The notes below the pieces were generated by a model. The model made no database searches and was not told the origin of the DNA. It saw only the letters and a program-made list of their open reading frames with translations. The translations under genes and the position numbers were made by a program. This document shows, one piece after another, positions 1 to 64,000 of a stretch of 64,000 bases of DNA. Each line of letters begins with the position of its first letter. Position 1 is the first letter of the stretch. This stretch comes from Niastella koreensis GR20-10. Its GTDB lineage: Bacteria; Bacteroidota; Bacteroidia; Chitinophagales; Chitinophagaceae. The stretch lies in contig NC_016609.1 in the NCBI RefSeq assembly GCF_000246855.1, positions 7,080,744 through 7,144,743 on the forward strand, written 5' to 3'.

Positions 1-23
1 ATATTAATTCTACGATATCAAAA

Positions 24-62
24 TAAAAAAAGGACTGTCGAAACCGGCAGTCCTTTTTTTAT
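24..62. terminator. Bidirectional intrinsic terminator after nadE
   Basis: An 8-bp stem (AAGGACTG at 30-37 with CAGTCCTT at 48-55) has an A-rich run before it and a T run after it, so it can act on either strand. It lies just past the nadE stop codon on the minus strand. Confidence 0.75.
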
Positions 63-66
63 TTTA

Positions 67-1782
67 TTACGATAAATACTTTCCTACTATTGGTAACCTA
101 CGGCCTACCCCAAACGCTTTACAACTCACTCTTATGATGGGGCAGAACTGGTTGCGTTTGTATTCATTTGTATTCACCAGTTTTAAAATGCGCCGTACCA
201 GCGTTTCATCGATGCCCATCGCTATCAATTCCTTCGGTCCCTTGCGTTTTTCGATGTATTGATACAATACTTTATCCAATACGGCATAATCGGGTAAGCT
301 GTCGCTGTCTTTTTGATCGGGGCGCAACTCGGCAGATGGTGGTTTGGTGATGATATTTTCCGGAATGATCTCGCCATTTCGGTTGAGGTAATCTGCCAGC
401 GCATATACCTGCATTTTATACACATCGCCTAACACACTTAAGCCGCCGGCCATATCACCATACAACGTACCATACCCCGTACTGAGCTCGCTTTTATTGG
501 ATGTGTTCAATAAGATATAACCAAACTTATTGCTGATACCCATTAACAAATTACCCCGGGTACGGCTTTGCAAATTCTCTTCCGCCAACCCAAATGGCAG
601 ATCGCCAAAAATAGGTTTCAGGGTGTGCAGCAGTGAATCGTATACATTCTTTATGGGCACAATATCATAGGGATTGCCGAGGTTCTTACTCAGTTGTTCT
701 GCATCTTCTACCGAATGGGATGTTGAGAAATGTGAAGGCAATAAAATAGCCCGTACATTTTCACGGCCCAGCGCACGGGTAGCCAGTGCCTGGGTTACTG
801 CGCTGTCAATACCGCCTGAGCTGCCCAGGATGGCTTTGGTAAAACCCATTTTCCGGAAGTAATCCCTGATGCCGAGGATCAACGCTTCTTTTATCTGGCC
901 GATGTTTTCGTCGGAAGTGAGGTATTCAATGATCTTGTCGGGGTCTTCTACTTTACCTACGCGCATGTCTTTATCAAATTCGGGAACGGCTTTCATCGGT
1001 TTGCGCTTGGCCTTCTGCACTTCAATTTCGCCGAGGCTCACTATGGCAAAATCCTCTTCAAAATATTTCATTTCTTTTACGATATTTCCGTTGGCGTCCA
1101 TTACCAGGCTGCCGCCATCGAACACGATCTCGGTTTGCGAACCAATGGCATTGCAGTAAAACATGGGCAGCCCATACTTTAAAACGTTAGCCCTAACAAT
1201 TTCTTCCCTGTCCTGGTCGTGGTCGTAATCGAAGGGGGAAGCAGAGATATTGATCATAAGATCCGGCTGCTGCGTAATCAATACATCCATGGGGCATTGC
1301 CGGTACAGGGGATTGTCGCCCAGGTTCCAGATATCTTCACAAACGGTTAAAGCAATTTTCTTTCCCTTAAACTCCAGTACATTCCATTCGTAGCCCGGTT
1401 CAAAATACCGGTACTCATCAAACACATCATAATTCGGCAACAGGGTTTTATGCGCTACGCCGGCTATTTTTTTATCGTACAGCAACCAGGCGGTATTAAA
1501 CAGGTCTTTGCCTTCTTTTGAGGGATTGCGTTGCGGGCTGCCAATAATTACCCCAATGGTATCGGCCTGCTCTTTTATGATATCAATAGCTTTATAACAT
1601 TCGTTTATAAAGTCATCAAATTCCAGGAAATCGCGGGGCGGGTAGCCGCAGATGCTTAACTCGGAAAAAATAACCAAATCGGCTTTACGGCTTTTTGCAT
1701 ACTGTATAGCCCCCATTATTTTGCGGGTATTATCTTCAAAATTCCCTATATGGTAGTTCTGTTGCGCAATGGCAATTTTCAT
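67..1782 (-). CDS. nadE: Glutamine-dependent NAD+ synthetase
   Basis: This enzyme makes NAD+ from deamido-NAD+, ATP and glutamine in the cytoplasm. The 571 residues match the two-domain form. The N-terminal half is a nitrilase-type glutaminase with the Glu-Lys-Cys triad visible as E41 (FSELSICGYPP), K112 and C148 (TVCEDIW). The C-terminal half is the synthetase with the ATP-pyrophosphatase P-loop SSGGIDS at 321-327. Both catalytic centres are present, so ammonia channelling between them is expected. The gene is single, transcribed away from gldB, with a -7 box about 50 bp upstream and a terminator right after it. Confidence 0.96.
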   Translation of the reverse strand: MKIAIAQQNYHIGNFEDNTRKIMGAIQYAKSRKADLVIFSELSICGYPPRDFLEFDDFINECYKAIDIIKEQADTIGVIIGSPQRNPSKEGKDLFNTAWLLYDKKIAGVAHKTLLPNYDVFDEYRYFEPGYEWNVLEFKGKKIALTVCEDIWNLGDNPLYRQCPMDVLITQQPDLMINISASPFDYDHDQDREEIVRANVLKYGLPMFYCNAIGSQTEIVFDGGSLVMDANGNIVKEMKYFEEDFAIVSLGEIEVQKAKRKPMKAVPEFDKDMRVGKVEDPDKIIEYLTSDENIGQIKEALILGIRDYFRKMGFTKAILGSSGGIDSAVTQALATRALGRENVRAILLPSHFSTSHSVEDAEQLSKNLGNPYDIVPIKNVYDSLLHTLKPIFGDLPFGLAEENLQSRTRGNLLMGISNKFGYILLNTSNKSELSTGYGTLYGDMAGGLSVLGDVYKMQVYALADYLNRNGEIIPENIITKPPSAELRPDQKDSDSLPDYAVLDKVLYQYIEKRKGPKELIAMGIDETLVRRILKLVNTNEYKRNQFCPIIRVSCKAFGVGRRLPIVGKYLS

Positions 1783-1834
1783 TTTAATATATTGGGTTTA
1801 ACAAAACGGGTACCCTGTTTTTAGATTCTGTGTA

Positions 1835-1842
1835 CAAATTTA
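1835..1842 (-). promoter_or_regulatory. Candidate -7 box for nadE
   Basis: On the minus strand this reads TAAATTTG, a full match to the Bacteroidota TAnnTTTG box, about 53 bp upstream of the nadE start codon. No clear -33 TTTG was seen at the usual distance. Confidence 0.4.
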
Positions 1843-1877
1843 AGCGAATATTGCACGCAGAACGCCGGACGAAAGAC

Positions 1878-2008
1878 GCTGAAGGCTGAAGGCCGAAGGC
1901 GGGAGGCGGGAGGCGAAACGCTTAACGAGGAACGCGGAACGCAAAACACGAAAGCCAGAATACTAGGGAATTAGCATTTAGCGTTAAGCCTTCAGCGTTA
2001 AGCATTAA
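1878..2008. repeat. Heptamer micro-repeat island pair, nadE/gldB spacer
   Basis: The left island (1878-1947) holds ten consecutive 7-bp units of the type GCNNAAC/G (for example GCTGAAG, GCTTAAC) with no indel. The right island (1974-2008) holds five units of the type GCGTTAA. The arms are reverse-complementary: ACGCTGAAGGC at 1876-1886 pairs with GCCTTCAGCGT at 1988-1998. It sits between two divergent genes and ends 15 bp before the gldB ATG. Confidence 0.85.
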
Positions 2009-2022
2009 ACAATCATTCCAAG

Positions 2023-3039
2023 ATGAAACGAACTGGATTAGCACTGTTGATCATTGCCGGATTGTTTTCCTGCAAAGACAAAGACGTTCCCAATGTATCG
2101 AATATAAAGATCGACCTCACCGTAAAGCGGTTTGAACAGGATTTCTTTGCCATAGATACCAATCATATTATGACCTCCATGGAGCATCTGGGCGCCAAAT
2201 ACCCGCTTTTCCTGGGGGATTTCTTATATAACATCATGGAGCTGCCTGGCCTCAGCGATACCAGCCTGCAGGAACAGGCATTGCTGAAAAAATTCATAGC
2301 GGACTATAAGCCGGTTAAAGACTCGGCCGATGCCGTTTTCAAAAATTTCAGTGATATTGAAAAGGACGTGAAAAAGGGATTGCAGTTTGTTAAATATTAT
2401 TTCCCCGCTTATAAAACCCCTTCGCAGATCATCACCTACATTGGCCCCATGGAAGGCTACAGCGATGTGATTACCCGCGATGCGCTGGCCGTAGGGTTAC
2501 AGTTGCACATGGGCAATAACTACTCCTTATACAAAAGCAACATGGGCCAGGAAGTTTTTCCCGGCTACATTTCCCGCCGGTTCACCCCCGATTACGTTGT
2601 GGTGAACTGTATGAAGAATGTCATCAATGATATTTCGCCCGAAAAAAACGGCAGCCAGCCCCTGGTTGAACAAATGGTTGAAAAGGGAAAGCGGTTATAT
2701 GTGCTGGATAAAATATTACCCTTTACCCCAGATACGCTGAAAACCGGTTATACCGCCGCACAGCTGGCAGGATGTATAAAGAATGAAGGTCTTATCTGGA
2801 ATCACTTTCTTAGCCATAACCTGCTGTTCTCCATTGAACCGGCCGATATAAGACCATACATGGAAGAAGCGCCCAATACCCCGGAGATCACCGACCAGGC
2901 GCCCGGAGCCATTGGTGTTTTTGTTGGCTGGCAGATTGTAAAGAAATACATGTCCAAACACCCCGAACTCTCCTTAAATGAACTGTTGAATACCGATGCG
3001 AAGATGATTTTTGAGGAGAGTAAGTATCGTCCTAACTAG
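2023..3039 (+). CDS. gldB: Gliding motility lipoprotein GldB
   Basis: The 338-residue protein starts with a short hydrophobic signal ending in a lipobox (GLFSC, lipidated Cys17). The mature part continues with KIDLTVKRFEQDFF, typical of GldB. In Flavobacterium johnsoniae GldB is needed for gliding and is linked to the GldKLMN/type IX secretion machinery. It is expected at the cell envelope. No other gld or spr gene lies in this window, so the protein stands alone here. The start is fixed by the signal peptide. Whether the organism glides cannot be told from this gene alone. Confidence 0.88.
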   Translation: MKRTGLALLIIAGLFSCKDKDVPNVSNIKIDLTVKRFEQDFFAIDTNHIMTSMEHLGAKYPLFLGDFLYNIMELPGLSDTSLQEQALLKKFIADYKPVKDSADAVFKNFSDIEKDVKKGLQFVKYYFPAYKTPSQIITYIGPMEGYSDVITRDALAVGLQLHMGNNYSLYKSNMGQEVFPGYISRRFTPDYVVVNCMKNVINDISPEKNGSQPLVEQMVEKGKRLYVLDKILPFTPDTLKTGYTAAQLAGCIKNEGLIWNHFLSHNLLFSIEPADIRPYMEEAPNTPEITDQAPGAIGVFVGWQIVKKYMSKHPELSLNELLNTDAKMIFEESKYRPN

Positions 3040-3085
3040 AAGATTAGTTGTTAGGTGGCTTTGTTTTCATTTTAACCAGTCCCCT

Positions 3086-3205
3086 TATCAACGCTGTCAA
3101 CTCTATCAACTACCTACTATTTACCTCAATGCCTCACTTTAAGTCCTTGTGAACGTGTTAACCAGTTAACTTGTTAACCGGTCAACTGGTTAACAGATCA
3201 ACTAT
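3086..3205. repeat. 9-bp and 8-bp micro-repeat islands after gldB
   Basis: Three 9-bp units of the type TATCAACNN occupy 3086-3112. Six 8-bp units of the type TTAACCNG occupy 3158-3205 in exact register. The 9-mer word is the reverse complement of the GTTGATANN units found after argG at 12694-12729. The spacer separates the convergent gldB and YcxB-like genes, and the second island ends at the stop codon of the latter. Confidence 0.8.
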
Positions 3206-3681
3206 CTCTTCCCTATCTTCTCCCTCAACATCTCCCTAACTTTCTGTAAATCAGTAATATCCTTAAACGCATCCTTGGGAACCAGGAAAAAGGAACGGGC
3301 GTCGAAATAGAGGTGGAAAAAATAAGGGCTTTCTACAAAATAGCTGAATTTCTTCCAGTCCCAGCCTTTGGACCCCTTAGTGGTTTCCAGCATTACGCCT
3401 TCGCCTTCAAAATGCATGGTAAAATGGTCCTGAAAGGTGAGTGACCGCTTATAAATGCTGCTGGGCAGCAAGCGCCAGATAACCAGCATCAGCAGAAACC
3501 ATAAAAACGAGAAGATTAAAAACGAGATTGGCTGTATTTTCTTCAGCGCAAACAGTACCGCTGAAGCAATGGTAAATACATTGATCAATATCAAAAGGAT
3601 CTTGATTTCAGGACGCATTAAAAAGTGATACCGCAAGGCTTGAATTACCTGCTTTTTATCATAACCAAATTGAACTGTCAT
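3202..3681 (-). CDS. YcxB-like small membrane protein
   Basis: This 159-residue protein has two adjacent membrane helices (about residues 26-45 and 51-71) followed by a soluble C-terminal domain. That domain carries the pattern seen in the YcxB-like family (DFTMHFEGEGVML..., a central Trp-rich segment, then FFLVPKDAF). The family has no firmly known function. It is commonly a stand-alone inner-membrane protein with a cytoplasmic PH-like C-terminal domain. No operon partner is present. The assignment rests on overall layout and the FFLVPK-type motif, not on any catalytic residue. Confidence 0.65.
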   Translation of the reverse strand: MTVQFGYDKKQVIQALRYHFLMRPEIKILLILINVFTIASAVLFALKKIQPISFLIFSFLWFLLMLVIWRLLPSSIYKRSLTFQDHFTMHFEGEGVMLETTKGSKGWDWKKFSYFVESPYFFHLYFDARSFFLVPKDAFKDITDLQKVREMLREKIGKR

Positions 3682-4073
3682 TCAGTTTTCCCCCTATTAA
3701 GGCCGTAAAAGTAAGGATTCCGGCAATAGACAGGAATAAAACAGGGTTCAAATTAATGAACCCTGTCCAGCAGTGCACATGAAACGATCCCGCCTTAGCG
3801 GGAATGTCCTGTTTTCAGGGCAAAATTGTTCTTAATGGCTACACTTGAGGTTTAGTAATTCGTTTGGGCTAAATAGTGCAGAGGGCAAAAATTAATTCGT
3901 TTGCAAACCTACTATGGAAACCGGCGACCTGCAATACCACTTTGTGGTGGGGTGAAATTTGGAGAAAATTTAGTATAGTGCTGAATTTCAGTATTTATAG
4001 TCGAAATGGGAGGTAAACCCAGGGACTGGGGTAATCGGGTATTTTTGACTGGGAGGGCACCTATCACAAAAAT

Positions 4074-4106
4074 GCGCAGTAAACCCGGCAAACCGGTTTA
4101 CTGCGC
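4074..4106. other. Strong stem-loop, function unknown
   Basis: A perfect 12-bp inverted repeat (GCGCAGTAAACC with GGTTTACTGCGC) surrounds a 9-nt loop. Allowing one bulge, the stem extends to 14 bp with a CAAA tetraloop. No T run follows on either strand, so it is not a typical intrinsic terminator. Confidence 0.7.
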
Positions 4107-4360
4107 AAATGAATGAGTTTAATAGTTAAATGGATTTCTCATCGTACGCCCCGGCCACATTTAGCCCTGCCATTGGCGGCTTCATAGGGCGAAATAAACC
4201 GGGTGCAGGAGGCCAGAAAAATTAGGCAGGCAACTGCAAATAAAAGAGATCTCCATTTCATGTGCATAGGCTGGGTTTTAAGGATAAACGGATTTACAAT
4301 TCAGATTAATATTATAAAATATATAAACAAATGTGAAAGTAAGATAGGAATCTTTAAACC

Positions 4361-4590
4361 CCGGAAGGAAATGGCAAAACCGGGTGGGTTATCTCTTTTC
4401 CCGATGGGAATTTTAAAAACCCAACAGGAATTCGCTATTCCCGGCAGGTATTGGCAAAACCCGTTGGGAATTCTCTTTTCCTGGTGGGTTTTCTGTTTTC
4501 CTGGCAGGAATTCTCAAAACCTGTCAGGTATTATCAAATCCTGGTGGGAATTCTCTTTTCCTGGCGGGAATTCCAGATTCCTGTTCAGTT
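4361..4590. repeat. Degenerate 20-nt phased repeat array
   Basis: Eleven and a half units follow each other in exact 20-nt register with many substitutions and no indel. Each unit begins with a small dyad of the type CYGGYRGG, followed by AATT and then an alternating TTTTC or AAAAC end. Twenty is not a multiple of three, so the array does not encode a repeated peptide. Two helical turns of B-DNA are about 21 bp, so each dyad lies on nearly the same face. Confidence 0.9.
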
Positions 4591-4616
4591 TTGATCGAAA
4601 AATTTTATCGGGACCT

Positions 4617-4868
4617 CTCATTTTTCAAATTAATCCGCTCATATTTCAGATTGCCCGTATAATATTTCAAGTTTCCCTTTGCCTATTCCAATTCGGGGTG
4701 CGTGTTAATCAATATAGGGGTGCAATTATTCATTTTGCCAGGCTATTTTGCAAAACAAGTAACTCCATATTACAATTTGGGTAGCCCATTATGCAAATAA
4801 GCAGTCTCATTCTTCAATTGCTGAGGTTCCTTTTTCAAATTATGGATCTCATTAAATGAAAGACCTAA
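4617..4868. repeat. Degenerate 21-nt phased repeat array
   Basis: About twelve units with a 21-nt period (one 20-nt and one 22-nt unit in the middle) share the core ATTTTTCAAATT; the best unit is at 4617-4637. The array begins 27 bp after the 20-nt array but has a different, AT-rich consensus. The A/T tracts recur every two helical turns, a geometry that favours DNA bending. Confidence 0.85.
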
Positions 4869-4901
4869 TTGTAAAATTTATGCTTTTATAAACGCAATGC
4901 A

Positions 4902-4933
4902 ATAAAAAATCCGCCCATAAACATGAGCGGATT
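4902..4933 (-). terminator. Intrinsic terminator of nrdJ
   Basis: The stem AATCCGC (4908-4914) pairs with GCGGATT (4927-4933). On the minus strand a run of T follows (A run at 4904-4909 on the plus strand). It lies about 100 bp past the nrdJ stop codon. Confidence 0.75.
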
Positions 4934-5028
4934 GAGTTTTATAAAATATAACCGTCCAAAAAATCACATTAAGTTGGCTGTTGAGGCCAGTACGGACATT
5001 GGAGTGGGTCATTAACATTCAAGGTCTA

Positions 5029-8000
5029 TTAGCTGCAACCCATGCTATTACCGCAATTAAGGCATTTATAGCAGGTACCGCTACGGATGGTTATATGTCC
5101 GCAGGTATTACAGGCCGGCGCATCACTTTGCATGCTCTTCGCTGCTGCATTGATGGCATCCAGTCCTGCTTCTGCTTTTTTAACAGTGGCTTTTACGGGT
5201 TTTAAAGATTCTGCTTCTGGTGTTTTCGTTGGTTTACCGGGCACTACCCGTACATCACTCAATGGGGGAGTTTTTTTCTCATACTCCAGCGATGTGGGAA
5301 TTTCATCCCATTCATCTACTCCGGTATTCAGTACTTCGGGCCTGTCGAGCACGTGTACCAGGTCGGTTCTACCCAGGTATTCATACGCCAGGGCACGGAA
5401 AATAAAGTCTACAATGGAAGTGGTGCTCTTGATGTTCGGGTGATCGACCATACCAGCGGGTTCAAAACGCGTGAACACAAACTTCTCAACAAACTCTTCC
5501 AACGGCACGCCATATTGCAGGCCAATTGAAATAGCTATTGCAAAACAGTTCAGCATACTACGCATGGTAGCGCCTTCTTTTGCCATGTCGATGAAGATCT
5601 CCCCTACCGTTCCATCGCCATATTCACCGGTGCGTAAAAACAAAGCCTGTCCGTTTATTTTGGCCTTTTGTGTAAAGCCGCGGCGTTTGGCCGGTAAGGT
5701 TCTGCGTTCAACAATACGCGCCAGCTCCCGTTTCAGCTTGGTATCGGGCGATGCCTGAACACGTTTTTGTACTTCATCCAGCAACTCAGCAATAGTGAGA
5801 TTGCCCAGGTCAACAATGTTCGATTCCTGTGGGTCAGCGGCAGCAGTGGTTTCACTGGCCCCTTCTTCGGTTTTCTTCTTCTTGTCGCTCTTATTGCTCA
5901 GCGGCTGACTTAACTTGGAACCATCGCGATACAACGCGCAGGCCTTCAGGCCCAGTTTCCAGCTCATCATGTACGCATCGGCAATTTCTTCTACTGTTGC
6001 CTCATTGGGCAGGTTAATGGTTTTTGAAATAGCACCACTCAGGAAAGGCTGTGCGGCGGCCATCATTCTTATGTGGCCATGGGCGTGAATGTAACGTTGT
6101 CCCTTTTTACCGCACTTGTTGGCACAGTCAAAAACGGGCAAATGCTCGGCTTTCAGGAAGGGCGCTCCTTCAATGGTCATGGTACCGCAGATGTAATCAT
6201 TAGCAGCTTCCACTTCCTCATCTGTAAAGCCTAAAGCTTCAAGCAGGCTCCATTCAAAATTAAAATACTGCTCAGGTTTGAATCCCAGGCGTTGCAGGCA
6301 TTCTTCGCCAAGCGTGTAAACATTGAATACGAATCCTATTTCAAAGGCGGATGCTACGGCTGCATCCAGCTTCTTTATTTCTTCAGCTATAAATCCTTTC
6401 TCGCTTAATGTCTGGTGATTGATATGCGGTGCGCCAACAAAAGTACCGGCCCCTACTGCATATTTTACAATCGCCTCCATTTCGCGGGGTTGATAACCCA
6501 GGTTCTTCAACGCAGTGGGCACACTCTGGTTAATGATCTTGAAGTAACCGCCGCCACTGAGTTTTTTAAATTTAACCAGCGCAAAATCGGGTTCCACACC
6601 GGTGGTATCGCAATCCATTACCAGGCCAATGGTACCGGTAGGTGCAATCACCGTAACCTGTGCATTGCGATAACCATATTTTTCGCCTAACTGTACTGCT
6701 TCGTCCCATGCTTTGGTAGCGGCTTTCAGCAGGTAATCAGGACAATATTTTGCTTTTATACCCTGTGGCTTGATGTGCAGTTTTTCATAATCATCTGCAT
6801 CATAAGCGGCCAGGCGGTGGTTGCGCATTACCCGCAGCATGTCTTCGCGGTTCTCTTCAAAACGGCTGAAGGGTCCCAGGATGGAAGCCAGCTCGGCCGA
6901 AGTTTTATAAGCAATACCGGTCATGATAGCAGTGAGGGCGCCGGCAATACCGCGGGCTTCTTCACTATCATACGGGATGCCCATAACCATTAACATAGAG
7001 CCCAGGTTGGCATAACCCAAACCCAGCGTGCGGTAATCGTAGCTCAGTTGCGCTACTTCTTTTGATGGGAACTGCGCCATCAGCACAGATACTTCCAGCA
7101 CTACTGTCCATAAACGGCAGATGTACTCAAAGCCTTCCACATCAAATGTATTGGTAGCTTCGTTATAAAAACGGCGCAGGTTGGCCGATGCCAGGTTACA
7201 GGCCGTATTATCGAGGAACATGTATTCACTGCAGGGGTTGGAAGCATTGATGCGGCCGCCCTTAGGACTGGTGTGCCACTCGTTGATGGTGGTATCATAT
7301 TGCGTACCGGGGTCGGCACAACGCCAGGCCGCGTAAGAGATCTGGTTCCATACTTCTTTGGCCGGAATGCGTTTCATTACCCGTCCATCGGTTCTGGCCT
7401 TTAATTCCCAATCTTCACCCTTCTCCAGCTTTTCAAAAAATTCGTTGGAAATGCGGATGGAGTTGTTGGAGTTTTGTCCGCTCACCGTTCTGTATGCTTC
7501 GCCTTCGTAATCGCTGGGATAACCGGCAGCGATCAGCGCGCCTACTTTCTTTTCCTCTTCTACTTTCCAGTTAATAAAGTCCATGATCTCGGGGTGGTCC
7601 AGATCCAGACAAACCATTTTGGCTGCCCGACGGGTAGTACCACCGCTTTTGATGGCGCCTGCTGCGCGGTCACCGATCTTTAAAAAGCTCATCAATCCAC
7701 TGGAGGTTCCACCGCCGCTTAGTTTCTCCCCTTCGCCCCTGATGGTGGAGAAGTTGGTTCCTACCCCACTGCCATATTTAAAAATGCGGGCCTCACGCAT
7801 CCACAGGTCCATAATGCCACCGTCGTTAACCAGGTCGTCTTCAACACTTAAAATAAAGCACGCGTGTGGTTGCGGACGTTCGTATGCCGAGGTAGATTTT
7901 TTCAATTGGCCATCAACAGGGTCAACATAATAGTGCCCCTGTGGTTTGCCCTTGATATTATAGCTTTCAAACAAACCGGTATTGAACCACTGCGGGCTGT

Positions 8001-8397
8001 TAGGCGTGCAGGATTGGTTCAGGATACAATGTACCAGCTCTTCATAAAAGATGGTGGCATCCTGCTCCGAAGCAAAATAACCATACTTTTCACCCCACGC
8101 CCGCCAGCAATTCGCCATACGATGGGCCACCTGTTTTACCGAAGTTTCACGACCTAAAGATCCATCCTGCTGGGGAACGCCTGCCTTGCGGAAATACTTC
8201 TGGGCCAGAATATCTGTAGCAATCTGACTCCAGTGTTTGGGCACCTCCACATTATTCATTTCAAACACCACTTCACCACTCGGGTTGCGGATAACCGACG
8301 TTCGGTAATCATATTCAAACTGATCAAAAACAGACACTCCATCACGGGTGAAACGGCGACTGAATTGTAAGCCTTTCGATTGCTTTTTAATGGCCAT
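5029..8397 (-). CDS. nrdJ: Adenosylcobalamin-dependent (class II) ribonucleotide reductase
   Basis: It reduces ribonucleotides to deoxyribonucleotides using coenzyme B12 and needs no oxygen or NrdB partner. The 1122 residues follow the long class II layout: an N-terminal ATP-cone-like region, the ten-stranded barrel with NPCSEYMFLDNTACNLAS and the conserved APTGTIGL segment, then a TSCPD domain (about residues 920-1020). The Cys-rich tail CNTCGHITIRSGTC...GCS is the usual zinc-ribbon and redox-active end. No cobalamin riboswitch was recognised upstream. A perfect DnaA box lies about 105 bp upstream of the start codon. A terminator follows the gene. Confidence 0.96.
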   Translation of the reverse strand: MAIKKQSKGLQFSRRFTRDGVSVFDQFEYDYRTSVIRNPSGEVVFEMNNVEVPKHWSQIATDILAQKYFRKAGVPQQDGSLGRETSVKQVAHRMANCWRAWGEKYGYFASEQDATIFYEELVHCILNQSCTPNSPQWFNTGLFESYNIKGKPQGHYYVDPVDGQLKKSTSAYERPQPHACFILSVEDDLVNDGGIMDLWMREARIFKYGSGVGTNFSTIRGEGEKLSGGGTSSGLMSFLKIGDRAAGAIKSGGTTRRAAKMVCLDLDHPEIMDFINWKVEEEKKVGALIAAGYPSDYEGEAYRTVSGQNSNNSIRISNEFFEKLEKGEDWELKARTDGRVMKRIPAKEVWNQISYAAWRCADPGTQYDTTINEWHTSPKGGRINASNPCSEYMFLDNTACNLASANLRRFYNEATNTFDVEGFEYICRLWTVVLEVSVLMAQFPSKEVAQLSYDYRTLGLGYANLGSMLMVMGIPYDSEEARGIAGALTAIMTGIAYKTSAELASILGPFSRFEENREDMLRVMRNHRLAAYDADDYEKLHIKPQGIKAKYCPDYLLKAATKAWDEAVQLGEKYGYRNAQVTVIAPTGTIGLVMDCDTTGVEPDFALVKFKKLSGGGYFKIINQSVPTALKNLGYQPREMEAIVKYAVGAGTFVGAPHINHQTLSEKGFIAEEIKKLDAAVASAFEIGFVFNVYTLGEECLQRLGFKPEQYFNFEWSLLEALGFTDEEVEAANDYICGTMTIEGAPFLKAEHLPVFDCANKCGKKGQRYIHAHGHIRMMAAAQPFLSGAISKTINLPNEATVEEIADAYMMSWKLGLKACALYRDGSKLSQPLSNKSDKKKKTEEGASETTAAADPQESNIVDLGNLTIAELLDEVQKRVQASPDTKLKRELARIVERRTLPAKRRGFTQKAKINGQALFLRTGEYGDGTVGEIFIDMAKEGATMRSMLNCFAIAISIGLQYGVPLEEFVEKFVFTRFEPAGMVDHPNIKSTTSIVDFIFRALAYEYLGRTDLVHVLDRPEVLNTGVDEWDEIPTSLEYEKKTPPLSDVRVVPGKPTKTPEAESLKPVKATVKKAEAGLDAINAAAKSMQSDAPACNTCGHITIRSGTCYKCLNCGNSMGCS

Positions 8398-8502
8398 TAG
8401 TTAGTAAGTTTTTAACATGATGTAATCAGGGTGTTGGGAACGGGGGTAGAGAACGAAAATATCTTTCACTGGTCAATTTTCCGAACCAGAAATATGCACA
8501 GC

Positions 8503-8511
8503 TGTGGATAA
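8503..8511. promoter_or_regulatory. DnaA-box match in the nrdJ upstream region
   Basis: TGTGGATAA is a perfect reverse-strand match to the TTATCCACA DnaA box. It lies in the spacer shared by nrdJ and the divergent DUF2490 gene. A 9-mer like this is expected about once per 130 kb, so chance occurrence is quite possible. Confidence 0.35.
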
Positions 8512-8701
8512 AGGATGTGAAAAATACTAAGACGCAAGCTGGGTGTGACTTACTTGATTTTTGCACAGAATACGATGTAATGTTGATTACTTTTAGTAGG
8601 CTGTTTGTTAAAAAATCGTTATCTAATAAGGCTGCAAAAAACGGTTTCAGGTTACCCCCAAACAAACAATCATTAGGCAAATCTTCGTTTTCTTTGTGCA
8701 C

Positions 8702-9448
8702 ATGTCCTTTTATAAACAATTAACCTGGATGATGGTTGGAATGGTGGCTGGTCATAATGGCCGCTCTCAGCTGGCTTTATCTGGCTGGGCCACAACCAAT
8801 AACCAGTTCTCTATCTCACATAAATTAGTGTACCAGCTTGAGGCCAGTTTTAGAAGCGATACCAAACGCCAGTACCTGCAAACCTTTTTATTACGAACCG
8901 GCGCCTTTGTACAATTGAACAGCCAGTGGAGCGCGGGTGCCGGTTACTGCCTTACCGACAACCGCCACACTATTGGCGGTATTACCGGCTATGGTGCAGA
9001 GCATCAGGCACTTGAGCAGGCCTGGTTTATTCACCCAGTTTATTTTGGGCATAGCTATAAATCTTTTATGCGGCAGCGGCTGCGCCTCGAGAACCGGTGG
9101 CTGCCCAATTTGGTAAAGGACAATGACCACTTAACAAATACGAGCTACTCCTTCAGCAACCGGTTAAGGTACCAGATCAGGGAACAGCTGCCTTTTGTTA
9201 AGGTTATAAACGACTTTAACAAAGGCAGTTACGTATTGCTGCAGAACGAGTTCTTTTTCAATGTGAGCGGCCAGCAATATGTAAACGGTAAGTGGTTCGA
9301 TCAAAACCGAAGCCTCGTTGGCGCCGGTTACCGGTTTAACCGGCATATGGATGTGGAGTTATCGTATATGTTACGCCTTATCAAAGATGCCGGTGTAGGA
9401 TGGTCGCACGAAAACCTGGTGCAGGTTACTGCTTTAAGTAGATTATAA
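8702..9448 (+). CDS. DUF2490 family outer-membrane-like protein
   Basis: The 248-residue protein has a hydrophobic N-terminal signal, then alternating aromatic and polar residues typical of an outer-membrane beta-barrel. Recognisable DUF2490 features are LSGWATTNNQFSISHKLVYQ near the start, RLRLENRW in the middle and RLRYQIREQLPF later. The function of the family is unknown; it probably forms a small barrel. I chose ATG at 8702 because a longer GTG start at 8696 would overlap the TTTCTTTG promoter-like box. It is divergent from nrdJ and stands upstream of the GGGP-synthase-like gene. Confidence 0.75.
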   Translation: MSFYKQLTWMMVGMVAGHNGRSQLALSGWATTNNQFSISHKLVYQLEASFRSDTKRQYLQTFLLRTGAFVQLNSQWSAGAGYCLTDNRHTIGGITGYGAEHQALEQAWFIHPVYFGHSYKSFMRQRLRLENRWLPNLVKDNDHLTNTSYSFSNRLRYQIREQLPFVKVINDFNKGSYVLLQNEFFFNVSGQQYVNGKWFDQNRSLVGAGYRFNRHMDVELSYMLRLIKDAGVGWSHENLVQVTALSRL

Positions 9449-9539
9449 TGGGCTGAAAAACAATAAACGGTAAAAGTTTCGGCACCTTATAGCCCCTTTG
9501 AAAAAGTTTTTGCATTTTTGTAGTAACCAATTGGCAAGC

Positions 9540-10298
9540 ATGACGAATCGCATTTATCAATCTTTACTGCAAAAAAAGGCGAACGGACAGAAGTCATTTG
9601 CAGTACTGATTGACCCAGACAAGGTTACAGTAGAAAAAATAGATGAATTGACTGCATTGGCCAGCGAAGCGCGGGTTGATTACTTGCTGGTGGGTGGCAG
9701 CCTGGTTGTTACCAACCGGCTGGATGAGGTAGTACAGCAGATAAAAAAGAATTGCGATATACCGGTGATCCTGTTCCCGGGCAGTCCATCGCAAATAACC
9801 CAATATGCCGATGCATTGCTTTATTTGTCCCTGATTTCGGGACGCAATGCAGAACTGCTGATCGGTCAGCACGTTATTTCAGCTCCGTTTGTAAAACAGA
9901 GCCGGCTGGAGATCATTTCAACTGGTTATATGGTTATTGACGGTGGCGCCCCAACCACCGTTTCCTATATCAGCAATGCGGCGCCCATTCCTGCCGATAA
10001 AAACGAAATTGCTATGTGCACGGCCATGGCCGGTGAAATGCTGGGCATGAAGCTGATTTATATGGATGCCGGCAGCGGCGCCAAACGCCCCATTACCGAA
10101 AGCATGATTGAGAAGGTGGCGCAGGTAATTGAAGTACCGCTGGTTGTTGGCGGCGGCATCCTGGACCCCGAAAAAGCCTACCGCAACTGCAAGGCCGGAG
10201 CCGATATGATCGTTATTGGCAATGCTATTGAAAAAGATGCTTCGCTCATAAAAGAGATGAGCGCCGCCATCCATTCAGTACCTACCCGCATAGCTTAA
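9540..10298 (+). CDS. Geranylgeranylglyceryl phosphate synthase-like protein (PcrB/GGGPS family)
   Basis: Members of this TIM-barrel family join a prenyl diphosphate to sn-glycerol-1-phosphate. The bacterial enzymes are called PcrB, and a Bacteroidota subgroup of GGGPS proteins is known. The 252 residues show the early LIDPDK motif, LLVGGS, the central GAPTTVSYISNA segment, YMDAGSGA and the phosphate-binding ends VVGGGI and GADMIVIGNAIE. I chose the ATG at 9540; the extra upstream codons back to 9498 read through a T-rich promoter-like stretch. It probably feeds an ether-type lipid, but the substrate chain length cannot be read here. Confidence 0.88.
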   Translation: MTNRIYQSLLQKKANGQKSFAVLIDPDKVTVEKIDELTALASEARVDYLLVGGSLVVTNRLDEVVQQIKKNCDIPVILFPGSPSQITQYADALLYLSLISGRNAELLIGQHVISAPFVKQSRLEIISTGYMVIDGGAPTTVSYISNAAPIPADKNEIAMCTAMAGEMLGMKLIYMDAGSGAKRPITESMIEKVAQVIEVPLVVGGGILDPEKAYRNCKAGADMIVIGNAIEKDASLIKEMSAAIHSVPTRIA

Positions 10299-10461
10299 TT
10301 ATTGAACTTTTTGATGATTTAATTGTCTTATACAAGACAGTGCTTAAACAATTAATTTGGGAATTAGCTAAAATTTTACACCAAAAATCCCCATTGATTG
10401 TAAAAAGTTGTTTTTCTTTGCGGTGACAAAATCTATTGATTTAAAAGCATACCCGTTTAAA

Positions 10462-10596
10462 ATGCAAAAAAATCTCACCATAATACTCGCTGATGTAGTT
10501 GCGCAAGCCGCAATTACTATAGTGCGTGGGGTTTTTCCTGTACGTCTCAGTACAGTTTTTTTCTTCCAACCTATCCCCGTAAGGGTGCGACGTTGA
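10462..10596 (+). CDS. Possible 44-codon leader peptide of the arginine operon
   Basis: The frame starts MQKNLTIILADVV and ends PVRVRR before TGA. It has five arginine codons, three of them among the last five residues, and is also rich in Ile and Val. An A-rich stretch precedes the ATG, the usual start context in Bacteroidota. The terminator hairpin at 10538-10562 lies inside the frame, so translation of the leader and folding of the hairpin would compete. Whether it is translated is unknown. Confidence 0.35.
   Translation: MQKNLTIILADVVAQAAITIVRGVFPVRLSTVFFFQPIPVRVRR
10538..10562 (+). terminator. Candidate attenuator hairpin upstream of the arginine operon
   Basis: A perfect 6-bp stem (CTGTAC with GTACAG) with a GTCTCA loop is followed directly by seven T residues. 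No annotated gene ends just upstream on the plus strand; the nearest stop is 240 bp away. It is 155 bp before the first structural gene. Confidence 0.6.
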
Positions 10597-10717
10597 TACT
10601 TACAGAACCATACTGCATGCATTGTGGTATTTGGAATGATCGTCATTCCAGCAAGCCTTCGTCTCCGGCACGATGTTTTAAGCCGTTGCATTTTTCACAT
10701 TTAGCCTTGTTTCAAAA

Positions 10718-11446
10718 ATGGAAACCCAACATCAATTTCAGGTAATTGTAGCCAACGAATCACACCTCAGCTTTGCTCAGATCATATGCGATGAAATGGC
10801 TGCTTCGGCCAAAGCCCGTGGAACGGGTATAGCCAAGCGCTCGCCCGAATATATTCAACAGAAGATGCGTGAAGGGAAAGCCGTAATAGCTTTTAACCAG
10901 GACGGTATCTGGGCCGGCTTTTGTTACATCGAAACCTGGAGCCATGGCGAATATGTTGCCAACTCGGGGCTGATCGTTTCTCCCAACTTCCGTAAAGGCG
11001 GTTTGGCAAAAGCAATCAAGAAAAAGATCTTCGAGCTTAGCCGGCTAACCTTCCCCGACTCAAAGATATTTGGTCTTACCACCGGACTGGCAGTAATGAA
11101 GATCAACAGCGATCTCGGTTACGAGCCCGTTACCTATTCAGAGCTTACGCAGGATGAAGCCTTCTGGGCCGGTTGCAAAAGCTGTGTGAACTACGATATT
11201 CTCATGAGCAAGGAACGCAAGAACTGTTTGTGCACCGCCATGCTGTACGATCCTAAAGATCACTACGAGCCGCAGGAAACAAAAGAGTTCTTCGAAGAGA
11301 AGAAGAGCGTATTTGAGCGGCTGTTACGGATAAAACAATGGAAATTGCTGAAGCCTTTCTTTAAGGATGATAAAGACAACAACACCCCTTCTGGTGGTGG
11401 GGCCGGCAAGATCAAATCTTTTTTTCACTACTTTTTTAATTTCTAA
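10718..11446 (+). CDS. GNAT acyltransferase, first gene of the arginine operon (probable N-acylglutamate synthase)
   Basis: This 242-residue protein has a GNAT fold. The acyl-CoA-binding loop reads SPNFRKGGLAKAI (about residues 89-101), preceded by the strand SGLIV. A cysteine-containing stretch (WAGCKSCVNYDIL) and an acidic/basic tail follow. As the leading gene of an arg operon, 17 bp before argG, it most likely acylates glutamate in step one, replacing ArgA/ArgJ. Because the downstream transcarbamylase looks succinyl-specific, succinyl-CoA may be the donor. That step is inferred from context, not from a substrate motif. Confidence 0.72.
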   Translation: METQHQFQVIVANESHLSFAQIICDEMAASAKARGTGIAKRSPEYIQQKMREGKAVIAFNQDGIWAGFCYIETWSHGEYVANSGLIVSPNFRKGGLAKAIKKKIFELSRLTFPDSKIFGLTTGLAVMKINSDLGYEPVTYSELTQDEAFWAGCKSCVNYDILMSKERKNCLCTAMLYDPKDHYEPQETKEFFEEKKSVFERLLRIKQWKLLKPFFKDDKDNNTPSGGGAGKIKSFFHYFFNF

Positions 11447-11463
11447 AAACAATTCTTGCGAAG

Positions 11464-12666
11464 ATGGCAAAGAAAGTTGTTCTCGGTTTTAGCGGTGGTT
11501 TAGACACTACATTTTGTGTAAAATACCTGGGCGAAGACCAGGGCTACGAAGTGCACAGCATTATTGTAAATACCGGTGGTTTCAGTGAAGAGGAGTTGAA
11601 AAAGATAGAAGAGCATGCTTATAATCTGGGTGTAAAAACGCACACCACAGTAAACGCCGTAAAAGGATACTACGATCGCATTATAAAATACCTCATTTAC
11701 GGAAATGTGTTAAAGAACAACACGTACCCGTTAAGTGTGAGCGCCGAACGGTTGAGCCAGGCCCTGCACATTGCAGAGCACGTAAAGAAATTAAATGCCG
11801 ATGCAGTAGCACACGGCAGTACCGGGGCAGGCAACGACCAGGTTCGCTTTGACATGGTGTTCCACATATTGATCCCCGGTGTGGAGATCATTACCCCAAT
11901 CCGCGACCTGAAGTTGAGCCGCGAAGCAGAAATTGAATACCTGAAAGGCAAAGGCGTGAACATGAACTTCGCCAAAGCCGTTTACTCCATCAATAAAGGC
12001 CTGTGGGGAACCAGCGTAGGTGGTAAAGAAACATTGTCGTCAAAAGGCATGTTGCCCGAAGAAGCGTGGCCTACCCAGGTTACCAAAACCGGCAGTGAAG
12101 AAGTAAAACTTCATTTTGAAAAAGGTGAACTGAAAAAGATAAACGATAAAGAATTCGCACACCCCAGCGAAGCCATTCAATACCTGCAAACCATTGCCGG
12201 TGCGTATGGCGTTGGCCGCGATATTCACGTAGGCGATACCATCATTGGTATTAAAGGCCGCGTTGGTTTTGAAGCTGCTGCTCCCATGGTGATCCTGAAA
12301 GCCCACCATGCGCTGGAAAAGCACGTGCTTACCAAATGGCAGCTGAACTGGAAAGACCAGCTGGCCCAGTTCTACGGCAACTGGTTACACGAAGGCCAGA
12401 TCATGGACCCCGTGATGCGCGATATTGAAGCCTACCTGGAAAGTTCTCAGGCTCATGTAACCGGCGATGTATTTGTTCACCTGCAACCCTATCGCTTCCA
12501 GATCATCGGCATTGAATCTGCCTATGACCTTATGAGCAGCAAGTTTGGCAAGTATGGTGAAATGAATACCGGCTTTACAGGCGAAGACGTTCGTGGCTTC
12601 AGCAAAATATTTGGCAACCAGACTTCGATTTATATGTCGGTGAAAGAAGAGAATGAGAAGAAATAG
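11464..12666 (+). CDS. argG: Argininosuccinate synthase
   Basis: It condenses citrulline and aspartate with ATP to argininosuccinate in the cytoplasm. The 400 residues show the N-terminal ATP-pyrophosphatase loop FSGGLDT (about residues 9-15), the STGAGNDQVRFD segment that contacts citrulline and aspartate, and SVGGKETLSS. It is second in the operon. This gene order (argG early, argH last) is common in Bacteroidota. In a pathway with N-succinyl-citrulline, the deacylase ArgE must act before this enzyme. No defect was seen. Confidence 0.96.
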   Translation: MAKKVVLGFSGGLDTTFCVKYLGEDQGYEVHSIIVNTGGFSEEELKKIEEHAYNLGVKTHTTVNAVKGYYDRIIKYLIYGNVLKNNTYPLSVSAERLSQALHIAEHVKKLNADAVAHGSTGAGNDQVRFDMVFHILIPGVEIITPIRDLKLSREAEIEYLKGKGVNMNFAKAVYSINKGLWGTSVGGKETLSSKGMLPEEAWPTQVTKTGSEEVKLHFEKGELKKINDKEFAHPSEAIQYLQTIAGAYGVGRDIHVGDTIIGIKGRVGFEAAAPMVILKAHHALEKHVLTKWQLNWKDQLAQFYGNWLHEGQIMDPVMRDIEAYLESSQAHVTGDVFVHLQPYRFQIIGIESAYDLMSSKFGKYGEMNTGFTGEDVRGFSKIFGNQTSIYMSVKEENEKK

Positions 12667-12693
12667 CTGACAGGTTGACGAGTTAACAAGGAA

Positions 12694-12749
12694 GTTGATA
12701 ACGTTGATAGGGTTGATAGCGTTGATAAAGGAGTTTGACGTTTCACGAT
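12694..12749. repeat. 9-bp island and shared 17-mer before argC
   Basis: Four 9-bp units of the type GTTGATANN occupy 12694-12729. They are followed at 12733-12749 by GTTTGACGTTTCACGAT, a 17-mer found identically upstream of hemC (48789-48805). Confidence 0.85.
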
Positions 12750-12762
12750 CTAATTAATTAGT

Positions 12763-13789
<1,027 letters not shown>

Positions 13790-13833
13790 TCATAACGGCG
13801 GAGTGGGCAACCACGATGTAACAATTTACAACC

Positions 13834-14988
13834 ATGAAGCTTTTTGACGTTTATCCGATCAACAACATCGTCATCGATAAGGCTAAAGGCTCTTACGTAT
13901 GGGATGACAAAGGGGAACAATACCTTGACCTGTATGGCGGTCACGCGGTAATTAGTATTGGCCATACCCATCCGCATTATGTTGAACGATTGACCAGTCA
14001 GTTAAATAAAGTAGGCTTCTATTCCAATTCGGTAAAAATGCCGTTGCAGGATGAACTGGCGGAAAAGCTGGGTAAATTATCCGGCAAACCCGACTATCAG
14101 TTGTTTCTTGTTAGTTCAGGCGCAGAAGCCAATGAAAATGCACTCAAGCTGGCCAGCTTTCACAATGGCCGTAAAAAAATAATTGCGTTCACGAAATCTT
14201 TTCACGGACGTACCTCCCTGGCAGTTGCTGCCACTGACAACCCTGCTATTGTAGCACCGGTGAACCAAACCCCGAACGTGATCTTCCTTCCCTTTAATGA
14301 TGAAGCTGCGCTGGAAGCCTGCTTCAAAGAACAGGGTAATGAGATCTCTTCGGTGATCATCGAAGGCATCCAGGGCGTGGGCGGCATCAATGTAGCCAGT
14401 GAGTCTTTTTTACAAGCCATCCGTCGCCTGTGCGACCAGTATGGCGCCGTATTTATTGCCGACAGCGTTCAATGCGGGTATGGCAGAAGCGGTAAATTCT
14501 TTTCACAGGACTATGCCGGAGTAAATGCAGACATCTATACCATGGCCAAAGGCATGGGTAATGGATTCCCGGTTGCCGGCATCATCATCGCTCCGCATTT
14601 ACAACCCAAACATGGCATGCTGGGCACTACCTTCGGTGGCAATCACCTGGCCTGCGCAGCTGCCCTGGCCGTGTTGGAAGTGATTGAAAAAGAGAACCTG
14701 TTACAAAACGCTGCGGAAGTTGGGGAGTACATTATGAGTGAACTGAAAAAGATCCCTCAACTGCAAAATGTACGGGGCCGTGGATTGATGATCGGGTTTG
14801 ATGTGCCTGAGCAATTCAAAGACCTGCGTAAGAACTTGCTGTGGAAACACAAGATCTTCACCGGCGAAGCAAAACCAAATGTGATCAGGTTATTGCCTTC
14901 CCTGGCCCTGCGTAAAAAAGATGCAGACCAGTTGCTGGAAGCCATCAAAGAAGAAATTGAGGTAGGCGCTGAAAGCATCACAAAATAA
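13834..14988 (+). CDS. argD: N-acetyl/N-succinylornithine aminotransferase (class III)
   Basis: It transfers an amino group from glutamate to N-acyl-glutamate semialdehyde, giving N-acylornithine. The 384 residues follow the fold-type I, class III aminotransferase plan: GGHAVISIGHTHP near the start, SSGAEANENALKLA for cofactor phosphate binding, HGRTSLAVAAT, the acidic pocket FIADSVQCGYGRSG and the PLP lysine in MAKGMGNGFPVAG. It lies 45 bp after argC in the same orientation. The acyl group used cannot be read from the sequence; the neighbouring argF' suggests succinyl. Confidence 0.93.
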   Translation: MKLFDVYPINNIVIDKAKGSYVWDDKGEQYLDLYGGHAVISIGHTHPHYVERLTSQLNKVGFYSNSVKMPLQDELAEKLGKLSGKPDYQLFLVSSGAEANENALKLASFHNGRKKIIAFTKSFHGRTSLAVAATDNPAIVAPVNQTPNVIFLPFNDEAALEACFKEQGNEISSVIIEGIQGVGGINVASESFLQAIRRLCDQYGAVFIADSVQCGYGRSGKFFSQDYAGVNADIYTMAKGMGNGFPVAGIIIAPHLQPKHGMLGTTFGGNHLACAAALAVLEVIEKENLLQNAAEVGEYIMSELKKIPQLQNVRGRGLMIGFDVPEQFKDLRKNLLWKHKIFTGEAKPNVIRLLPSLALRKKDADQLLEAIKEEIEVGAESITK

Positions 14989-14999
14989 ATTGAACGAAG

Positions 15000-15023
15000 G
15001 TGATCCCGACAAGTCGGGATCAC
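15000..15023. terminator. Perfect 11-bp palindromic hairpin inside the arg operon
   Basis: GTGATCCCGAC pairs with GTCGGGATCAC across two bases; a T-rich stretch (TTTCACTTT) follows on the plus strand. It sits between argD and argF', 50 bp before the next start, so it may act as a leaky terminator or an RNA processing site within the operon. Confidence 0.6.
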
Positions 15024-15073
15024 TTTCACTTTCATAAGTAATTCTATTATTCACTCTCCTTTCCGCTACAGGC

Positions 15074-16042
15074 ATGAAAAATTTCACAAGTGTACACGAT
15101 GTCCCAAGTATCGACGAGCTGGTAATTAAGGCGCTCTCTTACAAACATTCTCCCTCTATTGACAAATCATTGGGAGCCGGCAAACGCATTGGTTTGTTGT
15201 TTTTGAACCCCAGTATGCGTACCCGCCTTAGTACCCAGATCGCCGCTCAAAACCTGGGCATGGAAGCCATCGTGTTCAATGTAGGATCTGAAGGCTGGGC
15301 TCTGGAGTTTGAAGACGAGGCCATCATGAGTGGCAGCACTGTAGAGCACGTAAAAGATGCGGCGCCCATCATGGGAAACTATTTCGATATTCTGGCCATT
15401 CGTACTTTCCCATCTTTAAAGAACCGGGAAGACGATTACAGCGAGCTGTACATAAAACAATTCATAAAATACGCCGGCATTCCGGTGGTAAGTCTGGAAA
15501 GCGCTACCCTGCACCCGCTGCAAAGCTTAACAGACATTATTACCATTACCGAATGTTTGAAAAAGAAACCCCTGCCGGCCGGTAAAAAACCAAAGATCGT
15601 GCTTACCTGGGCGCCTCACGTAAAACCATTGCCACAATGCGTGGCCAATAGTTTTTCGCAATGGGTGAATGCCTGGGGACAAGCTGATTTCGTGATCACT
15701 CACCCCGAGGATTATGAGCTGGACGAGCAATTTACCAAAGGCGCTACCATTACTCATAACCAGGACGAAGCCTTGAAAGGCGCCGACTTTGTTTATGTAA
15801 AAAACTGGAGCACCTTTAAAGATTACGGAAAGATCTATACCGCCGATCCTGAGTGGATGCTCACGAATAAAAAGCTGGCAGTTACCAACAATGCCAAAGT
15901 AATGCATTGCTTACCCGTTCGGCGCAATGTAGAGTTGAGTGATGAAATTCTTGATGGCGTTAACAGCATTGTTACCCAGGAAGCCAGCAACCGTGTTTGG
16001 GCAGCCCAGGCCGTACTTAGTGAAATACTTGAATCTTTATAA
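15074..16042 (+). CDS. argF': N-succinyl-L-ornithine carbamoyltransferase (SOTCase type)
   Basis: It carbamoylates an N-acylated ornithine instead of free ornithine. The 322 residues carry the carbamoyl-phosphate motif SMRTRLST (48-55), HPLQSLTD and the HCLPVRRN signature of this branch. In Bacteroides fragilis the residue that selects succinyl over acetyl substrate is Pro90, equivalent to Glu92 of the Xanthomonas acetylornithine enzyme. Here the aligned stretch MSGSTVEH has Val90. Replacing Glu92 by Val, Pro, Ser or Ala is reported to turn the Xanthomonas enzyme into a succinylornithine enzyme, so Val90 predicts SOTCase activity. It follows argD by 85 bp. Confidence 0.9.
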   Translation: MKNFTSVHDVPSIDELVIKALSYKHSPSIDKSLGAGKRIGLLFLNPSMRTRLSTQIAAQNLGMEAIVFNVGSEGWALEFEDEAIMSGSTVEHVKDAAPIMGNYFDILAIRTFPSLKNREDDYSELYIKQFIKYAGIPVVSLESATLHPLQSLTDIITITECLKKKPLPAGKKPKIVLTWAPHVKPLPQCVANSFSQWVNAWGQADFVITHPEDYELDEQFTKGATITHNQDEALKGADFVYVKNWSTFKDYGKIYTADPEWMLTNKKLAVTNNAKVMHCLPVRRNVELSDEILDGVNSIVTQEASNRVWAAQAVLSEILESL

Positions 16043-16056
16043 TAAACAAGCACCCA

Positions 16057-16842
16057 GTGTCCACATTATATGTTGTTAAGATAGGCGGTAACATCATCGA
16101 CGATGAAAAGAAGTTATCGGCTTTCGTGAAAGACTTTGCAGCAGTAAAAGGTCAGAAGGTCCTGATCCATGGCGGTGGCAAGCTCGCTACCAAACTGGCT
16201 GAGCAAATGAACGTTCCGCAACAGATGATCGATGGCCGGCGCATTACCGATGCTGAGACCCTGAAGATAGTGACCATGGTATATGCTGGTTATATCAACA
16301 AAAATGTAGTGGCGCAATTGCAGGCTAACAACTGCAATGCTATTGGTTTAACCGGCGCCGACGGTAATGTAATACTGGCCCATAAAAGAAATCATCCCAC
16401 TATCGATTATGGTTTTGCGGGTGATGTAGATGCCATCAACACCACCTTGCTAAAAAGCATCCTCGATCAGCAGATAGCAGTGGTAATGGCCCCCATTACC
16501 CACGACCAAAAGGGACAGTTGCTGAACACCAATGCCGATACCATTGCCCAGGAAGTAGCCACTTCCCTGGGCGCCCTGTACGATGTGCAATTGATCTATT
16601 CGTTTGAAAAAAGCGGGGTGTTGCTCGACGCCAATGACGACAGCACGGTAATCAACAGCATTAACCCGGGCTATTATCAGCAATTAAAATCCGAACAAAA
16701 AATATTCGCCGGCATGATCCCCAAACTGGATAATGCATTTGCCGCACTGAACCGTGGAGTTAAGAAAGTGATCATTGGCAAAGCAGAACAGTTAACCGAT
16801 CTCATCACGGGTAAGGCCGGAACAAGCATTGTACATGAGTAA
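16057..16842 (+). CDS. argB: N-acetyl/N-succinylglutamate kinase
   Basis: It phosphorylates the side-chain carboxylate of N-acylglutamate. The 261 residues show the amino-acid-kinase start VVKIGGNIID, the GGGK phosphate loop (LIHGGGKLATKL), DGRRITD, GLTGADG and the C-terminal KAGTSIV end. The start is GTG at 16057, giving the standard short N-terminus before the first strand; no ATG is placed better. It begins 14 bp after argF' and overlaps argE by eight bases, so the two are probably translationally coupled. No arginine-sensing N-terminal extension is present. Confidence 0.92.
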   Translation: MSTLYVVKIGGNIIDDEKKLSAFVKDFAAVKGQKVLIHGGGKLATKLAEQMNVPQQMIDGRRITDAETLKIVTMVYAGYINKNVVAQLQANNCNAIGLTGADGNVILAHKRNHPTIDYGFAGDVDAINTTLLKSILDQQIAVVMAPITHDQKGQLLNTNADTIAQEVATSLGALYDVQLIYSFEKSGVLLDANDDSTVINSINPGYYQQLKSEQKIFAGMIPKLDNAFAALNRGVKKVIIGKAEQLTDLITGKAGTSIVHE

Positions 16843-17908
16843 TACCAATTTACACATACTGCAACAAAGCGCTATCGACCTGCTTAAGCAGTTGATCAGC
16901 ACGCCTTCCTTCAGCAAAGAGGAAGACAAAACAGCTGACATCCTGAAATCATTCCTTGAAAAGCATGGTGTACCGGTTAAAAACGTTCAACACAACGTCT
17001 ATGCCCGCAACGCGCATTACGACGACAGAAAGCCCACCATTTTATTAAACTCGCACCACGATACAGTAAAGCCGAATAAGAACTATACCCTGGATCCGTT
17101 TACGCCCGTTGAAAAAGATGGCCAGTTATTCGGACTGGGAAGTAACGATGCCGGTGGCCCCCTCGTGTCACTGATTGCTACCTTCCTGCATTTTTATAAT
17201 CGTACCGATCTTAAATACAACCTGGTGCTGGCTGCCTCTGCCGAAGAAGAGATCAGCGGTAAAGACGGAATAGAGCTGGTGCTCCCCCACATTGGCAAAA
17301 TTGACTGCGCTATTGTAGGCGAGCCAACCCAAATGCAAATGGCCGTGGCAGAAAGAGGACTGATGGTACTGGATTGTGTAACGCATGGCAAGGCCGGTCA
17401 CGCCGCCCGTAACGAAGGCGAGAATTCCATCTACAAAGCCATAAAAGATATCGAGTGGTTTCATTCCTTCCAGTTCCCGAAGGTATCTGACCTGCTGGGA
17501 CCGGTAAAAATGAGCGTGACTGTTATTGAAACTGATAATAAACAACACAACGTAGTGCCGGCCCATACCAGATTTGTGGTAGACACGCGGGTGAATGAGC
17601 TGTATACGTTTGAAGAGGTGCTGGAGGTGATACATAAAAATGTACAGTGCGAAGTAACGCCCCGCAGTACCCGGTTGCGGTCCACCTCCATTGCCCTGGA
17701 CCATCCATTAATAAAATCGGGCATTGCATTGGGCAGAACATATTATGGTTCCCCCACTACAAGCGACAAAGCCCTGATGCCCTTTCAGGCACTGAAAATG
17801 GGCCCCGGCGATTCAGCGCGCAGCCATACTGCAGACGAATACATTTATATAAACGAGATCGTTGAAGGAATAGAATTATACGTGCGTTTATTGAACGAGA
17901 TCCTTTAG
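16835..17908 (+). CDS. argE: M20 family N-acyl-citrulline/ornithine deacylase
   Basis: This metal-dependent amidohydrolase removes the N-acyl group; in the N-acylcitrulline route its substrate is the carbamoylated intermediate. The 357 residues show the M20 signature residues: NSHHDTVKP (metal His and Asp), GLGSNDAGGP (bridging Asp) and AEEEISGKDG (catalytic and metal Glu), then VGEPTQ. A dimerisation domain follows (about 165-275). I chose ATG 16835, which overlaps the argB stop codon; a TTG six bases earlier is less likely. It ends 21 bp before argH. Confidence 0.9.
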   Translation: MSNTNLHILQQSAIDLLKQLISTPSFSKEEDKTADILKSFLEKHGVPVKNVQHNVYARNAHYDDRKPTILLNSHHDTVKPNKNYTLDPFTPVEKDGQLFGLGSNDAGGPLVSLIATFLHFYNRTDLKYNLVLAASAEEEISGKDGIELVLPHIGKIDCAIVGEPTQMQMAVAERGLMVLDCVTHGKAGHAARNEGENSIYKAIKDIEWFHSFQFPKVSDLLGPVKMSVTVIETDNKQHNVVPAHTRFVVDTRVNELYTFEEVLEVIHKNVQCEVTPRSTRLRSTSIALDHPLIKSGIALGRTYYGSPTTSDKALMPFQALKMGPGDSARSHTADEYIYINEIVEGIELYVRLLNEIL

Positions 17909-17929
17909 TAACCAGCAAATACATCAACT

Positions 17930-19228
17930 ATGAAACTGTGGAGTAAAGAAAGCACCAGTACATCACAACTTGTTGAAGCCTTCACAGTAGGCCGCGACAA
18001 GGAATTTGATATTTTATTAGCGAAATACGACGTGCAGGGCTCTATAGCGCATGTACGCATGCTGGGTGAAGTAGGATTAATGACGAAAGAAGAAGCTGAC
18101 ATCGCCATAAAAGGTTTGGAAGGAATAGCTACCGAGATTGAACAGGGCCAGTTCAAAATTGAAGAAGGCATTGAAGACGTTCACTCCCAGGTTGAGTTTT
18201 TGCTCACCCAACGTATTGGCGATGCAGGTAAAAAGATCCATAGCGGCCGCAGCCGCAACGACCAGGTTGCTGTGGACATAAAATTATACCTGCGGGCCGA
18301 AGTGCTGGCAATAAAAGAGGAAGTAAAACAAACCTTTGACCTGCTGATAGCGCAAAGCGAAAAATTCAAAGACCATTTATTACCCGGTTATACCCACCTG
18401 CAAATAGCTATGCCTTCCTCATTTGGATTGTGGCTCGGCGCTTATGCAGAAAGCTTAACCGACGATATGGAACTGCTGGTCGCTGCTTACCAGGTAGCCA
18501 ATAAAAACCCCCTGGGCAGCGGCGCCGGTTATGGATCTTCTTTCCCTTTGAACAGAAGTCGCACTACCGAATTATTAGGGTTCAAAACCTTAAACTGGAA
18601 CTCGGTATACGCACAAATGAGCCGGGGCAGAACCGAAAAAGTAATTGCTACCGCCGTTGCCGGTGTGGCCAGCTCCATTGGCCGCCTGGCCATGGATTGC
18701 TGTTTGTATATCAATCAGAATTTTGGCTTTATTTCCTTCCCAACGGAATTAACAACCGGCAGCAGTATTATGCCGCATAAAAAGAATCCTGATGTGTTTG
18801 AACTGATCAGGGCTAAATGCAACCGCCTGCAGGCAGTACCTAACGAACTGGCTTTATTACTGGCCAACCTGCCCTCAGGTTATCACCGCGATCTTCAATT
18901 AACCAAAGAGATCTTATTCCCTGCTATTGAGGAATTAAAAGCCTGTTTACAAATGACCCGGTTAATGCTGGATAACATGTCGGTTAAAAGCAATATCCTG
19001 GACGATGAGAAATACAAATACCTGTTTAGTGTAGAAGCGGTAAATGAGTTGGTGAACAAAGGCATTCCTTTCCGCGAAGCGTACAAAGAGATAGGTAATC
19101 AAATTGAGAAAGGCGAGTTCAACTTCGACTATAAAAAACAACTACACCACGTGCATGAAGGCAGCATTGGTAACTTATGCAATAAAGAGATTGTGGAGGT
19201 TATGAATGGAGTGATGAAGAAATTCTAG
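17930..19228 (+). CDS. argH: Argininosuccinate lyase
   Basis: It splits argininosuccinate into arginine and fumarate, the last pathway step. The 432 residues show the superfamily signature GSSIMPHKKNP (about residues 278-288), the HSGRSRNDQVAVD substrate loop and the TVGRDKEFD start. It is the last gene of the operon. The stop codon touches a heptamer island of the type GYTACAG. The downstream gene is convergent, so transcription must end in the 105-bp spacer; no classical T-tailed hairpin was seen there, only the inverted heptamer islands. Confidence 0.96.
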   Translation: MKLWSKESTSTSQLVEAFTVGRDKEFDILLAKYDVQGSIAHVRMLGEVGLMTKEEADIAIKGLEGIATEIEQGQFKIEEGIEDVHSQVEFLLTQRIGDAGKKIHSGRSRNDQVAVDIKLYLRAEVLAIKEEVKQTFDLLIAQSEKFKDHLLPGYTHLQIAMPSSFGLWLGAYAESLTDDMELLVAAYQVANKNPLGSGAGYGSSFPLNRSRTTELLGFKTLNWNSVYAQMSRGRTEKVIATAVAGVASSIGRLAMDCCLYINQNFGFISFPTELTTGSSIMPHKKNPDVFELIRAKCNRLQAVPNELALLLANLPSGYHRDLQLTKEILFPAIEELKACLQMTRLMLDNMSVKSNILDDEKYKYLFSVEAVNELVNKGIPFREAYKEIGNQIEKGEFNFDYKKQLHHVHEGSIGNLCNKEIVEVMNGVMKKF

Positions 19229-19335
19229 CTACAGATTTCAGGTTACAGGCTACAAGGCTTGATATTCAGAGAGTCTGACAATAATCAGCATGCTGCATTT
19301 GAAGCCATGTAACCTGCAACCTGTAACCTGCAACT
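19228..19335. repeat. Inverted heptamer island pair, argH/M28 spacer
   Basis: Four 7-bp units (type GTTACAG) occupy 19228-19255 and begin in the argH stop codon. Four units of the complementary type (TGTAACC, TGCAACC) occupy 19308-19335 and reach the stop codon of the convergent peptidase gene. The same words occur at 24.8 and 37.2 kb. Confidence 0.9.
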
Positions 19336-20617
19336 ATCTTCTGAGACTTTCAGGCGCTACTCGCGCAGGCGTATCCTTCCCCGCAACAATAGATGTAGAA
19401 CTAATGGCAATGGCCCTGATAATGGCCGCCATATTATTCATATCCAGCGTTTCAATTTCATCTTCCTGCGTGTGATAAAACTTTTCGCTATCCATTTTTG
19501 AAGTGGAAATGGTATGAGCTGGTACACCCTGGCGGGCCAGTGTGGCATTATCACTTCTGTAAAATAATTGTTGATCGGGATATGGGTCGGGATAGAATTT
19601 AAAATCGGTGCCTTCCAGGTTCTTCTCCAGGATCTTGCCCATATCGGTTTTTTCGTAACCGGTAATAAAGGCCGAATTGGTACCCCATTTACTTTCGGTG
19701 CCAATCATTTCAATATTGAACATGGCCATTACCTTGTCGGGATTGAAATTCTGGGAGAAATACTGAGAGCCAAACCCACCGGCTTCTTCAGCAGTAAAAG
19801 CTACAAACACCAGGGTGCGTTCGTTCTTCTTTTGTTTGGCGAAATAATTGGCCAGCATAATTACGGCCGTAGTACCCGCAGCATCGTCATTGGCGCCGTT
19901 GTAGATACTATCACCGGCTGCATTGGCTTTGCCTACTCCCAGGTGGTCGTAGTGACCAGAGAAGATCACATATTCTTCTTTCTTCGATTTGCCGGGCAGA
20001 ATGCCAACCACATTTTTCAGCGGTCTGCTGCTTACGGTTTGTTTAAATTGTATGGAATATTCGCCTGCTTCTTCGGCCGACAGCACCATTACGATATCGC
20101 CCTTGGGAGTGAACAGCGAACTTCTTTTTATTCTTTCAAACATCATGCGGTGTACCGTATCAACCATCAACAGGTAATTGCCGCCTTCGCGCTTTATCTT
20201 CATCAATACATCTGGCAGCACGTCATGCGTTGTAACAACTACCTGTTTAAATCCTGACGACTGGTTAATTGATAATGATTCTTTGGCAGAAAGTACAGCC
20301 ACACTTTTTTCATCGAGCGTTTTGCCATTCATGGTACCGCTAACAGCAACCGGCTTATTATGGAACATGGCAAACTCCTGTAAAAAAGAAGAACCATTAC
20401 CTGGTTCCAACCCGGCCTTTTTAAATTCAGCGGCAATAAAGTCAGCAGCCTTGTCTATTTCGGGAGAAAACGCCTTGCGGCCACGCATATCATCAGCAGA
20501 AAGCGTTTTTTCTATGCGTTCCACTTCTTTAGCGTTAATAATCTTATTGATGGCTTGTGAAAATGCAGTTTGCTTTATCAGCAACAATAGGATAAAGTAC
20601 GAGCAACGCTTAACCAT
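19334..20617 (-). CDS. Secreted M28 family metallopeptidase
   Basis: A 427-residue exported protein with a signal peptide (residues 1-20, ending FSQA) and a zinc aminopeptidase domain of the M28 (peptidase Q/aminopeptidase S) type. Metal ligands and catalytic residues are visible: FSGHYDHLGVG (His, Asp), NGANDDAAGT (bridging Asp), FTAEEAGGFGS (Glu-Glu), MFNIEMIG (here Glu replaces the common Asp) and the late HTISTSKMDSEKFYH histidines. It probably trims peptides in the periplasm or outside. Single gene, convergent with argH. Confidence 0.9.
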   Translation of the reverse strand: MVKRCSYFILLLLIKQTAFSQAINKIINAKEVERIEKTLSADDMRGRKAFSPEIDKAADFIAAEFKKAGLEPGNGSSFLQEFAMFHNKPVAVSGTMNGKTLDEKSVAVLSAKESLSINQSSGFKQVVVTTHDVLPDVLMKIKREGGNYLLMVDTVHRMMFERIKRSSLFTPKGDIVMVLSAEEAGEYSIQFKQTVSSRPLKNVVGILPGKSKKEEYVIFSGHYDHLGVGKANAAGDSIYNGANDDAAGTTAVIMLANYFAKQKKNERTLVFVAFTAEEAGGFGSQYFSQNFNPDKVMAMFNIEMIGTESKWGTNSAFITGYEKTDMGKILEKNLEGTDFKFYPDPYPDQQLFYRSDNATLARQGVPAHTISTSKMDSEKFYHTQEDEIETLDMNNMAAIIRAIAISSTSIVAGKDTPARVAPESLRR

Positions 20618-20665
20618 GGATTAACTTATTTCAAGATTCGCGAATAAATTCCAGTCTAATAATAT

Positions 20666-20790
20666 ATGCTGAATGCTGAACGCATAAGGCTTAACGCTTG
20701 TCTCCGCGATTTTGGAAATCTGCCAGCCGGCAGCATGCTCAGCGTTCGGAGGGTTGCGTTTAGTGTCGCGCGTTAAACATTCTGCGTTTT
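20666..20790. repeat. Inverted heptamer island pair before the LytTR regulator end
   Basis: Five units (types ATGCTGA and ACGCTTG) occupy 20666-20700. Seven units (type GCGTTNN) occupy 20742-20790 in unbroken 7-bp register and run into the stop codon of the response regulator. The word set matches the nadE/gldB and AraC spacers. Confidence 0.8.
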
Positions 20791-21523
20791 AAAGGCTCAT
20801 CATTTCTTTAAACTTCACCGTTTGCCTGCGGCTTACTTCTATCTTCTCGCCTCCTTTCAGTTCAAGCAATAACCCGCCATTGAAGTACGGTTCAATTTTA
20901 TCTATCAGCCGGAGGTTTACAATATGTTTACGGTTGGCCCTGAAGAATGTTTTTTCATCCAACCTTTCTTCCAAAGCATTCAGTGATTTTAAGATCAGTG
21001 GCTTGTTGGGCCCAAAGTATACTTTGGCATAGTTGCCCACGCTCTCAAACAATCTGATGTCTGACAGCTTTACAAACCAGCAACGCTCGCCATCTTTTAC
21101 AAACACCTGGTCGTTCTCGCTTAAAATGCTGCGGTTAAAATTTACCGGCACCATGGGGCCCTGTTCGCGCTCTTCCTGCAAATGCAGCTTTTGAATAGCA
21201 TCGGCCAGTCTTTTAGGTTCAACAGGCTTTAACAGGTAATCGAGTGCGTTTACTTCAAATGCCTTCAAAGCATATTCATCATACGCCGTGGTAAAAATTA
21301 CGAGGGGTGCTTTATCCAGTTCCGACAACATATCGAAACCGGTTTTACCAGGCATTTGTATATCCAGAAAAATGAGATCGGGATTTATGTTCTCTATTTT
21401 CTCAACTCCTTCACCGGCATTGCTTGCTTCTGCCACTACTTCAATTTCGGGAAAATCCATAAGCAGTTTCCGCAGTTCACTTCTGGCCAGCCGTTCGTCG
21501 TCGATAATGATGGCTTTAATCAT
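20789..21523 (-). CDS. LytTR-type response regulator
   Basis: The 244-residue protein has a receiver domain (1-120) with the phosphoacceptor Asp in LIFLDIQMPGKTG, and a C-terminal LytTR DNA-binding domain (about 140-244) with the usual FRANRKHIVNL motif. It starts 8 bp after the stop of the histidine kinase upstream in the same direction, so the two form an operon and a two-component system. The target genes cannot be inferred. In Bacteroidota such pairs are often autoregulatory and located away from their targets. Confidence 0.93.
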   Translation of the reverse strand: MIKAIIIDDERLARSELRKLLMDFPEIEVVAEASNAGEGVEKIENINPDLIFLDIQMPGKTGFDMLSELDKAPLVIFTTAYDEYALKAFEVNALDYLLKPVEPKRLADAIQKLHLQEEREQGPMVPVNFNRSILSENDQVFVKDGERCWFVKLSDIRLFESVGNYAKVYFGPNKPLILKSLNALEERLDEKTFFRANRKHIVNLRLIDKIEPYFNGGLLLELKGGEKIEVSRRQTVKFKEMMSL

Positions 21524-21531
21524 AACTGGTT

Positions 21532-22587
21532 TTATTTTATTTCAACAGGGATCAGTATGCGGGCTTCCACCAGGTCAGATCCCACTTGCTTTATTTCAAA
21601 GTTAGCCTTTTCACCAAACAATAACTGCAACCGGTTTTTGGTGCTGAACAGGCCAAAACCATCGCCCTCCTGCACGTGTCCGTTCAGGTGCCCGGTATTC
21701 AGCACCACCATTTCATGGCAGTTCTCTTTAAAATCAGAGATCACCCTAACCACGCCGCCATGTATCTGCTTTCCGATCCCGTGTTTTATCGCGTTCTCTA
21801 CCAGCGTTTGCAACATCATCGGCGGCACCGGTTGGTCAAGCGTATCTTCATCTATCTGGTATTCTATCTTTAACCGGTCCTCAAAACGAATGTATTCCAG
21901 CGCCAGGTAATCTTTCACAATTCCCAGTTCTCTTTCAAAAGGCACCGTTTCTACCTTTTCGGCCTGCATGCTGCTGCGTAATATATTACTGAGTTCGGTA
22001 ATGGCATTACGGGCCCGGTTGGGATTTTCATCGATCAAGGCCCGGATGCTGTTCAGGGCGTTAAAAATGAAGTGCGGGTTGATGTGCGATTTTATGGTTT
22101 TCAGTTCCAGCTCCTTTACCAGCGATTCCAGCCGGATCTTATCCAACTGCGCCTGCCGCGTTCTTACCACATAGTGATAGGCAAAATAGATCAGGTTCCA
22201 CACAATGATTATGAAAAAATACCCCAGGGAGATCCGGATCACCTTGTTCAGAAAAGAAAGCTGGCGCTGTTTTTCCGATTCAATCCCCATCCATTCCTCT
22301 ACCTGGGCCGTGGTGGACCCATAAATAAGGGTGAACACAATGGAAATCAGGATTATATACATAACCTGCTCATTCACCGGCCGGTCAACCAGCCTGCTCT
22401 CCAGGATAACCACCCGCATTACATGGGTAATAACAAACCCAACCAGTGCTTCGGAGACCAGCATCTTGTAAAAAGAAGGCTGGATGCCTGTACGCAGGGT
22501 CAGGTAGAAAAAAATATATACTAAAATAAACGCACTCCAGCCACCAATTTGGCAAAGCCAGTAATATGGAATTCTCTTCTTCATCAT
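21532..22587 (-). CDS. LytS/YehU-type sensor histidine kinase
   Basis: Four membrane helices fill the first half (about residues 10-130). They are followed by a coiled linker and the His_kinase (LytS) domain with the phosphorylated histidine in IKSHINPHFIFNALNSIRAL. The ATPase part shows PPMMLQTLVENAIKHGIGK (N box) and GDGFGL (G box). I prefer the start MMKKRIPYYW at 22587 because it directly precedes the first helix; an extension to 22617 adds ten residues with no known feature. It has no periplasmic sensor domain, so the stimulus is probably sensed in the membrane. Confidence 0.9.
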   Translation of the reverse strand: MMKKRIPYYWLCQIGGWSAFILVYIFFYLTLRTGIQPSFYKMLVSEALVGFVITHVMRVVILESRLVDRPVNEQVMYIILISIVFTLIYGSTTAQVEEWMGIESEKQRQLSFLNKVIRISLGYFFIIIVWNLIYFAYHYVVRTRQAQLDKIRLESLVKELELKTIKSHINPHFIFNALNSIRALIDENPNRARNAITELSNILRSSMQAEKVETVPFERELGIVKDYLALEYIRFEDRLKIEYQIDEDTLDQPVPPMMLQTLVENAIKHGIGKQIHGGVVRVISDFKENCHEMVVLNTGHLNGHVQEGDGFGLFSTKNRLQLLFGEKANFEIKQVGSDLVEARILIPVEIK

Positions 22588-22799
22588 ACTTGTTGGAACT
22601 TCAACAAAGCTAGACAATTAGCCCACTTTGCATTTTTATTTGGGATATATGGCCGTATAAATAGGTTACCGGCACTACAAAGTAGTGAAATTGCCAGGGA
22701 AATATGCCTGTTATTTACAAGCGGCAATTTATTGTACCCTGGCCTGCTTTTTTGTTCTGTTAAAATATTGACATTATTAGGGCTCATGCATTAAAGCTG

Positions 22800-22807
22800 T
22801 ATTTTTG
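22800..22807 (+). promoter_or_regulatory. -7 box of dxs
   Basis: TATTTTTG is a perfect TAnnTTTG match 34 bp upstream of the dxs ATG. It supports the ATG at 22842 over a TTG at 22818. Confidence 0.5.
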
Positions 22808-22841
22808 TAAATCAATTTTGTTACTAAATCTAGTTGCTAAA

Positions 22842-24773
22842 ATGGACATTACACCCGGCCCATTGTTGACTACCATCAATTCCCCAGCCGATCTTAAGCA
22901 GTTGACGAGAGAGCAGTTACATCAGGTTTGTGATGAATTAAGACAGTACATTATCGATGTGGTAAGTGTACACGGCGGGCATTTTGCCGCCAGCCTGGGT
23001 GTGGTAGAGCTTACCGTAGCATTACATTACATTTACAATACACCTTACGACCAGCTGGTTTGGGATGTAGGGCATCAGGCGTACGGCCATAAGATCCTCA
23101 CCGGCCGCCGGGATGAATTTCATACCAACCGTAAATACCACGGTATTAGTGGTTTTCCCAAACGCAATGAAAGTGAATACGACACATTTGGCGTAGGCCA
23201 CTCTTCCACCTCCATTTCCGCTGCGCTGGGGATGGCCATGGCTGCCAAATACAAAAAAGAGAGCCGCAAATCGGTGGCTGTGATTGGCGATGGCGCCCTT
23301 ACCGCCGGGTTGGCGTTTGAAGGAATGAACCACGCCGGCGTAGCTGATTCTGACATCCTGATTATTCTGAACGATAACTGTATGAGCATCGACCCCAACG
23401 TGGGCGCGCTCAGGGAATATCTTACTGATATCACCACCTCTCCTACCTATAACCGCTTCAAAGATGATATCTGGAAGGCGCTGGGCAAATTACCTGTTGG
23501 TAAAAATTTTACCCGCGAAATGGCCAGCAAGCTCGAACATAGCATCAAAGGTTTCATCAACAAAAGCAGTAACCTGTTTGAAGCATTGAACCTGCGGTAT
23601 TTTGGTCCAATCGACGGCAACAACATCACCAAGCTGGTTGATACCCTGCAGGACATGAAAAAGATCCCCGGTCCCAAATTGTTGCACGTGCTTACAGTGA
23701 AAGGAAAGGGTTATGCCCTGGCTGAAAAAGAACAAACGCTGTGGCATGCACCCGGTTTGTTCGACAAGATCACCGGCGAGATCTATAAAAAGAAATACGA
23801 CACCCCACAACCGCCCAAATACCAGGATGTATTTGGCCATACCATTATTGAACTGGCCGAAAAGAACGACAAGATCTTTGGCGTAACACCTGCCATGCCT
23901 TCCGGTTCTTCGCTCAAGTTTATGATGGATAAAATGCCAGACCGCGCTTTTGACGTGGGCATTTGCGAACAACACGCGGTTACCCTCAGCGCCGGTATGG
24001 CCACACAGGGTATGCGGGTGTTCTGTAATATCTACTCTTCGTTTATGCAGCGCGCTTACGACCAGGTAGTACATGATGTAGCCATTCAAAAACTGCCGGT
24101 AGTAATGGTGCTCGACCGCGCCGGACTGGTTGGTGAAGATGGCCCTACGCACCATGGCGCTTATGATATTGCTTACATGCGTTGTATCCCCAACCTGGTT
24201 ATCAGCGCCCCCATGAACGAAAGCGAATTGCGCAACCTTATGTATACCGCTCAGCTGGATACCATGCAGTTGCCTTTCGTAATCCGCTATCCGCGCGGCC
24301 AGGGTGTACTGCCTGAATGGAAAACGCCTTTTGAAGAAATTCAGATTGGCAAGGGCAGAAAGCTGAAAGATGGTCAGGATATCGCTATCCTTTCTATTGG
24401 TCATCCCGGCAACTTTGCTACTGCAGCCATCCGCGAATTGAAAATGGATGGACTGAACCCTGCGCATTATGACATGCGTTTTGTTAAACCGCTCGACGAA
24501 GCTTTGTTACACGAAGTATTCAACAAGTATGATAAGGTGCTTACTGTAGAAGATGGTACCGTTACCGGTGGTTTTGGCAGCGCGGTGCTGGAGTTCATGG
24601 CAAAACACAATTACAAAGCCGAAGTAAAAATATTAGGTATTCCCGATGCTATTGTTGAACATGGTTCGCCCAAAGAACTGTATCATGAATGTGCATTCGA
24701 TGCACCGGGTATTGCCGCTGCAGTACGCGAAATGATGAAGGGGAAGGTTACTGTAAGTGAATTATTGGGTTAA
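22842..24773 (+). CDS. dxs: 1-Deoxy-D-xylulose-5-phosphate synthase
   Basis: It joins pyruvate and glyceraldehyde-3-phosphate with thiamine diphosphate, the first step of the MEP isoprenoid pathway. The 643 residues show HGGHFAASLGVVELTVAL, the thiamine/Mg motif GDGALTAGLAFEGMNHAG...NDN, the transketolase-like second domain with the catalytic Glu in GICEQHAV, and the C-terminal domain ending in VEHGSP. The start at 22842 gives the standard N-terminus. Prenyl diphosphates from this pathway would also be the substrate for the GGGPS-like enzyme at 9.5 kb. No operon partner is visible. Confidence 0.97.
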   Translation: MDITPGPLLTTINSPADLKQLTREQLHQVCDELRQYIIDVVSVHGGHFAASLGVVELTVALHYIYNTPYDQLVWDVGHQAYGHKILTGRRDEFHTNRKYHGISGFPKRNESEYDTFGVGHSSTSISAALGMAMAAKYKKESRKSVAVIGDGALTAGLAFEGMNHAGVADSDILIILNDNCMSIDPNVGALREYLTDITTSPTYNRFKDDIWKALGKLPVGKNFTREMASKLEHSIKGFINKSSNLFEALNLRYFGPIDGNNITKLVDTLQDMKKIPGPKLLHVLTVKGKGYALAEKEQTLWHAPGLFDKITGEIYKKKYDTPQPPKYQDVFGHTIIELAEKNDKIFGVTPAMPSGSSLKFMMDKMPDRAFDVGICEQHAVTLSAGMATQGMRVFCNIYSSFMQRAYDQVVHDVAIQKLPVVMVLDRAGLVGEDGPTHHGAYDIAYMRCIPNLVISAPMNESELRNLMYTAQLDTMQLPFVIRYPRGQGVLPEWKTPFEEIQIGKGRKLKDGQDIAILSIGHPGNFATAAIRELKMDGLNPAHYDMRFVKPLDEALLHEVFNKYDKVLTVEDGTVTGGFGSAVLEFMAKHNYKAEVKILGIPDAIVEHGSPKELYHECAFDAPGIAAAVREMMKGKVTVSELLG

Positions 24774-24796
24774 TTGGCTTTTGTAAGCAACTGGCA

Positions 24797-24879
24797 GTTA
24801 CAGGTTACAAGTTTCAGGTTACAGGGTTTTAGAATATCAAGCCTTGCAACATGGAACCTGAAACCTGTAACTTTTTTTT
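24797..24879 (+). terminator. Heptamer islands forming the dxs terminator
   Basis: Four units of type GTTACAG (24797-24824) and four reverse-complementary units of type TGNAACC (24845-24872) can pair into a long bulged hairpin, followed at once by eight T residues (24872-24879). Here the island pair clearly looks like a working terminator. Confidence 0.75.
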
Positions 24880-24949
24880 AACACCCCAGCGCTCGTTTTC
24901 AATATGGATTTCTTTCAGGTTAGCGTCTTCCTATCCATAACCCTGCAAC

Positions 24950-25594
24950 ATGAAACGAATCCTGTTTCTATCCCTGGCGTTGTTTCTTGGTTTTTTATTA
25001 ACTGCCGCGGCCTGGTATTATACCAAACTCGAACCCGGCAAACCATCTCCCATTTCAGCAGCAGTGTCAAACAAGGAAATACTAACCCGGTTAAACGGGC
25101 ATGCCACTTCCCTGCTGGCCTACGCCAAACAAAACAAGTATAATACCAGCACCTGTTTTATGATTGATATGAGTTTAGGCTCGGGGAAGAACCGGTTCTT
25201 TGTATATGACTTTCAAAAAAAGGCGGTTGCTGATGCCGGACTGGTAGCGCATGGCTGCTGCAACAAAAACTGGTTGAACGGCCGGCAATATGGCAACGAA
25301 GTGGGTTGCGGCTGTACATCACTGGGGAAGTATAAAATTGGCTATCCATACACCGGCAGGTTCGGCAGGGCGTATAAATTATATGGGCTGGATGCCACCA
25401 ACAGCAATGCCTTTAAACGTTTTGTAGTACTTCATTCCTATGGTGCTGTTCCCAATAACGAGGTTGATCCGCTGCCTATTTGCCAAAGCGATGGCTGCCC
25501 CATGGTGGCTGCGGCTTTTTTACAAAAGCTGGGGAAAATTATCGACCAATCGCCACAACCGGTCCTGTTATATATTTTCGATAAGAACTGGTGA
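24950..25594 (+). CDS. L,D-transpeptidase catalytic domain (YkuD_2-like) exported protein
   Basis: The 214-residue protein has an N-terminal signal anchor (residues 1-22) and a murein L,D-transpeptidase-like domain. The conserved His is in VVLHSYGAVP and the catalytic Cys in QSDGCPMVA, preceded by a Cys-rich segment (GCCNKNW, GCGCTS) typical of this subfamily. It probably remodels peptidoglycan crosslinks or anchors proteins in the periplasm, inferred from the family. An upstream in-frame extension to 24904 crosses the gene's own signal peptide and was not used. The stop codon is immersed in a GTGAGTA-type heptamer island. Confidence 0.85.
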   Translation: MKRILFLSLALFLGFLLTAAAWYYTKLEPGKPSPISAAVSNKEILTRLNGHATSLLAYAKQNKYNTSTCFMIDMSLGSGKNRFFVYDFQKKAVADAGLVAHGCCNKNWLNGRQYGNEVGCGCTSLGKYKIGYPYTGRFGRAYKLYGLDATNSNAFKRFVVLHSYGAVPNNEVDPLPICQSDGCPMVAAAFLQKLGKIIDQSPQPVLLYIFDKNW

Positions 25595-25691
25595 GTCGTG
25601 AATGTGAGTAGTGAGTAGTCAGTAGTGAGTAAGCTCGCAAATATTTAGACTTCTGAACAATTGGGAACCCACTCACTACTCACTACTGCCT
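25591..25691. repeat. Inverted heptamer island pair, GTGAGTA type
   Basis: About six units of GTGAGTA type (one with a 1-bp deletion) occupy 25591-25631 and include the stop codon of the upstream gene. Three complementary ACTCACT-type units at 25671-25691 reach the scpA stop codon. Confidence 0.9.
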
Positions 25692-26520
25692 ATAATACTG
25701 ATTCCGGTTGTCTGTCGGGGTCATCATCAGGGTTAAGCGGTGGCTGATCCGGATCTACGTCCTGTTCCCAGTTTTCGTTCAACTCAATAATGAAGTTATT
25801 ACGCCCCTCACCTACCATGATGGTCATATATTTCATTTGTATCAGTTCCAGCATAGAGAGGAAGATAAAGATGGCATGGATGCGGTCCTGGCAAACATCG
25901 AAGATCTTATCAAACGGCATTACCTTTTCTTTCTTCACCTTTTCCAGCGCATATACCCGGCTTTCTTCCATGGTGTAAGCGTACTTCACCACGGTATGCA
26001 CCGGCTTCATTACGTTTCGCTGCTCAACCTTCTTCATTACCTTTTCAAAAGTCTTCATCAATTTGAAAAGTGTAATGGTTTGAATTTCAGTTCCCTCTCC
26101 GCTTTCTTCCCCAATGGTGGCAATTTCCTTAGACAAATTACCCCGGCGCACCATCAGCATGCGGATGGCTTCCATTTCGGCCATTTTAGCCGAGGCTTCC
26201 TTAAAGCGTTTGTATTCAAGGATCTTGTCAACCAGTTCCTGGCGGGGATCTATCTCATTACCCTGCGCATCCAGTTCTTTACGGGGAAGTAACATCCTGG
26301 CCTTGATACGCATCAGGGTGGAAACGAACAGAATAAATTCACTGGAAAGCTCAATATTCAATTGTTCCTGACCATGAATATATTCAAGGAAATCCTTTAT
26401 AATGCTGCTGATAGGAATATTATAAATATCCAATTCATCCCGCTCAATAAAGAACAGTAGCAGGTCGAACGGACCCTCAAACTGAGGCAATTTGATTTGA
26501 TATGACGGTGCTTGACTCAC
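25690..26520 (-). CDS. scpA: Segregation and condensation protein A
   Basis: ScpA is the kleisin that bridges SMC ATPase heads and helps chromosome segregation. The 276 residues show the N-terminal kleisin motif FEGPFDLLLFFIERDELDIYNIPIS and the winged-helix C-terminal end (FIFLSMLELIQMKYMTI). An acidic, Pro/Asp-rich tail follows. No scpB or smc lies nearby, which is usual in Bacteroidota. The 190-bp region upstream has no island but carries a strong hairpin near 26645. Confidence 0.92.
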   Translation of the reverse strand: MSQAPSYQIKLPQFEGPFDLLLFFIERDELDIYNIPISSIIKDFLEYIHGQEQLNIELSSEFILFVSTLMRIKARMLLPRKELDAQGNEIDPRQELVDKILEYKRFKEASAKMAEMEAIRMLMVRRGNLSKEIATIGEESGEGTEIQTITLFKLMKTFEKVMKKVEQRNVMKPVHTVVKYAYTMEESRVYALEKVKKEKVMPFDKIFDVCQDRIHAIFIFLSMLELIQMKYMTIMVGEGRNNFIIELNENWEQDVDPDQPPLNPDDDPDRQPESVL

Positions 26521-26644
26521 TTACTAATATTTTAACCCATCCCTGCATTGGCGGGGAGCCAACAAACGTACGCCAAAAAAACAATTGCAGAAAATTACAG
26601 GCCTCCCCGGTTTCAATTTGTACATAAGTTGTGAAAACTATGAA

Positions 26645-26676
26645 CCCCGGTTCTTCGACTACCCTCAGAACCGGGG
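26645..26676. terminator. 10-bp GC-rich hairpin after the DUF3078 gene
   Basis: CCCCGGTTCT pairs with AGAACCGGGG around a 12-nt loop that reads TCGACTACCCTC. On the minus strand it follows the DUF3078 stop codon and is trailed by a moderately T-rich stretch. The loop resembles the TTCGACT-type mobile palindromes I know from other Bacteroidota, but I could not check this. Confidence 0.55.
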
Positions 26677-26711
26677 CTTACGATATTTCTACTTCGCTCA
26701 TGATCAATTAT

Positions 26712-27644
26712 TTAGAACTTTCGCTGGTAGGCAATTCCTACATACTGCCGCACCTGCATGCGGGCGCCATTCTTGTTTTTCCCAAAGATCTTTACATCAT
26801 CGTCATAAATCAGGTCGCAGCCAATGGTAAAGCCAAAACCTTTATAAACTGCCATGGTAAGCAGGTTGGTCATGAAAAGGTCGATGTTCTGGGGATTGTG
26901 TTTGTAGTTGGAGAACAGATCTAATTTGGCTTTATAAGTAAGGCCTTTTATCACCTCTTTATAGTAATTCGCGGTTAAATAAGCACCCAACTCATTACGA
27001 ACTGTTTTGCCGGTATCAACCCCATAAGAGCCTTTTGACGACAGGGTATCGTCTTTCACTATTGTCCAGCGGGAAGTAAAAGGTGAAACGAAGAGTGAAA
27101 AATTGGGGGTAGGTTTCCAATCCAAACCCGCTGAAAGGATCAAATAGGCCGGGGCCAGAAAGGTAGAGGTTTTTATTTTAGTAGTATCATTGGGATAATT
27201 ATATCCATCCGTAAACTGGGTACGAAAGTTAAGCAGTCCGGTAAGGAACACATGGTCAAATAACTGGTAACCATACTTGGAAGTACCGTCTATGCGGTCA
27301 TTTGTTTTACGGGTACCCAGTGAGGTAGTGTTTACATAGCCCAGTTCCAGGTCAATGGAATTATCCCAGGAATGCCTGCCCTTTTTATAAAATGCAAATG
27401 CATTAAATAATCCATTGCCGTTAAAAGAGAACTGGTCACCACCAGCGGCCCAGTTGGTGAGCGAAGTTTGGCCAAGCGTAAGGTTGAACATGCCACCTGT
27501 TTTCCAGGTTTTAACCGTAGTATCACTCTCGTCTTTCTTGATTGTTTTTCCTGCTTCATTCCTTAACTCCTGAACGGTTTTGTCTTGTGCAATGCTGGTA
27601 ACTGTTATGCTAAGAACAGCTACGGCCAGTGCCAACTTCTTCAT
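26712..27644 (-). CDS. DUF3078 outer-membrane-like protein
   Basis: A 310-residue exported protein with a signal peptide (1-20, ending SIAQ). It has the DUF3078 hallmark GGMFNLTLGQTSLTNWAAGGDQFSFNGNG-type region near residues 50-75, given here only in outline. The rest is alternating beta-strand sequence ending in an aromatic F, as expected for an outer-membrane barrel. The family is widespread in Bacteroidota and its function is unknown. The mscL terminator separates it from mscL. Confidence 0.85.
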   Translation of the reverse strand: MKKLALAVAVLSITVTSIAQDKTVQELRNEAGKTIKKDESDTTVKTWKTGGMFNLTLGQTSLTNWAAGGDQFSFNGNGLFNAFAFYKKGRHSWDNSIDLELGYVNTTSLGTRKTNDRIDGTSKYGYQLFDHVFLTGLLNFRTQFTDGYNYPNDTTKIKTSTFLAPAYLILSAGLDWKPTPNFSLFVSPFTSRWTIVKDDTLSSKGSYGVDTGKTVRNELGAYLTANYYKEVIKGLTYKAKLDLFSNYKHNPQNIDLFMTNLLTMAVYKGFGFTIGCDLIYDDDVKIFGKNKNGARMQVRQYVGIAYQRKF

Positions 27645-27663
27645 AATATAAATTGAATAGATT

Positions 27664-27698
27664 AAAAAAAGGCATTTTGATTAAATTCAAAATGCCTT
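27664..27698 (-). terminator. Intrinsic terminator of mscL
   Basis: A 12-bp perfect stem (AAGGCATTTTGA with TCAAAATGCCTT) and six-base loop is followed on the minus strand by a seven-T run. It lies 22 bp past the mscL stop codon. Confidence 0.9.
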
Positions 27699-27719
27699 GC
27701 AAATATAAAACCGCATTGG

Positions 27720-28091
27720 TTATTTCTTTAATGCATCTCTTATTTCGCGCAATAAAATTATATCCTCGGGAGTAGCTGCAGGTGCCGCTTCTTCTTTTTT
27801 CTTGAACCGGTTTATGCCTTTCACAATCAGGAACAGTATAAAGGCCACTATTATAAAATTAAGTATTGCCGATAGGAAGAGGCCTACTTTAACAGTTCCG
27901 AACCAAACTAACTTGTCCAGGTCCTTCATATTAGTTGCCTCCAACGCCGGTTTTAATAACAGCGGGGTAATAACATCATCAACCAACGAACTAACAATTT
28001 TACTAAAAGCGGCGCCAATGATAACACCAATTGCCAGGTCAACTACGTTGCCCTTCATGGCAAACTCTTTAAATTCTTTCATCATACCCAT
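27720..28091 (-). CDS. mscL: Large-conductance mechanosensitive channel
   Basis: MscL opens under membrane tension to release solutes during hypo-osmotic shock. The 123 residues give the standard plan: an amphipathic N-terminal helix ([26 protein letters not shown], seen as a pattern), TM1, a periplasmic loop with a short insert, TM2 (about 72-92) and a C-terminal helical bundle segment ([15 protein letters not shown]). The start could be either Met1 or Met3. Single gene. Confidence 0.95.
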
Positions 28092-28185
28092 AAAAAATAG
28101 TTTTAGTTGTTATTGATGGTTAGATATTTACAACTAATATATTAATTTTTTAAACCATTAGCTTCAACCGTACAATAATTCCCCA

Positions 28186-28935
28186 TTAACCTTTTTTCAA
28201 CCCGGGGAATTTCATATCCAGTTTTTCCAGTGTTTTTAATAAGGCGCTGGCTATAATATGTTCTTTATACCAGTTTTGATCGGCGGGTACAATAGTCCAG
28301 GGCACATCGTTACAATGCTCAAAACAATCCTCATAAGCCGCCATGTAATCGTCCCACAATTTCGCTTCTTCAAAATCTCTTTCGTTGTACTTCCATTGTT
28401 TGGTAACGTCGTGGATGCGTTCCTGCAAGCGTTCCTGTTGCTCTTCGGGGGAGATATGCAGGTAGAATTTCAGGATATGGGTATCGTTATGCTCCTGCAA
28501 TAACTGCTCAAAATCATTAATGGCCTTCATGCGCTTTTTGGCGGTTTTATCGTCTATCATTTTATGCACCCTGGTCACCAGTATGTCTTCGTAATGCGAA
28601 CGGTTAAACAACTGGATCATCCCCTTGGCCGGAACTGCTGCATGTATACGCCATAAAAAATCATGACTCAGTTCTACGGAAGTTGGCACCTTGAACGAGT
28701 GCACGTTTACACCCTGGGGGTTCATGCTGGTAAACACCTTTCTTACAAGGCCGTCTTTCCCACTGGCATCCATGCCCTGTAAAATCACCAGTATCGAATG
28801 CTTCGATTCGGCATAGAGTAAATTCTGCAGTTCGTCAAGCTTGGCCAGTATAGCGGCTGTCTTCTCTTTTGTTTCTTCTTTGTCCCAGTCTTTGGGCGCC
28901 CGGGTACTGATCTCCTTCAGTTTTATATTAGCCAT
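28186..28935 (-). CDS. ppk2: PPK2 family polyphosphate:nucleotide phosphotransferase
   Basis: PPK2 enzymes use polyphosphate to phosphorylate nucleoside mono- or diphosphates. The 249 residues contain the Walker A loop GMDASGKDG (about 54-62), the lid motif with Arg in RSHYEDILVTRVH and the downstream RIHDVTKQWKYNERDFEEA region. The short single-domain form fits class I or III. Which substrate (AMP or ADP) is used cannot be read here. It is divergent from the DMT transporter with a 66-bp shared promoter region. Confidence 0.88.
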   Translation of the reverse strand: MANIKLKEISTRAPKDWDKEETKEKTAAILAKLDELQNLLYAESKHSILVILQGMDASGKDGLVRKVFTSMNPQGVNVHSFKVPTSVELSHDFLWRIHAAVPAKGMIQLFNRSHYEDILVTRVHKMIDDKTAKKRMKAINDFEQLLQEHNDTHILKFYLHISPEEQQERLQERIHDVTKQWKYNERDFEEAKLWDDYMAAYEDCFEHCNDVPWTIVPADQNWYKEHIIASALLKTLEKLDMKFPGLKKG

Positions 28936-29001
28936 GAAAATATGTTTAATTCAAATTATTACATTTCAAAGTTAATACCTGATTTTTGAACAAATATTTG
29001 C

Positions 29002-29901
29002 ATGTCAGCTTACCGGGGAGTCCTTATCAATGGAATTGTTTTTGCGGCACTTTGCATCATCTGGGGAAGTTCTTTTATCCTGATGAAAGAAGGGATAAAA
29101 CATTTAACTCCTTACCAGGTGGCCACCATCCGCATCCTCAGTGCGGGGATAGTGCTCTTGCCGGTAGCTATCCGGCTATGGAAAAATATTCCACCCAACA
29201 AGCTGGGCTATGTTTTTTTATCGGGGGTATTAGGAAGTTTCTTTCCCGCTTATCTGTTCTGCATTGCCGAAACAAAGATCGACAGCAGCCTGGCCGGGTT
29301 CCTTAATTCACTCACGCCGGTTTTTACCATTTTTACCGGTCTGTTGTTCTTTGGCCAGGTATTTCAACTGCACAAATTAATCGGGGTGCTGATCGCCATC
29401 AGTGGCATGCTGGTAATGCTTTTTGCCAAAGGCAGTATCAATATGCAATACCTCTCCTACTCCTGTTTTGCGTTAGTAGCAACTATTTTATATGGGTTGA
29501 ATATAAACCTGGTTGGCCGTCATTTACATGAAGTTGGTTCCCTGGCTGTGGTGGCGGTAAGCTTTGCGATGTTGTTGCTGCCCTGTTTAATAATTCTTTG
29601 GCTCACCGGTTATTTTTCCCTGCCCCTCACCCAAACGGGCGTACTGTTTTCAAGTGGTGCTTCTTCGGTTTTAGGCATTATGGGAACAGCTGTGGCCACT
29701 ATCCTTTTTTATATTCTTATAAAACGTTCCAGTGGTTTGTTTGCCTCTATGGTCACCTATGGTATTCCATTTATTGCTTTATCGTGGGGCGTACTGGCGG
29801 GAGAAACGATTAATGGATGGCAAATACTGGGATTGGTAATAATTCTTGCGGGGGTATATGTTACTACGAGATGGAAGGCATTGAATAAAAATAAAATGTA
29901 G
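29002..29901 (+). CDS. DMT superfamily (EamA) transporter
   Basis: A 299-residue inner-membrane protein with ten predicted helices arranged as two EamA repeats. The first repeat begins AALCIIWGSSFILMKEG and the second near residue 148. Typical substrates of the family are amino acids and other metabolites exported by proton exchange; none can be assigned. The stop codon overlaps an ATTCAAA-type heptamer island. The gene stands alone between divergent ppk2 and convergent frr. Confidence 0.88.
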   Translation: MSAYRGVLINGIVFAALCIIWGSSFILMKEGIKHLTPYQVATIRILSAGIVLLPVAIRLWKNIPPNKLGYVFLSGVLGSFFPAYLFCIAETKIDSSLAGFLNSLTPVFTIFTGLLFFGQVFQLHKLIGVLIAISGMLVMLFAKGSINMQYLSYSCFALVATILYGLNINLVGRHLHEVGSLAVVAVSFAMLLLPCLIILWLTGYFSLPLTQTGVLFSSGASSVLGIMGTAVATILFYILIKRSSGLFASMVTYGIPFIALSWGVLAGETINGWQILGLVIILAGVYVTTRWKALNKNKM

Positions 29902-29961
29902 AATTTTGAAGTGAATTGATTTCTACATTCAAAATTCTACATTCGATATTCAACATTTTAA
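29897..29961. repeat. Inverted heptamer island pair between the DMT transporter and frr
   Basis: Three units at 29898-29918 and five units of ATTCNNN type at 29927-29961 flank the convergent stop codons. A perfect 14-bp inverted repeat, TGTAGAATTTTGAA (29897-29910) with TTCAAAATTCTACA (29928-29941), results. It may terminate both genes. Confidence 0.85.
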
Positions 29962-30521
29962 ACGGTCATAATTTCTTTCTCTTTCGCTGCCAGGTGTTTA
30001 TCAACCAGCGCAATGTAGCGGTCGGTAGTTTCCTGGATGTTCTTTTCAGCATCCTTGCACACGTCTTCGCTTAACCCGTTCTTTTGTAATTTTTTCACCC
30101 CTTCCATAGCATCGCGGCGGATGTTGCGGATGGCTACTTTTGAATGCTCACCTTCACCCTGAGCTCTTTTCACCAGTTCTTTACGCCTTTCCTCGGTTAA
30201 AGGCGGCATAAACAACCTGATCATATTTCCATCATTCTGGGGGTTAATGCCAATATTGGCGGCAATAATGGCCCGCTCAATGGGCTGAAGCATATTTTTT
30301 TCCCAGGGCTGAATGGTTAAGGTGCGCGCATCGGCTACCGAAACATTTCCAACCTGGCTAATTAATGTAGGCGTTCCATAATAATCTACTACAATGCCGT
30401 CAACCAGGTTTGGGTGGGCTTTACCGGCACGTACTTTTACTAATTCCGATTCCAGGTGACTAATGGCTTTATCCATGTTCTCCTGGGCTGATTCCGTAAT
30501 AATATTTAATTCATCTGACAT
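29958..30521 (-). CDS. frr: Ribosome recycling factor
   Basis: RRF splits post-termination ribosomes with EF-G. The 187 residues show the three-helix bundle pattern with HLESELVKVRAGKAHPNLVDGI, the beta-sandwich domain (about 32-105) and PPLTEERRKELVKRAQGEGE. Nothing is unusual. The usual neighbour pyrH is not in this window. The gene upstream on the same strand is the WecA/MraY-like transferase, 80 bp away. Confidence 0.96.
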   Translation of the reverse strand: MSDELNIITESAQENMDKAISHLESELVKVRAGKAHPNLVDGIVVDYYGTPTLISQVGNVSVADARTLTIQPWEKNMLQPIERAIIAANIGINPQNDGNMIRLFMPPLTEERRKELVKRAQGEGEHSKVAIRNIRRDAMEGVKKLQKNGLSEDVCKDAEKNIQETTDRYIALVDKHLAAKEKEIMTV

Positions 30522-30601
30522 AGGAAGAAATATTAAATGCCTGCAAACCTACAAAATTTTTAGCTGGTGTATGGCTGGTCAGGCAATCAATGATATCTGT
30601 A

Positions 30602-31735
30602 TTAATTCTTATGTTCCAGAATGGTATCGGTAGTGAGGGGAACGATCTTGGAACTTTTCAGTTCTCCATCGGTCGCTTCCAGGGTTTTGGCAACATACAG
30701 GCGTGCGCGGGGCCGGGTATAGTATAAGGCCGCAATGCCGGCGAAGAATACGATCAGTATAGCCAGAATGATCCAGGTACAACCCAGGTTACGGCCTGCA
30801 TAAGCAGCCACTATAAACAGGATATTGATCGAAACCAGCGTAAGGGTTATAGACCGGTGTGAGTAACCTCTGTCGAGTAACAGGTGGTGAATGTGATTTC
30901 TATCCGGGCTAAAAGGTGAGCGGCGGTGAAAAGCCCGTATCGCAAATACGCGTAAGGTATCCATTAAAGGTATTACCAGGATGGCAACGCTGATGGCAGG
31001 TGATGCAATAACAGGAACTGCTATATCGGTTTGATTAGCTACGTTGATGAATTTCACCACCAGGATGGCGTTCACCAGGCCAATGAGCAGCGAGCCCGTA
31101 TCGCCCATGAATATTTTTGCCGGTTGAAAGTTGAAGATCAGGAAGGCCATCAGACTGCCGGCCAGTGAAAAGGCCAGGATCGAATATGGCAGCATGTTAA
31201 CCTGTAAGAAATAAAAACCAAAAACGGTAGAAGCCATTAACCCTAATGTACCCGCGAGGCCATCAATACCATCTATCAGATTAAAAGAGTTAATAATAAC
31301 GATGATGGTAAGGTAGGTTAATAACAGGCTGAACATTTCGGGCAACTCATGTATGCCCATAAAGCCATACATGCTTTTTATCTGAATGTTCCCTTTGTAA
31401 ATGATGAGGAAGGCAGCCAGTACCTGGCCAATGAACTTCTTGATAGGTGATATTACAAGAATATCATCTTTTAGGCCCAGGAAGAAGATCACAAAAGCTG
31501 CAGCAAAATAATATTGAAAGTCGGTTGCAGACTGGTAAGGAATGGCAATGAGACAAGCCAGCATAAACCCGGCAAAGATCCCAAGGCCTCCCAAAGAAGG
31601 AATAGGGCTTTGGTGCACTTTTCTTTCGTCAGGAATGTCAAATAATTTTTTCTGTTCTGCAACGGTAATAATTACCGGGATAGCTAAAAAGGTAATTGCG
31701 AATGAAATAGCTATAGAAAATAATACATCAAACAT
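30602..31735 (-). CDS. Polyprenyl-phosphate sugar-1-phosphate transferase (WecA/MraY family)
   Basis: A 377-residue inner-membrane protein with about eleven helices. It carries the family's cytoplasmic motifs: GLKDDILVISPIKK (Mg-binding Asp pair), NLIDGIDGLAG, GDTGSLLIGL and the basic HRRSPFSPDRNHIHHLL loop. It starts a lipid-linked polysaccharide such as O-antigen or teichoic-acid-like glycans by moving a HexNAc-1-phosphate onto undecaprenyl phosphate. It is more WecA/TagO-like than MraY because of the HIHH loop. No other glycan genes are adjacent. Confidence 0.88.
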   Translation of the reverse strand: MFDVLFSIAISFAITFLAIPVIITVAEQKKLFDIPDERKVHQSPIPSLGGLGIFAGFMLACLIAIPYQSATDFQYYFAAAFVIFFLGLKDDILVISPIKKFIGQVLAAFLIIYKGNIQIKSMYGFMGIHELPEMFSLLLTYLTIIVIINSFNLIDGIDGLAGTLGLMASTVFGFYFLQVNMLPYSILAFSLAGSLMAFLIFNFQPAKIFMGDTGSLLIGLVNAILVVKFINVANQTDIAVPVIASPAISVAILVIPLMDTLRVFAIRAFHRRSPFSPDRNHIHHLLLDRGYSHRSITLTLVSINILFIVAAYAGRNLGCTWIILAILIVFFAGIAALYYTRPRARLYVAKTLEATDGELKSSKIVPLTTDTILEHKN

Positions 31736-31926
31736 CAGCCTGATTTTGAGTCTTGGAATATAATACGTGCTACCAATCGGGCCGGTTGGGGCTCACACAC
31801 AACAAAGCACCGCAAATTACAGCGTATTTTCGGATTTCCAACCATAATAACACTTATCTTAATCAGGAAATCCCTATATAAAACGGCTTTTGATATAAAA
31901 ATATTGGGAAAGTTTAATTTGATTTA

Positions 31927-31956
31927 TTGATACAAAAAACAATTCCTGTAGTTTTG
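31927..31956 (+). promoter_or_regulatory. Bacteroidota-type promoter of the transketolase gene
   Basis: TTG at 31927-31929, 19 bp, then TAGTTTTG at 31949-31956 fit the TTTG/TAnnTTTG promoter well. This places the transcription start near 31962 and excludes the extended frame that begins in the -33 box. The true start is ATG 31978. Confidence 0.75.
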
Positions 31957-31977
31957 CACCCAAATTTTAATTGTGCT

Positions 31978-32814
31978 ATGCCAGCTTTAAAGGACATTGC
32001 TACACAAATTCGCAGGGATATCGTTCGTATGGTTCATGGCTGCGCCAGTGGCCACCCAGGGGGCTCATTAGGTTGCACCGAGTACTTTACTGCCTTATAC
32101 TTCAAGGTAATGAAGCATAATCCGCAGTTTGATATGGACGCTAAGAATGAAGATGTTTTCTTTTTATCAAACGGACATATTTCCCCGGTATTTTACTCAA
32201 CTTTGGCCCGCTCGGGTTATTTCGATGTAAAAGAACTGGCAACCTTTCGTAAAATCGACTCCCGCTTACAAGGTCACCCTACAACGCATGAGCACCTGCC
32301 CGGTATTCGCATAGCCTCCGGCTCGCTTGGCCAGGGTATGAGCGTAGGCATAGGCGCTGCTTTGACCAAAAAGCTCAATGGCGAAAATACAACAGTGTAC
32401 ACTTTACATGGCGATGGAGAGCTTGATGAAGGCCAGAACTGGGAAGCTATCATGTTTGCAGGCGCTAAAGGTGTTGATAACCTGATCTCAACTATTGACT
32501 GGAACGGTCAGCAAATTGACGGACCTACCGATAAAGTAATGAAACTGGGCGACCTCGGCGCTAAATTCGAAGCTTTTGGCTGGGATGTCATACGCCTTGA
32601 CAAAGGAAACGATGTGGATGCAGTAGTAGCAGGTTTGGAAGAAGCTAAAAAACATACCGGTAAAGGAAAGCCAGTAGTTGTTTTAATGAGAACAGTAATG
32701 GGCGCCGGTGTTGACTTCATGGAAGGCCACCACGAATGGCATGGTATCGCTCCTAACGATGAGCAACTGGCATCAGCCCTTGCTCAGTTACCAGAGACCC
32801 TTGGCGATTATTAA
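31978..32814 (+). CDS. Transketolase, N-terminal subunit
   Basis: This 278-residue protein is the thiamine-diphosphate-binding half of a split transketolase. It has the motifs CASGHPGGSLGCTEYFTALY, GSLGQGMSVGIGAAL and HGDGELDEGQNWEA...DWNGQQIDGP. A full enzyme needs the C-terminal half (pyrimidine and C-terminal domains), normally encoded directly downstream. Here a strong terminator follows after 22 bp and the next gene is unrelated, so the partner must be elsewhere in the genome. It acts in the pentose phosphate pathway. The start is set by the promoter. Confidence 0.93.
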   Translation: MPALKDIATQIRRDIVRMVHGCASGHPGGSLGCTEYFTALYFKVMKHNPQFDMDAKNEDVFFLSNGHISPVFYSTLARSGYFDVKELATFRKIDSRLQGHPTTHEHLPGIRIASGSLGQGMSVGIGAALTKKLNGENTTVYTLHGDGELDEGQNWEAIMFAGAKGVDNLISTIDWNGQQIDGPTDKVMKLGDLGAKFEAFGWDVIRLDKGNDVDAVVAGLEEAKKHTGKGKPVVVLMRTVMGAGVDFMEGHHEWHGIAPNDEQLASALAQLPETLGDY

Positions 32815-32835
32815 TAAGAAGCTTTAATATATTAA

Positions 32836-32867
32836 AAGCCCTCCCGACGCATCGGGAGGGCTTTTTG
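32836..32867 (+). terminator. Intrinsic terminator after the transketolase subunit
   Basis: A 12-bp perfect stem (AAGCCCTCCCGA with TCGGGAGGGCTT, loop CGCA) is followed by a short T run. It ends the transketolase unit before the next gene. Confidence 0.92.
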
Positions 32868-32930
32868 TTTGGTGTATGTTCAAATTCAGTACATTTATAA
32901 GTAGTTAAAAACGATATATGTGCTGCCGCA

Positions 32931-33488
32931 ATGGATTATAACGTAAAGATCATACCGAGTAAAACAGGAGATTATGTGCGGGTATACCTAACCCTGTCGG
33001 GTGGCCATATTGATCTGCATCCATTGCATGGGAAAGATGAGTTGGAAGAAAATATGGAGGCATGTGTGATCCTGGCAGATCATGGTTTTACAATAGAGAT
33101 GTTGCCCTTATTACATGCAGAAGAAGTAGAACTTAGAAAAAAGTTTTTGGCAGATGTATTCTGTAATAAAAATCCTGATGTACGAATAAATGGCCAACTC
33201 ATTGGAGATATAAAAACACCAGATAAAGATTTACCGATATCAAAACCGACAATTAGCAGGTTGATATTAAGTGCAGCAAAGCAAAAGGCTGATATCGCTA
33301 TTCTCAATCTGTGTGGACGGGATTATTCTTTTCAGGAAATTAAAAGAGGAATTGTTGGCGCATTACAACCTGATAGAAATAGAAGCATTTTGCTGGTATG
33401 GGTAATCACAAAGAGCGGGAACCTGTTTACAATTTCCAGAGAGATGATTTTCACTGATTCAATTTATGAGCGGCTTATTCACCTCTAA
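32931..33488 (+). CDS. Stand-alone protein resembling CdiA C-terminal (PD-(D/E)XK-like) toxin domains
   Basis: I do not recognise a named family with certainty. The 185 residues lack a signal peptide and membrane segments. The middle reads NPDVRINGQLIGDIKTP, a pattern like the PD-(D/E)XK nuclease core (Asp...Asp-Ile-Lys), and is followed by SKPTISRLILSAAKQKADIAI and then LNLCGRDYSFQEI. This order (acidic core, hydrophobic helix with KQ, then hydrophobic strand) is typical of CdiA-C tRNase-type domains. No secretion domain and no immunity gene are next to it. It could be a toxin, an orphan cargo domain or a conjugative-element protein. Confidence 0.5.
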   Translation: MDYNVKIIPSKTGDYVRVYLTLSGGHIDLHPLHGKDELEENMEACVILADHGFTIEMLPLLHAEEVELRKKFLADVFCNKNPDVRINGQLIGDIKTPDKDLPISKPTISRLILSAAKQKADIAILNLCGRDYSFQEIKRGIVGALQPDRNRSILLVWVITKSGNLFTISREMIFTDSIYERLIHL

Positions 33489-33497
33489 AAACTGGGC

Positions 33498-33528
33498 GGC
33501 CGGTTACCCCTTAAGAGTAACCGGCCGT
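33498..33528. other. Perfect 11-bp GC-rich hairpin
   Basis: CGGCCGGTTAC pairs with GTAACCGGCCG around a 9-nt loop, 10 bp after the stop codon of the CdiA-C-like gene. There is no T run, so termination would have to be factor-assisted or the hairpin protects the RNA end. Confidence 0.7.
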
Positions 33529-33644
33529 CAGCGGGAGCAGCGGGCCGCAACCCTCTGCACAACAAATATATGATTTTTTACAAATAAGTAATCCCCCCTG
33601 AAACATTTTTTCTTCGCCCACATATAACCCTAACCCTCAACTTC

Positions 33645-34868
33645 TTAACTCCTCAATTCAATTGGCTGCAGCGCTGCCCGGCGCGAAGGGAGCCAGGAAG
33701 CCAGGAAGGCTACGAGCGATACAGTCAACAATACAAGCAGAAAATCAGTAGCAACTATTTGTACAGGATAGTAATCAATTAAAAAGGTACCGCCCTGGAT
33801 AGCAATAATTTTATACCGCACCTGAGCCCAGCAAAAGACCACCGCCAATATTACCCCGCCCACACAACCAATACCTGCTAACAGCAATCCCTCCGTTAAA
33901 AAAATCTTTTGTATCAGCTTATTAGTGGCGCCCATCGATTTCAATACTTGGATATCTTTTTGTTTTTCCATTACCAGCATGGTTAAACTGCCTATCATGG
34001 TAAAGGCGGCAACGATCAACATGAGGGTTAAAATGCCATAGATGGCCCATTTTTCCAGGCTCATCACGCTGTACAGGCTTTGATTTTGTTCGTACTTCGT
34101 TTCTACCGAATAGGTTACTCCCAGTAGTTGCTGTATCTCTTTCTGTACTTTTTTATCATCTGCGCCGGCATTCAACGCCACTTCAAGATCGCTGTATTCA
34201 TCAGGTTTCAATCCCATTAACCCCTTCATAAAATCGAGATTGGTAATGGCGTATTGATTATCGATATCCTGTTGGATCAGAAATGTACCGGAGGTAACGA
34301 TCTTGGCTGCCTGTACCGACTGATAAGGATCAGCTGCATTGAAATTCATCCCGCGCTTAAACGCATATACTGAAAGCGGATAAAGATATTTGTCGCTTTC
34401 AATGCCCACGGCATTTTCAACCCCGTTACCCAATACCAGCGACGGTTCATCTGCACTACCGGTTTGAAAATTACCCCGGATCAGTTTTTGCGCCACACCC
34501 GAAACCGACTCATACGAGGTATCAACTCCTTTGAGATTAACGGGCACAACCACATCGCCATTTATAAGCAGGGTTTTTTCTTCTGCCACCAGGCTATAGG
34601 CACGCACGCCTTTTACCGCAGCAATTTTTTGCAACTGCTGTGGTGTAAGCACAATGGTCTTGCCGGTTTTGGCAGCAATCTTTATATCGGGATAGAAAGA
34701 AGAATACAACGATTTTACCAACCCTTCAAATCCGTTGAACACACTCAGTACTACAATAAAAGCAAACGTAATACCCATAATAGCAGCAATGCTTACCCAC
34801 GCAATTACATTGATGGCATTGGTGCTTTTTTTTGCTTTAAAATATCGCCAGGCAAAGAGAAAGTTCAA
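33645..34868 (-). CDS. LolC/LolE-like FtsX-family permease
   Basis: A 407-residue protein with the MacB/FtsX topology: one N-terminal helix (about 20-42), a large periplasmic domain (about 45-265) and three C-terminal helices. The start MNFLFAWRYFKAKKSTNAINVIAWVS and the late LKSMGATNKLIQKIFLTEG loop are typical of lipoprotein-releasing permeases that pair with an ATPase (LolD). No ATPase gene is adjacent. It lies 30 bp downstream of rbfA, so both are likely cotranscribed. Confidence 0.87.
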   Translation of the reverse strand: MNFLFAWRYFKAKKSTNAINVIAWVSIAAIMGITFAFIVVLSVFNGFEGLVKSLYSSFYPDIKIAAKTGKTIVLTPQQLQKIAAVKGVRAYSLVAEEKTLLINGDVVVPVNLKGVDTSYESVSGVAQKLIRGNFQTGSADEPSLVLGNGVENAVGIESDKYLYPLSVYAFKRGMNFNAADPYQSVQAAKIVTSGTFLIQQDIDNQYAITNLDFMKGLMGLKPDEYSDLEVALNAGADDKKVQKEIQQLLGVTYSVETKYEQNQSLYSVMSLEKWAIYGILTLMLIVAAFTMIGSLTMLVMEKQKDIQVLKSMGATNKLIQKIFLTEGLLLAGIGCVGGVILAVVFCWAQVRYKIIAIQGGTFLIDYYPVQIVATDFLLVLLTVSLVAFLASWLPSRRAALQPIELRS

Positions 34869-34898
34869 TAGTATGTGTTTTGGGTACTATAATCTGTT

Positions 34899-35270
34899 CT
34901 ATTGTTTATTCTTATCGTCGTCTGGATTGATCTTCTTAAACAGTTCCTCCATTTTAAACACATGGTCCAGCGTATCGTCGATGAAGAACTTCAGTTCGGG
35001 CATGCGCCGTAACTGTTTGGCCACGCGGGCGGTAAGCTCTCTTTTTATTTCCCAGCTTCTTTCCTCGATCTTTTTCAGGGTGCTGTCGGCATCCTTTACC
35101 TGAAACAAACTCAGGTATACGCGGGCTTCCAGCAGGTCGGGCGTAAGCTTTACGGATGATATGGATACCATACCGCCATCGATCATCCCCAGCCCCAATC
35201 GCTGAAAAACTAAATTTAATTCTTCGTTTAATAAACTTCCCACCTGTTTTTGGCGTTTCCCTTCTTGCAT
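34899..35270 (-). CDS. rbfA: Ribosome-binding factor A
   Basis: RbfA is a small KH-fold protein that helps mature the 30S subunit by binding 16S rRNA. The 123 residues contain the usual N-terminal KQVGSLLNEELNLVFQ helix, SVKLTPDLLEARVYLS strand region and ELTARVAKQLRRMPELKFFIDDTLDH. A short charged tail follows. It is the first gene of a two-gene unit with the LolC/E-like permease, divergent from the ABC exporter. Confidence 0.93.
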   Translation of the reverse strand: MQEGKRQKQVGSLLNEELNLVFQRLGLGMIDGGMVSISSVKLTPDLLEARVYLSLFQVKDADSTLKKIEERSWEIKRELTARVAKQLRRMPELKFFIDDTLDHVFKMEELFKKINPDDDKNKQ

Positions 35271-35337
35271 TTCCTTAACGGTTTAATAGCCGTAAAATTA
35301 GTTACTTTGCACCGTTTACTCATTATTTAACTGATTC

Positions 35338-37167
35338 ATGAAGCGATTTTCAAGGATTTTCTTTTACCTCCGGGACCAGAAGAGCAGGATTGTAGGGTAC
35401 CTCGTTTTCAACCTGTTATCTATCATTTTCTCGCTGGTTTCGCTGGCAATGCTGGCACCTTTCTTAAAATTGTTATTTTCCAACGAGCCTCCGCTTAAAG
35501 TAAGGCCGCCCGTTGCCTGGAACTCCGAGGGGCTTATGAACCAGTTGAAATATGGATTATCATATCTCATCATTCATTACGGCTATACCCAGGCCCTGAT
35601 CGCCATCTGTGTTTCCATCCTCATATCCATATTATTAAAAAACCTTTTCTTATACCTTGGTTTCCGCATGCTTATTCCGCTGCGTAACCGCATAATGACC
35701 AACTTCCGGGAAGACCTGTACAACAAGATCCTGGTACTGCCCGTAAGCTATTTTACCGATCAGCGCAAAGGCGATATAATGTCGCGCATGAGCAACGACA
35801 TGAACGAGATAGAATGGAGTATTGTTGGCGCCCTGGAAGGATTGATAAAAGATCCCCTGAACATTATTATAGTACTGGCTTCATTGATCTTCTTAAGTCC
35901 CGGGTTGTCCCTGGTAATGCTGGTATTGTTACCTGTTGCCGGGTTTATCCTGGGCAAGGTGAGCAAGAGCCTGAAAAGACAATCAGGCGAGGCGCAGGAA
36001 GAACAGGGACTGATGTTAAGTATTCTCGATGAAACCCTGGGTGGCCTGCGGGTGGTAAAAGCCTTCAACGCAGAACAACTGATGCGTGACCGCTTTTTTG
36101 GCACCAACCACCGGCTGAACAAACTGCGCATCCAAATGGCATTCAAACGCGACCTGGCCTCTCCCATGTCGGAATTCCTGGGCGTAATGATCTTTTGCTG
36201 TATCCTGCTTATTGGCGGGTACATGGTATTTAACAAGGGAGTGTTTGGGGTAAACCTGGCGCCTGAAGCCTTCATTACCTACCTTTCTTTGTTTTACCAG
36301 ATCATTCAACCCGCAAAATCACTCTCCCAGGGATTTTATAACATGCGCCGGGGCGCTGCCGCCATAGACCGGGTTGAAGAGGTATTAACCGCACCGGTGA
36401 CCGTGAAGGAAGCTGAAAATCCCCGCCAACTGCAGACCTTCGGCAGCAAGATCGAATTCAAAAATGTAACCTTCAAATACGACGACATCACCATTCTTGA
36501 TAACATTAACCTTACTATTGAAAAGGGTAAAACGGTTGCCTTTGTAGGTTCATCCGGCGCCGGTAAGAGTACCCTGGCCGACCTGGTACCGCGTTTTCAT
36601 GATGCCACTACCGGTGAGCTGTTGATAGATGGCGTTAGCATTAAGGAATACTCATTGCTGTCGTTGCGCGATCAAATGGGTATTGTAACCCAGGAGCCCA
36701 TCCTGTTCAACGATACCATTGCCGCCAACATTTCCCTGGGCAATCCTGTTGCCAATATTGCTGAAATTGAGCAGGCTGCCCGTGTGGCCAATGCCCACGA
36801 TTTCATCATGAAAAAAGAAGAGAACTATCAAACCAATATAGGTGACCGCGGCAGTAAACTAAGTGGTGGCGAACGCCAGCGCCTTACCATTGCCCGGGCC
36901 GTTTTAAAAAACCCGCCCATACTTATTCTCGACGAAGCCACTTCCTCATTGGATACGGAAAGCGAGCGCCTGGTTCAGGATGCCATCAATAAAATGATGG
37001 AAAACCGTACGAGCATCGTGATCGCTCACCGGTTAAGCACCATCCGCCACGCCGATGAGATAATCGTATTGCAAAAGGGTAAGATTGTAGAACGGGGTAC
37101 GCACGATACGTTAATTGGCATGAATGGTTTTTATAGGAAATTAGTTGATATGCAGGAAGTTAAATAA
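35338..37167 (+). CDS. MsbA-like ABC exporter (fused permease and ATPase)
   Basis: A 609-residue half-transporter that works as a homodimer. Six transmembrane helices fill residues 15-325. The ATPase domain shows Walker A GSSGAGKST, the Q-loop in MGIVTQEP, signature LSGGERQR, Walker B ILILDEATSSLD and the H-loop IAHRLST. It most resembles lipid A/lipid flippases of the MsbA class, but the substrate cannot be fixed from sequence. A heptamer island of type CAGGTTC begins 3 bp after the stop codon. Confidence 0.9.
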   Translation: MKRFSRIFFYLRDQKSRIVGYLVFNLLSIIFSLVSLAMLAPFLKLLFSNEPPLKVRPPVAWNSEGLMNQLKYGLSYLIIHYGYTQALIAICVSILISILLKNLFLYLGFRMLIPLRNRIMTNFREDLYNKILVLPVSYFTDQRKGDIMSRMSNDMNEIEWSIVGALEGLIKDPLNIIIVLASLIFLSPGLSLVMLVLLPVAGFILGKVSKSLKRQSGEAQEEQGLMLSILDETLGGLRVVKAFNAEQLMRDRFFGTNHRLNKLRIQMAFKRDLASPMSEFLGVMIFCCILLIGGYMVFNKGVFGVNLAPEAFITYLSLFYQIIQPAKSLSQGFYNMRRGAAAIDRVEEVLTAPVTVKEAENPRQLQTFGSKIEFKNVTFKYDDITILDNINLTIEKGKTVAFVGSSGAGKSTLADLVPRFHDATTGELLIDGVSIKEYSLLSLRDQMGIVTQEPILFNDTIAANISLGNPVANIAEIEQAARVANAHDFIMKKEENYQTNIGDRGSKLSGGERQRLTIARAVLKNPPILILDEATSSLDTESERLVQDAINKMMENRTSIVIAHRLSTIRHADEIIVLQKGKIVERGTHDTLIGMNGFYRKLVDMQEVK

Positions 37168-37169
37168 GT

Positions 37170-37243
37170 CAGGTTCCAAGTTCCAGGTTATAGGGATTTC
37201 TTAATACATGTTTTCCCTGCAACTTGCACCCTGTAACCTGTAA
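37170..37243. repeat. Inverted heptamer island pair, CAGGTTC / CCTGTAA type
   Basis: Four units (types CAGGTTC and CAAGTTC) lie at 37170-37197, and four complementary-type units (CCTGTAA, CTTGCAC) at 37216-37243. The spacer separates two genes read in the same direction. Confidence 0.85.
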
Positions 37244-37348
37244 CAGCCGTTTCTTCCCTACCATCAAATAATTAAACCATTTAGCCATGTTAATGCTGTC
37301 AAGTTATCTAAATAGCTAATTTTCGAGTCAAATATTTAAACATACTAC

Positions 37349-39463
37349 ATGAAAAGGGCTGCTATTAAGGGCAGGCTATTGCCATGCCTGCTACTGATTG
37401 CTTATTCTACCCATGCTCAAAAGCAGAATTACAACTTCGATCAGATTTTCAAGAACGGTGAAACCAACGTTGCTAAACAGTTACCCATGGTAAAAGGCTG
37501 GGCAGATGATACACATTATCTGCTTACCCAAAAGGAGGCCGACGGCCATACTTCCACCTCCATGGTTGATGTAAAAACCGGGAAAGCAGTTCCCTATCCC
37601 GATATGGATATGAGCCAGCTGCAACCTTCTACCAGCATTTCCGGCGGCGTGAACATTACCTTCTCCCCCGATAAAAAATGGGCAGCCTACACAAAAAAAG
37701 ATAATAACCTGTACTTATACAATGTAGCTGCCAGCAGAGAAACCCAACTGACCACCGATGGTTCTTCAACCATTTTAAATGGTTACTCCAGCTGGGTATA
37801 CTATGAGGAGATCCTGGGCCGTGCTACAAAGTACAAAGCTTTCTGGTGGAGCGACGACAGCAAACACCTTTGCTTTATGCACTTCGATGAATCGCAGGTA
37901 CCGGTATTCCCCATTTATGTAATAGATGGCCAGCATGGTTACCTCGAAAATACCCGCTATCCCAAAGCCGGTGATAAAAACCCCGAGGTTAAGATCGGTA
38001 TAGCTTCCGTTGAAACCAACGCCACCGTTTGGGCCGACTTCAATGCCCAGGACGATCAATACTTCGGCGCGCCCTCCTGGTCGCCCGACGGACAGTTATG
38101 GGTTCAATGGATGAACCGCAAACAAAACAACCTGAAGTTCTATAGCATCAACCTTACGGATGGCAGTAAGAAAGAGGTATACGATGAAAAGCAATCTACC
38201 TGGATCGATCTGGATGAAAGTGAACGCATCACCTTTTTGCCTGCCGGTAAAGGTTGTATTGTAAAAAGCGATCGCGATGGCTGGGAAAACCTGTATTACT
38301 ACGATAATAACGGCCAGTTAAAGAACCCCATCACTACCGGTAATTTCTGGGGAACCAGTATTATCAAGATAGACAGCAAAACGAACGTGGTTTACTTCAA
38401 AGCCCGTAAAGAAAACTCCGCCCGTTTTGATTTTTACAAAGCCGGGTTAGATGGCAAAGGCCTTACCCGCCTTAGTTTTGGCGATTACAGCCACGACCTG
38501 ATTAGCGTATCGCCCAACGGCAGTTACTTTATTACCGGTTATTCAAACCTGAACACGCCACCAGCCCTGGCCCTGGTTGATGCAAAAGGCAAGGTAATAA
38601 GAGAAGTAGCCAGCAGCAAAGGAAGCAGTTTCAATGATTATAACCTGCCTAAAAGCGAACTGAAATATGTGACCTCTACCGATGGCGCATTTGAGCTGCC
38701 TGTACTGATCACCTACCCCATCAATTTCGATCCTGCTAAAAAATACCCCGTGCTCATCAGCATTTATGGCGGACCAAATGCCGGTACCGTATACGATCGC
38801 TGGCGCCCAACCGGTTCACCTGCCCAATGGTTTGCACAGGAAGGCATGATACAGGTTGCGTTTGATAACCGCAGCAGCGGTCATTTTGGGAAGAAGGGTT
38901 TAAACTATATCTTCCGCCAGTTAGGTAAATATGAAATCGAAGATTTTATGGCCTGTGGCCGATGGTTAAAACGCCAGCCCTGGGTTGACAGCAACAAGCT
39001 GTGCATCACCGGCGGCAGTTTTGGAGGTTACATGACCTGCATGGCCCTTACTTATGGCGCCGATGTATTCCCGTACGGCATTGCCAACTCTTCGGTAACC
39101 GACTGGCAGTTTTATGATACGCATTATACTGAGCGTTTTATGAATACGCCCCAGGACAACCCCGAAGGCTATAAAAACACGTCGGTAATGACGTACGCCA
39201 ATAAATACAAAGGGTTGTTGCGCATTGTACATGGCAGCTCAGACGACAATGTGCATATGCAGAACAGCATGGTGTTCATTAATAAGCTGGAGGATATGAA
39301 AAAGCATTTTGAGTTTATGATGTATCCCGGCGAACGGCATGGAATTATGGGAGCCAAGGGCGTTCACAACCGCTATGAAGCTTATAAGTTCTATTATCAG
39401 TATTTGCTGGAGAAGCCAATGCCGGACGCATTCTGGGCGCCGGACAGCTCAAAAGGGTTCTAA
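37349..39463 (+). CDS. S9 family dipeptidyl peptidase IV-like protease
   Basis: A 704-residue exported serine peptidase with a signal peptide (about 1-23, STHAQ) and an N-terminal beta-propeller (about 60-480) containing the motif YEEILGRATKYKAFWWSDDS. The C-terminal alpha/beta hydrolase has the nucleophile in GGSFGGYMT, a catalytic Asp in HGSSDDNVH and His in PGERHGI. The double-Glu region (YYEEI) and the W/Y pocket fit the DPP-IV (S9B) branch, which cleaves Xaa-Pro dipeptides. It is probably periplasmic or on the surface. Confidence 0.92.
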   Translation: MKRAAIKGRLLPCLLLIAYSTHAQKQNYNFDQIFKNGETNVAKQLPMVKGWADDTHYLLTQKEADGHTSTSMVDVKTGKAVPYPDMDMSQLQPSTSISGGVNITFSPDKKWAAYTKKDNNLYLYNVAASRETQLTTDGSSTILNGYSSWVYYEEILGRATKYKAFWWSDDSKHLCFMHFDESQVPVFPIYVIDGQHGYLENTRYPKAGDKNPEVKIGIASVETNATVWADFNAQDDQYFGAPSWSPDGQLWVQWMNRKQNNLKFYSINLTDGSKKEVYDEKQSTWIDLDESERITFLPAGKGCIVKSDRDGWENLYYYDNNGQLKNPITTGNFWGTSIIKIDSKTNVVYFKARKENSARFDFYKAGLDGKGLTRLSFGDYSHDLISVSPNGSYFITGYSNLNTPPALALVDAKGKVIREVASSKGSSFNDYNLPKSELKYVTSTDGAFELPVLITYPINFDPAKKYPVLISIYGGPNAGTVYDRWRPTGSPAQWFAQEGMIQVAFDNRSSGHFGKKGLNYIFRQLGKYEIEDFMACGRWLKRQPWVDSNKLCITGGSFGGYMTCMALTYGADVFPYGIANSSVTDWQFYDTHYTERFMNTPQDNPEGYKNTSVMTYANKYKGLLRIVHGSSDDNVHMQNSMVFINKLEDMKKHFEFMMYPGERHGIMGAKGVHNRYEAYKFYYQYLLEKPMPDAFWAPDSSKGF

Positions 39464-39478
39464 ACTAGAATAAATAGA

Positions 39479-39507
39479 AAGCCCTGACCGTACGGTCAGG
39501 GCTTTTT
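39479..39507 (+). terminator. Intrinsic terminator after the DPP-IV-like gene
   Basis: AAGCCCTGACCG pairs with CGGTCAGGGCTT across only TA, giving a 12-bp near-perfect palindrome followed by T residues. It also protects the convergent DksA-like gene. Confidence 0.9.
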
Positions 39508-39583
39508 AATTATAATACGTTATTGGCATGAAACCGTCATTCCACCTACAAGCAGAATGATAACCAACCGATTAGGCAGACGA

Positions 39584-40477
39584 CTATTTATTCATCATTT
39601 GCTTGGCCTCGATACTCAGCGTTGCGTGTGGCACCGCGCGTAACCTGGCTTTATCGATGAGCTTACCGGTAACCCGGCAAATGCCGTAAGTTTTGTTCTC
39701 GATGCGCATGAGAGCTTTCTCCAGGTGATCAATGTAATTGATCTGTCGGCTCGCCATTTGGGCCAACTGTTCCCTTTCCATACTCATACTGCCATCTTCC
39801 ATGGTCATGTAGCGATTTTCGTTTTCATCGCCACCCATTTCATCTTTGCGGGTTATTAAACCCTGTAAATAAGTAAGTTCTTTTTTAGCCTGCTCTGCTT
39901 TTTTCAAGATCAGGTCTTTGAACTCGCTCAGTTCGGCATCACTATATCTCATGGTTGGTCCTGTTTGAATGTTTTCTGGTTGATCTAATACTGATTTTGT
40001 GAATTCCGGTTCGTATCGACGCGATGTTTTTGTCTTTATCTCCGGAATCACCACTTTTACCGGTTTTGGGGGCTCCGGTTTTTTGGGTGGCGGAGGTGGA
40101 ATAACCGGTTCCGGTTTTTTAACTTCCACCTTTACTTCCGGCTTTTCGACCTTAACAGGAGCCTCCACTGTCTTTTTTATCTCTTTAATTTCTTTTATCT
40201 CAACGGGTTTGGCAACTGGCTTGGCCGTAGTTGTTGCCGAAGAGGATGGTTTTGCATGTGCCTTGGCAGCTACCTGGTGGTGAGCAACGGCCGGGTGTTT
40301 AACCGGCGCCTTCTTTTCAACAGGTGGTTTAACTGCCTTTTTTGCAGCAGGCTTAACATCTTTTTTAGCAACTACTTTTTTCGCAGCAGGTTTGGTTGCC
40401 CCGATGGCCGGACGGGCCGGTTTTTTTGGGGCAATCGTTTTTTTTGCTGGCTTGGCCGCCTTTTTCTTGGTTGCCAT
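39584..40477 (-). CDS. TraR/DksA-like protein with a histone-H1-like tail
   Basis: The 297 residues split into two parts. Residues 1-155 are low-complexity and rich in Lys, Ala, Pro and Val (repeated PAAKK, KKPEP), resembling histone H1-type or nucleoid-associated tails. Residues 170-297 form a DksA-like coiled-coil hairpin and end YGICRVTGKLIDKARLRAVPHATLSIEAK. Only one of the four zinc-finger cysteines of classical DksA is left, as in other Bacteroidota members I know. It may bind RNA polymerase and DNA at once. It follows ileS on the same strand with 4 bp between them, so both are probably cotranscribed. Confidence 0.85.
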   Translation of the reverse strand: MATKKKAAKPAKKTIAPKKPARPAIGATKPAAKKVVAKKDVKPAAKKAVKPPVEKKAPVKHPAVAHHQVAAKAHAKPSSSATTTAKPVAKPVEIKEIKEIKKTVEAPVKVEKPEVKVEVKKPEPVIPPPPPKKPEPPKPVKVVIPEIKTKTSRRYEPEFTKSVLDQPENIQTGPTMRYSDAELSEFKDLILKKAEQAKKELTYLQGLITRKDEMGGDENENRYMTMEDGSMSMEREQLAQMASRQINYIDHLEKALMRIENKTYGICRVTGKLIDKARLRAVPHATLSIEAKQMMNK

Positions 40478-40481
40478 ACTT

Positions 40482-43400
40482 TTACGCTTTTTTTGTAACG
40501 AACACTTTTATTGGAATATCGTTCACTTCAATTTCGGTGCCATCTGGTAATTCAGGTACTAGTTCAAGTTTGTCTGCCAAAATTTCCGCACAAATATAGC
40601 TATTAAATTGGGCGATCGATTGGTTCAACTCCTGGTGTTCGGTTACTTTTACCAGTATTCGATCAGTGAGTTCAAAACCACTGTCTTTGCGGATTTTCTG
40701 GATACGGTTGACTAATTCGCGGGCATTTCCTTCGCTAACCAGTTCTGGGGTAACGGTTACATCCAAAGCCACGGTGAGAGCATCTTTATTGGCCACCATC
40801 CACCCGGGGATATCTTCACTGGTGATCTCTACTTCATTAGTCTGTAATATTAAGGGTTCGTTGTCAATTTGCAATGAAATTGTGCCATCTTTTTCCAATT
40901 TGGCTATGTCTTCCTGCATAAATTCGGCTAATGCTGCTGCTACTGCTTTCATTTTGCCGCCCAACTTCTTACCCAGTACCGTATAATTAGGCTTTATCTT
41001 CTTTTTAATAAAGCCGTTATCTTCAGTCAGATACTCAATTTCCTTTACATTTACCTCGCTTTTCAGCAGGTCTTCCACCAGTTCTATCTGGTTTTTCATG
41101 TGTTTGTTCAACACAGGGATCAGGACCTTCTGCAAAGGCTGACGCACCTTGATATTCACTCTCTTACGCAATGATAATACCAGGGAGGAGCTATCCTGCG
41201 CCAACTGCATACGTTCTTCCAGGGAAGTATCCACGGCAGCGGGGTTACTAACGGGGAAATCGGCATGGTGAACCGATTCTACCTTATGCATGCCGGTTAC
41301 TGCGTTCAGGTTCTGGAACAATGCATCGCTGAAGAAGGGCGAAATGGGCGCCATCAGCTTCAACACGGTTTCCAGGCACTCGTACAGGGTTTGGTAAGCG
41401 CTTATTTTATCCTGTTCATACTCCCCCTTCCAGAACCGGCGACGGCATAACCGCACATACCAGTTGCTAAGGTGCTCATCCATAAACTCTTCTATAACCC
41501 TACCGGCCTGAGTAGGCTCGTAATCGTCCATATACTCCGTTACCTTTTTTATCAGGGTATTCAGGGAGGAAAGTATCCAGCGGTCGATCTCCGGCCGTTG
41601 CTCCAGTGGTATATAGTCTTCTTTAAAAGAAAATCCATCTACATTGGCATACAGCGCAAAGAACTGGTAAGTATTATATAAAGTGCCGAAGAATTTACGC
41701 TGTACTTCCTTGATGCCTTCCAGGTCGAATTTCATGTTCTCCCAGGGCGAAGCATTGGTAATGAGGTACCAGCGGGTGGCATCGGCGCCAAATTGTTCAA
41801 TAGTCTTAAACGGATCAACCACATTGCCCAGGCGCTTGCTCATTTTGTTTCCGTTCTTATCCAGTACCAGCCCGTTGGATACGCAGGTTTGATAAGCAAC
41901 AGAATCAAATAACAGACCAGCTATGGTATGCAGGGTATAGAACCAGCCACGCGTTTGGTCAACCCCTTCGGCTATAAAGGAAGCCGGGAAGTTTTTGCTG
42001 AATGGCTCTTTGAAAGGCATGGGGTCACCGGCTTTCAGCTTTTCATGATCGAGGCCCCATTGTGCATACGGCATGGCGCCGCTATCGAACCAAACGTCAA
42101 TAAGATCGGGCACGCGTTTCATGGGTTTGCCCGAATCGCTTACCAGCACAATCTCATCTACATAAGGTTTATGCAAATCGAGCTCGTTCATGAGGCGGGC
42201 ATTATTGGTACCCAATGCTTTATCGGCTTTGGCGGCTTCTTCTTTTAACTGCGGAACCGAACCGATGCATTTTTCCTCGTTGCCATCTTCGGTTTTCCAG
42301 ATAGGTAAAGCGGTACCCCAGAAACGGCTGCGGCTCAGGTTCCAGTCAACCATATTTTCGAGCCAGTTACCAAAACGGCCTTCACCGGTTGATTTTGGCT
42401 TCCAGTTAATGGTTTTGTTCAGGGCTACCAGCCTGTCTTTCAGGGCGGTTGTTTTTATAAACCAGGCATCTAACGGATAGTATAACACCGGTTTATCTGT
42501 ACGCCAGCAGTGGGGATAATTATGCTCATATTTCTCCACCTTAAAGGCGCGGTTTTCTTTTTTCAATTTCACGCTGATGTCAACGTTCACATCTACATAA
42601 TCTTTCTCGTCTTTATAGTTCTTTACGTACCGGTTGCTGAACTCGCCCAGCCCTTCAACGAATTTGCCGGTGCGGTCAACGAGCACCAGTTTTTCCAGTT
42701 TACCGTATTTATTTACTCCGCTAAAGCCGCCAATGTTATACTTAGCCCCCACCCTAAAGTCATCGGCGCCAAAATCAGGCGCGGTGTGTACGATACCGGT
42801 ACCATCTTCAGTGGTTACGAAATCACCCAACAAAACCCGGAAAGGTTTGGCATCGGGGTTCAGTGCGGTGATCGACTGCAGCGAGTTGGCTTCAAACGGC
42901 AATAATTGTTCGTATTGGCAACCTTCTATTTGTGCACCCTTGAATTCGGTCAAAATTCTCCAGGGCAAGGCCCCCTCCCGGCCTCCCCCGGTGGGGGAGG
43001 AGTTCTTCTCCTGATATGCCTCAAAGTTTCCATTCTCGGCTTCGGGTTTAAAGTATTTACCAAGCAGGTCTTTGGCCAGCACCACGTTAACCGGTAAATG
43101 GGTATATGGATTAAAGGTTTGCACCAATACATAGGTGATGCGCCCACCTACCGTTAAGCCCAGGTTCGATGGCAGCGTCCAGGGAGTGGTCGTCCACGCC
43201 ATAAAGAAAACCTCTTTGTTTGAATCCCTGATGGCATCAAACAGGAAAGCCGATTTTTCGTCCCTGATGGCTTTGAACATGGCCACGGCGCTGGTATCTT
43301 TTACATTTCTGTAGCAACCAGGCTGGTTCAGTTCATGCGAGCTAAGGCCGGTACCGGCAGCGGGCGAATAAGGCTGAATGCTCACGCTCTCATACAACAA

Positions 43401-43916
43401 GCCCTTTTCGTACATTTTGCTCAGCAGGTACCAAAGAGTTTCTATGTAATTGTTCTCGAAGGTGATATAGGGATCGTTCAGGTCAACCCAATACCCCATT
43501 TTCTTGGTGATGTCGTCCCATTTATCTTTATACCGCATAACCGCCTCGCGGCATTTGCGGTTGTATTCTTCAACAGTAATTTTTTTACCAATGTCTTCTT
43601 TGGTGATTCCCAGTTCTTTTTCTACCCCCAGCTCAATTGGCAGGCCATGGGTATCCCAGCCGGCTTTGCGGCTAACCTGAAAGCCACGCATGGTTTTGTA
43701 GCGGCAAACCAGGTCTTTTAACGTGCGGCTGATAACGTGGTGAATTCCGGGCATTCCGTTGGCGCTGGGCGGACCCTCATAAAAAACAAAGGAAGGGGCG
43801 TTGTTACGCAACGACACACTTTTCTCAAATGCCTGATTTTCATTCCATTTAGCCAACATTTCCTGTTCTATAACAGGCAAATTCAATTTCTGAAACTCTC
43901 TGTAGTTAACTGCCAT
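40482..43916 (-). CDS. ileS: Isoleucyl-tRNA synthetase
   Basis: A class I aminoacyl-tRNA synthetase with 1144 residues, longer than the bacterial ~940 form and close to the Bacteroidota/eukaryote-like type. The HIGH motif reads GIHH (PSANGMPGIHHVISRTLKD) and KMSKS reads KMSKRLGN. The CP1 editing region carries the conserved TGIVHTAPDFGADD. An in-frame insertion around residues 300-313 (NSSPTGGGREGA) is encoded by a perfect palindrome and looks foreign to the family. The 1.2 kb upstream contains no gene and no recognised T-box. Confidence 0.96.
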   Translation of the reverse strand: MAVNYREFQKLNLPVIEQEMLAKWNENQAFEKSVSLRNNAPSFVFYEGPPSANGMPGIHHVISRTLKDLVCRYKTMRGFQVSRKAGWDTHGLPIELGVEKELGITKEDIGKKITVEEYNRKCREAVMRYKDKWDDITKKMGYWVDLNDPYITFENNYIETLWYLLSKMYEKGLLYESVSIQPYSPAAGTGLSSHELNQPGCYRNVKDTSAVAMFKAIRDEKSAFLFDAIRDSNKEVFFMAWTTTPWTLPSNLGLTVGGRITYVLVQTFNPYTHLPVNVVLAKDLLGKYFKPEAENGNFEAYQEKNSSPTGGGREGALPWRILTEFKGAQIEGCQYEQLLPFEANSLQSITALNPDAKPFRVLLGDFVTTEDGTGIVHTAPDFGADDFRVGAKYNIGGFSGVNKYGKLEKLVLVDRTGKFVEGLGEFSNRYVKNYKDEKDYVDVNVDISVKLKKENRAFKVEKYEHNYPHCWRTDKPVLYYPLDAWFIKTTALKDRLVALNKTINWKPKSTGEGRFGNWLENMVDWNLSRSRFWGTALPIWKTEDGNEEKCIGSVPQLKEEAAKADKALGTNNARLMNELDLHKPYVDEIVLVSDSGKPMKRVPDLIDVWFDSGAMPYAQWGLDHEKLKAGDPMPFKEPFSKNFPASFIAEGVDQTRGWFYTLHTIAGLLFDSVAYQTCVSNGLVLDKNGNKMSKRLGNVVDPFKTIEQFGADATRWYLITNASPWENMKFDLEGIKEVQRKFFGTLYNTYQFFALYANVDGFSFKEDYIPLEQRPEIDRWILSSLNTLIKKVTEYMDDYEPTQAGRVIEEFMDEHLSNWYVRLCRRRFWKGEYEQDKISAYQTLYECLETVLKLMAPISPFFSDALFQNLNAVTGMHKVESVHHADFPVSNPAAVDTSLEERMQLAQDSSSLVLSLRKRVNIKVRQPLQKVLIPVLNKHMKNQIELVEDLLKSEVNVKEIEYLTEDNGFIKKKIKPNYTVLGKKLGGKMKAVAAALAEFMQEDIAKLEKDGTISLQIDNEPLILQTNEVEITSEDIPGWMVANKDALTVALDVTVTPELVSEGNARELVNRIQKIRKDSGFELTDRILVKVTEHQELNQSIAQFNSYICAEILADKLELVPELPDGTEIEVNDIPIKVFVTKKA
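42982..43000. repeat. Palindromic insertion inside ileS
   Basis: CCTCCCCC and GGGGGAGG form a perfect 8-bp inverted repeat with a GGT loop, inside a wider C-rich segment (about 42970-43015). It keeps the reading frame and adds a Pro/Gly-rich loop to IleRS. Confidence 0.75.
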
Positions 43917-44040
43917 ATATTTCAGGGTAAATCTGTTTAAACACTGTTGTTACAGGCCAGGGAAAAATACCGTAGATTCCGCAGCCCCAAAAAGTGTGCA
44001 AAGTTACAGAAAAAGTTGGCGGTTCCAGTTTCCGTCGCCA

Positions 44041-44068
44041 GTTCAAGGTTCAAGGTTCCTGGTTCAAA
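44041..44068. repeat. Heptamer island, GTTCAAG type
   Basis: Four units of GTTCAAG type in exact 7-bp register. The related words CAGGTTC and CAAGTTC occur at 37.2 kb. Confidence 0.85.
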
Positions 44069-44275
44069 GTTTTTCGTTTTAAGCTCTTTGCTCCAGTTCT
44101 AAGTTTCACCACTATGCACCATAGTATAACAGATAATGTACTGCTTTTGATTAAAAGCTTGCAAAGTGGGAACCGGCAAACCCCGACAGGTCGGGGCAGG
44201 CTGGCAGACGGCAAACGGCAAACATGGTTCGCGAATTTGTGATTAATAAACGATCTTGCGCCGCGGCATTTTCTT

Positions 44276-44439
44276 CACCTTTCACCTTTCACCTTTCACC
44301 TTTCACCTTTCACCTTTCACCTTTCACCTTTCGCCTTTCGCCTTTCACCTTTCACCTTTCGCCTTTCGCCTTTCGCCTTTCGCCTTTCGCCTTTCACCTT
44401 TCACCTTTCGCCTTTCACCTTTCGCCTTTCGCCTTTCGC
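44276..44439. repeat. Large heptamer tandem array, CACCTTT/CGCCTTT
   Basis: About 23 head-to-tail 7-bp copies differ only by A or G at position 2. Three reading frames stay open because the unit contains no stop, which explains the long spurious frames here. The near-identity of copies points to recent expansion by slippage. Confidence 0.97.
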
Positions 44440-44653
44440 ACTGGGACTCACACGCATACACTTTCGTTGTTTCAACATAATTTATACTATCACCAAAATG
44501 TATGTTTTACCACTAATTTTTTTATTCATAATTCTTAAGAAAACGAGCGGTTTTGCGGTTATAATTATACCGTGCCCAATGGCTATACACTTATTTGGGT
44601 AATGCGGAGTTGTTTGAAAGATTTTTAATGGAGCATGCGATTTTATGCTGGGT

Positions 44654-44662
44654 TTATCCACA
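44654..44662. promoter_or_regulatory. DnaA-box match
   Basis: TTATCCACA is a perfect consensus DnaA box in an AT-rich non-coding stretch. It is the only one seen here, so an origin is not supported. Confidence 0.3.
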
Positions 44663-44877
44663 AAAATCACGTTTGGCATAATTTATGGAACTATTTAGGT
44701 GCTCTTTACAAGAATGAAAAATGTTGAAAATAATAGCGAAGTAAAATGTGTGATTGAGTGATTTTTGGTACGATATTTTCTAAGTATTAAGTCCTTAACA
44801 CAAACGCTCTTAACAACGATTACTGTTTACCTCATTATATGAAAAACCTTTTCTACGGTTTAGGGTTTAGGGGTTAA

Positions 44878-44937
44878 AAAGGGGAGTAGTCCTGCTCCCC
44901 TTTCCTTTAAAATTCTAAAACAAAGGAAAGGTTTTTT
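44878..44937 (+). promoter_or_regulatory. Two mutually exclusive hairpins ending in a T run
   Basis: The first hairpin pairs AAAGGGGAG with CTCCCCTTT (44878-44903). The second pairs CCTTTCCTTT (44899-44908) with AAAGGAAAGG (44922-44931), followed by six T residues. They share 44899-44903, so only one can form, as in attenuators and riboswitch expression platforms. On the minus strand the first hairpin is itself followed by a T run. No plus-strand gene follows for 2.5 kb. Confidence 0.55.
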
Positions 44938-45078
44938 CTTTTTTACACCTTTTTTGTAATCCGTTACCTTCCCGTTTTTAATCTCTGGTTATGCCTGTGG
45001 AAAACCATTCAGGCAATTGTGCAGTGCCTACGAACGCAACCCGTTTTCGGGAAGTAAAGACATTTGTGACCCTTTAGT

Positions 45079-45102
45079 AAAACCTCCTCGGGAGGTTTTT
45101 TT
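45079..45102. terminator. Terminator after hemJ, possibly bidirectional
   Basis: AAAACCTCC pairs with GGAGGTTTT around TCG, with seven T residues starting in the stem on the plus strand and four to five T residues on the minus strand. It lies just past the hemJ stop codon on the minus strand. Confidence 0.75.
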
Positions 45103-45111
45103 ATTGCCTCA

Positions 45112-45642
45112 TCACTTCTTCTTCATCCTGATATTCTTGTAGATCTTTATCGCACTCATTAACACTACTACAAAACCAATCAGTCCAACCAGTCCCCACA
45201 CCACACTCATGTTTTGTTTTACTGTAGCCAACATCACAATGGCAATCAAAAAGATGGTTGCTACTTCATTCCAGATGCGCAGCTTCTGTGAGCTGTATTT
45301 AAATACCCCATTCATTTGCTGTTTGTAAATAGCATGCAGTGTAAAATGGTAGGCATATAACCCCAGTACAAAAAAAAGTTTTATCAATAACCATCCAGGT
45401 AATGCTCCCAATTGCCACCACATAAGCGGCCCAAATATCAGGGTGAGTACAGCCGATGGCCAGGTTATACCCAACCAAAGGCGTTCGATCATGATGGAGA
45501 AATGCTTACGAAGAATACTTTTTTCAGGCTCGTCTTTTTCGCCAGCTTCTGTGTTATACACAAACAGCCGAACAATATAAAACATGCCACTGAACCAGGT
45601 TACAATAAATACAATGTGGAGTGCTTTGATGTAGTTATACAT
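45112..45642 (-). CDS. hemJ: Protoporphyrinogen IX oxidase HemJ
   Basis: HemJ oxidises protoporphyrinogen IX to protoporphyrin IX in the inner membrane, the step before ferrochelatase. The 176 residues have four to five membrane helices and start YIKALHIVFIVTWFSGMFYI, close to the conserved HemJ N-terminus with its functional His (His9). It sits 60 bp downstream of hemH on the same strand, which supports the role over the broader CopD-like label. No other oxidase (hemG, hemY) lies in the locus. Confidence 0.88.
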   Translation of the reverse strand: MYNYIKALHIVFIVTWFSGMFYIVRLFVYNTEAGEKDEPEKSILRKHFSIMIERLWLGITWPSAVLTLIFGPLMWWQLGALPGWLLIKLFFVLGLYAYHFTLHAIYKQQMNGVFKYSSQKLRIWNEVATIFLIAIVMLATVKQNMSVVWGLVGLIGFVVVLMSAIKIYKNIRMKKK

Positions 45643-45645
45643 AAG

Positions 45646-45715
45646 GATAATGTGCTAATGGGATAATGTGCTGCCTTCACTTCAACATTCAACATTCGAT
45701 ATTCAATATTCCCTA
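45646..45715. repeat. 16-mer and heptamer island between hemH and hemJ
   Basis: GATAATGTGCTAATGG at 45646-45661 recurs exactly at 53586-53601 (after hemB). Five 7-bp units of type TTCAACA fill 45681-45715 and contain the hemH stop codon. Confidence 0.85.
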
Positions 45716-46725
45716 ACCCAACCTGCTAACGCCTTCACCCACATCGGATGCACATTCAAACAGGGGATCAACGTAAACGATTCGCCACCAGCCTGCATAA
45801 ATGATTCCTTGCCCTGGATGGCAATCTCTTCAACTGTTTCCAGGCAATCGCTTACAAAAGCCGGACAAACTATTAATAATTTTTTTATGCCTTCCCCCGG
45901 TAATTCAGTCAGGCGTTGTGCTGTATAGGGTTTCAGCCATTCGTCTCTGCCTAACCGTGATTGAAATGCATAGCTGTATTTCTGAGCGGGAATGTTAAGC
46001 ATCTCCGCCACTTTTTTGGTAGTGACCAGAATTTGATGCCGGTAACAAAATTTATGCGCCTCATTGCTCACATTACAGCAATCGGCCGCTTTTAAACAAT
46101 GGGTTCCGGAAGGATCTGTTTTTTGAACATGCCGTTCGGGAATGCCGTGGTAACTAAATATAATCTGATCGTAAGGTTGCTGCAGGTAAGGCTTAATGCT
46201 GTCTGCCAATGCTTCGAGGAACAAAGCATTATCGTAAAAAGGCGGAATGATGGTGAGCTTGAAAGAATACTTTCCTTTTTTATGTGCTTCCTTTGCATAT
46301 TCCACAGCCGTTTCATAACTGCTCATGGCATAATGCGGATATAAAGGCACTAACACTACTTCTTCAAGCCCAGGTTCTTTTTCCAACAGCTCATCATAAG
46401 CGGTCCAGGGCGCCGGAGCGCCATAACGCATGGCCAGGGCTACCGGTTCGGTAACCTGTTTTTGCAAGGCCTCCTGCAATTGTTTGCTTATCACCATCAG
46501 CGGCGAGCCTTCTTTAGTCCAGATAGTTGAATAGGCATGGGCCGATTTGGGTGCGCGAAAAGGAACAATAATACCCTTCACCAATAATAAGCGCTTCAGG
46601 TAGGGCATATCGATCACGCGCTCATCCATCAAAAATTCATTCAAATACCTGCGTACATCTTTTACCCGGGTTGAATCGGGCGACCCCAGGTTCATTAAAA
46701 CGATACCTCTTTTTGTTGTTGCCAT
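45703..46725 (-). CDS. hemH: Ferrochelatase
   Basis: It inserts ferrous iron into protoporphyrin IX to make protoheme. The 340 residues start MATTKRGIVLMNLGSPDS, carry the catalytic His in FSYHGIPERH and the C-terminal acidic metal-path segment (CLETVEEIAIQG). I chose ATG 46725; a TTG 15 bases earlier lies inside the -7 box. A CAAAAGTA (minus TACTTTTG) box at 46738-46745 would give a leader of only about ten bases. The end of the gene is made by a heptamer island. Confidence 0.94.
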   Translation of the reverse strand: MATTKRGIVLMNLGSPDSTRVKDVRRYLNEFLMDERVIDMPYLKRLLLVKGIIVPFRAPKSAHAYSTIWTKEGSPLMVISKQLQEALQKQVTEPVALAMRYGAPAPWTAYDELLEKEPGLEEVVLVPLYPHYAMSSYETAVEYAKEAHKKGKYSFKLTIIPPFYDNALFLEALADSIKPYLQQPYDQIIFSYHGIPERHVQKTDPSGTHCLKAADCCNVSNEAHKFCYRHQILVTTKKVAEMLNIPAQKYSYAFQSRLGRDEWLKPYTAQRLTELPGEGIKKLLIVCPAFVSDCLETVEEIAIQGKESFMQAGGESFTLIPCLNVHPMWVKALAGWVREY

Positions 46726-46737
46726 AATAATTGAGTG

Positions 46738-46771
46738 CAAAAGTAATCAGGTTAACAACTTAAAAATCAAA
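46738..46771 (-). promoter_or_regulatory. Promoter of hemH
   Basis: On the minus strand TTTG (46768-46771), 22 bp, then TACTTTTG (46738-46745) fits the Bacteroidota promoter. The start codon follows about 12 bp later, so the mRNA leader would be very short. Confidence 0.55.
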
Positions 46772-46965
46772 TTTATTCCGAACGGCATGGCCAGTTAGCC
46801 CCGCCAGTGGCAGTTTTTACCACCGCATGACATAGTAATCTTACCTGCATTGCACCTCATTGATACCTTTATTCCTCTTAAATAGGTCCTCTTTGCTTCC
46901 CCGGCCCCCGGAGCTGAAGAGAGGTGGAACCGGGGTAGTTCCGGGGACCCAAAGAGGTAAATCAG

Positions 46966-47009
46966 AGGTTATTCCGAGGTGATTCCGTAGTGAATCCGAG
47001 GTGATTCCG
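46966..47009. repeat. Four 11-bp units, AGGTGATTCCG type
   Basis: Four 11-bp copies in register, differing at one to three positions, lie in the hemH/hemA divergent spacer. This is a longer-period member of the micro-repeat islands. Confidence 0.85.
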
Positions 47010-47028
47010 GGGTAAAAGTTGGGTAAAA

Positions 47029-47187
47029 CTGTCAACCATGACAGAAATCGAACAGTTCATCACATCGTTTTCCACGGACGGTCACAAATAAAATGACAAT
47101 CCCGGGGAAAAAAAACCAACCGTCACATCCAACCCAAAAGCCCGTCACATCATACCGGAGATACTGTCACATAGTTAGAAAACCGGT
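47029..47187. promoter_or_regulatory. TGTCA/GTCACAT motif cluster in the hemH/hemA divergent spacer
   Basis: A 16-bp palindrome, CTGTCA ACCA TGACAG (47029-47044), is followed by GTCACA/ATCACA at 47059, 47081, 47122, 47144 and 47166; four of the five follow a neighbour at exactly 22 bp. More TGACAG and TGTCAC copies lie near 47394, 47403 and 47449. This looks like a series of sites for one DNA-binding protein on one helix face, or a 22-nt repeat. Confidence 0.5.
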
Positions 47188-47437
47188 GATTGCTTTGTGG
47201 TACCTTTGTCTTTCAGTGCTCCCAAAGCCCCGTCCCTACTGGAAAATTCAGTTCTTTGACATCAGGCACGGTTCCAACCAAACAAACATTCGCAAAAGCC
47301 CTCACCCATTCACCGAAAATCCCAACAGGGTCCGGACAAGCTATCAATGAATTTCCTCATATGCGCAGATGATGATAATCAGACAGTAAAATGACAGTGT
47401 AATGACAGACATATTAGGACATTGACGAGTCCGAAAG

Positions 47438-47445
47438 TATTTTTG
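47438..47445 (+). promoter_or_regulatory. -7 box of hemA
   Basis: TATTTTTG is a full TAnnTTTG match 28 bp upstream of the hemA ATG. The TGTCAC motif overlaps the expected transcription start. Confidence 0.5.
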
Positions 47446-47473
47446 CACTGTCACTTTTCAGAATTCAGTATTC

Positions 47474-48712
47474 ATGCACGGAAACAGTACCAAGGATATT
47501 ACAAAGTTTTTCATAGCCGGGATCAATTACAAAAAGTCCGATGCTGCGATCAGAGGCCAATTTGCAGTGAGTAATGATCAATACGCTACCCTACTTTCCA
47601 AAGCCCCCGAATTTGGTTTGCATGAGTTATTTGTTTTAAGCACCTGTAACCGTACCGAAATTTATGGTTTTGCAGAAAGTGCCGATCAACTGATTAACCT
47701 CCTGTGCACCCAAACCGAAGGAAACGCTTCCACTTTCACCCAATTAGCATACGTAAAAAAAGGACTGGCGGCCATCGAGCACCTTTTCTCTGTTGCCGCC
47801 GGTATCGACTCCCAGATTTTGGGTGACTACGAAATTGTAGGTCAGATAAAACAGGCAGTGAAATTCAGCAAGGAACATGGTTATACCGAAACCTTTATGG
47901 AACGCCTGGTAAACTGTGTGCTGCAATCTTCAAAAGCCATCAAGAACCAAACCAACCTCAGTGGTGGTACCGTTTCGGTTTCCTTTGCTGCGGTTCAGTA
48001 CATCCGGGAAAAAATTGCCGACATCTCCAACAAAAAGATCCTGTTACTGGGTGTTGGCAAAATTGGCCGCAATACCTGCAAAAACCTGGTCGATTACCTG
48101 GATGCCGACCACATTACCCTTATAAATCGCTCCCCCGATAAAGCCGTTCAACTGGCAGAAGAGCTGAGCCTGCATCATGCTCCGATCTCAGACCTGGCCG
48201 AAAAAATAGAAACCTCCGACATCATTCTGGTTGCTACCAATTCGGTAGAACCTACCATAAAGAAATCGCACCTGGAAGGCAAGGGCGAAAAATTCATCAT
48301 CGACCTGTCGGTTCCTTTTAATGTTGAAGAAGGCGCCCAGGAATTACCCAACGTTCACCTGGTGAATGTTGATGAGTTGTCGAAACTGAAAGACGAAACC
48401 CTGCAAATGCGGGAAGCTGAAGTACCAAAGGCTATGGCCATCATTCAGGAACACATCGATGAGTTCCTGGAGTGGTTTGAAATGCGCAAACATGTGCCGG
48501 TATTCAAAGCCGTTAAGACCAAACTGAAAGAGATCCAGACCTTTCCATCTTACATGCAACTTTCACCCGAAGTAACTGCAGTCCAAACTAAAAACGCCGA
48601 CGAGAAAATACAGCGGGTAATAAATGGCATGGCTTCTAAAATGCGCCAGAACAACCAACGTGGCTGTTATTACATAGAAGCTATCAATGAGTTTATTGCA
48701 CCGTCCAATTAA
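47474..48712 (+). CDS. hemA: Glutamyl-tRNA reductase
   Basis: It reduces glutamyl-tRNA to glutamate-1-semialdehyde with NADPH, the committed step of the C5 heme pathway. The 412 residues show the catalytic Cys in LSTCNRTEIYG, QILGDYEIVGQIKQA, the NADPH loop LLGVGKIGRNTC and the C-terminal dimerisation helices. It leads the plus-strand heme genes; hemC follows 125 bp later with its own promoter, so the order hemA | hemCDEFBL may be two transcripts. Confidence 0.96.
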   Translation: MHGNSTKDITKFFIAGINYKKSDAAIRGQFAVSNDQYATLLSKAPEFGLHELFVLSTCNRTEIYGFAESADQLINLLCTQTEGNASTFTQLAYVKKGLAAIEHLFSVAAGIDSQILGDYEIVGQIKQAVKFSKEHGYTETFMERLVNCVLQSSKAIKNQTNLSGGTVSVSFAAVQYIREKIADISNKKILLLGVGKIGRNTCKNLVDYLDADHITLINRSPDKAVQLAEELSLHHAPISDLAEKIETSDIILVATNSVEPTIKKSHLEGKGEKFIIDLSVPFNVEEGAQELPNVHLVNVDELSKLKDETLQMREAEVPKAMAIIQEHIDEFLEWFEMRKHVPVFKAVKTKLKEIQTFPSYMQLSPEVTAVQTKNADEKIQRVINGMASKMRQNNQRGCYYIEAINEFIAPSN

Positions 48713-48776
48713 GGTAAAAGGCAGACGGCAAACAATGGTAGCCCGATAGTTTTGAGTTAAAAATTATCGGAGACTT

Positions 48777-48804
48777 TTCACGTTTCACGTTTGACGTTTC
48801 ACGA
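48777..48804. repeat. Heptamer island, TTCACGT type, before hemC
   Basis: Four TTCACGT-type units in register. The 17-mer GTTTGACGTTTCACGAT (48789-48805) is identical to the one before argC (12733-12749). The island supplies the TTTG of the hemC promoter. Confidence 0.9.
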
Positions 48805-48817
48805 TGTATTAGCTTTG
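48790..48817 (+). promoter_or_regulatory. Promoter of hemC built partly from a repeat island
   Basis: TTTG (48790-48793), 16 bp, then TAGCTTTG (48810-48817) matches the Bacteroidota promoter, 20 bp before the hemC ATG at 48838. Confidence 0.6.
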
Positions 48818-48837
48818 CAAAAATTGAACAAGCATTG

Positions 48838-49806
48838 ATGAATAAAGTGATCCGCATTGGCACCAGGGAAAGTCAGCTTGCGGTATGGCAGGCTACACAA
48901 GTTCAAAACCTGCTTGCCCAACATGGCTTTGCCGCCGAACTGGTATATATTAAAAGTGAGGGGGATATTGATTTAAAGACCCCATTATACGAGATGGGCG
49001 TTCAGGGCATTTTTACCCGCAGCCTCGATATTGCCCTGCTTAACGACCGCATTGATATTGCCGTGCACTCCATGAAGGATGTGCCCACGCAATTACCCAA
49101 AGGCATCATTACAGCTTCCGTTTTAAAACGTGCTTCGTATAAAGACTTGCTTGTATATAAAATAGATGCTGAAGCCGGCAATCGACAATCGGCAACCGGC
49201 AATTTAAAAAACTCAGACTTCCCATTCACGACTGACGATTCACGATTGACGATCGCTACCAGCAGTATTCGCCGCAAGGCACAATGGCTGAACCGGTACC
49301 CGCACCACACCATCGACAACCTGCGCGGCAATGTAAATACCCGCTTAAAGAAACTGGCCGAGAGCCCCTGGAATGGCGCCATCTTTGCCGCGGCCGGACT
49401 GGAAAGAATTGGCTTACGTCCTGAACAGTCTGTTGAGCTGGATTGGATGCTGCCTGCACCCGCACAAGGCGCCATTGTGGTTGCCTGCCGCGAAAACTCC
49501 CCATACGTCTTTGAAGCCTGTCAGTTGTTCAACGATGAACCTACCGCCCTTTGCACCGCTATTGAAAGAGATTTTCTGCGTGCCTTACTCGGTGGTTGTT
49601 CTACCCCTATCAGCGCACTGGCAAACATCGTGAACGGTCAGGTCCATTTTGAAGGAAACATTCTGTCGTTAGACGGTAAAGAGAAAGCGACCATCGAAAA
49701 AACAACAGCTATCAATAACAGTAACAACCTGGGTACCATCGCCGCCAAAGAATTATTGGCGAATGGCGGCCAGGCAATCGCAGACCAGATCCGAAATGGC
49801 AAATAA
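48838..49806 (+). CDS. hemC: Porphobilinogen deaminase with a repeat-derived insertion
   Basis: It links four porphobilinogen units into hydroxymethylbilane. The 322 residues show RIGTRESQLAVWQA, the DIAVHSMKDVPT catalytic Asp region, SSIRRKAQWL and the dipyrromethane-binding Cys in LGGCSTPI. Residues 111-138 do not fit the family. They are encoded by AATCGGC-type and TTCACGA-type heptamers (49180-49252) that keep the frame. The insertion falls in a loop just before the TSSIRR motif, where length variation may be tolerated. Start ATG 48838; hemD overlaps the end. Confidence 0.93.
   Translation: MNKVIRIGTRESQLAVWQATQVQNLLAQHGFAAELVYIKSEGDIDLKTPLYEMGVQGIFTRSLDIALLNDRIDIAVHSMKDVPTQLPKGIITASVLKRASYKDLLVYKIDAEAGNRQSATGNLKNSDFPFTTDDSRLTIATSSIRRKAQWLNRYPHHTIDNLRGNVNTRLKKLAESPWNGAIFAAAGLERIGLRPEQSVELDWMLPAPAQGAIVVACRENSPYVFEACQLFNDEPTALCTAIERDFLRALLGGCSTPISALANIVNGQVHFEGNILSLDGKEKATIEKTTAINNSNNLGTIAAKELLANGGQAIADQIRNGK
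49180..49252. repeat. In-frame micro-repeats inside hemC
   Basis: Three AATCGGC-type units (49180-49200) and four TTCACGA-type units (49225-49252) lie inside hemC. Both words also occur in intergenic islands or in argC. Confidence 0.9.
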
Positions 49807-50497
49807 GATCTCCATATTAAGCACAAGGCCTTTGGAAACGGCTTTGCTGGAAGCAGCCAAGGCAAAAGATGTTCAGATTGAAATCGTATCGTTTATTGAC
49901 ACCTCACCGGCACATTCAACCGGACTTAAAGATGAGGTTAGTAAAATAATAAAACAACCAACCGCCGTAGTGTTTACCAGCATGAATGCGGTAAGCAATG
50001 TAGCGGCTTATATAAATGGCGATAAACCCGACTGGAATATCTTCTGCATCGGGAATACCACCCGCCAGCTTGCAGCCCGGTATTTTGGCGAGCAGTCGAT
50101 AAACATGGTTGGCAACAATGCTACTGACCTGGCTGAAAAAATGATTGCCAGTAAACAGATCAAACAGGTGGTATTTTTCTGTGGCGATCAGCGCCGGGAA
50201 GAACTGCCCGGCAAACTGCGGCAAAACGGAATAGCGGTACAGGAAGTGATCGTTTACCATACCATCAGCACGCCTCATAAAATAGATAAAGCGTATGATG
50301 GTATTTTGTTTTATAGCCCCAGCGCCGTGCAAAGTTTCTTTTACGCCAATGCCATCCCCGCATCAACCGTATTATTTGCAATAGGCCAAACAACGGCCGA
50401 TGCCATAAAATCATTTACCGATAACCTGATTATTGAATCTGAACGGCCCGGTAAAGATGAACTGGTAAAGAAAATGTTTCTATTTTTTAAAAAGTAA
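49796..50497 (+). CDS. hemD: Uroporphyrinogen-III synthase
   Basis: It closes the linear tetrapyrrole with inversion of ring D to give uroporphyrinogen III. The 233 residues are weakly conserved, as usual for HemD, but show [48 protein letters not shown] and a late [14 protein letters not shown]...[12 protein letters not shown]. The ATG at 49796 overlaps the hemC stop by 11 bases, so translation is coupled. It lies between hemC and hemE, which confirms the role. Confidence 0.9.
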
Positions 50498-50511
50498 CAC
50501 CACTACATATT

Positions 50512-51552
50512 ATGCTGCAAAACGACCTGTTATTAAGAACACTGAAAGGAGAACAAGTTGAACGCCCACCGGTATGGATGATGCGCCAGGCTGGCCGGTA
50601 TTTACCCGAGTATATGGTACTGCGTGAAAAGTATGGCTTCTTTGAACGTTGCCAAACACCCGAACTGGCTTGCGAGATCACCATTCAACCGGTAGATATT
50701 ATTGGGGTAGATGCAGCCATCCTGTTTTCCGACATCCTGGTAGTACCACAGGCCATGGGTTTGGAAGTACAGTTGATAGAAAGCAAAGGCCCTTTGTTAC
50801 CTGAGCCTATTAAAAATATCAACGACCTCAACCGCGTGCGCGTGGCTGATGTAGATGAAACGCTGAATTATGTGTTTGACGCCATCAAACTCATTAAAAA
50901 AGAATTGAATGGCCGCGTTCCTTTAATTGGTTTTGCCGGCGCTCCCTGGACGCTGCTGTGTTATATGGTACAGGGCAAGGGCTCCAAAACATTCGATGAA
51001 GCCAAGATCTTCTGCTATACACAGCCTGAAGCAGCGCACAAGTTATTACAGATGATCACCGATACTACCATTGCTTACCTAAAAGGCCAGGTGAAAGCAG
51101 GTGTAGATGTAGTACAGATCTTCGATAGCTGGGGTGGTTTGCTGAGCCCCGATGACTTTGAGAATTTCTCTTTAAAATACATTCGCCAGATCGTGGCTGC
51201 ATTGAAAGACGAAGTGGCTACCATCATCTTTGCAAAAGGCGCCTTCGGCTCACTGAATGCCATGGCTGCTACCGGAGCACATGGCCTGGGTATCGACTGG
51301 TGTCTTACACCGGCGATGGCCCGCCAACTGGCAGGCCCCCATGTAACGCTGCAGGGTAACTTTGATCCCGCCAAATTGTTATCACCCATTCCGGTGATCC
51401 AGAAAGAGGTAAAGAAGATGTTGAACGATTTTGGCGGACAACGGCATATTGCCAACCTGGGTCATGGTATTTTACCCAATGTACCGGTTGACCATGCCAG
51501 GGCATTTGTTGATGCGGTAAAGCAGGCTGAACGCTCAACGCTTAACGCTTAA
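50512..51552 (+). CDS. hemE: Uroporphyrinogen decarboxylase
   Basis: It removes four carboxyl groups from uroporphyrinogen III to give coproporphyrinogen III. The 346 residues begin with the signature [17 protein letters not shown], then the FSDILV substrate site and GFAGAPWTL. The C-terminus ends in AERSTLNA, and these last codons plus the stop are made by four AACGCTT-type heptamers (51530-51557), so the natural end of the protein has been replaced or extended by the repeat. The catalytic core is intact. Confidence 0.95.
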
Positions 51553-51557
51553 CGCAA
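51530..51557. repeat. Heptamer island covering the hemE stop codon
   Basis: Four AACGCTT-type units in exact register begin inside hemE and include its stop. The word recurs in the nadE/gldB, LytTR and AraC spacers. Confidence 0.9.
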
Positions 51558-51607
51558 ATTGTATTTGTTATAGATTACAGCTTGAGGCTATATTCATCTT
51601 TAACGAT

Positions 51608-52570
51608 ATGAACATAAAAGAAAACTGGATTAATTATATTCATGGGTTGCAAGACAGGATCTGCGCTGCCCTGGAGCAGGAGGATGGTAAGGCCACCTTT
51701 CAGGAAGACCAATGGCAACGTGCAGAAGGCGGTGGTGGTAAAACGCGGGTAATTGCCAACGGGAATGTGTTTGAAAAAGGAGGGGTAAACACTTCTGTTG
51801 TATTTGGCGAGGTAACCGATCCTATGCGCAAACAATTAAATATAAATGGACATCGCTGGTTTGCCTGCGGCCTGTCGCTGGTATTGCACCCCGTGAACCC
51901 ATTTGTACCCACGGTTCATTGTAATTACCGGATGTTCGAAGTATACAATGATGACGATCTGAAAGTTTTCGCAGACCATACTATAATAGGCCGGGAAGCG
52001 GCCGAAGCAAGGGCTGCTGACCGTTGGTTTGGTGGTGGCACTGATCTTACGCCTTATTATTTGTTTGAGGAAGACGCCAGGCATTTTCACCAAACTTATA
52101 AGAACGCCTGCGATGCGTTTGATCCTGGCTTCTACCCTGCCTTTAAAAAGGAATGCGATAACTATTTTGTGAACTGGCATCGTAATAAAGAACGCCGGGG
52201 CATTGGCGGCATCTTTTATGATCACCAACGCCCATCAGCCGAAAAGGATACCAGCTTCTGGTTCAACTTTGGTAAAACCTGTGGCGACGCGTTCATTACC
52301 GCCTATTTACCGATTGTTCAGAAAAGAAAACAACTACCCTATACCGAACAACACAAACACTGGCAGGAGATCCGCCGCGGCCGGTATGTTGAGTTTAACC
52401 TGGTACACGACCGGGGCACGTTGTTTGGGTTGAAAACAAATGGCAGAACAGAAAGCATCTTAATGAGTCTGCCACCTACCGTACGCTTTGAATACAACTG
52501 TCAACCCCAACCGGGCAGTGAGGAAGATAAGCTATTACAAGCTTGTTTAAATCCGGTTGAGTGGGTATAA
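51608..52570 (+). CDS. hemF: Oxygen-dependent coproporphyrinogen III oxidase
   Basis: It turns coproporphyrinogen III into protoporphyrinogen IX using O2. The 320 residues show GGGKTRVIANGNVFEKGGVN, the FGGGTDLTPYYL metal/substrate segment, the conserved His in HQTYKNACD and late RGRYVEFNLVHDRGTLFGL. Its presence, without hemN in the locus, fits aerobic heme synthesis. It is placed between hemE and hemB in the same direction with a 55-bp gap before and 29 bp after. Confidence 0.96.
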   Translation: MNIKENWINYIHGLQDRICAALEQEDGKATFQEDQWQRAEGGGGKTRVIANGNVFEKGGVNTSVVFGEVTDPMRKQLNINGHRWFACGLSLVLHPVNPFVPTVHCNYRMFEVYNDDDLKVFADHTIIGREAAEARAADRWFGGGTDLTPYYLFEEDARHFHQTYKNACDAFDPGFYPAFKKECDNYFVNWHRNKERRGIGGIFYDHQRPSAEKDTSFWFNFGKTCGDAFITAYLPIVQKRKQLPYTEQHKHWQEIRRGRYVEFNLVHDRGTLFGLKTNGRTESILMSLPPTVRFEYNCQPQPGSEEDKLLQACLNPVEWV

Positions 52571-52599
52571 CCAATCTCTAAATTTAGAAATTATCAGAT

Positions 52600-53574
52600 A
52601 TGTATTTACAACGTCGAAACCGCATACTACGTCAGTCGCCTGCGATCAGAAGCATGGTGGCTGAGACTATTTTAACACCGAATGATTTTATTGTACCCCT
52701 GTTCATCAATGAGGGCGAGCATTATAAAGAAGAGATCGCTTCCATGCCTGGCTATTACCGCATGAGCCTCGACAACACCATAAAGGAAGTAAAGGAACTG
52801 TGGAGCATGGGTATAAAAAGCGTGTTGCTGTTTGTTAAAAGTAAAGACGAACTGAAAGACAATAAAGGTACCGAAGCTTTAAACCCAAAAGGTTTGATGC
52901 AACGAAGTATAAGAGCGGTAAAAGATGCCTGTCCCGAAATGCTGGTGATGACCGATGTGGCCCTCGATCCATTCTCTTCATTTGGCCACGACGGTATTGT
53001 AGAAGGTGCTGAAATTGTAAACGATGCTACTGTTGAAGTGCTGGCGCAAATGAGCGTAAGTCATGCCCAGGCGGGTGCTGATTTTGTAGCACCCAGCGAT
53101 ATGATGGATGGCCGCATTGCCGCCATTCGCGAAGCACTGGAAGAACATGGATTGAATAAGACCGGCATCATGAGCTATAGCGCCAAGTACGCGTCCTGCT
53201 TTTATGGTCCTTTCCGCGATGCGCTGGACAGCGCTCCCGGTTTTGGCGATAAAAAAACCTACCAGATGGATTACAGCAATCGCATTGAAGCGGTTAAAGA
53301 AACCCTGATGGATGTAGAAGAAGGCGCAGATATCGTAATGGTAAAACCAGCCCTGGCTTACCTGGATATTATTCGTGAAGTGAAGAATGCAGTATCTGTA
53401 CCTGTTAGCGCTTACAATATCAGTGGTGAATATGCCATGATAAAAGCGGCCGCCAAAATGGGCTGGATCGATGAGAACAAAGCCATACTGGAAACGCTTA
53501 CTGCTATTAAAAGGGCCGGCGCTGATCTTATTGCTACGTACTTTGCCAAAGACGCGGTAAGACTAATTAGCTAA
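52600..53574 (+). CDS. hemB: Porphobilinogen synthase (delta-aminolevulinate dehydratase)
   Basis: It condenses two 5-aminolevulinate molecules to porphobilinogen. The 324 residues show the active-site lysines in SYSAKYASCFYGPFRDA and MVKPALAYLDII. The metal region reads MTDVALDPFSSFGHDGIV and lacks the three-cysteine zinc site, so a magnesium-type enzyme is likely. A 16-mer shared with the hemH/hemJ spacer follows the stop codon. hemL follows after 58 bp. Confidence 0.95.
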   Translation: MYLQRRNRILRQSPAIRSMVAETILTPNDFIVPLFINEGEHYKEEIASMPGYYRMSLDNTIKEVKELWSMGIKSVLLFVKSKDELKDNKGTEALNPKGLMQRSIRAVKDACPEMLVMTDVALDPFSSFGHDGIVEGAEIVNDATVEVLAQMSVSHAQAGADFVAPSDMMDGRIAAIREALEEHGLNKTGIMSYSAKYASCFYGPFRDALDSAPGFGDKKTYQMDYSNRIEAVKETLMDVEEGADIVMVKPALAYLDIIREVKNAVSVPVSAYNISGEYAMIKAAAKMGWIDENKAILETLTAIKRAGADLIATYFAKDAVRLIS

Positions 53575-53632
53575 TGTGCTGATCTGATAATGTGCTAATG
53601 GAATACACACAGCTCCAAAAGAACTCACGATT

Positions 53633-54919
53633 ATGATAGAAAAAAGCATTGCATTATTCAACCGGGCGCAGCACAGCATTCCCGGTGGTGTAAACTCCCC
53701 CGTTCGGGCTTTTAAAAGCGTGGGCGGAACACCCATCTTTATGAAATCGGCCAAAGGCGCTTACCTGTTCGATGCCGATGGCAACCGTTATATCGACTAT
53801 ATCAATTCCTGGGGCCCCATGATCCTTGGTCATGCTTATGAACCTGTGGTAAAGGCCATCCAGGATTACGCACAATATTCTACTTCATTCGGCGCACCTA
53901 CCGAACTGGAAATTGAAATGGCCGAGCTCATCATCAGCATGGTGCCCAATGTTGATCTTATTCGCATGGTTAGCAGTGGTACCGAAGCCTGTATGAGCGC
54001 CATCCGGCTGGCAAGAGGTTATACCGGCCGCAACAAGATCATCAAGTTTGAAGGTTGCTATCATGGTCATGCCGATTCATTCCTGGTAAAAGCAGGCAGT
54101 GGCGTGGCTACTTTCAATATTCAAACCGTGCCGGGTGTTACCGCTGGTGTAGCGAACGATACGCTTACCTGCGCCTATAACGATCTGGACGCCGTTAAAC
54201 AACTGGTGACAGAACATCACAATGAGATTGCCGCTATCATTATTGAACCGGTAGCCGGTAACATGGGTTGTATTTTACCCCACGAAGGTTTTCTGGAAGG
54301 TCTGCGTTCTATTTGCGATCAGCAGGGCATTGTCTTCATCATGGATGAAGTAATGACCGGCTTCCGCCTGGCGCCCGGTGGCGCGCAGGAACGCCTGAAA
54401 GTAAAAGCCGACCTGGTTACCTATGGCAAGGTGATCGGTGGCGGCATGCCTGTAGGCGCTTTTGGTGGTAAGCGGGAGATCATGCAGCATATTTCGCCAT
54501 TGGGTAATGTGTACCAGGCAGGCACCTTAAGCGGCAATCCGCTGGCGATGATCGCCGGCTACATGATGTTGAAAACGCTGAAAGAAAACCCTGCCATCTA
54601 TAAACAACTGGATGAATCAACCAATTACCTGCGCAAGGGATTGAACGACGTGTTAAAAGCCAGTGGCACAGCGTATGTGATCAACCAGTTAGGTTCTATG
54701 ATCAGCATCCATTTCAGCGAACATCCTATTGTTAATTTCTCTTCGGCAGCGGCCGCCAATAACGAGCTGTTCAAGAAATTCTTCCATGCCATGCTGAAAC
54801 GCGGGGTGTATTTACCGCCTTCTGCTTTTGAAACCTGGTTCCTTTGCAGCGCGTTAACAAAAGAGGACCTGGACGTAACCATTCAAAAAGCAAAAGAAAG
54901 CCTGCAGGAGATATTATAA
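53633..54919 (+). CDS. hemL: Glutamate-1-semialdehyde 2,1-aminomutase
   Basis: It turns glutamate-1-semialdehyde into 5-aminolevulinate, the step after HemA. The 428 residues follow the class III aminotransferase fold: [16 protein letters not shown] start, [26 protein letters not shown] and the PLP lysine in [18 protein letters not shown], which with [11 protein letters not shown] marks the aminomutase branch. It is the last gene of the plus-strand heme group and has its own T-tailed terminator. Confidence 0.96.
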
Positions 54920-55006
54920 ATTAAATAGTACTGTTTGTAAATGATATTGGCAAACTCTTAAGCGGGATATACCAGCTAATCATTTAAGCTACTAAATAAT
55001 TAAATT

Positions 55007-55045
55007 AAGCCGTTGATGGATTAACACCCGGATACGGCTTTTTTT
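55007..55045 (+). terminator. Terminator of the heme gene group
   Basis: AAGCCGT (55007-55013) pairs with ACGGCTT (55034-55040) around a 20-nt loop, followed by five T residues. It lies 88 bp after hemL and 34 bp before the next gene. Confidence 0.7.
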
Positions 55046-55078
55046 ATTAATATACACCAGTAAACCTCAAAGCTTCTT

Positions 55079-56272
55079 ATGCGTCCATTTACACAACGAC
55101 TGGCCTCCATCGATGTATTCAGGGCACTCACCATGCTGCTGATGATCTTTGTTAACGACCTGGGCACCCTCAAAAACATTCCGCTATGGCTGGAACATAC
55201 CAAGGCCAATGAAGACGGAATGGGTTTGGCAGATACCGTGTTCCCTGCTTTTCTTTTTATTGTGGGTCTTTCTATTCCATTTGCCATTGGCAACCGCTGG
55301 GCAAAAGGAGCATCTCAAAGTAATATTCTTGGCCATATTTTAATCCGTTCTTTCGCGCTGCTGGTAATGGGTTTCTTTCATGTGAACCTGGAGAATTATA
55401 ATCACACAGTCGCCTTATTACCAAGAACGGTTTGGGAGATCTTGTTGACGATCAGTTTCTTTTTTATCTGGCTCGATTATCCATCTACACTTTCTAAAAG
55501 AAAAAAGATAATTCTGCAAGGTATTGGCGCCGGTCTGCTGGTGTTTTTAGCTGCTGTATATAAAGGCGAAAAAGACGGACAAACTGTTTGGTTGCACCCG
55601 CAATGGTGGGGCATACTGGGTTTAATTGGCTGGTCGTACCTGTTGGCTGCGTTGGTATTTCAGTTCTCAAAGGGAAGACTATCCATCTTAATTGGCGGAT
55701 TTCTTTTCTTCACCTTATTTAACATTGCCACTAAAGCAGGCTGGCTGCATATGCTGGATCCCATCAAACACTATATCTGGATCGTAGGTGATGGTTCTTT
55801 GCCTGCGCTTACTATGGCAGGTATTGTTATAGGTGTACTGTATTCCTCATTCGCTGAAAAGGAACAGTACAACAAATGTTATTGGCTCTTCTCACTGTTA
55901 GGAATACTAATGTTAGCGGGTGGCTTTGCCATCAGACCTTTAGGCGGCGGCATCTCAAAAATACATGCTACGCCATCATGGGTTGCCATTTGTACTGGTA
56001 TCAGTATCTTATTTTTTACGGGATTGATCTGGCTGGTTGACCGCAAAAAGAAACAACAATGGTTTGCAATTATAAAACCGGCCGGCACCTATACGCTTAC
56101 TGCATATCTGCTTCCATACATAATATATCCATTGGTTCAAGCAGCAGGCTTTTATTTACCTGTCTTCTTATTAACCGGCGCAGTGGGCCTGGTTAAAACA
56201 TTTGTATTCGCATTGCTGATTATTATGCTTGCGGGATTATTGGCTAAGTGGCGCATTCGATTAAAGGTGTGA
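55079..56272 (+). CDS. DUF5009 / heparan-glucosaminide acetyltransferase-like membrane protein
   Basis: A 397-residue inner-membrane protein with about ten to eleven helices. It starts QRLASIDVFRALTMLLMIFVND, a motif of the acyltransferase-like family that includes heparan alpha-glucosaminide N-acetyltransferase and DUF5009. The early DTVFPAFLFIVGLSIPF and late PLGGGISKIHATPSW segments fit too. It may move acyl groups onto glycans across the membrane. No partner gene is adjacent. The role is inferred from family only. Confidence 0.8.
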   Translation: MRPFTQRLASIDVFRALTMLLMIFVNDLGTLKNIPLWLEHTKANEDGMGLADTVFPAFLFIVGLSIPFAIGNRWAKGASQSNILGHILIRSFALLVMGFFHVNLENYNHTVALLPRTVWEILLTISFFFIWLDYPSTLSKRKKIILQGIGAGLLVFLAAVYKGEKDGQTVWLHPQWWGILGLIGWSYLLAALVFQFSKGRLSILIGGFLFFTLFNIATKAGWLHMLDPIKHYIWIVGDGSLPALTMAGIVIGVLYSSFAEKEQYNKCYWLFSLLGILMLAGGFAIRPLGGGISKIHATPSWVAICTGISILFFTGLIWLVDRKKKQQWFAIIKPAGTYTLTAYLLPYIIYPLVQAAGFYLPVFLLTGAVGLVKTFVFALLIIMLAGLLAKWRIRLKV

Positions 56273-56307
56273 CCTGTACAACCGTTAATGTTAATGTGTT
56301 CTAAATA

Positions 56308-56359
56308 ATGAAAACACAAAGGCATATAAAAGAATTTATATGTATCTTTGTGTTTTCAT
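56308..56359. repeat. Long imperfect hairpin containing a -7-like box
   Basis: ATGAAAACACAAAG (56308-56321) and CTTTGTGTTTTCAT (56346-56359) form a perfect 14-bp inverted repeat. CATATAAA/TTTATATG adds eight more pairs around an AGAA loop. The right arm carries TATCTTTG (56343-56350), a perfect TAnnTTTG match on the plus strand. Confidence 0.75.
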
Positions 56360-56399
56360 AGGATAAGGTTTAATGGTTAATGGTATTTGATTAGTACAG

Positions 56400-56427
56400 C
56401 CTTCTCGATTTATCGGGAAGGTTTTTT
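56400..56427 (+). terminator. Intrinsic terminator overlapping the PepSY gene end
   Basis: CCTTCTCGA pairs with TCGGGAAGG around TTTA, with one T-G wobble, and six T residues follow. It faces the plus strand while its right half codes for the end of the minus-strand PepSY protein. Confidence 0.75.
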
Positions 56428-57534
56428 CTTTCTTCTACCCCACCAGATCATAAACCCGGTAACGGGTAAACTGGCGGCTATCAATGATGCAAAGAATGCC
56501 AGGATCTTTCCGGGCAAACCCCCAATAGCCCCCACATGAATATCATAGTTCATTCTAAGTAACTTATCGGCTCCCTTCGCATCTTTAAACCGGCCATAAA
56601 TATGATTCACCGGTAATTCTTTCAATGTATACTGATCAAAGAAACGGTAATCGGTTTTCCAATATGTATCAGCATCTGTATTTACTGCCACTTCAATGGC
56701 CGACTTATCGCCAGCAGGAAAATGCATTTCAATGGTTGCGGCATCTCTATGTTCCTGTTGCATCTGCCTCCACAATTTATCAACCGGCAAAGCTGTTGCC
56801 CTGGTTATCTTAGTTGTATCTGATAATGGCTCCTGGTAGGTCAATGATTTTTTGCCACCAGCCGTTTTATAAATGGCATTGGCCAGTAATTGCCAGCCAA
56901 AGATCAAACCGGTAATGGCCATGAAAATAACAACCCAGGTCATATAAAAGCCAGCCACGTTGTGCAGGTCGTAATTCTTCCGGCGCCAGGCTGCATTCCA
57001 TTTTATGGAGAAGCGTTGTTTGGCCGCAGCTTTATTCCTCGGCCACCATAAAATAATGCCGGTTATCATCATCACCACAAAAATGATGGTAGCATAAATG
57101 GTAATGCGCTGTCCAACAGCTTCGGGTAACCATAAATAATAATGCCCCATCAACACGACCCTGAAAAAGTCGCGATCCATATTCTTTACCTCCAGTACTT
57201 CACCACTATAGGGATTCGCATAAATGGTATAGTAATATTCGTTACCTGGTTCAAAATTGTAAAAGGTTGCCGCCACTGCCTCGTTGCGGGCGCCATACAA
57301 TACACTGTGCAGGTGTTTTCCCGGCAATTGTTTTTCAGCAATATCCTTTAGTTGGGTCGGTTGTAAATAAGGGGTGTTTTGCGGTGCTACATAGCGGTAA
57401 GCCTTTCCTGTTAGTTTTGAAATCTCAGCCTGAAATGCATACAAACAGCCGGTTACGGCAATAATAAAAACAACAATGCCCGAGGTAAATCCCAGCCACA
57501 AATGAACTTTTCCAATAATCTTTTTAACGGTCAT
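56410..57534 (-). CDS. PepSY-associated transmembrane protein (iron/siderophore reductase-like)
   Basis: A 374-residue inner-membrane protein with four helices: one at 14-36, two in the middle (about 140-160 and 190-215) and one near the end (about 340-362). Conserved histidines lie next to helices (KVHLWLGF, GHYYLWL, DLHNVAG, YDIHVGAIGG), the pattern of PepSY-TM proteins that often carry heme and reduce ferric siderophores. It lies downstream of an AraC regulator on the same strand and next to the heme locus, which suggests iron use. The end is read through the terminator of the convergent neighbour. Confidence 0.85.
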   Translation of the reverse strand: MTVKKIIGKVHLWLGFTSGIVVFIIAVTGCLYAFQAEISKLTGKAYRYVAPQNTPYLQPTQLKDIAEKQLPGKHLHSVLYGARNEAVAATFYNFEPGNEYYYTIYANPYSGEVLEVKNMDRDFFRVVLMGHYYLWLPEAVGQRITIYATIIFVVMMITGIILWWPRNKAAAKQRFSIKWNAAWRRKNYDLHNVAGFYMTWVVIFMAITGLIFGWQLLANAIYKTAGGKKSLTYQEPLSDTTKITRATALPVDKLWRQMQQEHRDAATIEMHFPAGDKSAIEVAVNTDADTYWKTDYRFFDQYTLKELPVNHIYGRFKDAKGADKLLRMNYDIHVGAIGGLPGKILAFFASLIAASLPVTGFMIWWGRRKKKPSR

Positions 57535-57614
57535 AACAGGACATACAAACCTATTATATAACCGAATTTAGACTATTACTCAAAAAGGAAATTGATTTAC
57601 GCGAAGAGGAAAAC

Positions 57615-57703
57615 CGCTGAAGGCTGAACACATGGCTCGCGCATTCTCAGCATTCACTTCTATTATCTGTATTTCGCGTTAAGCGTTCTGTGTTAAGCAT
57701 TAA
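57615..57703. repeat. Heptamer islands between AraC and PepSY genes
   Basis: Two GCTGAAG-type units (57615-57628) and four GCGTTAA-type units (57676-57703) repeat the word set of the nadE/gldB spacer. The right island reaches the AraC stop codon. Confidence 0.8.
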
Positions 57704-58653
57704 TGAAGCAGCAATTCACACGGTTTCAACCCGGTTTGCTTTTTAAAAGCAGTGGAGAAGTGTGAGATAGAAGAATAGCCCAGCATCATAGATACTTCGG
57801 TTACAGTTAACCCTTTCTCATATAATAAATACCGTGCATGCTCCATGCGCTGGCTTTGGTAGAAGTCGAAGATGGTAGTGCCGTATAATTCTTTGAATCC
57901 CTTTTTCAGATAGCATTCATTGATGGCTACTTTACGGCTCAGTTCTTTAATAGTAATAGGCTCGCCAATATGTTGCAGTAAGATCTCCCGGGCTTTAATG
58001 ATCTTTTCGCGATCGGCTTCGTTAGCCAGGAATTTGCACTGGAAAGGTTCGATTTCTTTTTCATCGCCCAGCATACATTCGAGGCTGTATAACAACAGCA
58101 TCTGGCTTTGGCCATTGATAAAGATATTTTCCAGGCTATCTGTATAAGTATGTCCTAACAGGGCTTCCAGCACCTGGCGGGTGCGGCCGCATAAAGGAAG
58201 GATTTTCGAGAAAGAAGAAGGATGCACAAACTGTAATACCTCATCGGTAATGGTCTTCAGTTTACCGGGTTTTACAAATTGCGACAGGTGCACAGATAAG
58301 AAACGGAAGGTCATCACATCAATGCTTTCTACTCTTTCGGCACAGGCCTTTGATGTATTCAGTTTACACTGATCGCATTCCACCTCTTTCTGATTACAAT
58401 ACATATTACCCGAAATACAAAAACGAAGCTCCACATAGTTCTCCTGCGGCGCCGACTTTTTGTAATGATATACCAGCACCCCGGTATCCTCAATATTCCA
58501 TTGCGGATGTTTCCGGTATCTTTTAATGGCATACTGAACCGAACCAGGCATCTGTTGCTCTTTTTCCTGCAACAGCTGTAACTGATCGTGCATGATCGGC
58601 TGCTTGTAAGCCAGTGAAAGTATATCAGGAGGATTATACATATTCGGGTGCAA
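57700..58653 (-). CDS. AraC family regulator with a four-cysteine cluster
   Basis: The 317 residues (Met1 or Met5 start) have an N-terminal sensor half and a C-terminal AraC DNA-binding domain (about 215-317) with the two helix-turn-helix motifs (ITIKELSRKVAINECYLKKGF and SMMLGYSSISHFSTAFKKQTG, seen as patterns). The sensor half contains four Cys in CNQKEVECDQCK...C with spacing C-x6-C-x2-C-x7-C, which could bind a metal or iron-sulfur cluster. Lying just upstream of the PepSY gene, it may be an iron-responsive activator like PchR. The metal binding is inferred. Confidence 0.85.
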   Translation of the reverse strand: MHPNMYNPPDILSLAYKQPIMHDQLQLLQEKEQQMPGSVQYAIKRYRKHPQWNIEDTGVLVYHYKKSAPQENYVELRFCISGNMYCNQKEVECDQCKLNTSKACAERVESIDVMTFRFLSVHLSQFVKPGKLKTITDEVLQFVHPSSFSKILPLCGRTRQVLEALLGHTYTDSLENIFINGQSQMLLLYSLECMLGDEKEIEPFQCKFLANEADREKIIKAREILLQHIGEPITIKELSRKVAINECYLKKGFKELYGTTIFDFYQSQRMEHARYLLYEKGLTVTEVSMMLGYSSISHFSTAFKKQTGLKPCELLLH

Positions 58654-58724
58654 ATTTACAGGTACAACGTTAAAATTCCCAATGGTTTGTCGGTTCGCTG
58701 GTCATGGAAATGTCAGAATACGGC

Positions 58725-58922
58725 TGTAAGCTTTAAGCCATAAGCTGTAAGCAAATACAGTTATAATCTGCAAGCCATGCAGTTGCATCATAAACCGGGA
58801 ACAGTAACGTACCGGAAATTAAAATTGTTTGCTGAACATTTAAAAAGGTGACCAGTGAGACTGACCACTAATAACTGCCGCGCAGCGGTGTATTGCTTAT
58901 AGCTTACAGCTTGCAGCTTGAG
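58725..58922. repeat. Inverted heptamer island pair, GTAAGC / GCTTACA type
   Basis: Four TGTAAGC-type units (58725-58752) and four GCTTACA-type units (58895-58922) are reverse complements. They bracket the spacer between the AraC start and the M23 peptidase stop. GATTACA and GCTTGAG also occur near 51572-51585. Confidence 0.9.
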
Positions 58923-58935
58923 GCTGTTTTCGTGA

Positions 58936-59907
58936 TTAATCGAAGCTCTGGTTGCTTGAAGATGACATCTTCAGCAAACGGTCATACTGTTCAGGTGAAA
59001 GGTCGTTGTAGAAGAAGTAAACCGGATCGAGGTGGGTGCCATTCTTATGTACCTCGTAGTGACAGTGGGGACCGGTTGATTTTCCGGTACTGCCTACCCA
59101 GCCAATGATCTCGCCACGTTTGATCTTGTCGCCGGGTTTCACTTTGATCTTGTACATGTGGCCATACAGCGTTTCATAACCATAACCATGGCTTAAAACC
59201 ACGTGATTACCGTAGCCATTACCCAAATTACCAGCCACTTTTACCACGCCATTGGCGGTGGCGTAAATTGGCGTACCCTGGGGAGCGGCAAAGTCGAGAC
59301 CAGCGTGCATTTTAACCGTTTTATACACCGGGTCAATGCGGTAGCCAAAACCGGAAGCCAGGCGCTTCAGGTCGCTGTTGCTAACCGGCTGAATGGCAGG
59401 CGTACAGGCCAATAGCTGTTCTTTGTTCTTGATAAAGCCGGTTATTTCAACATATGATTTCTCCTGGGAGCCCATGCGGTTCTCCAGGTTGTGGAGGGAG
59501 CGTACAATTGAGTTTTCCAGCTCGTAATTGGTCATGCTGGCCACCATTTCATTTTCTTTCTGCTGGGCCATTTCCTTGGCGCGCATGCTGTCGGGAATGG
59601 GATTGGCCTCGAAAATGGTGCGGTAGATATCGTTATCCCGTTCTTCCAGCTGGGTCATGCGTTGCTGCATTTTCGCAACCTGTTCATCCAGCACCCAGTA
59701 GCGCTCCTGCAGCTGTTCGTTGTACTGCATCAACGCCTTTTCCTTGGTGGAAGGAAAATACCGGTAAGCCACGGAAACGATAATGATAGAGGTAACTATA
59801 GCGGCCGACATGAAACCTAGTACCCGCAGCAGCTTTACGTGCAGCGGAGTCTCCAGTTTTTCATAACGGAGTGTATTGGTATTGTAGTAGTACTTTATTT
59901 TCTTCAT
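58936..59907 (-). CDS. M23 family peptidoglycan endopeptidase, membrane-anchored
   Basis: The 323-residue protein has a cytoplasmic start, one membrane helix (about 31-53), a coiled-coil (about 58-150) and a C-terminal LytM/M23 domain with the zinc ligands HAGLDFAAP, and the late HCHYEVHKNG. It probably cuts peptide crosslinks in the periplasm during growth. I chose MKKIKYYYNT at 59907; an extension of 12 residues to 59943 has no family support. The Bacteroidota M23 type with this KYYYNTNTLRYEKL start is common. Divergent from alaS. Confidence 0.9.
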   Translation of the reverse strand: MKKIKYYYNTNTLRYEKLETPLHVKLLRVLGFMSAAIVTSIIIVSVAYRYFPSTKEKALMQYNEQLQERYWVLDEQVAKMQQRMTQLEERDNDIYRTIFEANPIPDSMRAKEMAQQKENEMVASMTNYELENSIVRSLHNLENRMGSQEKSYVEITGFIKNKEQLLACTPAIQPVSNSDLKRLASGFGYRIDPVYKTVKMHAGLDFAAPQGTPIYATANGVVKVAGNLGNGYGNHVVLSHGYGYETLYGHMYKIKVKPGDKIKRGEIIGWVGSTGKSTGPHCHYEVHKNGTHLDPVYFFYNDLSPEQYDRLLKMSSSSNQSFD

Positions 59908-59960
59908 GGATACAAGCCGATTACCAAGGTTGCTTTTCAGCAAAACAGCCCGAATTAAAT

Positions 59961-59968
59961 TACCTTTG
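59961..59968 (+). promoter_or_regulatory. -7 box of alaS
   Basis: TACCTTTG is a full TAnnTTTG match 75 bp before the alaS ATG. It lies in the 136-bp divergent spacer with the M23 gene. Confidence 0.45.
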
Positions 59969-60043
59969 CAGCCGTTGCCTCATCGGTAACATTTACAAAT
60001 ATAAAGGCTTAAGAGTCAATTTTTATCAAAGATCGTTCCGTTT

Positions 60044-62683
60044 ATGATGACCAGCGCAGAAATACGACAGCTATTTATGGAATTTTTCCGTAATAAGGGA
60101 CATGAAATTGTACCATCGGCCCCTATTGTGGTAAAAAACGACCCTACCCTGCTCTTTACCAATGCAGGTATGAACCAGTTTAAAGATTACTTCCTTGGAA
60201 ATAAAAAGGCCCCTTTTCCCCGGGTGGCGGATACCCAAAAATGCCTTCGCGTAAGTGGTAAACACAACGACCTGGAAGAGGTAGGCGTTGATACTTACCA
60301 CCATACGATGTTTGAAATGCTCGGCAACTGGAGTTTTGGCGACTATTTCAAGAAGGAAGCCATTGCCTGGAGCTGGGAATTGCTCACCGAAGTATACAAA
60401 ATACCCAAAGACCGGTTATATGTAACTTATTTTCAAGGTGATACAGCCGAAAACCTGGCCAAGGACGAGGAAGCCTTTAACGAATGGAGCAAATTCGTGG
60501 CCCCCGACCGCATATTACCCGGCAATAAAAAAGACAATTTCTGGGAAATGGGCGACACCGGCCCCTGCGGTCCCTGTTCTGAAATACACGTGGATTGCCG
60601 CAGCGACGAAGAAAGAAAGCAGCAAAGCGGCGCCGAACTGGTGAATAATGACCATCCCCAGGTTATCGAGATCTGGAACAACGTGTTTATGCAGTTCAAC
60701 CGGAAAAAGGATGGTTCGCTGGAACCCCTTCCTGCCAAACATGTGGATACGGGAATGGGCTTTGAGCGCCTGGTAAGGGTGCTGCAAAGCAAACAATCGA
60801 ATTACGATTCCGATATTTTTACCGGCACCATCGCGGCTATTGAAACCATCGCCAAAAAGAAATACGACCCCAACACGCCGCAATCAACCAGCGCCGACTG
60901 GCATAAAGCAGTTGCCTTCCGGGTTCTGGCCGATCATATCCGCGCCATCAGCTTTACCATAGCCGATGGTCAACTGCCATCCAACACCGGGGCTGGTTAT
61001 GTGATCCGCCGCATTTTACGCCGGGCCGTTCGTTACTATTATACGTTTCTCGATTATAAACAACCCCTGCTGCACCAACTGGTGCCCGTGCTGGCTACCC
61101 AGTTCCAAACGGTTTTCCCCGAACTGCAGCAGCAACAGGACTTTGTTGCCAAGGTAATAAAGGAAGAAGAAGACGCTTTCCTGCGCACGCTGGAAAAGGG
61201 ATTGAAGAAGATCGATGAGATCATCGGTTCTGCCAAAAACAAGGTCGTTAATGGCTCAGCCGCTTTTGAGTTGTACGATACCTATGGTTTCCCTATTGAC
61301 CTTACCAGGTTGATAGCCCGGGAAAATAACCTCGAAGTAGACGAGGATGGCTTTAAAGCCGAAATGAATCAGCAAAAAGACCGCGCCCGTGCTGCTACAG
61401 CCATTAGTGCGGAAGACTGGGTGGTACTGAATGAAAATAGTAACACCGGCTTTATCGGGTACGATCATACCCAGGCCGAAGCCAAAGTAATAAAATACCG
61501 TAAGGTAACTGCCAAAGGAAAGACCTCCTTTCAACTGGTGCTGAACACCACCCCTTTTTATGCTGAAAGCGGCGGACAGGTGGGCGATACCGGTGCCTTA
61601 TTCTTTGAAGGTGAAGAAGTGGCTGTAATTGACACTAAAAAAGAAAATGACCTCATCATACATTTTGTAGAGAAACTGCCGATCAATATAACCGGTATTG
61701 TCGATGCCCGCATCGATACAATCCGCCGGGCAAGAACTGCTGTTCACCACTCAGCCACCCACCTGCTGCACGCAGCTCTTCGTAAAGTACTGGGCACACA
61801 CGTGGCGCAAAAAGGCTCGCTGGTTAACGATGAATACCTGCGGTTCGACTTCTCGCATTTCGCCAAAATGACCACCGATGAAATTACAAAAGTAGAGGCT
61901 CTTGTAAACGAGAAGATCCGCGCCAACATACCGGTAGTTATAAAAGAATTGCCAAAGGAAGAAGCCCTGAAACTGGGCGCTATGGCCTTGTTTGGCGAAA
62001 AGTATGGCGATGTGGTACGTGTAGTAATTATGGACCCCGCCTATTCGGTTGAGTTATGTGGTGGTACCCACGTAGGCGCTACAGGCGAACTGGGTTTGTT
62101 TAAAATAAAACACGAAACAGCAGTAGCCGCTGGTGTTCGCCGTATAGAAGCTATTAGCGGACTCGCAGCAGAACAATACATAACTGAACAATTAGGCCAG
62201 CTGCATCAGGTGAAGGAAGAGCTGAAAAGCCCCGCCGATCTGCTGAAAGCCGTTCAGAACCTGGCTGCTGACAACAGCGACCTGAAGAAAAAGCTGGAAC
62301 ACCTGGAGAACCGCATACTGGTAGGCGTTCGCAATGAATTATTGCATAAAGATGAGATCATCAACGGCGTTACATTCGTAGGTGCTATTGTTGAAGTAGG
62401 CAATGCCGATGCATTAAAGAAATTGTGTTTCGATATGAAAGGTCACCTGAACGATCATGTGATAGTGTTGTGCTCAAACATCGGCGGCAAACCATTTGTG
62501 GCTGTAGGTATTGCCGATACAGTAGCAGCCGCCCGTTCGCTCGATGCCGGCAAGATCATAAAAGAGCACATTGCCCCCCTGATAAAAGGTGGCGGTGGCG
62601 GACAAAAAACCCTGGCCACAGCCGGTGGACAGGATGCCAGCAACCTGCAACAAGTAATAGATAAAGTGAAAAGTTTACTGTAA
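60044..62683 (+). CDS. alaS: Alanyl-tRNA synthetase
   Basis: Class II synthetase of 879 residues. The aminoacylation domain shows NDPTLLFTNAGMNQFKDYF and GCGPCSEIHVDC-type motifs. The editing domain has HHSATHLLHAAL and the CGGTHV zinc motif. The C-terminal part includes the DHHA1 region with GGGGGQ. Either of the two adjacent ATG codons may be used. It is followed by an M28 peptidase gene after only 9 bp, so they are probably cotranscribed. Confidence 0.97.
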   Translation: MMTSAEIRQLFMEFFRNKGHEIVPSAPIVVKNDPTLLFTNAGMNQFKDYFLGNKKAPFPRVADTQKCLRVSGKHNDLEEVGVDTYHHTMFEMLGNWSFGDYFKKEAIAWSWELLTEVYKIPKDRLYVTYFQGDTAENLAKDEEAFNEWSKFVAPDRILPGNKKDNFWEMGDTGPCGPCSEIHVDCRSDEERKQQSGAELVNNDHPQVIEIWNNVFMQFNRKKDGSLEPLPAKHVDTGMGFERLVRVLQSKQSNYDSDIFTGTIAAIETIAKKKYDPNTPQSTSADWHKAVAFRVLADHIRAISFTIADGQLPSNTGAGYVIRRILRRAVRYYYTFLDYKQPLLHQLVPVLATQFQTVFPELQQQQDFVAKVIKEEEDAFLRTLEKGLKKIDEIIGSAKNKVVNGSAAFELYDTYGFPIDLTRLIARENNLEVDEDGFKAEMNQQKDRARAATAISAEDWVVLNENSNTGFIGYDHTQAEAKVIKYRKVTAKGKTSFQLVLNTTPFYAESGGQVGDTGALFFEGEEVAVIDTKKENDLIIHFVEKLPINITGIVDARIDTIRRARTAVHHSATHLLHAALRKVLGTHVAQKGSLVNDEYLRFDFSHFAKMTTDEITKVEALVNEKIRANIPVVIKELPKEEALKLGAMALFGEKYGDVVRVVIMDPAYSVELCGGTHVGATGELGLFKIKHETAVAAGVRRIEAISGLAAEQYITEQLGQLHQVKEELKSPADLLKAVQNLAADNSDLKKKLEHLENRILVGVRNELLHKDEIINGVTFVGAIVEVGNADALKKLCFDMKGHLNDHVIVLCSNIGGKPFVAVGIADTVAAARSLDAGKIIKEHIAPLIKGGGGGQKTLATAGGQDASNLQQVIDKVKSLL

Positions 62684-62692
62684 TACCGGCGA

Positions 62693-63733
62693 ATGCTATA
62701 CCGTATCCGATTGTTCCTTATTATATCCTTGTGTTGCCAGGCAGCTATTGGTAAGGCTCAGTCAGTATCTATTGATTCAATTATAACCGTTTCGTCCCTG
62801 AAGGCCCTGGTGCAAACACTGGCGGCAGACAGCTTTCAGGGACGCCTTTCAGGTACCAAAAAGGCAACCGAAGCGGCCACGTTTGTTAGTGAAGAATTTA
62901 AGAACGCCGGCATTATGCCCTTGTTGGAAAACAAGGATTACCTGCTTCCTTATCAACTTCCGGCTGAAATAAAATATTGGGGACTGGCCCAACCTGTCTT
63001 TAATTTTCAGCCTCCCACCCAATTAGTTGCTTACAATGTAATAGGCGTATTACCAGGAACTTCAAAAGCAAAGGAGGTCATTGTTTTCAGCGCACACCTC
63101 GATCACATAGGCACAAAAAAATACAGCATCCACTACCAGTTAAGTGAAAAAGGAAACCCTGAAGAAACAGATGATATTTATAATGGCGCCAACGACAATG
63201 CATCAGGCATCAGCGGTCTTATTCATTTAGCCCGCTATTTTGCCCAACGACCGAACCGGGAACGAACCATTTTGTTCATTGCATTTTCTGGCGAAGAAGA
63301 AGGGTTGCTTGGTTCTAAAGAGCTGGTAAAAAGGCTGGATACCAAAGCCATCAAAGCGGTGATCAATATGGATATGATCGGCCGGCCAATAGCAGCGGAT
63401 AAAAAATATCCATACATAACCGGCGACAAACATTCGAACCTGATAAAACTGCTCAATGAAAAGTTAATTGAGTTAGCACCCACCTACGGCAGCAACTTCT
63501 TCAAAGGCGACCCATTTCCCAAAGACCATTTATACATGCGGTCAGACAACTATTCCTTTGCCCGGGAAAACATTCCAGCTCATACCATCATGTGTACTTC
63601 TCCCCACGATATGTTTTATCATTCCCTTAATGATGAAGTAGAAACGCTTGACTATCCGTTTATGGCAGAAGTGGTAAAAGCCATTGCACTGGCTGCTGAA
63701 GGCCTCGTAAATGGGTCAGACACCCCCCATTAA
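62693..63733 (+). CDS. Secreted M28 family metallopeptidase
   Basis: A 346-residue exported zinc peptidase with a signal peptide (about 1-23, GKAQS). Ligands and catalytic residues are visible in FSAHLDHIG (His, Asp), NGANDNASGI (bridging Asp), SGEEEGLLGS (Glu-Glu), INMDMIGRP (Asp) and late CTSPHDMFYHSLND (His). It is shorter than the other M28 protein at 19.3-20.6 kb and keeps the usual MDMIG Asp. It follows alaS closely. Target peptides are unknown. Confidence 0.9.
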   Translation: MLYRIRLFLIISLCCQAAIGKAQSVSIDSIITVSSLKALVQTLAADSFQGRLSGTKKATEAATFVSEEFKNAGIMPLLENKDYLLPYQLPAEIKYWGLAQPVFNFQPPTQLVAYNVIGVLPGTSKAKEVIVFSAHLDHIGTKKYSIHYQLSEKGNPEETDDIYNGANDNASGISGLIHLARYFAQRPNRERTILFIAFSGEEEGLLGSKELVKRLDTKAIKAVINMDMIGRPIAADKKYPYITGDKHSNLIKLLNEKLIELAPTYGSNFFKGDPFPKDHLYMRSDNYSFARENIPAHTIMCTSPHDMFYHSLNDEVETLDYPFMAEVVKAIALAAEGLVNGSDTPH

Positions 63734-63783
63734 CTACCCCAACCTTAACATTTCCGAAAATTTTCGTATTTCAATTAAATTCC

Positions 63784-63791
63784 TATATTTG
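63784..63791 (+). promoter_or_regulatory. -7 box of the last gene
   Basis: TATATTTG is a full TAnnTTTG match, 17 bp after a TTTTCG stretch and 54 bp before the ATG at 63845. Confidence 0.5.
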
Positions 63792-63844
63792 ATGTACGAA
63801 ACTTGACGTAGTCGATTTTAAATACTTAAAAAACACTTGATACA

Positions 63845-64000
63845 ATGAAACGATTTCTGATTTCCTGCACCGCCCTTGCAGCCGTTTCCCTGCTATTGTG
63901 CCAGCCCCTGGCAGCCCAGGATTCAAAGGACAAGGATAAGGACAAATCCATCATGAAGGATAATGAAGAGATCATTATCAAACGTAAGGGCGACAAAGAC
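63845..64000 (+). CDS. Exported protein, N-terminus only (cut by window end)
   Basis: The first 52 codons are visible. They encode a signal peptide (MKRFLISCTALAAVSLLLCQ, cleavage probably after LAAQ) and then a highly charged linker (DSKDKDKDKS, EEIIIKRKGDKD). The rest lies outside the window. Such a start is seen in periplasmic PDZ-type proteins of Bacteroidota, but no domain can be confirmed here. Confidence 0.75.
   Translation, partial: MKRFLISCTALAAVSLLLCQPLAAQDSKDKDKDKSIMKDNEEIIIKRKGDKD

What the first reader, a model, noticed from the sequence alone, without database searches (positions are those of the whole stretch)
1878..58922. Window-wide family of heptamer-phased micro-repeat islands, mostly as inverted pairs
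At least 17 islands of about four degenerate units in strict 7-bp register fill nearly every larger spacer (1.9, 19.2, 20.7, 24.8, 25.6, 29.9, 37.2, 44.0, 45.7, 48.8, 51.5, 57.7 and 58.7-58.9 kb, and in genes at 13.1 and 49.2 kb). Sister islands use 8-, 9- or 11-bp periods. Words differ between loci, but period and copy number (about four) are kept. The two ends of a spacer usually carry reverse-complementary words. Cyanobacterial STRRs are heptameric too, but I know of no description of this inverted, word-switching form. It may reflect a copying or slippage mechanism, a mobile micro-element, or mRNA 3'-end signals.
Basis: partly seen in the sequence, partly recalled or inferred. Interest (0 to 1): 0.85.

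Follow-up and report, generated by a model that had tools for sequence, protein, structure and literature searches.

The report
Paired heptamer repeats in Niastella spacers
The gaps between genes of this soil bacterium carry many short runs of a 7- or 8-letter DNA word, often facing a reversed copy of the same word, which look like products of a copying error that works through DNA hairpins rather than like gene signals.

Summary
The islands are real, genome-wide and far above chance. In 123 kb of spacers (window, 20 other stretches of its genome, five relatives) self-match segments number 75 at lag 7, 34 at lag 8, 7 at lag 9 and 11 at lag 11. Lags 3-6, 10, 12 and 13 give 0-1, shuffles 0-0.7. 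"Nearly every larger spacer" is overstated: 9 of 26 spacers of at least 100 bp. Inverted partners are specific: 66 of 147 arrays have one in the same spacer, 5 a direct one. Orthologous spacers exchange words or lack arrays. Period 7 also leads inside genes; seven extra bases in an array break argC here but in none of five relatives. Heptamer arrays of about four units, inverted pairs and stop-side location are already published for Xanthomonas, with one word (PMC4692102), so this is a many-word variant of a known kind. Best reading: heptamer slippage plus copying between hairpin arms, mostly tolerated. There is no G-U signature of an RNA hairpin. Genomes without the hairpin nuclease SbcCD carry about sevenfold more arrays per kb, a lead that weakens to p 0.053 when counted by genus.

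The parts
1878..1953 (.). period-7 array, divergent spacer (GCNGAAG/GAACGC words)
   Evidence: lag-7 score 29, 0 of 500 shuffles
1971..2011 (.). inverted partner array (TTAGCGT words)
   Evidence: lag-7 score 14
3148..3202 (.). period-8 array GTTRACNN, convergent spacer
   Evidence: lag-8 score 14.5
12694..12727 (.). period-9 array GTTGATAGN
   Evidence: lag-9 score 17.5
13094..13124 (.). AATCGGC x4.4 inside argC; seven bases more than five relatives, frame broken
   Evidence: score 24; alignment, and length 1027 against 1017-1032 in five relatives, all divisible by 3
19236..19257 (.). left arm TTTCAGGTTACAGGCTACAAGG
   Evidence: pairs with the right arm in the predicted fold; position
19308..19334 (.). 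right arm TGTAACCTGCAACC array, convergent spacer
   Evidence: lag-7 score 12.5; absent in N. vici, where the computed gene ends lie 8 bp apart
20666..20699 (.). period-7 array (ATGCTGA/ACGCTTA)
   Evidence: score 12
24797..24825 (.). left arm GTTACAG array
   Evidence: score 12
24851..24871 (.). right arm ATGGAACCTGAAACCTGTAAC followed by T8
   Evidence: fold; sequence
25604..25631 (.). left arm GTGAGTA array, convergent spacer
   Evidence: score 16
25671..25687 (.). right arm ACTCACT array
   Evidence: TRF
29921..29957 (.). period-14/7 array TTCTACATTCAAAA
   Evidence: TRF score 53; 0 of 500 shuffles
37217..37244 (.). right arm CTGCAACTTGCACCCTGTAACCTGTAAC (weak here; N. vici and Longitalea have strong arrays in this spacer)
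   Evidence: 2 of 500 shuffles; orthologues
44041..44071 (.). GTTCAAG array
   Evidence: score 13, TRF
44274..44439 (.). longest array, 23.7 units TTCRCCT
   Evidence: score 141.5
45681..45711 (.). TTCAACA array at a gene end
   Evidence: score 16.5
46953..47013 (.). period-11 array
   Evidence: lag-11 score 22.5
48773..48803 (.). ACGTTTC array just before a stretch upstream of the next gene that is conserved in the relatives
   Evidence: score 16.5; orthologues
49176..49253 (.). two arrays (CGGCAAT; ACGATTC) in a variable loop of hemC
   Evidence: scores 12.5 and 11.5; words differ in four of five relatives, N. vici shares CGGCAAT
51526..51555 (.). GCTTAAC array at a gene end
   Evidence: score 18
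58724..58752 (.). GCTGTAA array
   Evidence: TRF; 0 of 500 shuffles
58891..58920 (.). partner array TACAGCT/TGCAGCT
   Evidence: score 15.5

Best explanation
The islands are short heptamer and octamer repeats produced by replication slippage whose step is 7 (less often 8, 9 or 11) nucleotides, coupled to DNA hairpins. One arm of a spacer hairpin is extended by slippage; when the strand folds back, that arm serves as template or primer for the other, so the same word appears reversed about 50 bp away. Later slippage homogenises each arm separately, so the word of a spacer drifts or is replaced over species time. Most arrays are tolerated rather than selected, which is why they are far denser in spacers, with a lean towards stop codons, than in genes. 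Shown: the spectrum, the inverted pairing, the turnover, the longer array-bearing spacers, the seven extra bases in argC. Inferred: hairpin templating, the enzyme that sets the step, neutrality, and a restraining role of the SbcCD hairpin nuclease.
For: Spectrum limited to 7, 8, 9 and 11, with 0-1 segments at 3-6, 10, 12 and 13. After masking arrays, exact runs of 9 or more: lag 14 25 against 1.3, lag 16 10 against 1.2, lags 4-6, 10 and 13 0-1 against 0.8-1.5. Period 7 leads inside genes although it breaks frame: 11 segments (14: 8; 24 and 39: 5; 9: 3; 3 and 12: 0), codon shuffle 0 at lag 7. Inverted partners 66, direct 5, of 147 arrays; median gap about 48 bp. Units resemble neighbours in the same arm (0.85) more than the partner arm (0.74). 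Array-bearing orthologous spacers are longer in 18 of 20 sets, median +60 bp. Arrays of the window are found again in 50% (N. yeongjuensis, of 14) down to 20% (N. vici, of 10) of orthologous spacers. Seven extra bases in argC. SbcD-positive genomes: 9 arrays in 948 kb, 34 genomes; negative: 144 in 2100 kb, 75 genomes; two or more arrays in 2 of 34 against 21 of 75, Fisher p 0.010. SbcC-like matches (E 1e-20, none over the curated cut-off) occur in the same 12 family genomes as SbcD, and not in this genome or the 28 others. A control gene, hsdR, shows no association, p 0.52.
Against: Word recurrence within a genome (7.8% of word pairs match at 6 of 7, shuffled 2.0%) and fixed cores with two variable columns (81% of variant cells in two columns, random 62%) are not predicted by plain slippage and would fit a binding site. 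78 of 147 arrays have neither an inverted nor a direct partner at score 12. The in-register match between arms is only slightly better than at shifted registers (0.74 against 0.69), so unit-by-unit copying is not shown. Small excesses in masked spacers also at lags 12, 15, 20 and 29 (3, 3, 4 and 6 against 0.3, 0.8, 1.0 and 1.5). The SbcCD association is not corrected for phylogeny: the 34 positives include 6 Hymenobacter and 5 Sphingobacterium, and counted by genus it is 2 of 25 against 20 of 72, p 0.053. It is absent in the class sample (1 of 5 positive, 3 of 15 negative with two or more arrays), not significant in the wide sample (p 0.15), and absent for genomes with inverted arrays (4 of 34 against 16 of 75, p 0.29). 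Many SbcD-negative genomes have no arrays.
Confidence: 0.46

Rival explanations
1. Functional mRNA 3'-end hairpins: the paired arrays fold in the transcript and act as terminators or as blocks against 3'-5' exonucleases.
For: Arrays lie within 10 bp of a stop codon in 27% of 163 measurements, random 10%, with no such bias at starts (9% against 8%); about half as dense in divergent spacers. RNA fold z-score median -2.4 for 71 array spacers against -1.4 for 100 controls. One arm is followed by T8 at 24.87 kb.
Against: Mismatches in arms of co-directional spacers are 14 G-U-type against 33 A-C-type, opposite to RNA pairing selection on the sense transcript; elsewhere 9 against 7. In spacer 39464-39583 a short terminator-like hairpin is present in all six genomes, while array hairpins stand beside it in three by eye, two over threshold. 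Arrays occur in genes and divergent spacers.
Confidence: 0.17
2. Arrays of binding sites for a DNA- or RNA-binding protein family with about 7-8 nt per protomer: fixed 5-6 nt core, 2-3 free positions.
For: Variation concentrated in two columns; words recur within the genome and, less, across genera; a 7-column model fits better than column-permuted words.
Against: Many different cores; words replaced between sister species in orthologous spacers; patchy presence among genera of one family.
Confidence: 0.16
3. A micro-mobile element or ectopic conversion spreads arrays between spacers.
For: Same words at many loci; array-free orthologous spacer in N. vici.
Against: Middles of arrays with the same word look unrelated by eye; edges of GTAG/CGTC type not clearly enriched (16 of 156, random 11.6); arrays overlap coding ends rather than standing as inserted blocks.
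Confidence: 0.07
4. Ordinary heptamer slippage alone, with inverted pairs arising because existing terminator hairpins are the seeds that slip in both arms.
For: Heptamer excess is general in bacteria (PMC4679880 and PMC4692102 citing Mrazek 2007); period-7 arrays also in a Phycisphaerales contig.
Against: Independent slippage of two arms would not keep both arms on one word while the word changes between species (inverted match of 10 or more in the own spacer for 64% of 87 arrays, in the orthologous spacer of another species for 26% of 379 comparisons).
Confidence: 0.14

Closest known systems
GGGAATC heptamer repeats of Xanthomonas (Rehm et al. 2015, PMC4692102; passages and sections 10 and 16 read)
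   Same: 7-bp units, most often four units, degenerate positions, 89-93% intergenic, near the upstream ORF end, few between divergent ORFs, 70 and 75 inverted pairs, sequence variation between species at the same genes.
   Different: One G-rich word with quadruplex capacity; here many different words, pairs sharing their own, plus periods 8, 9 and 11; words change between species.
Long simple sequence repeats of 5-11 bp (Mrazek et al. 2007; known to me through PMC4679880 section 3 and passages of PMC4692102; the paper itself recalled only)
   Same: Heptanucleotides the commonest class in most genomes; polymerase footprint proposed as cause.
   Different: No pairing or word exchange is mentioned in what I read.
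TAACTGA direct repeats of Beggiatoaceae, some Cyanobacteria and Bacteroidetes (MacGregor 2015, PMC4679880; passages and section 3 read)
   Same: Heptamer direct repeats, mostly few copies, intergenic, scattered phylogeny.
   Different: One word, mostly upstream of start codons; one inverted case in the main genome.
Cyanobacterial STRR heptamers (recalled; PMC4692102 mentions three heptanucleotides in Calothrix)
   Same: Tandem heptamers.
   Different: Inverted pairs not among what I recall or read; [quoted passage not shown]
REP/BIME palindromes (PMC3733652, search listing only; the rest recalled)
   Same: Extragenic, hairpin-forming.
   Different: REPs share a palindrome with GTAG/CGTC tags; tandem heptamers are not part of that description.

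Membership tests
Heptamer long simple sequence repeats (LSSR5-11) | tandem unit of 5-11 bp beyond chance, 7 commonest | tested here: met
   75 at lag 7, 34 at lag 8, shuffles 0.3 and 0
Heptamer long simple sequence repeats (LSSR5-11) | mostly intergenic, in a large genome | tested here: met
   75 in 123 kb of spacers against 11 in 675 kb of gene interiors; genome 9.03 Mb. Lifestyle not tested
Xanthomonas-type inverted heptamer repeats | about four units | tested here: met
   median 4.1 of 96
Xanthomonas-type inverted heptamer repeats | two arrays in inverted orientation close together | tested here: met
   66 inverted against 5 direct of 147
Xanthomonas-type inverted heptamer repeats | single G-rich word GGGANTN able to form a G-quadruplex | tested here: not met
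   words listed: many cores, few with GGG runs (read by eye)
REP elements | GTAG or CGTC tag at the palindrome edge | tested here: not met
   16 of 156 arrays, 11.6 expected at random positions
REP elements | cognate Y1 transposase (RAYT) | not tested
   no search made
Intrinsic terminators | RNA hairpin under pairing selection (G-U tolerated) | tested here: not met
   14 G-U against 33 A-C type in co-directional spacers, 9 against 7 elsewhere
Intrinsic terminators | U tract after the stem and a mapped 3' end | not testable with these tools
   no transcript data; U tracts not counted, T8 seen at one arm by eye

The most novel reading that the evidence does not exclude
A distinct mutational engine writes genes' flanks in many bacteria: a hairpin-templated copying reaction with a fixed 7-8 nt step that creates, homogenises and swaps the words of both arms together, and that the SbcCD hairpin nuclease normally suppresses; lineages that lack SbcCD, as most sampled genomes of this family do, are rewritten by it.
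Probability: 0.24. Interest if true: 0.78.

Novelty: new variant of a known kind. Interest (0 to 1): 0.57.

Why it matters
Why heptamers are the commonest long simple repeats in bacteria has had, in what I read, only a polymerase-footprint guess since 2007. Here the step size, the inverted pairing, the turnover across sister species and a seven-base event in a gene can be measured in one genus, and a candidate restraining enzyme, SbcCD, can be tested genetically. If right, much intergenic DNA of these genomes is a by-product of one reaction, and hairpins at gene ends should not be read as regulatory without test.

Tried and rejected
Rfam on the window: no match at gathering scores. MutS loss as cause: MutS was over the cut-off in all 21 genomes tried. 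Genome size: rho 0.19 over 109 genomes, p 0.046, a weak co-factor. G-C and A-T flips between units as a sign of inverted copying: C-G 64 and A-T 49 against A-G 117 and C-T 69 at period 7, and C-G only 7 at period 8, not decisive. TAGGGTT at 44854 dropped: part of a conserved small ORF; it is still among the 51 words. 57.7 kb not accepted. Literature searches that returned nothing on the inverted, many-word form.

Selection of samples: L036 and L040 were chosen near pattern hits; they are left out of the 18-stretch count but are in the pooled counts and. Relatives' stretches were chosen by synteny. Family genomes: 20 of the 29 listed besides this one, with large contigs. Class: 20 of the 26 others with a match. 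SbcD-positive: 10 of the 11 not yet sampled, G128 left out. 10 further negatives were picked for large contigs; two share a genus with another sampled negative (G129 with G015, G132 with G018). Of the 74 loci L138-L211, 50 went into, mostly short, did not. L141 (the same genome as G082, by identical coordinates) was dropped from the joint count; L138, by coordinates the genome of G037, was not, and leaving it out gives 2 of 34 against 21 of 74, p 0.010. Gene calls are my own crude caller.

Full report
What was checked. The window is positions 7080744-7144743 of a single-contig genome of 9,033,684 bases. A self-match scan (match +1, mismatch -1.5, score 12 or more) at each lag was run on spacers defined by a simple codon-usage gene caller. 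In the window's 41 spacers lag 7 gives 9 segments, lags 8, 9 and 11 one each, and shuffles none; in 18 roughly evenly placed 20-kb stretches lag 7 gives 17, lag 8 17, lag 9 4, lag 11 2 and all other lags up to 13 0-1, shuffles 0-0.2. Pooled with five syntenic relatives and the two biased stretches (864 kb, 490 spacers) the counts are 75, 34, 7 and 11 at lags 7, 8, 9 and 11, and 0-1 at lags 3-6, 10, 12 and 13.

Anatomy. Arrays have about four units. Word families tend to have their own period: GTTRACNN, TAATNNGA, GATTTNGA and AGGCANNN at 8, GTTGATAGN at 9, and many at 7 such as TTACAGG, GGTSAAT, GGCARAC, GCTTAAC and TAGTGAG. After masking the arrays, exact runs of 9 or more remain in excess at 14, 16, 21, 22, 7 and 11, so weaker and dimeric arrays exist too; small excesses stand at 12, 15, 20 and 29. 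Within arrays of at least 4.5 units, 81% of variant cells fall in two columns at period 7 (random 62%, 28 arrays) and 75% at period 8 (random 58%, 13 arrays). Words recur: 7.8% of 1275 word pairs in this genome match at 6 of 7 positions, against 2.0% for letter-shuffled words; against other lineages the observed share is 1.5-7.2%, with nulls near 2%.

Inverted pairing. Of 151 arrays, 46% have a reverse-complement match of score 12 or more in their own spacer; in array-bearing spacers from other sequences it is 4%. Direct partners are rare: 64 arrays have only an inverted one, 3 only a direct one, 2 both, 78 none, of 147. The median gap is about 48 bp. Identity is 0.85 between neighbouring units in an arm and 0.74 between arms at the best register, 0.69 at the best shifted register (51 pairs).

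Evolution. Gene order is largely conserved over the six genomes, but spacers differ. In the spacer at 29.9 kb three species use GATTTNGA, this genome TTCTACATTCAA, and N. soli has GTAGGA-like and GTTGATA-like words. At 48.8 kb the right arm is TTTCACG in three species, ATTGCCG in one and ATTCACC/ATTGACC in two. At 19.2 kb N. vici has no array and the computed gene ends lie 8 bp apart, while the others share TTACAGG or TTACCGG, so words can also persist. An array's inverted match is 10 or more in its own spacer for 64% of 87 arrays, and in the orthologous spacer of another species for 26% of 379 comparisons. Array-bearing spacers are longer than array-free orthologues in 18 of 20 sets.

In genes. 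Gene interiors (675 kb) hold 11 lag-7 segments against 0 in a codon shuffle, and 3 at lag 9. In argC the relatives carry two natural copies of ATCGGCA-like sequence, and the window has seven more bases, shifting the frame; the five relatives are open to the end. In hemC one loop carries arrays whose words differ in four of five relatives, N. vici sharing CGGCAAT. A period that breaks reading frames is hard to explain as selected there, and points to a mutational origin.

Function tests. Arrays sit within 10 bp of a stop in 27% of 163 measurements, random 10%, not near starts, and are about half as dense in divergent spacers. Array spacers fold more stably than controls, median z -2.4 (71) against -1.4 (100), as expected from any inverted repeat. 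Mismatches between arms in co-directional spacers are 14 of G-U type and 33 of A-C type, elsewhere 9 and 7 (genus set plus L162, G018, G132 and G085), so there is no sign of RNA-level pairing selection on the sense transcript. In the convergent spacer at 39.5 kb a short terminator-like hairpin is present in all six genomes while array hairpins stand beside it in three by eye, two over threshold. I therefore put the terminator reading second.

Breadth. In 20 genera of the family (40 kb each, one 36 kb) lag 7 gives 50 and lag 8 10 spacer segments, with at most 4 at any other lag from 4 to 13; the distribution is patchy. In 20 other families of the class it is 5 and 4 (shuffles 2 and 0). The 80 loci, genus members included, give 60 at lag 7, 15 at 8, 20 at 9 and 15 at 11, with 2, 5, 3 and 12 at 5, 6, 10 and 12, so outside the genus the spectrum is less clean; a Phycisphaerales contig has several heptamer arrays with inverted partners.

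SbcCD. Since paired arrays form hairpins, I asked whether the hairpin nuclease SbcCD is present (its action on hairpins is recalled knowledge). This genome and five of its genus have only weak matches under the cut-off, and 84 of 97 family genomes have no match at E 1e-20. In the family, 12 SbcD-positive genomes hold 2 arrays in 477 kb and 28 negative ones 106 in 1116 kb; in the class sample 5 arrays in 5 positive and 8 in 15 negative genomes; in the wide sample 2 in 18 and 30 in 32. Jointly, two or more arrays occur in 2 of 34 against 21 of 75 (p 0.010), but genomes with inverted arrays do not differ (p 0.29). Counted by genus it is 2 of 25 against 20 of 72, p 0.053; ancestry is otherwise not corrected. 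SbcC-like matches are found in the same 12 family genomes, none over the curated cut-off. hsdR, a patchy control gene, is not associated (p 0.52). This is a lead, not a proof.

Known and new. PMC4692102 (passages, sections 10 and 16 read) describes heptamer repeats in two Xanthomonas genomes with four units as the commonest number, degenerate positions, an intergenic and upstream-ORF-proximal location, few between divergent ORFs, inverted pairs, and sequence variation between species. PMC4679880 (section 3 and passages read) reports that heptanucleotides were the commonest class in most genomes of the 2007 survey by Mrazek and colleagues, with the polymerase footprint as the proposed reason. 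PMC4060949 (passages read) notes that mismatch repair drops off for longer loops. So the kind is known. What I did not find in print (searches named above) is the many-word form in which both arms of a spacer share a word that differs between spacers and between species, and the SbcCD link. The window is a new variant of a known kind.

Noticed in passing
window 12763-13789: argC is frameshifted by seven extra bases in a heptamer array; five relatives have it intact. Natural mutation or assembly error undecided.
   Followed up: partly
window 44839-44900: Conserved small ORF MKNLFYGLGFRG (44839-44877) followed by a terminator-like hairpin (44881-44900), nearly identical in all five relatives and in L156.
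   Followed up: partly
window 49160-49270: hemC carries a hypervariable loop made of heptamer arrays, with different words in four of five relatives, while the surrounding protein is conserved.
   Followed up: partly
window 4427-4583: Imperfect 20/60-bp repeat (GGAATTCTCTTTTCCTGGC unit, TRF score 168) in the 3682-5028 spacer, not of the heptamer type.
   Followed up: no
window 44274-44439: 23.7-unit TTCACCT/TTCGCCT array, about six times longer than the usual island.
   Followed up: no
L171: A Phycisphaerales (Planctomycetota) contig carries heptamer arrays with inverted partners of the same kind.
   Followed up: partly
family sample: 84 of 97 genomes of the family show no SbcD at E 1e-20; the gene is patchy across genera.
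   Followed up: partly
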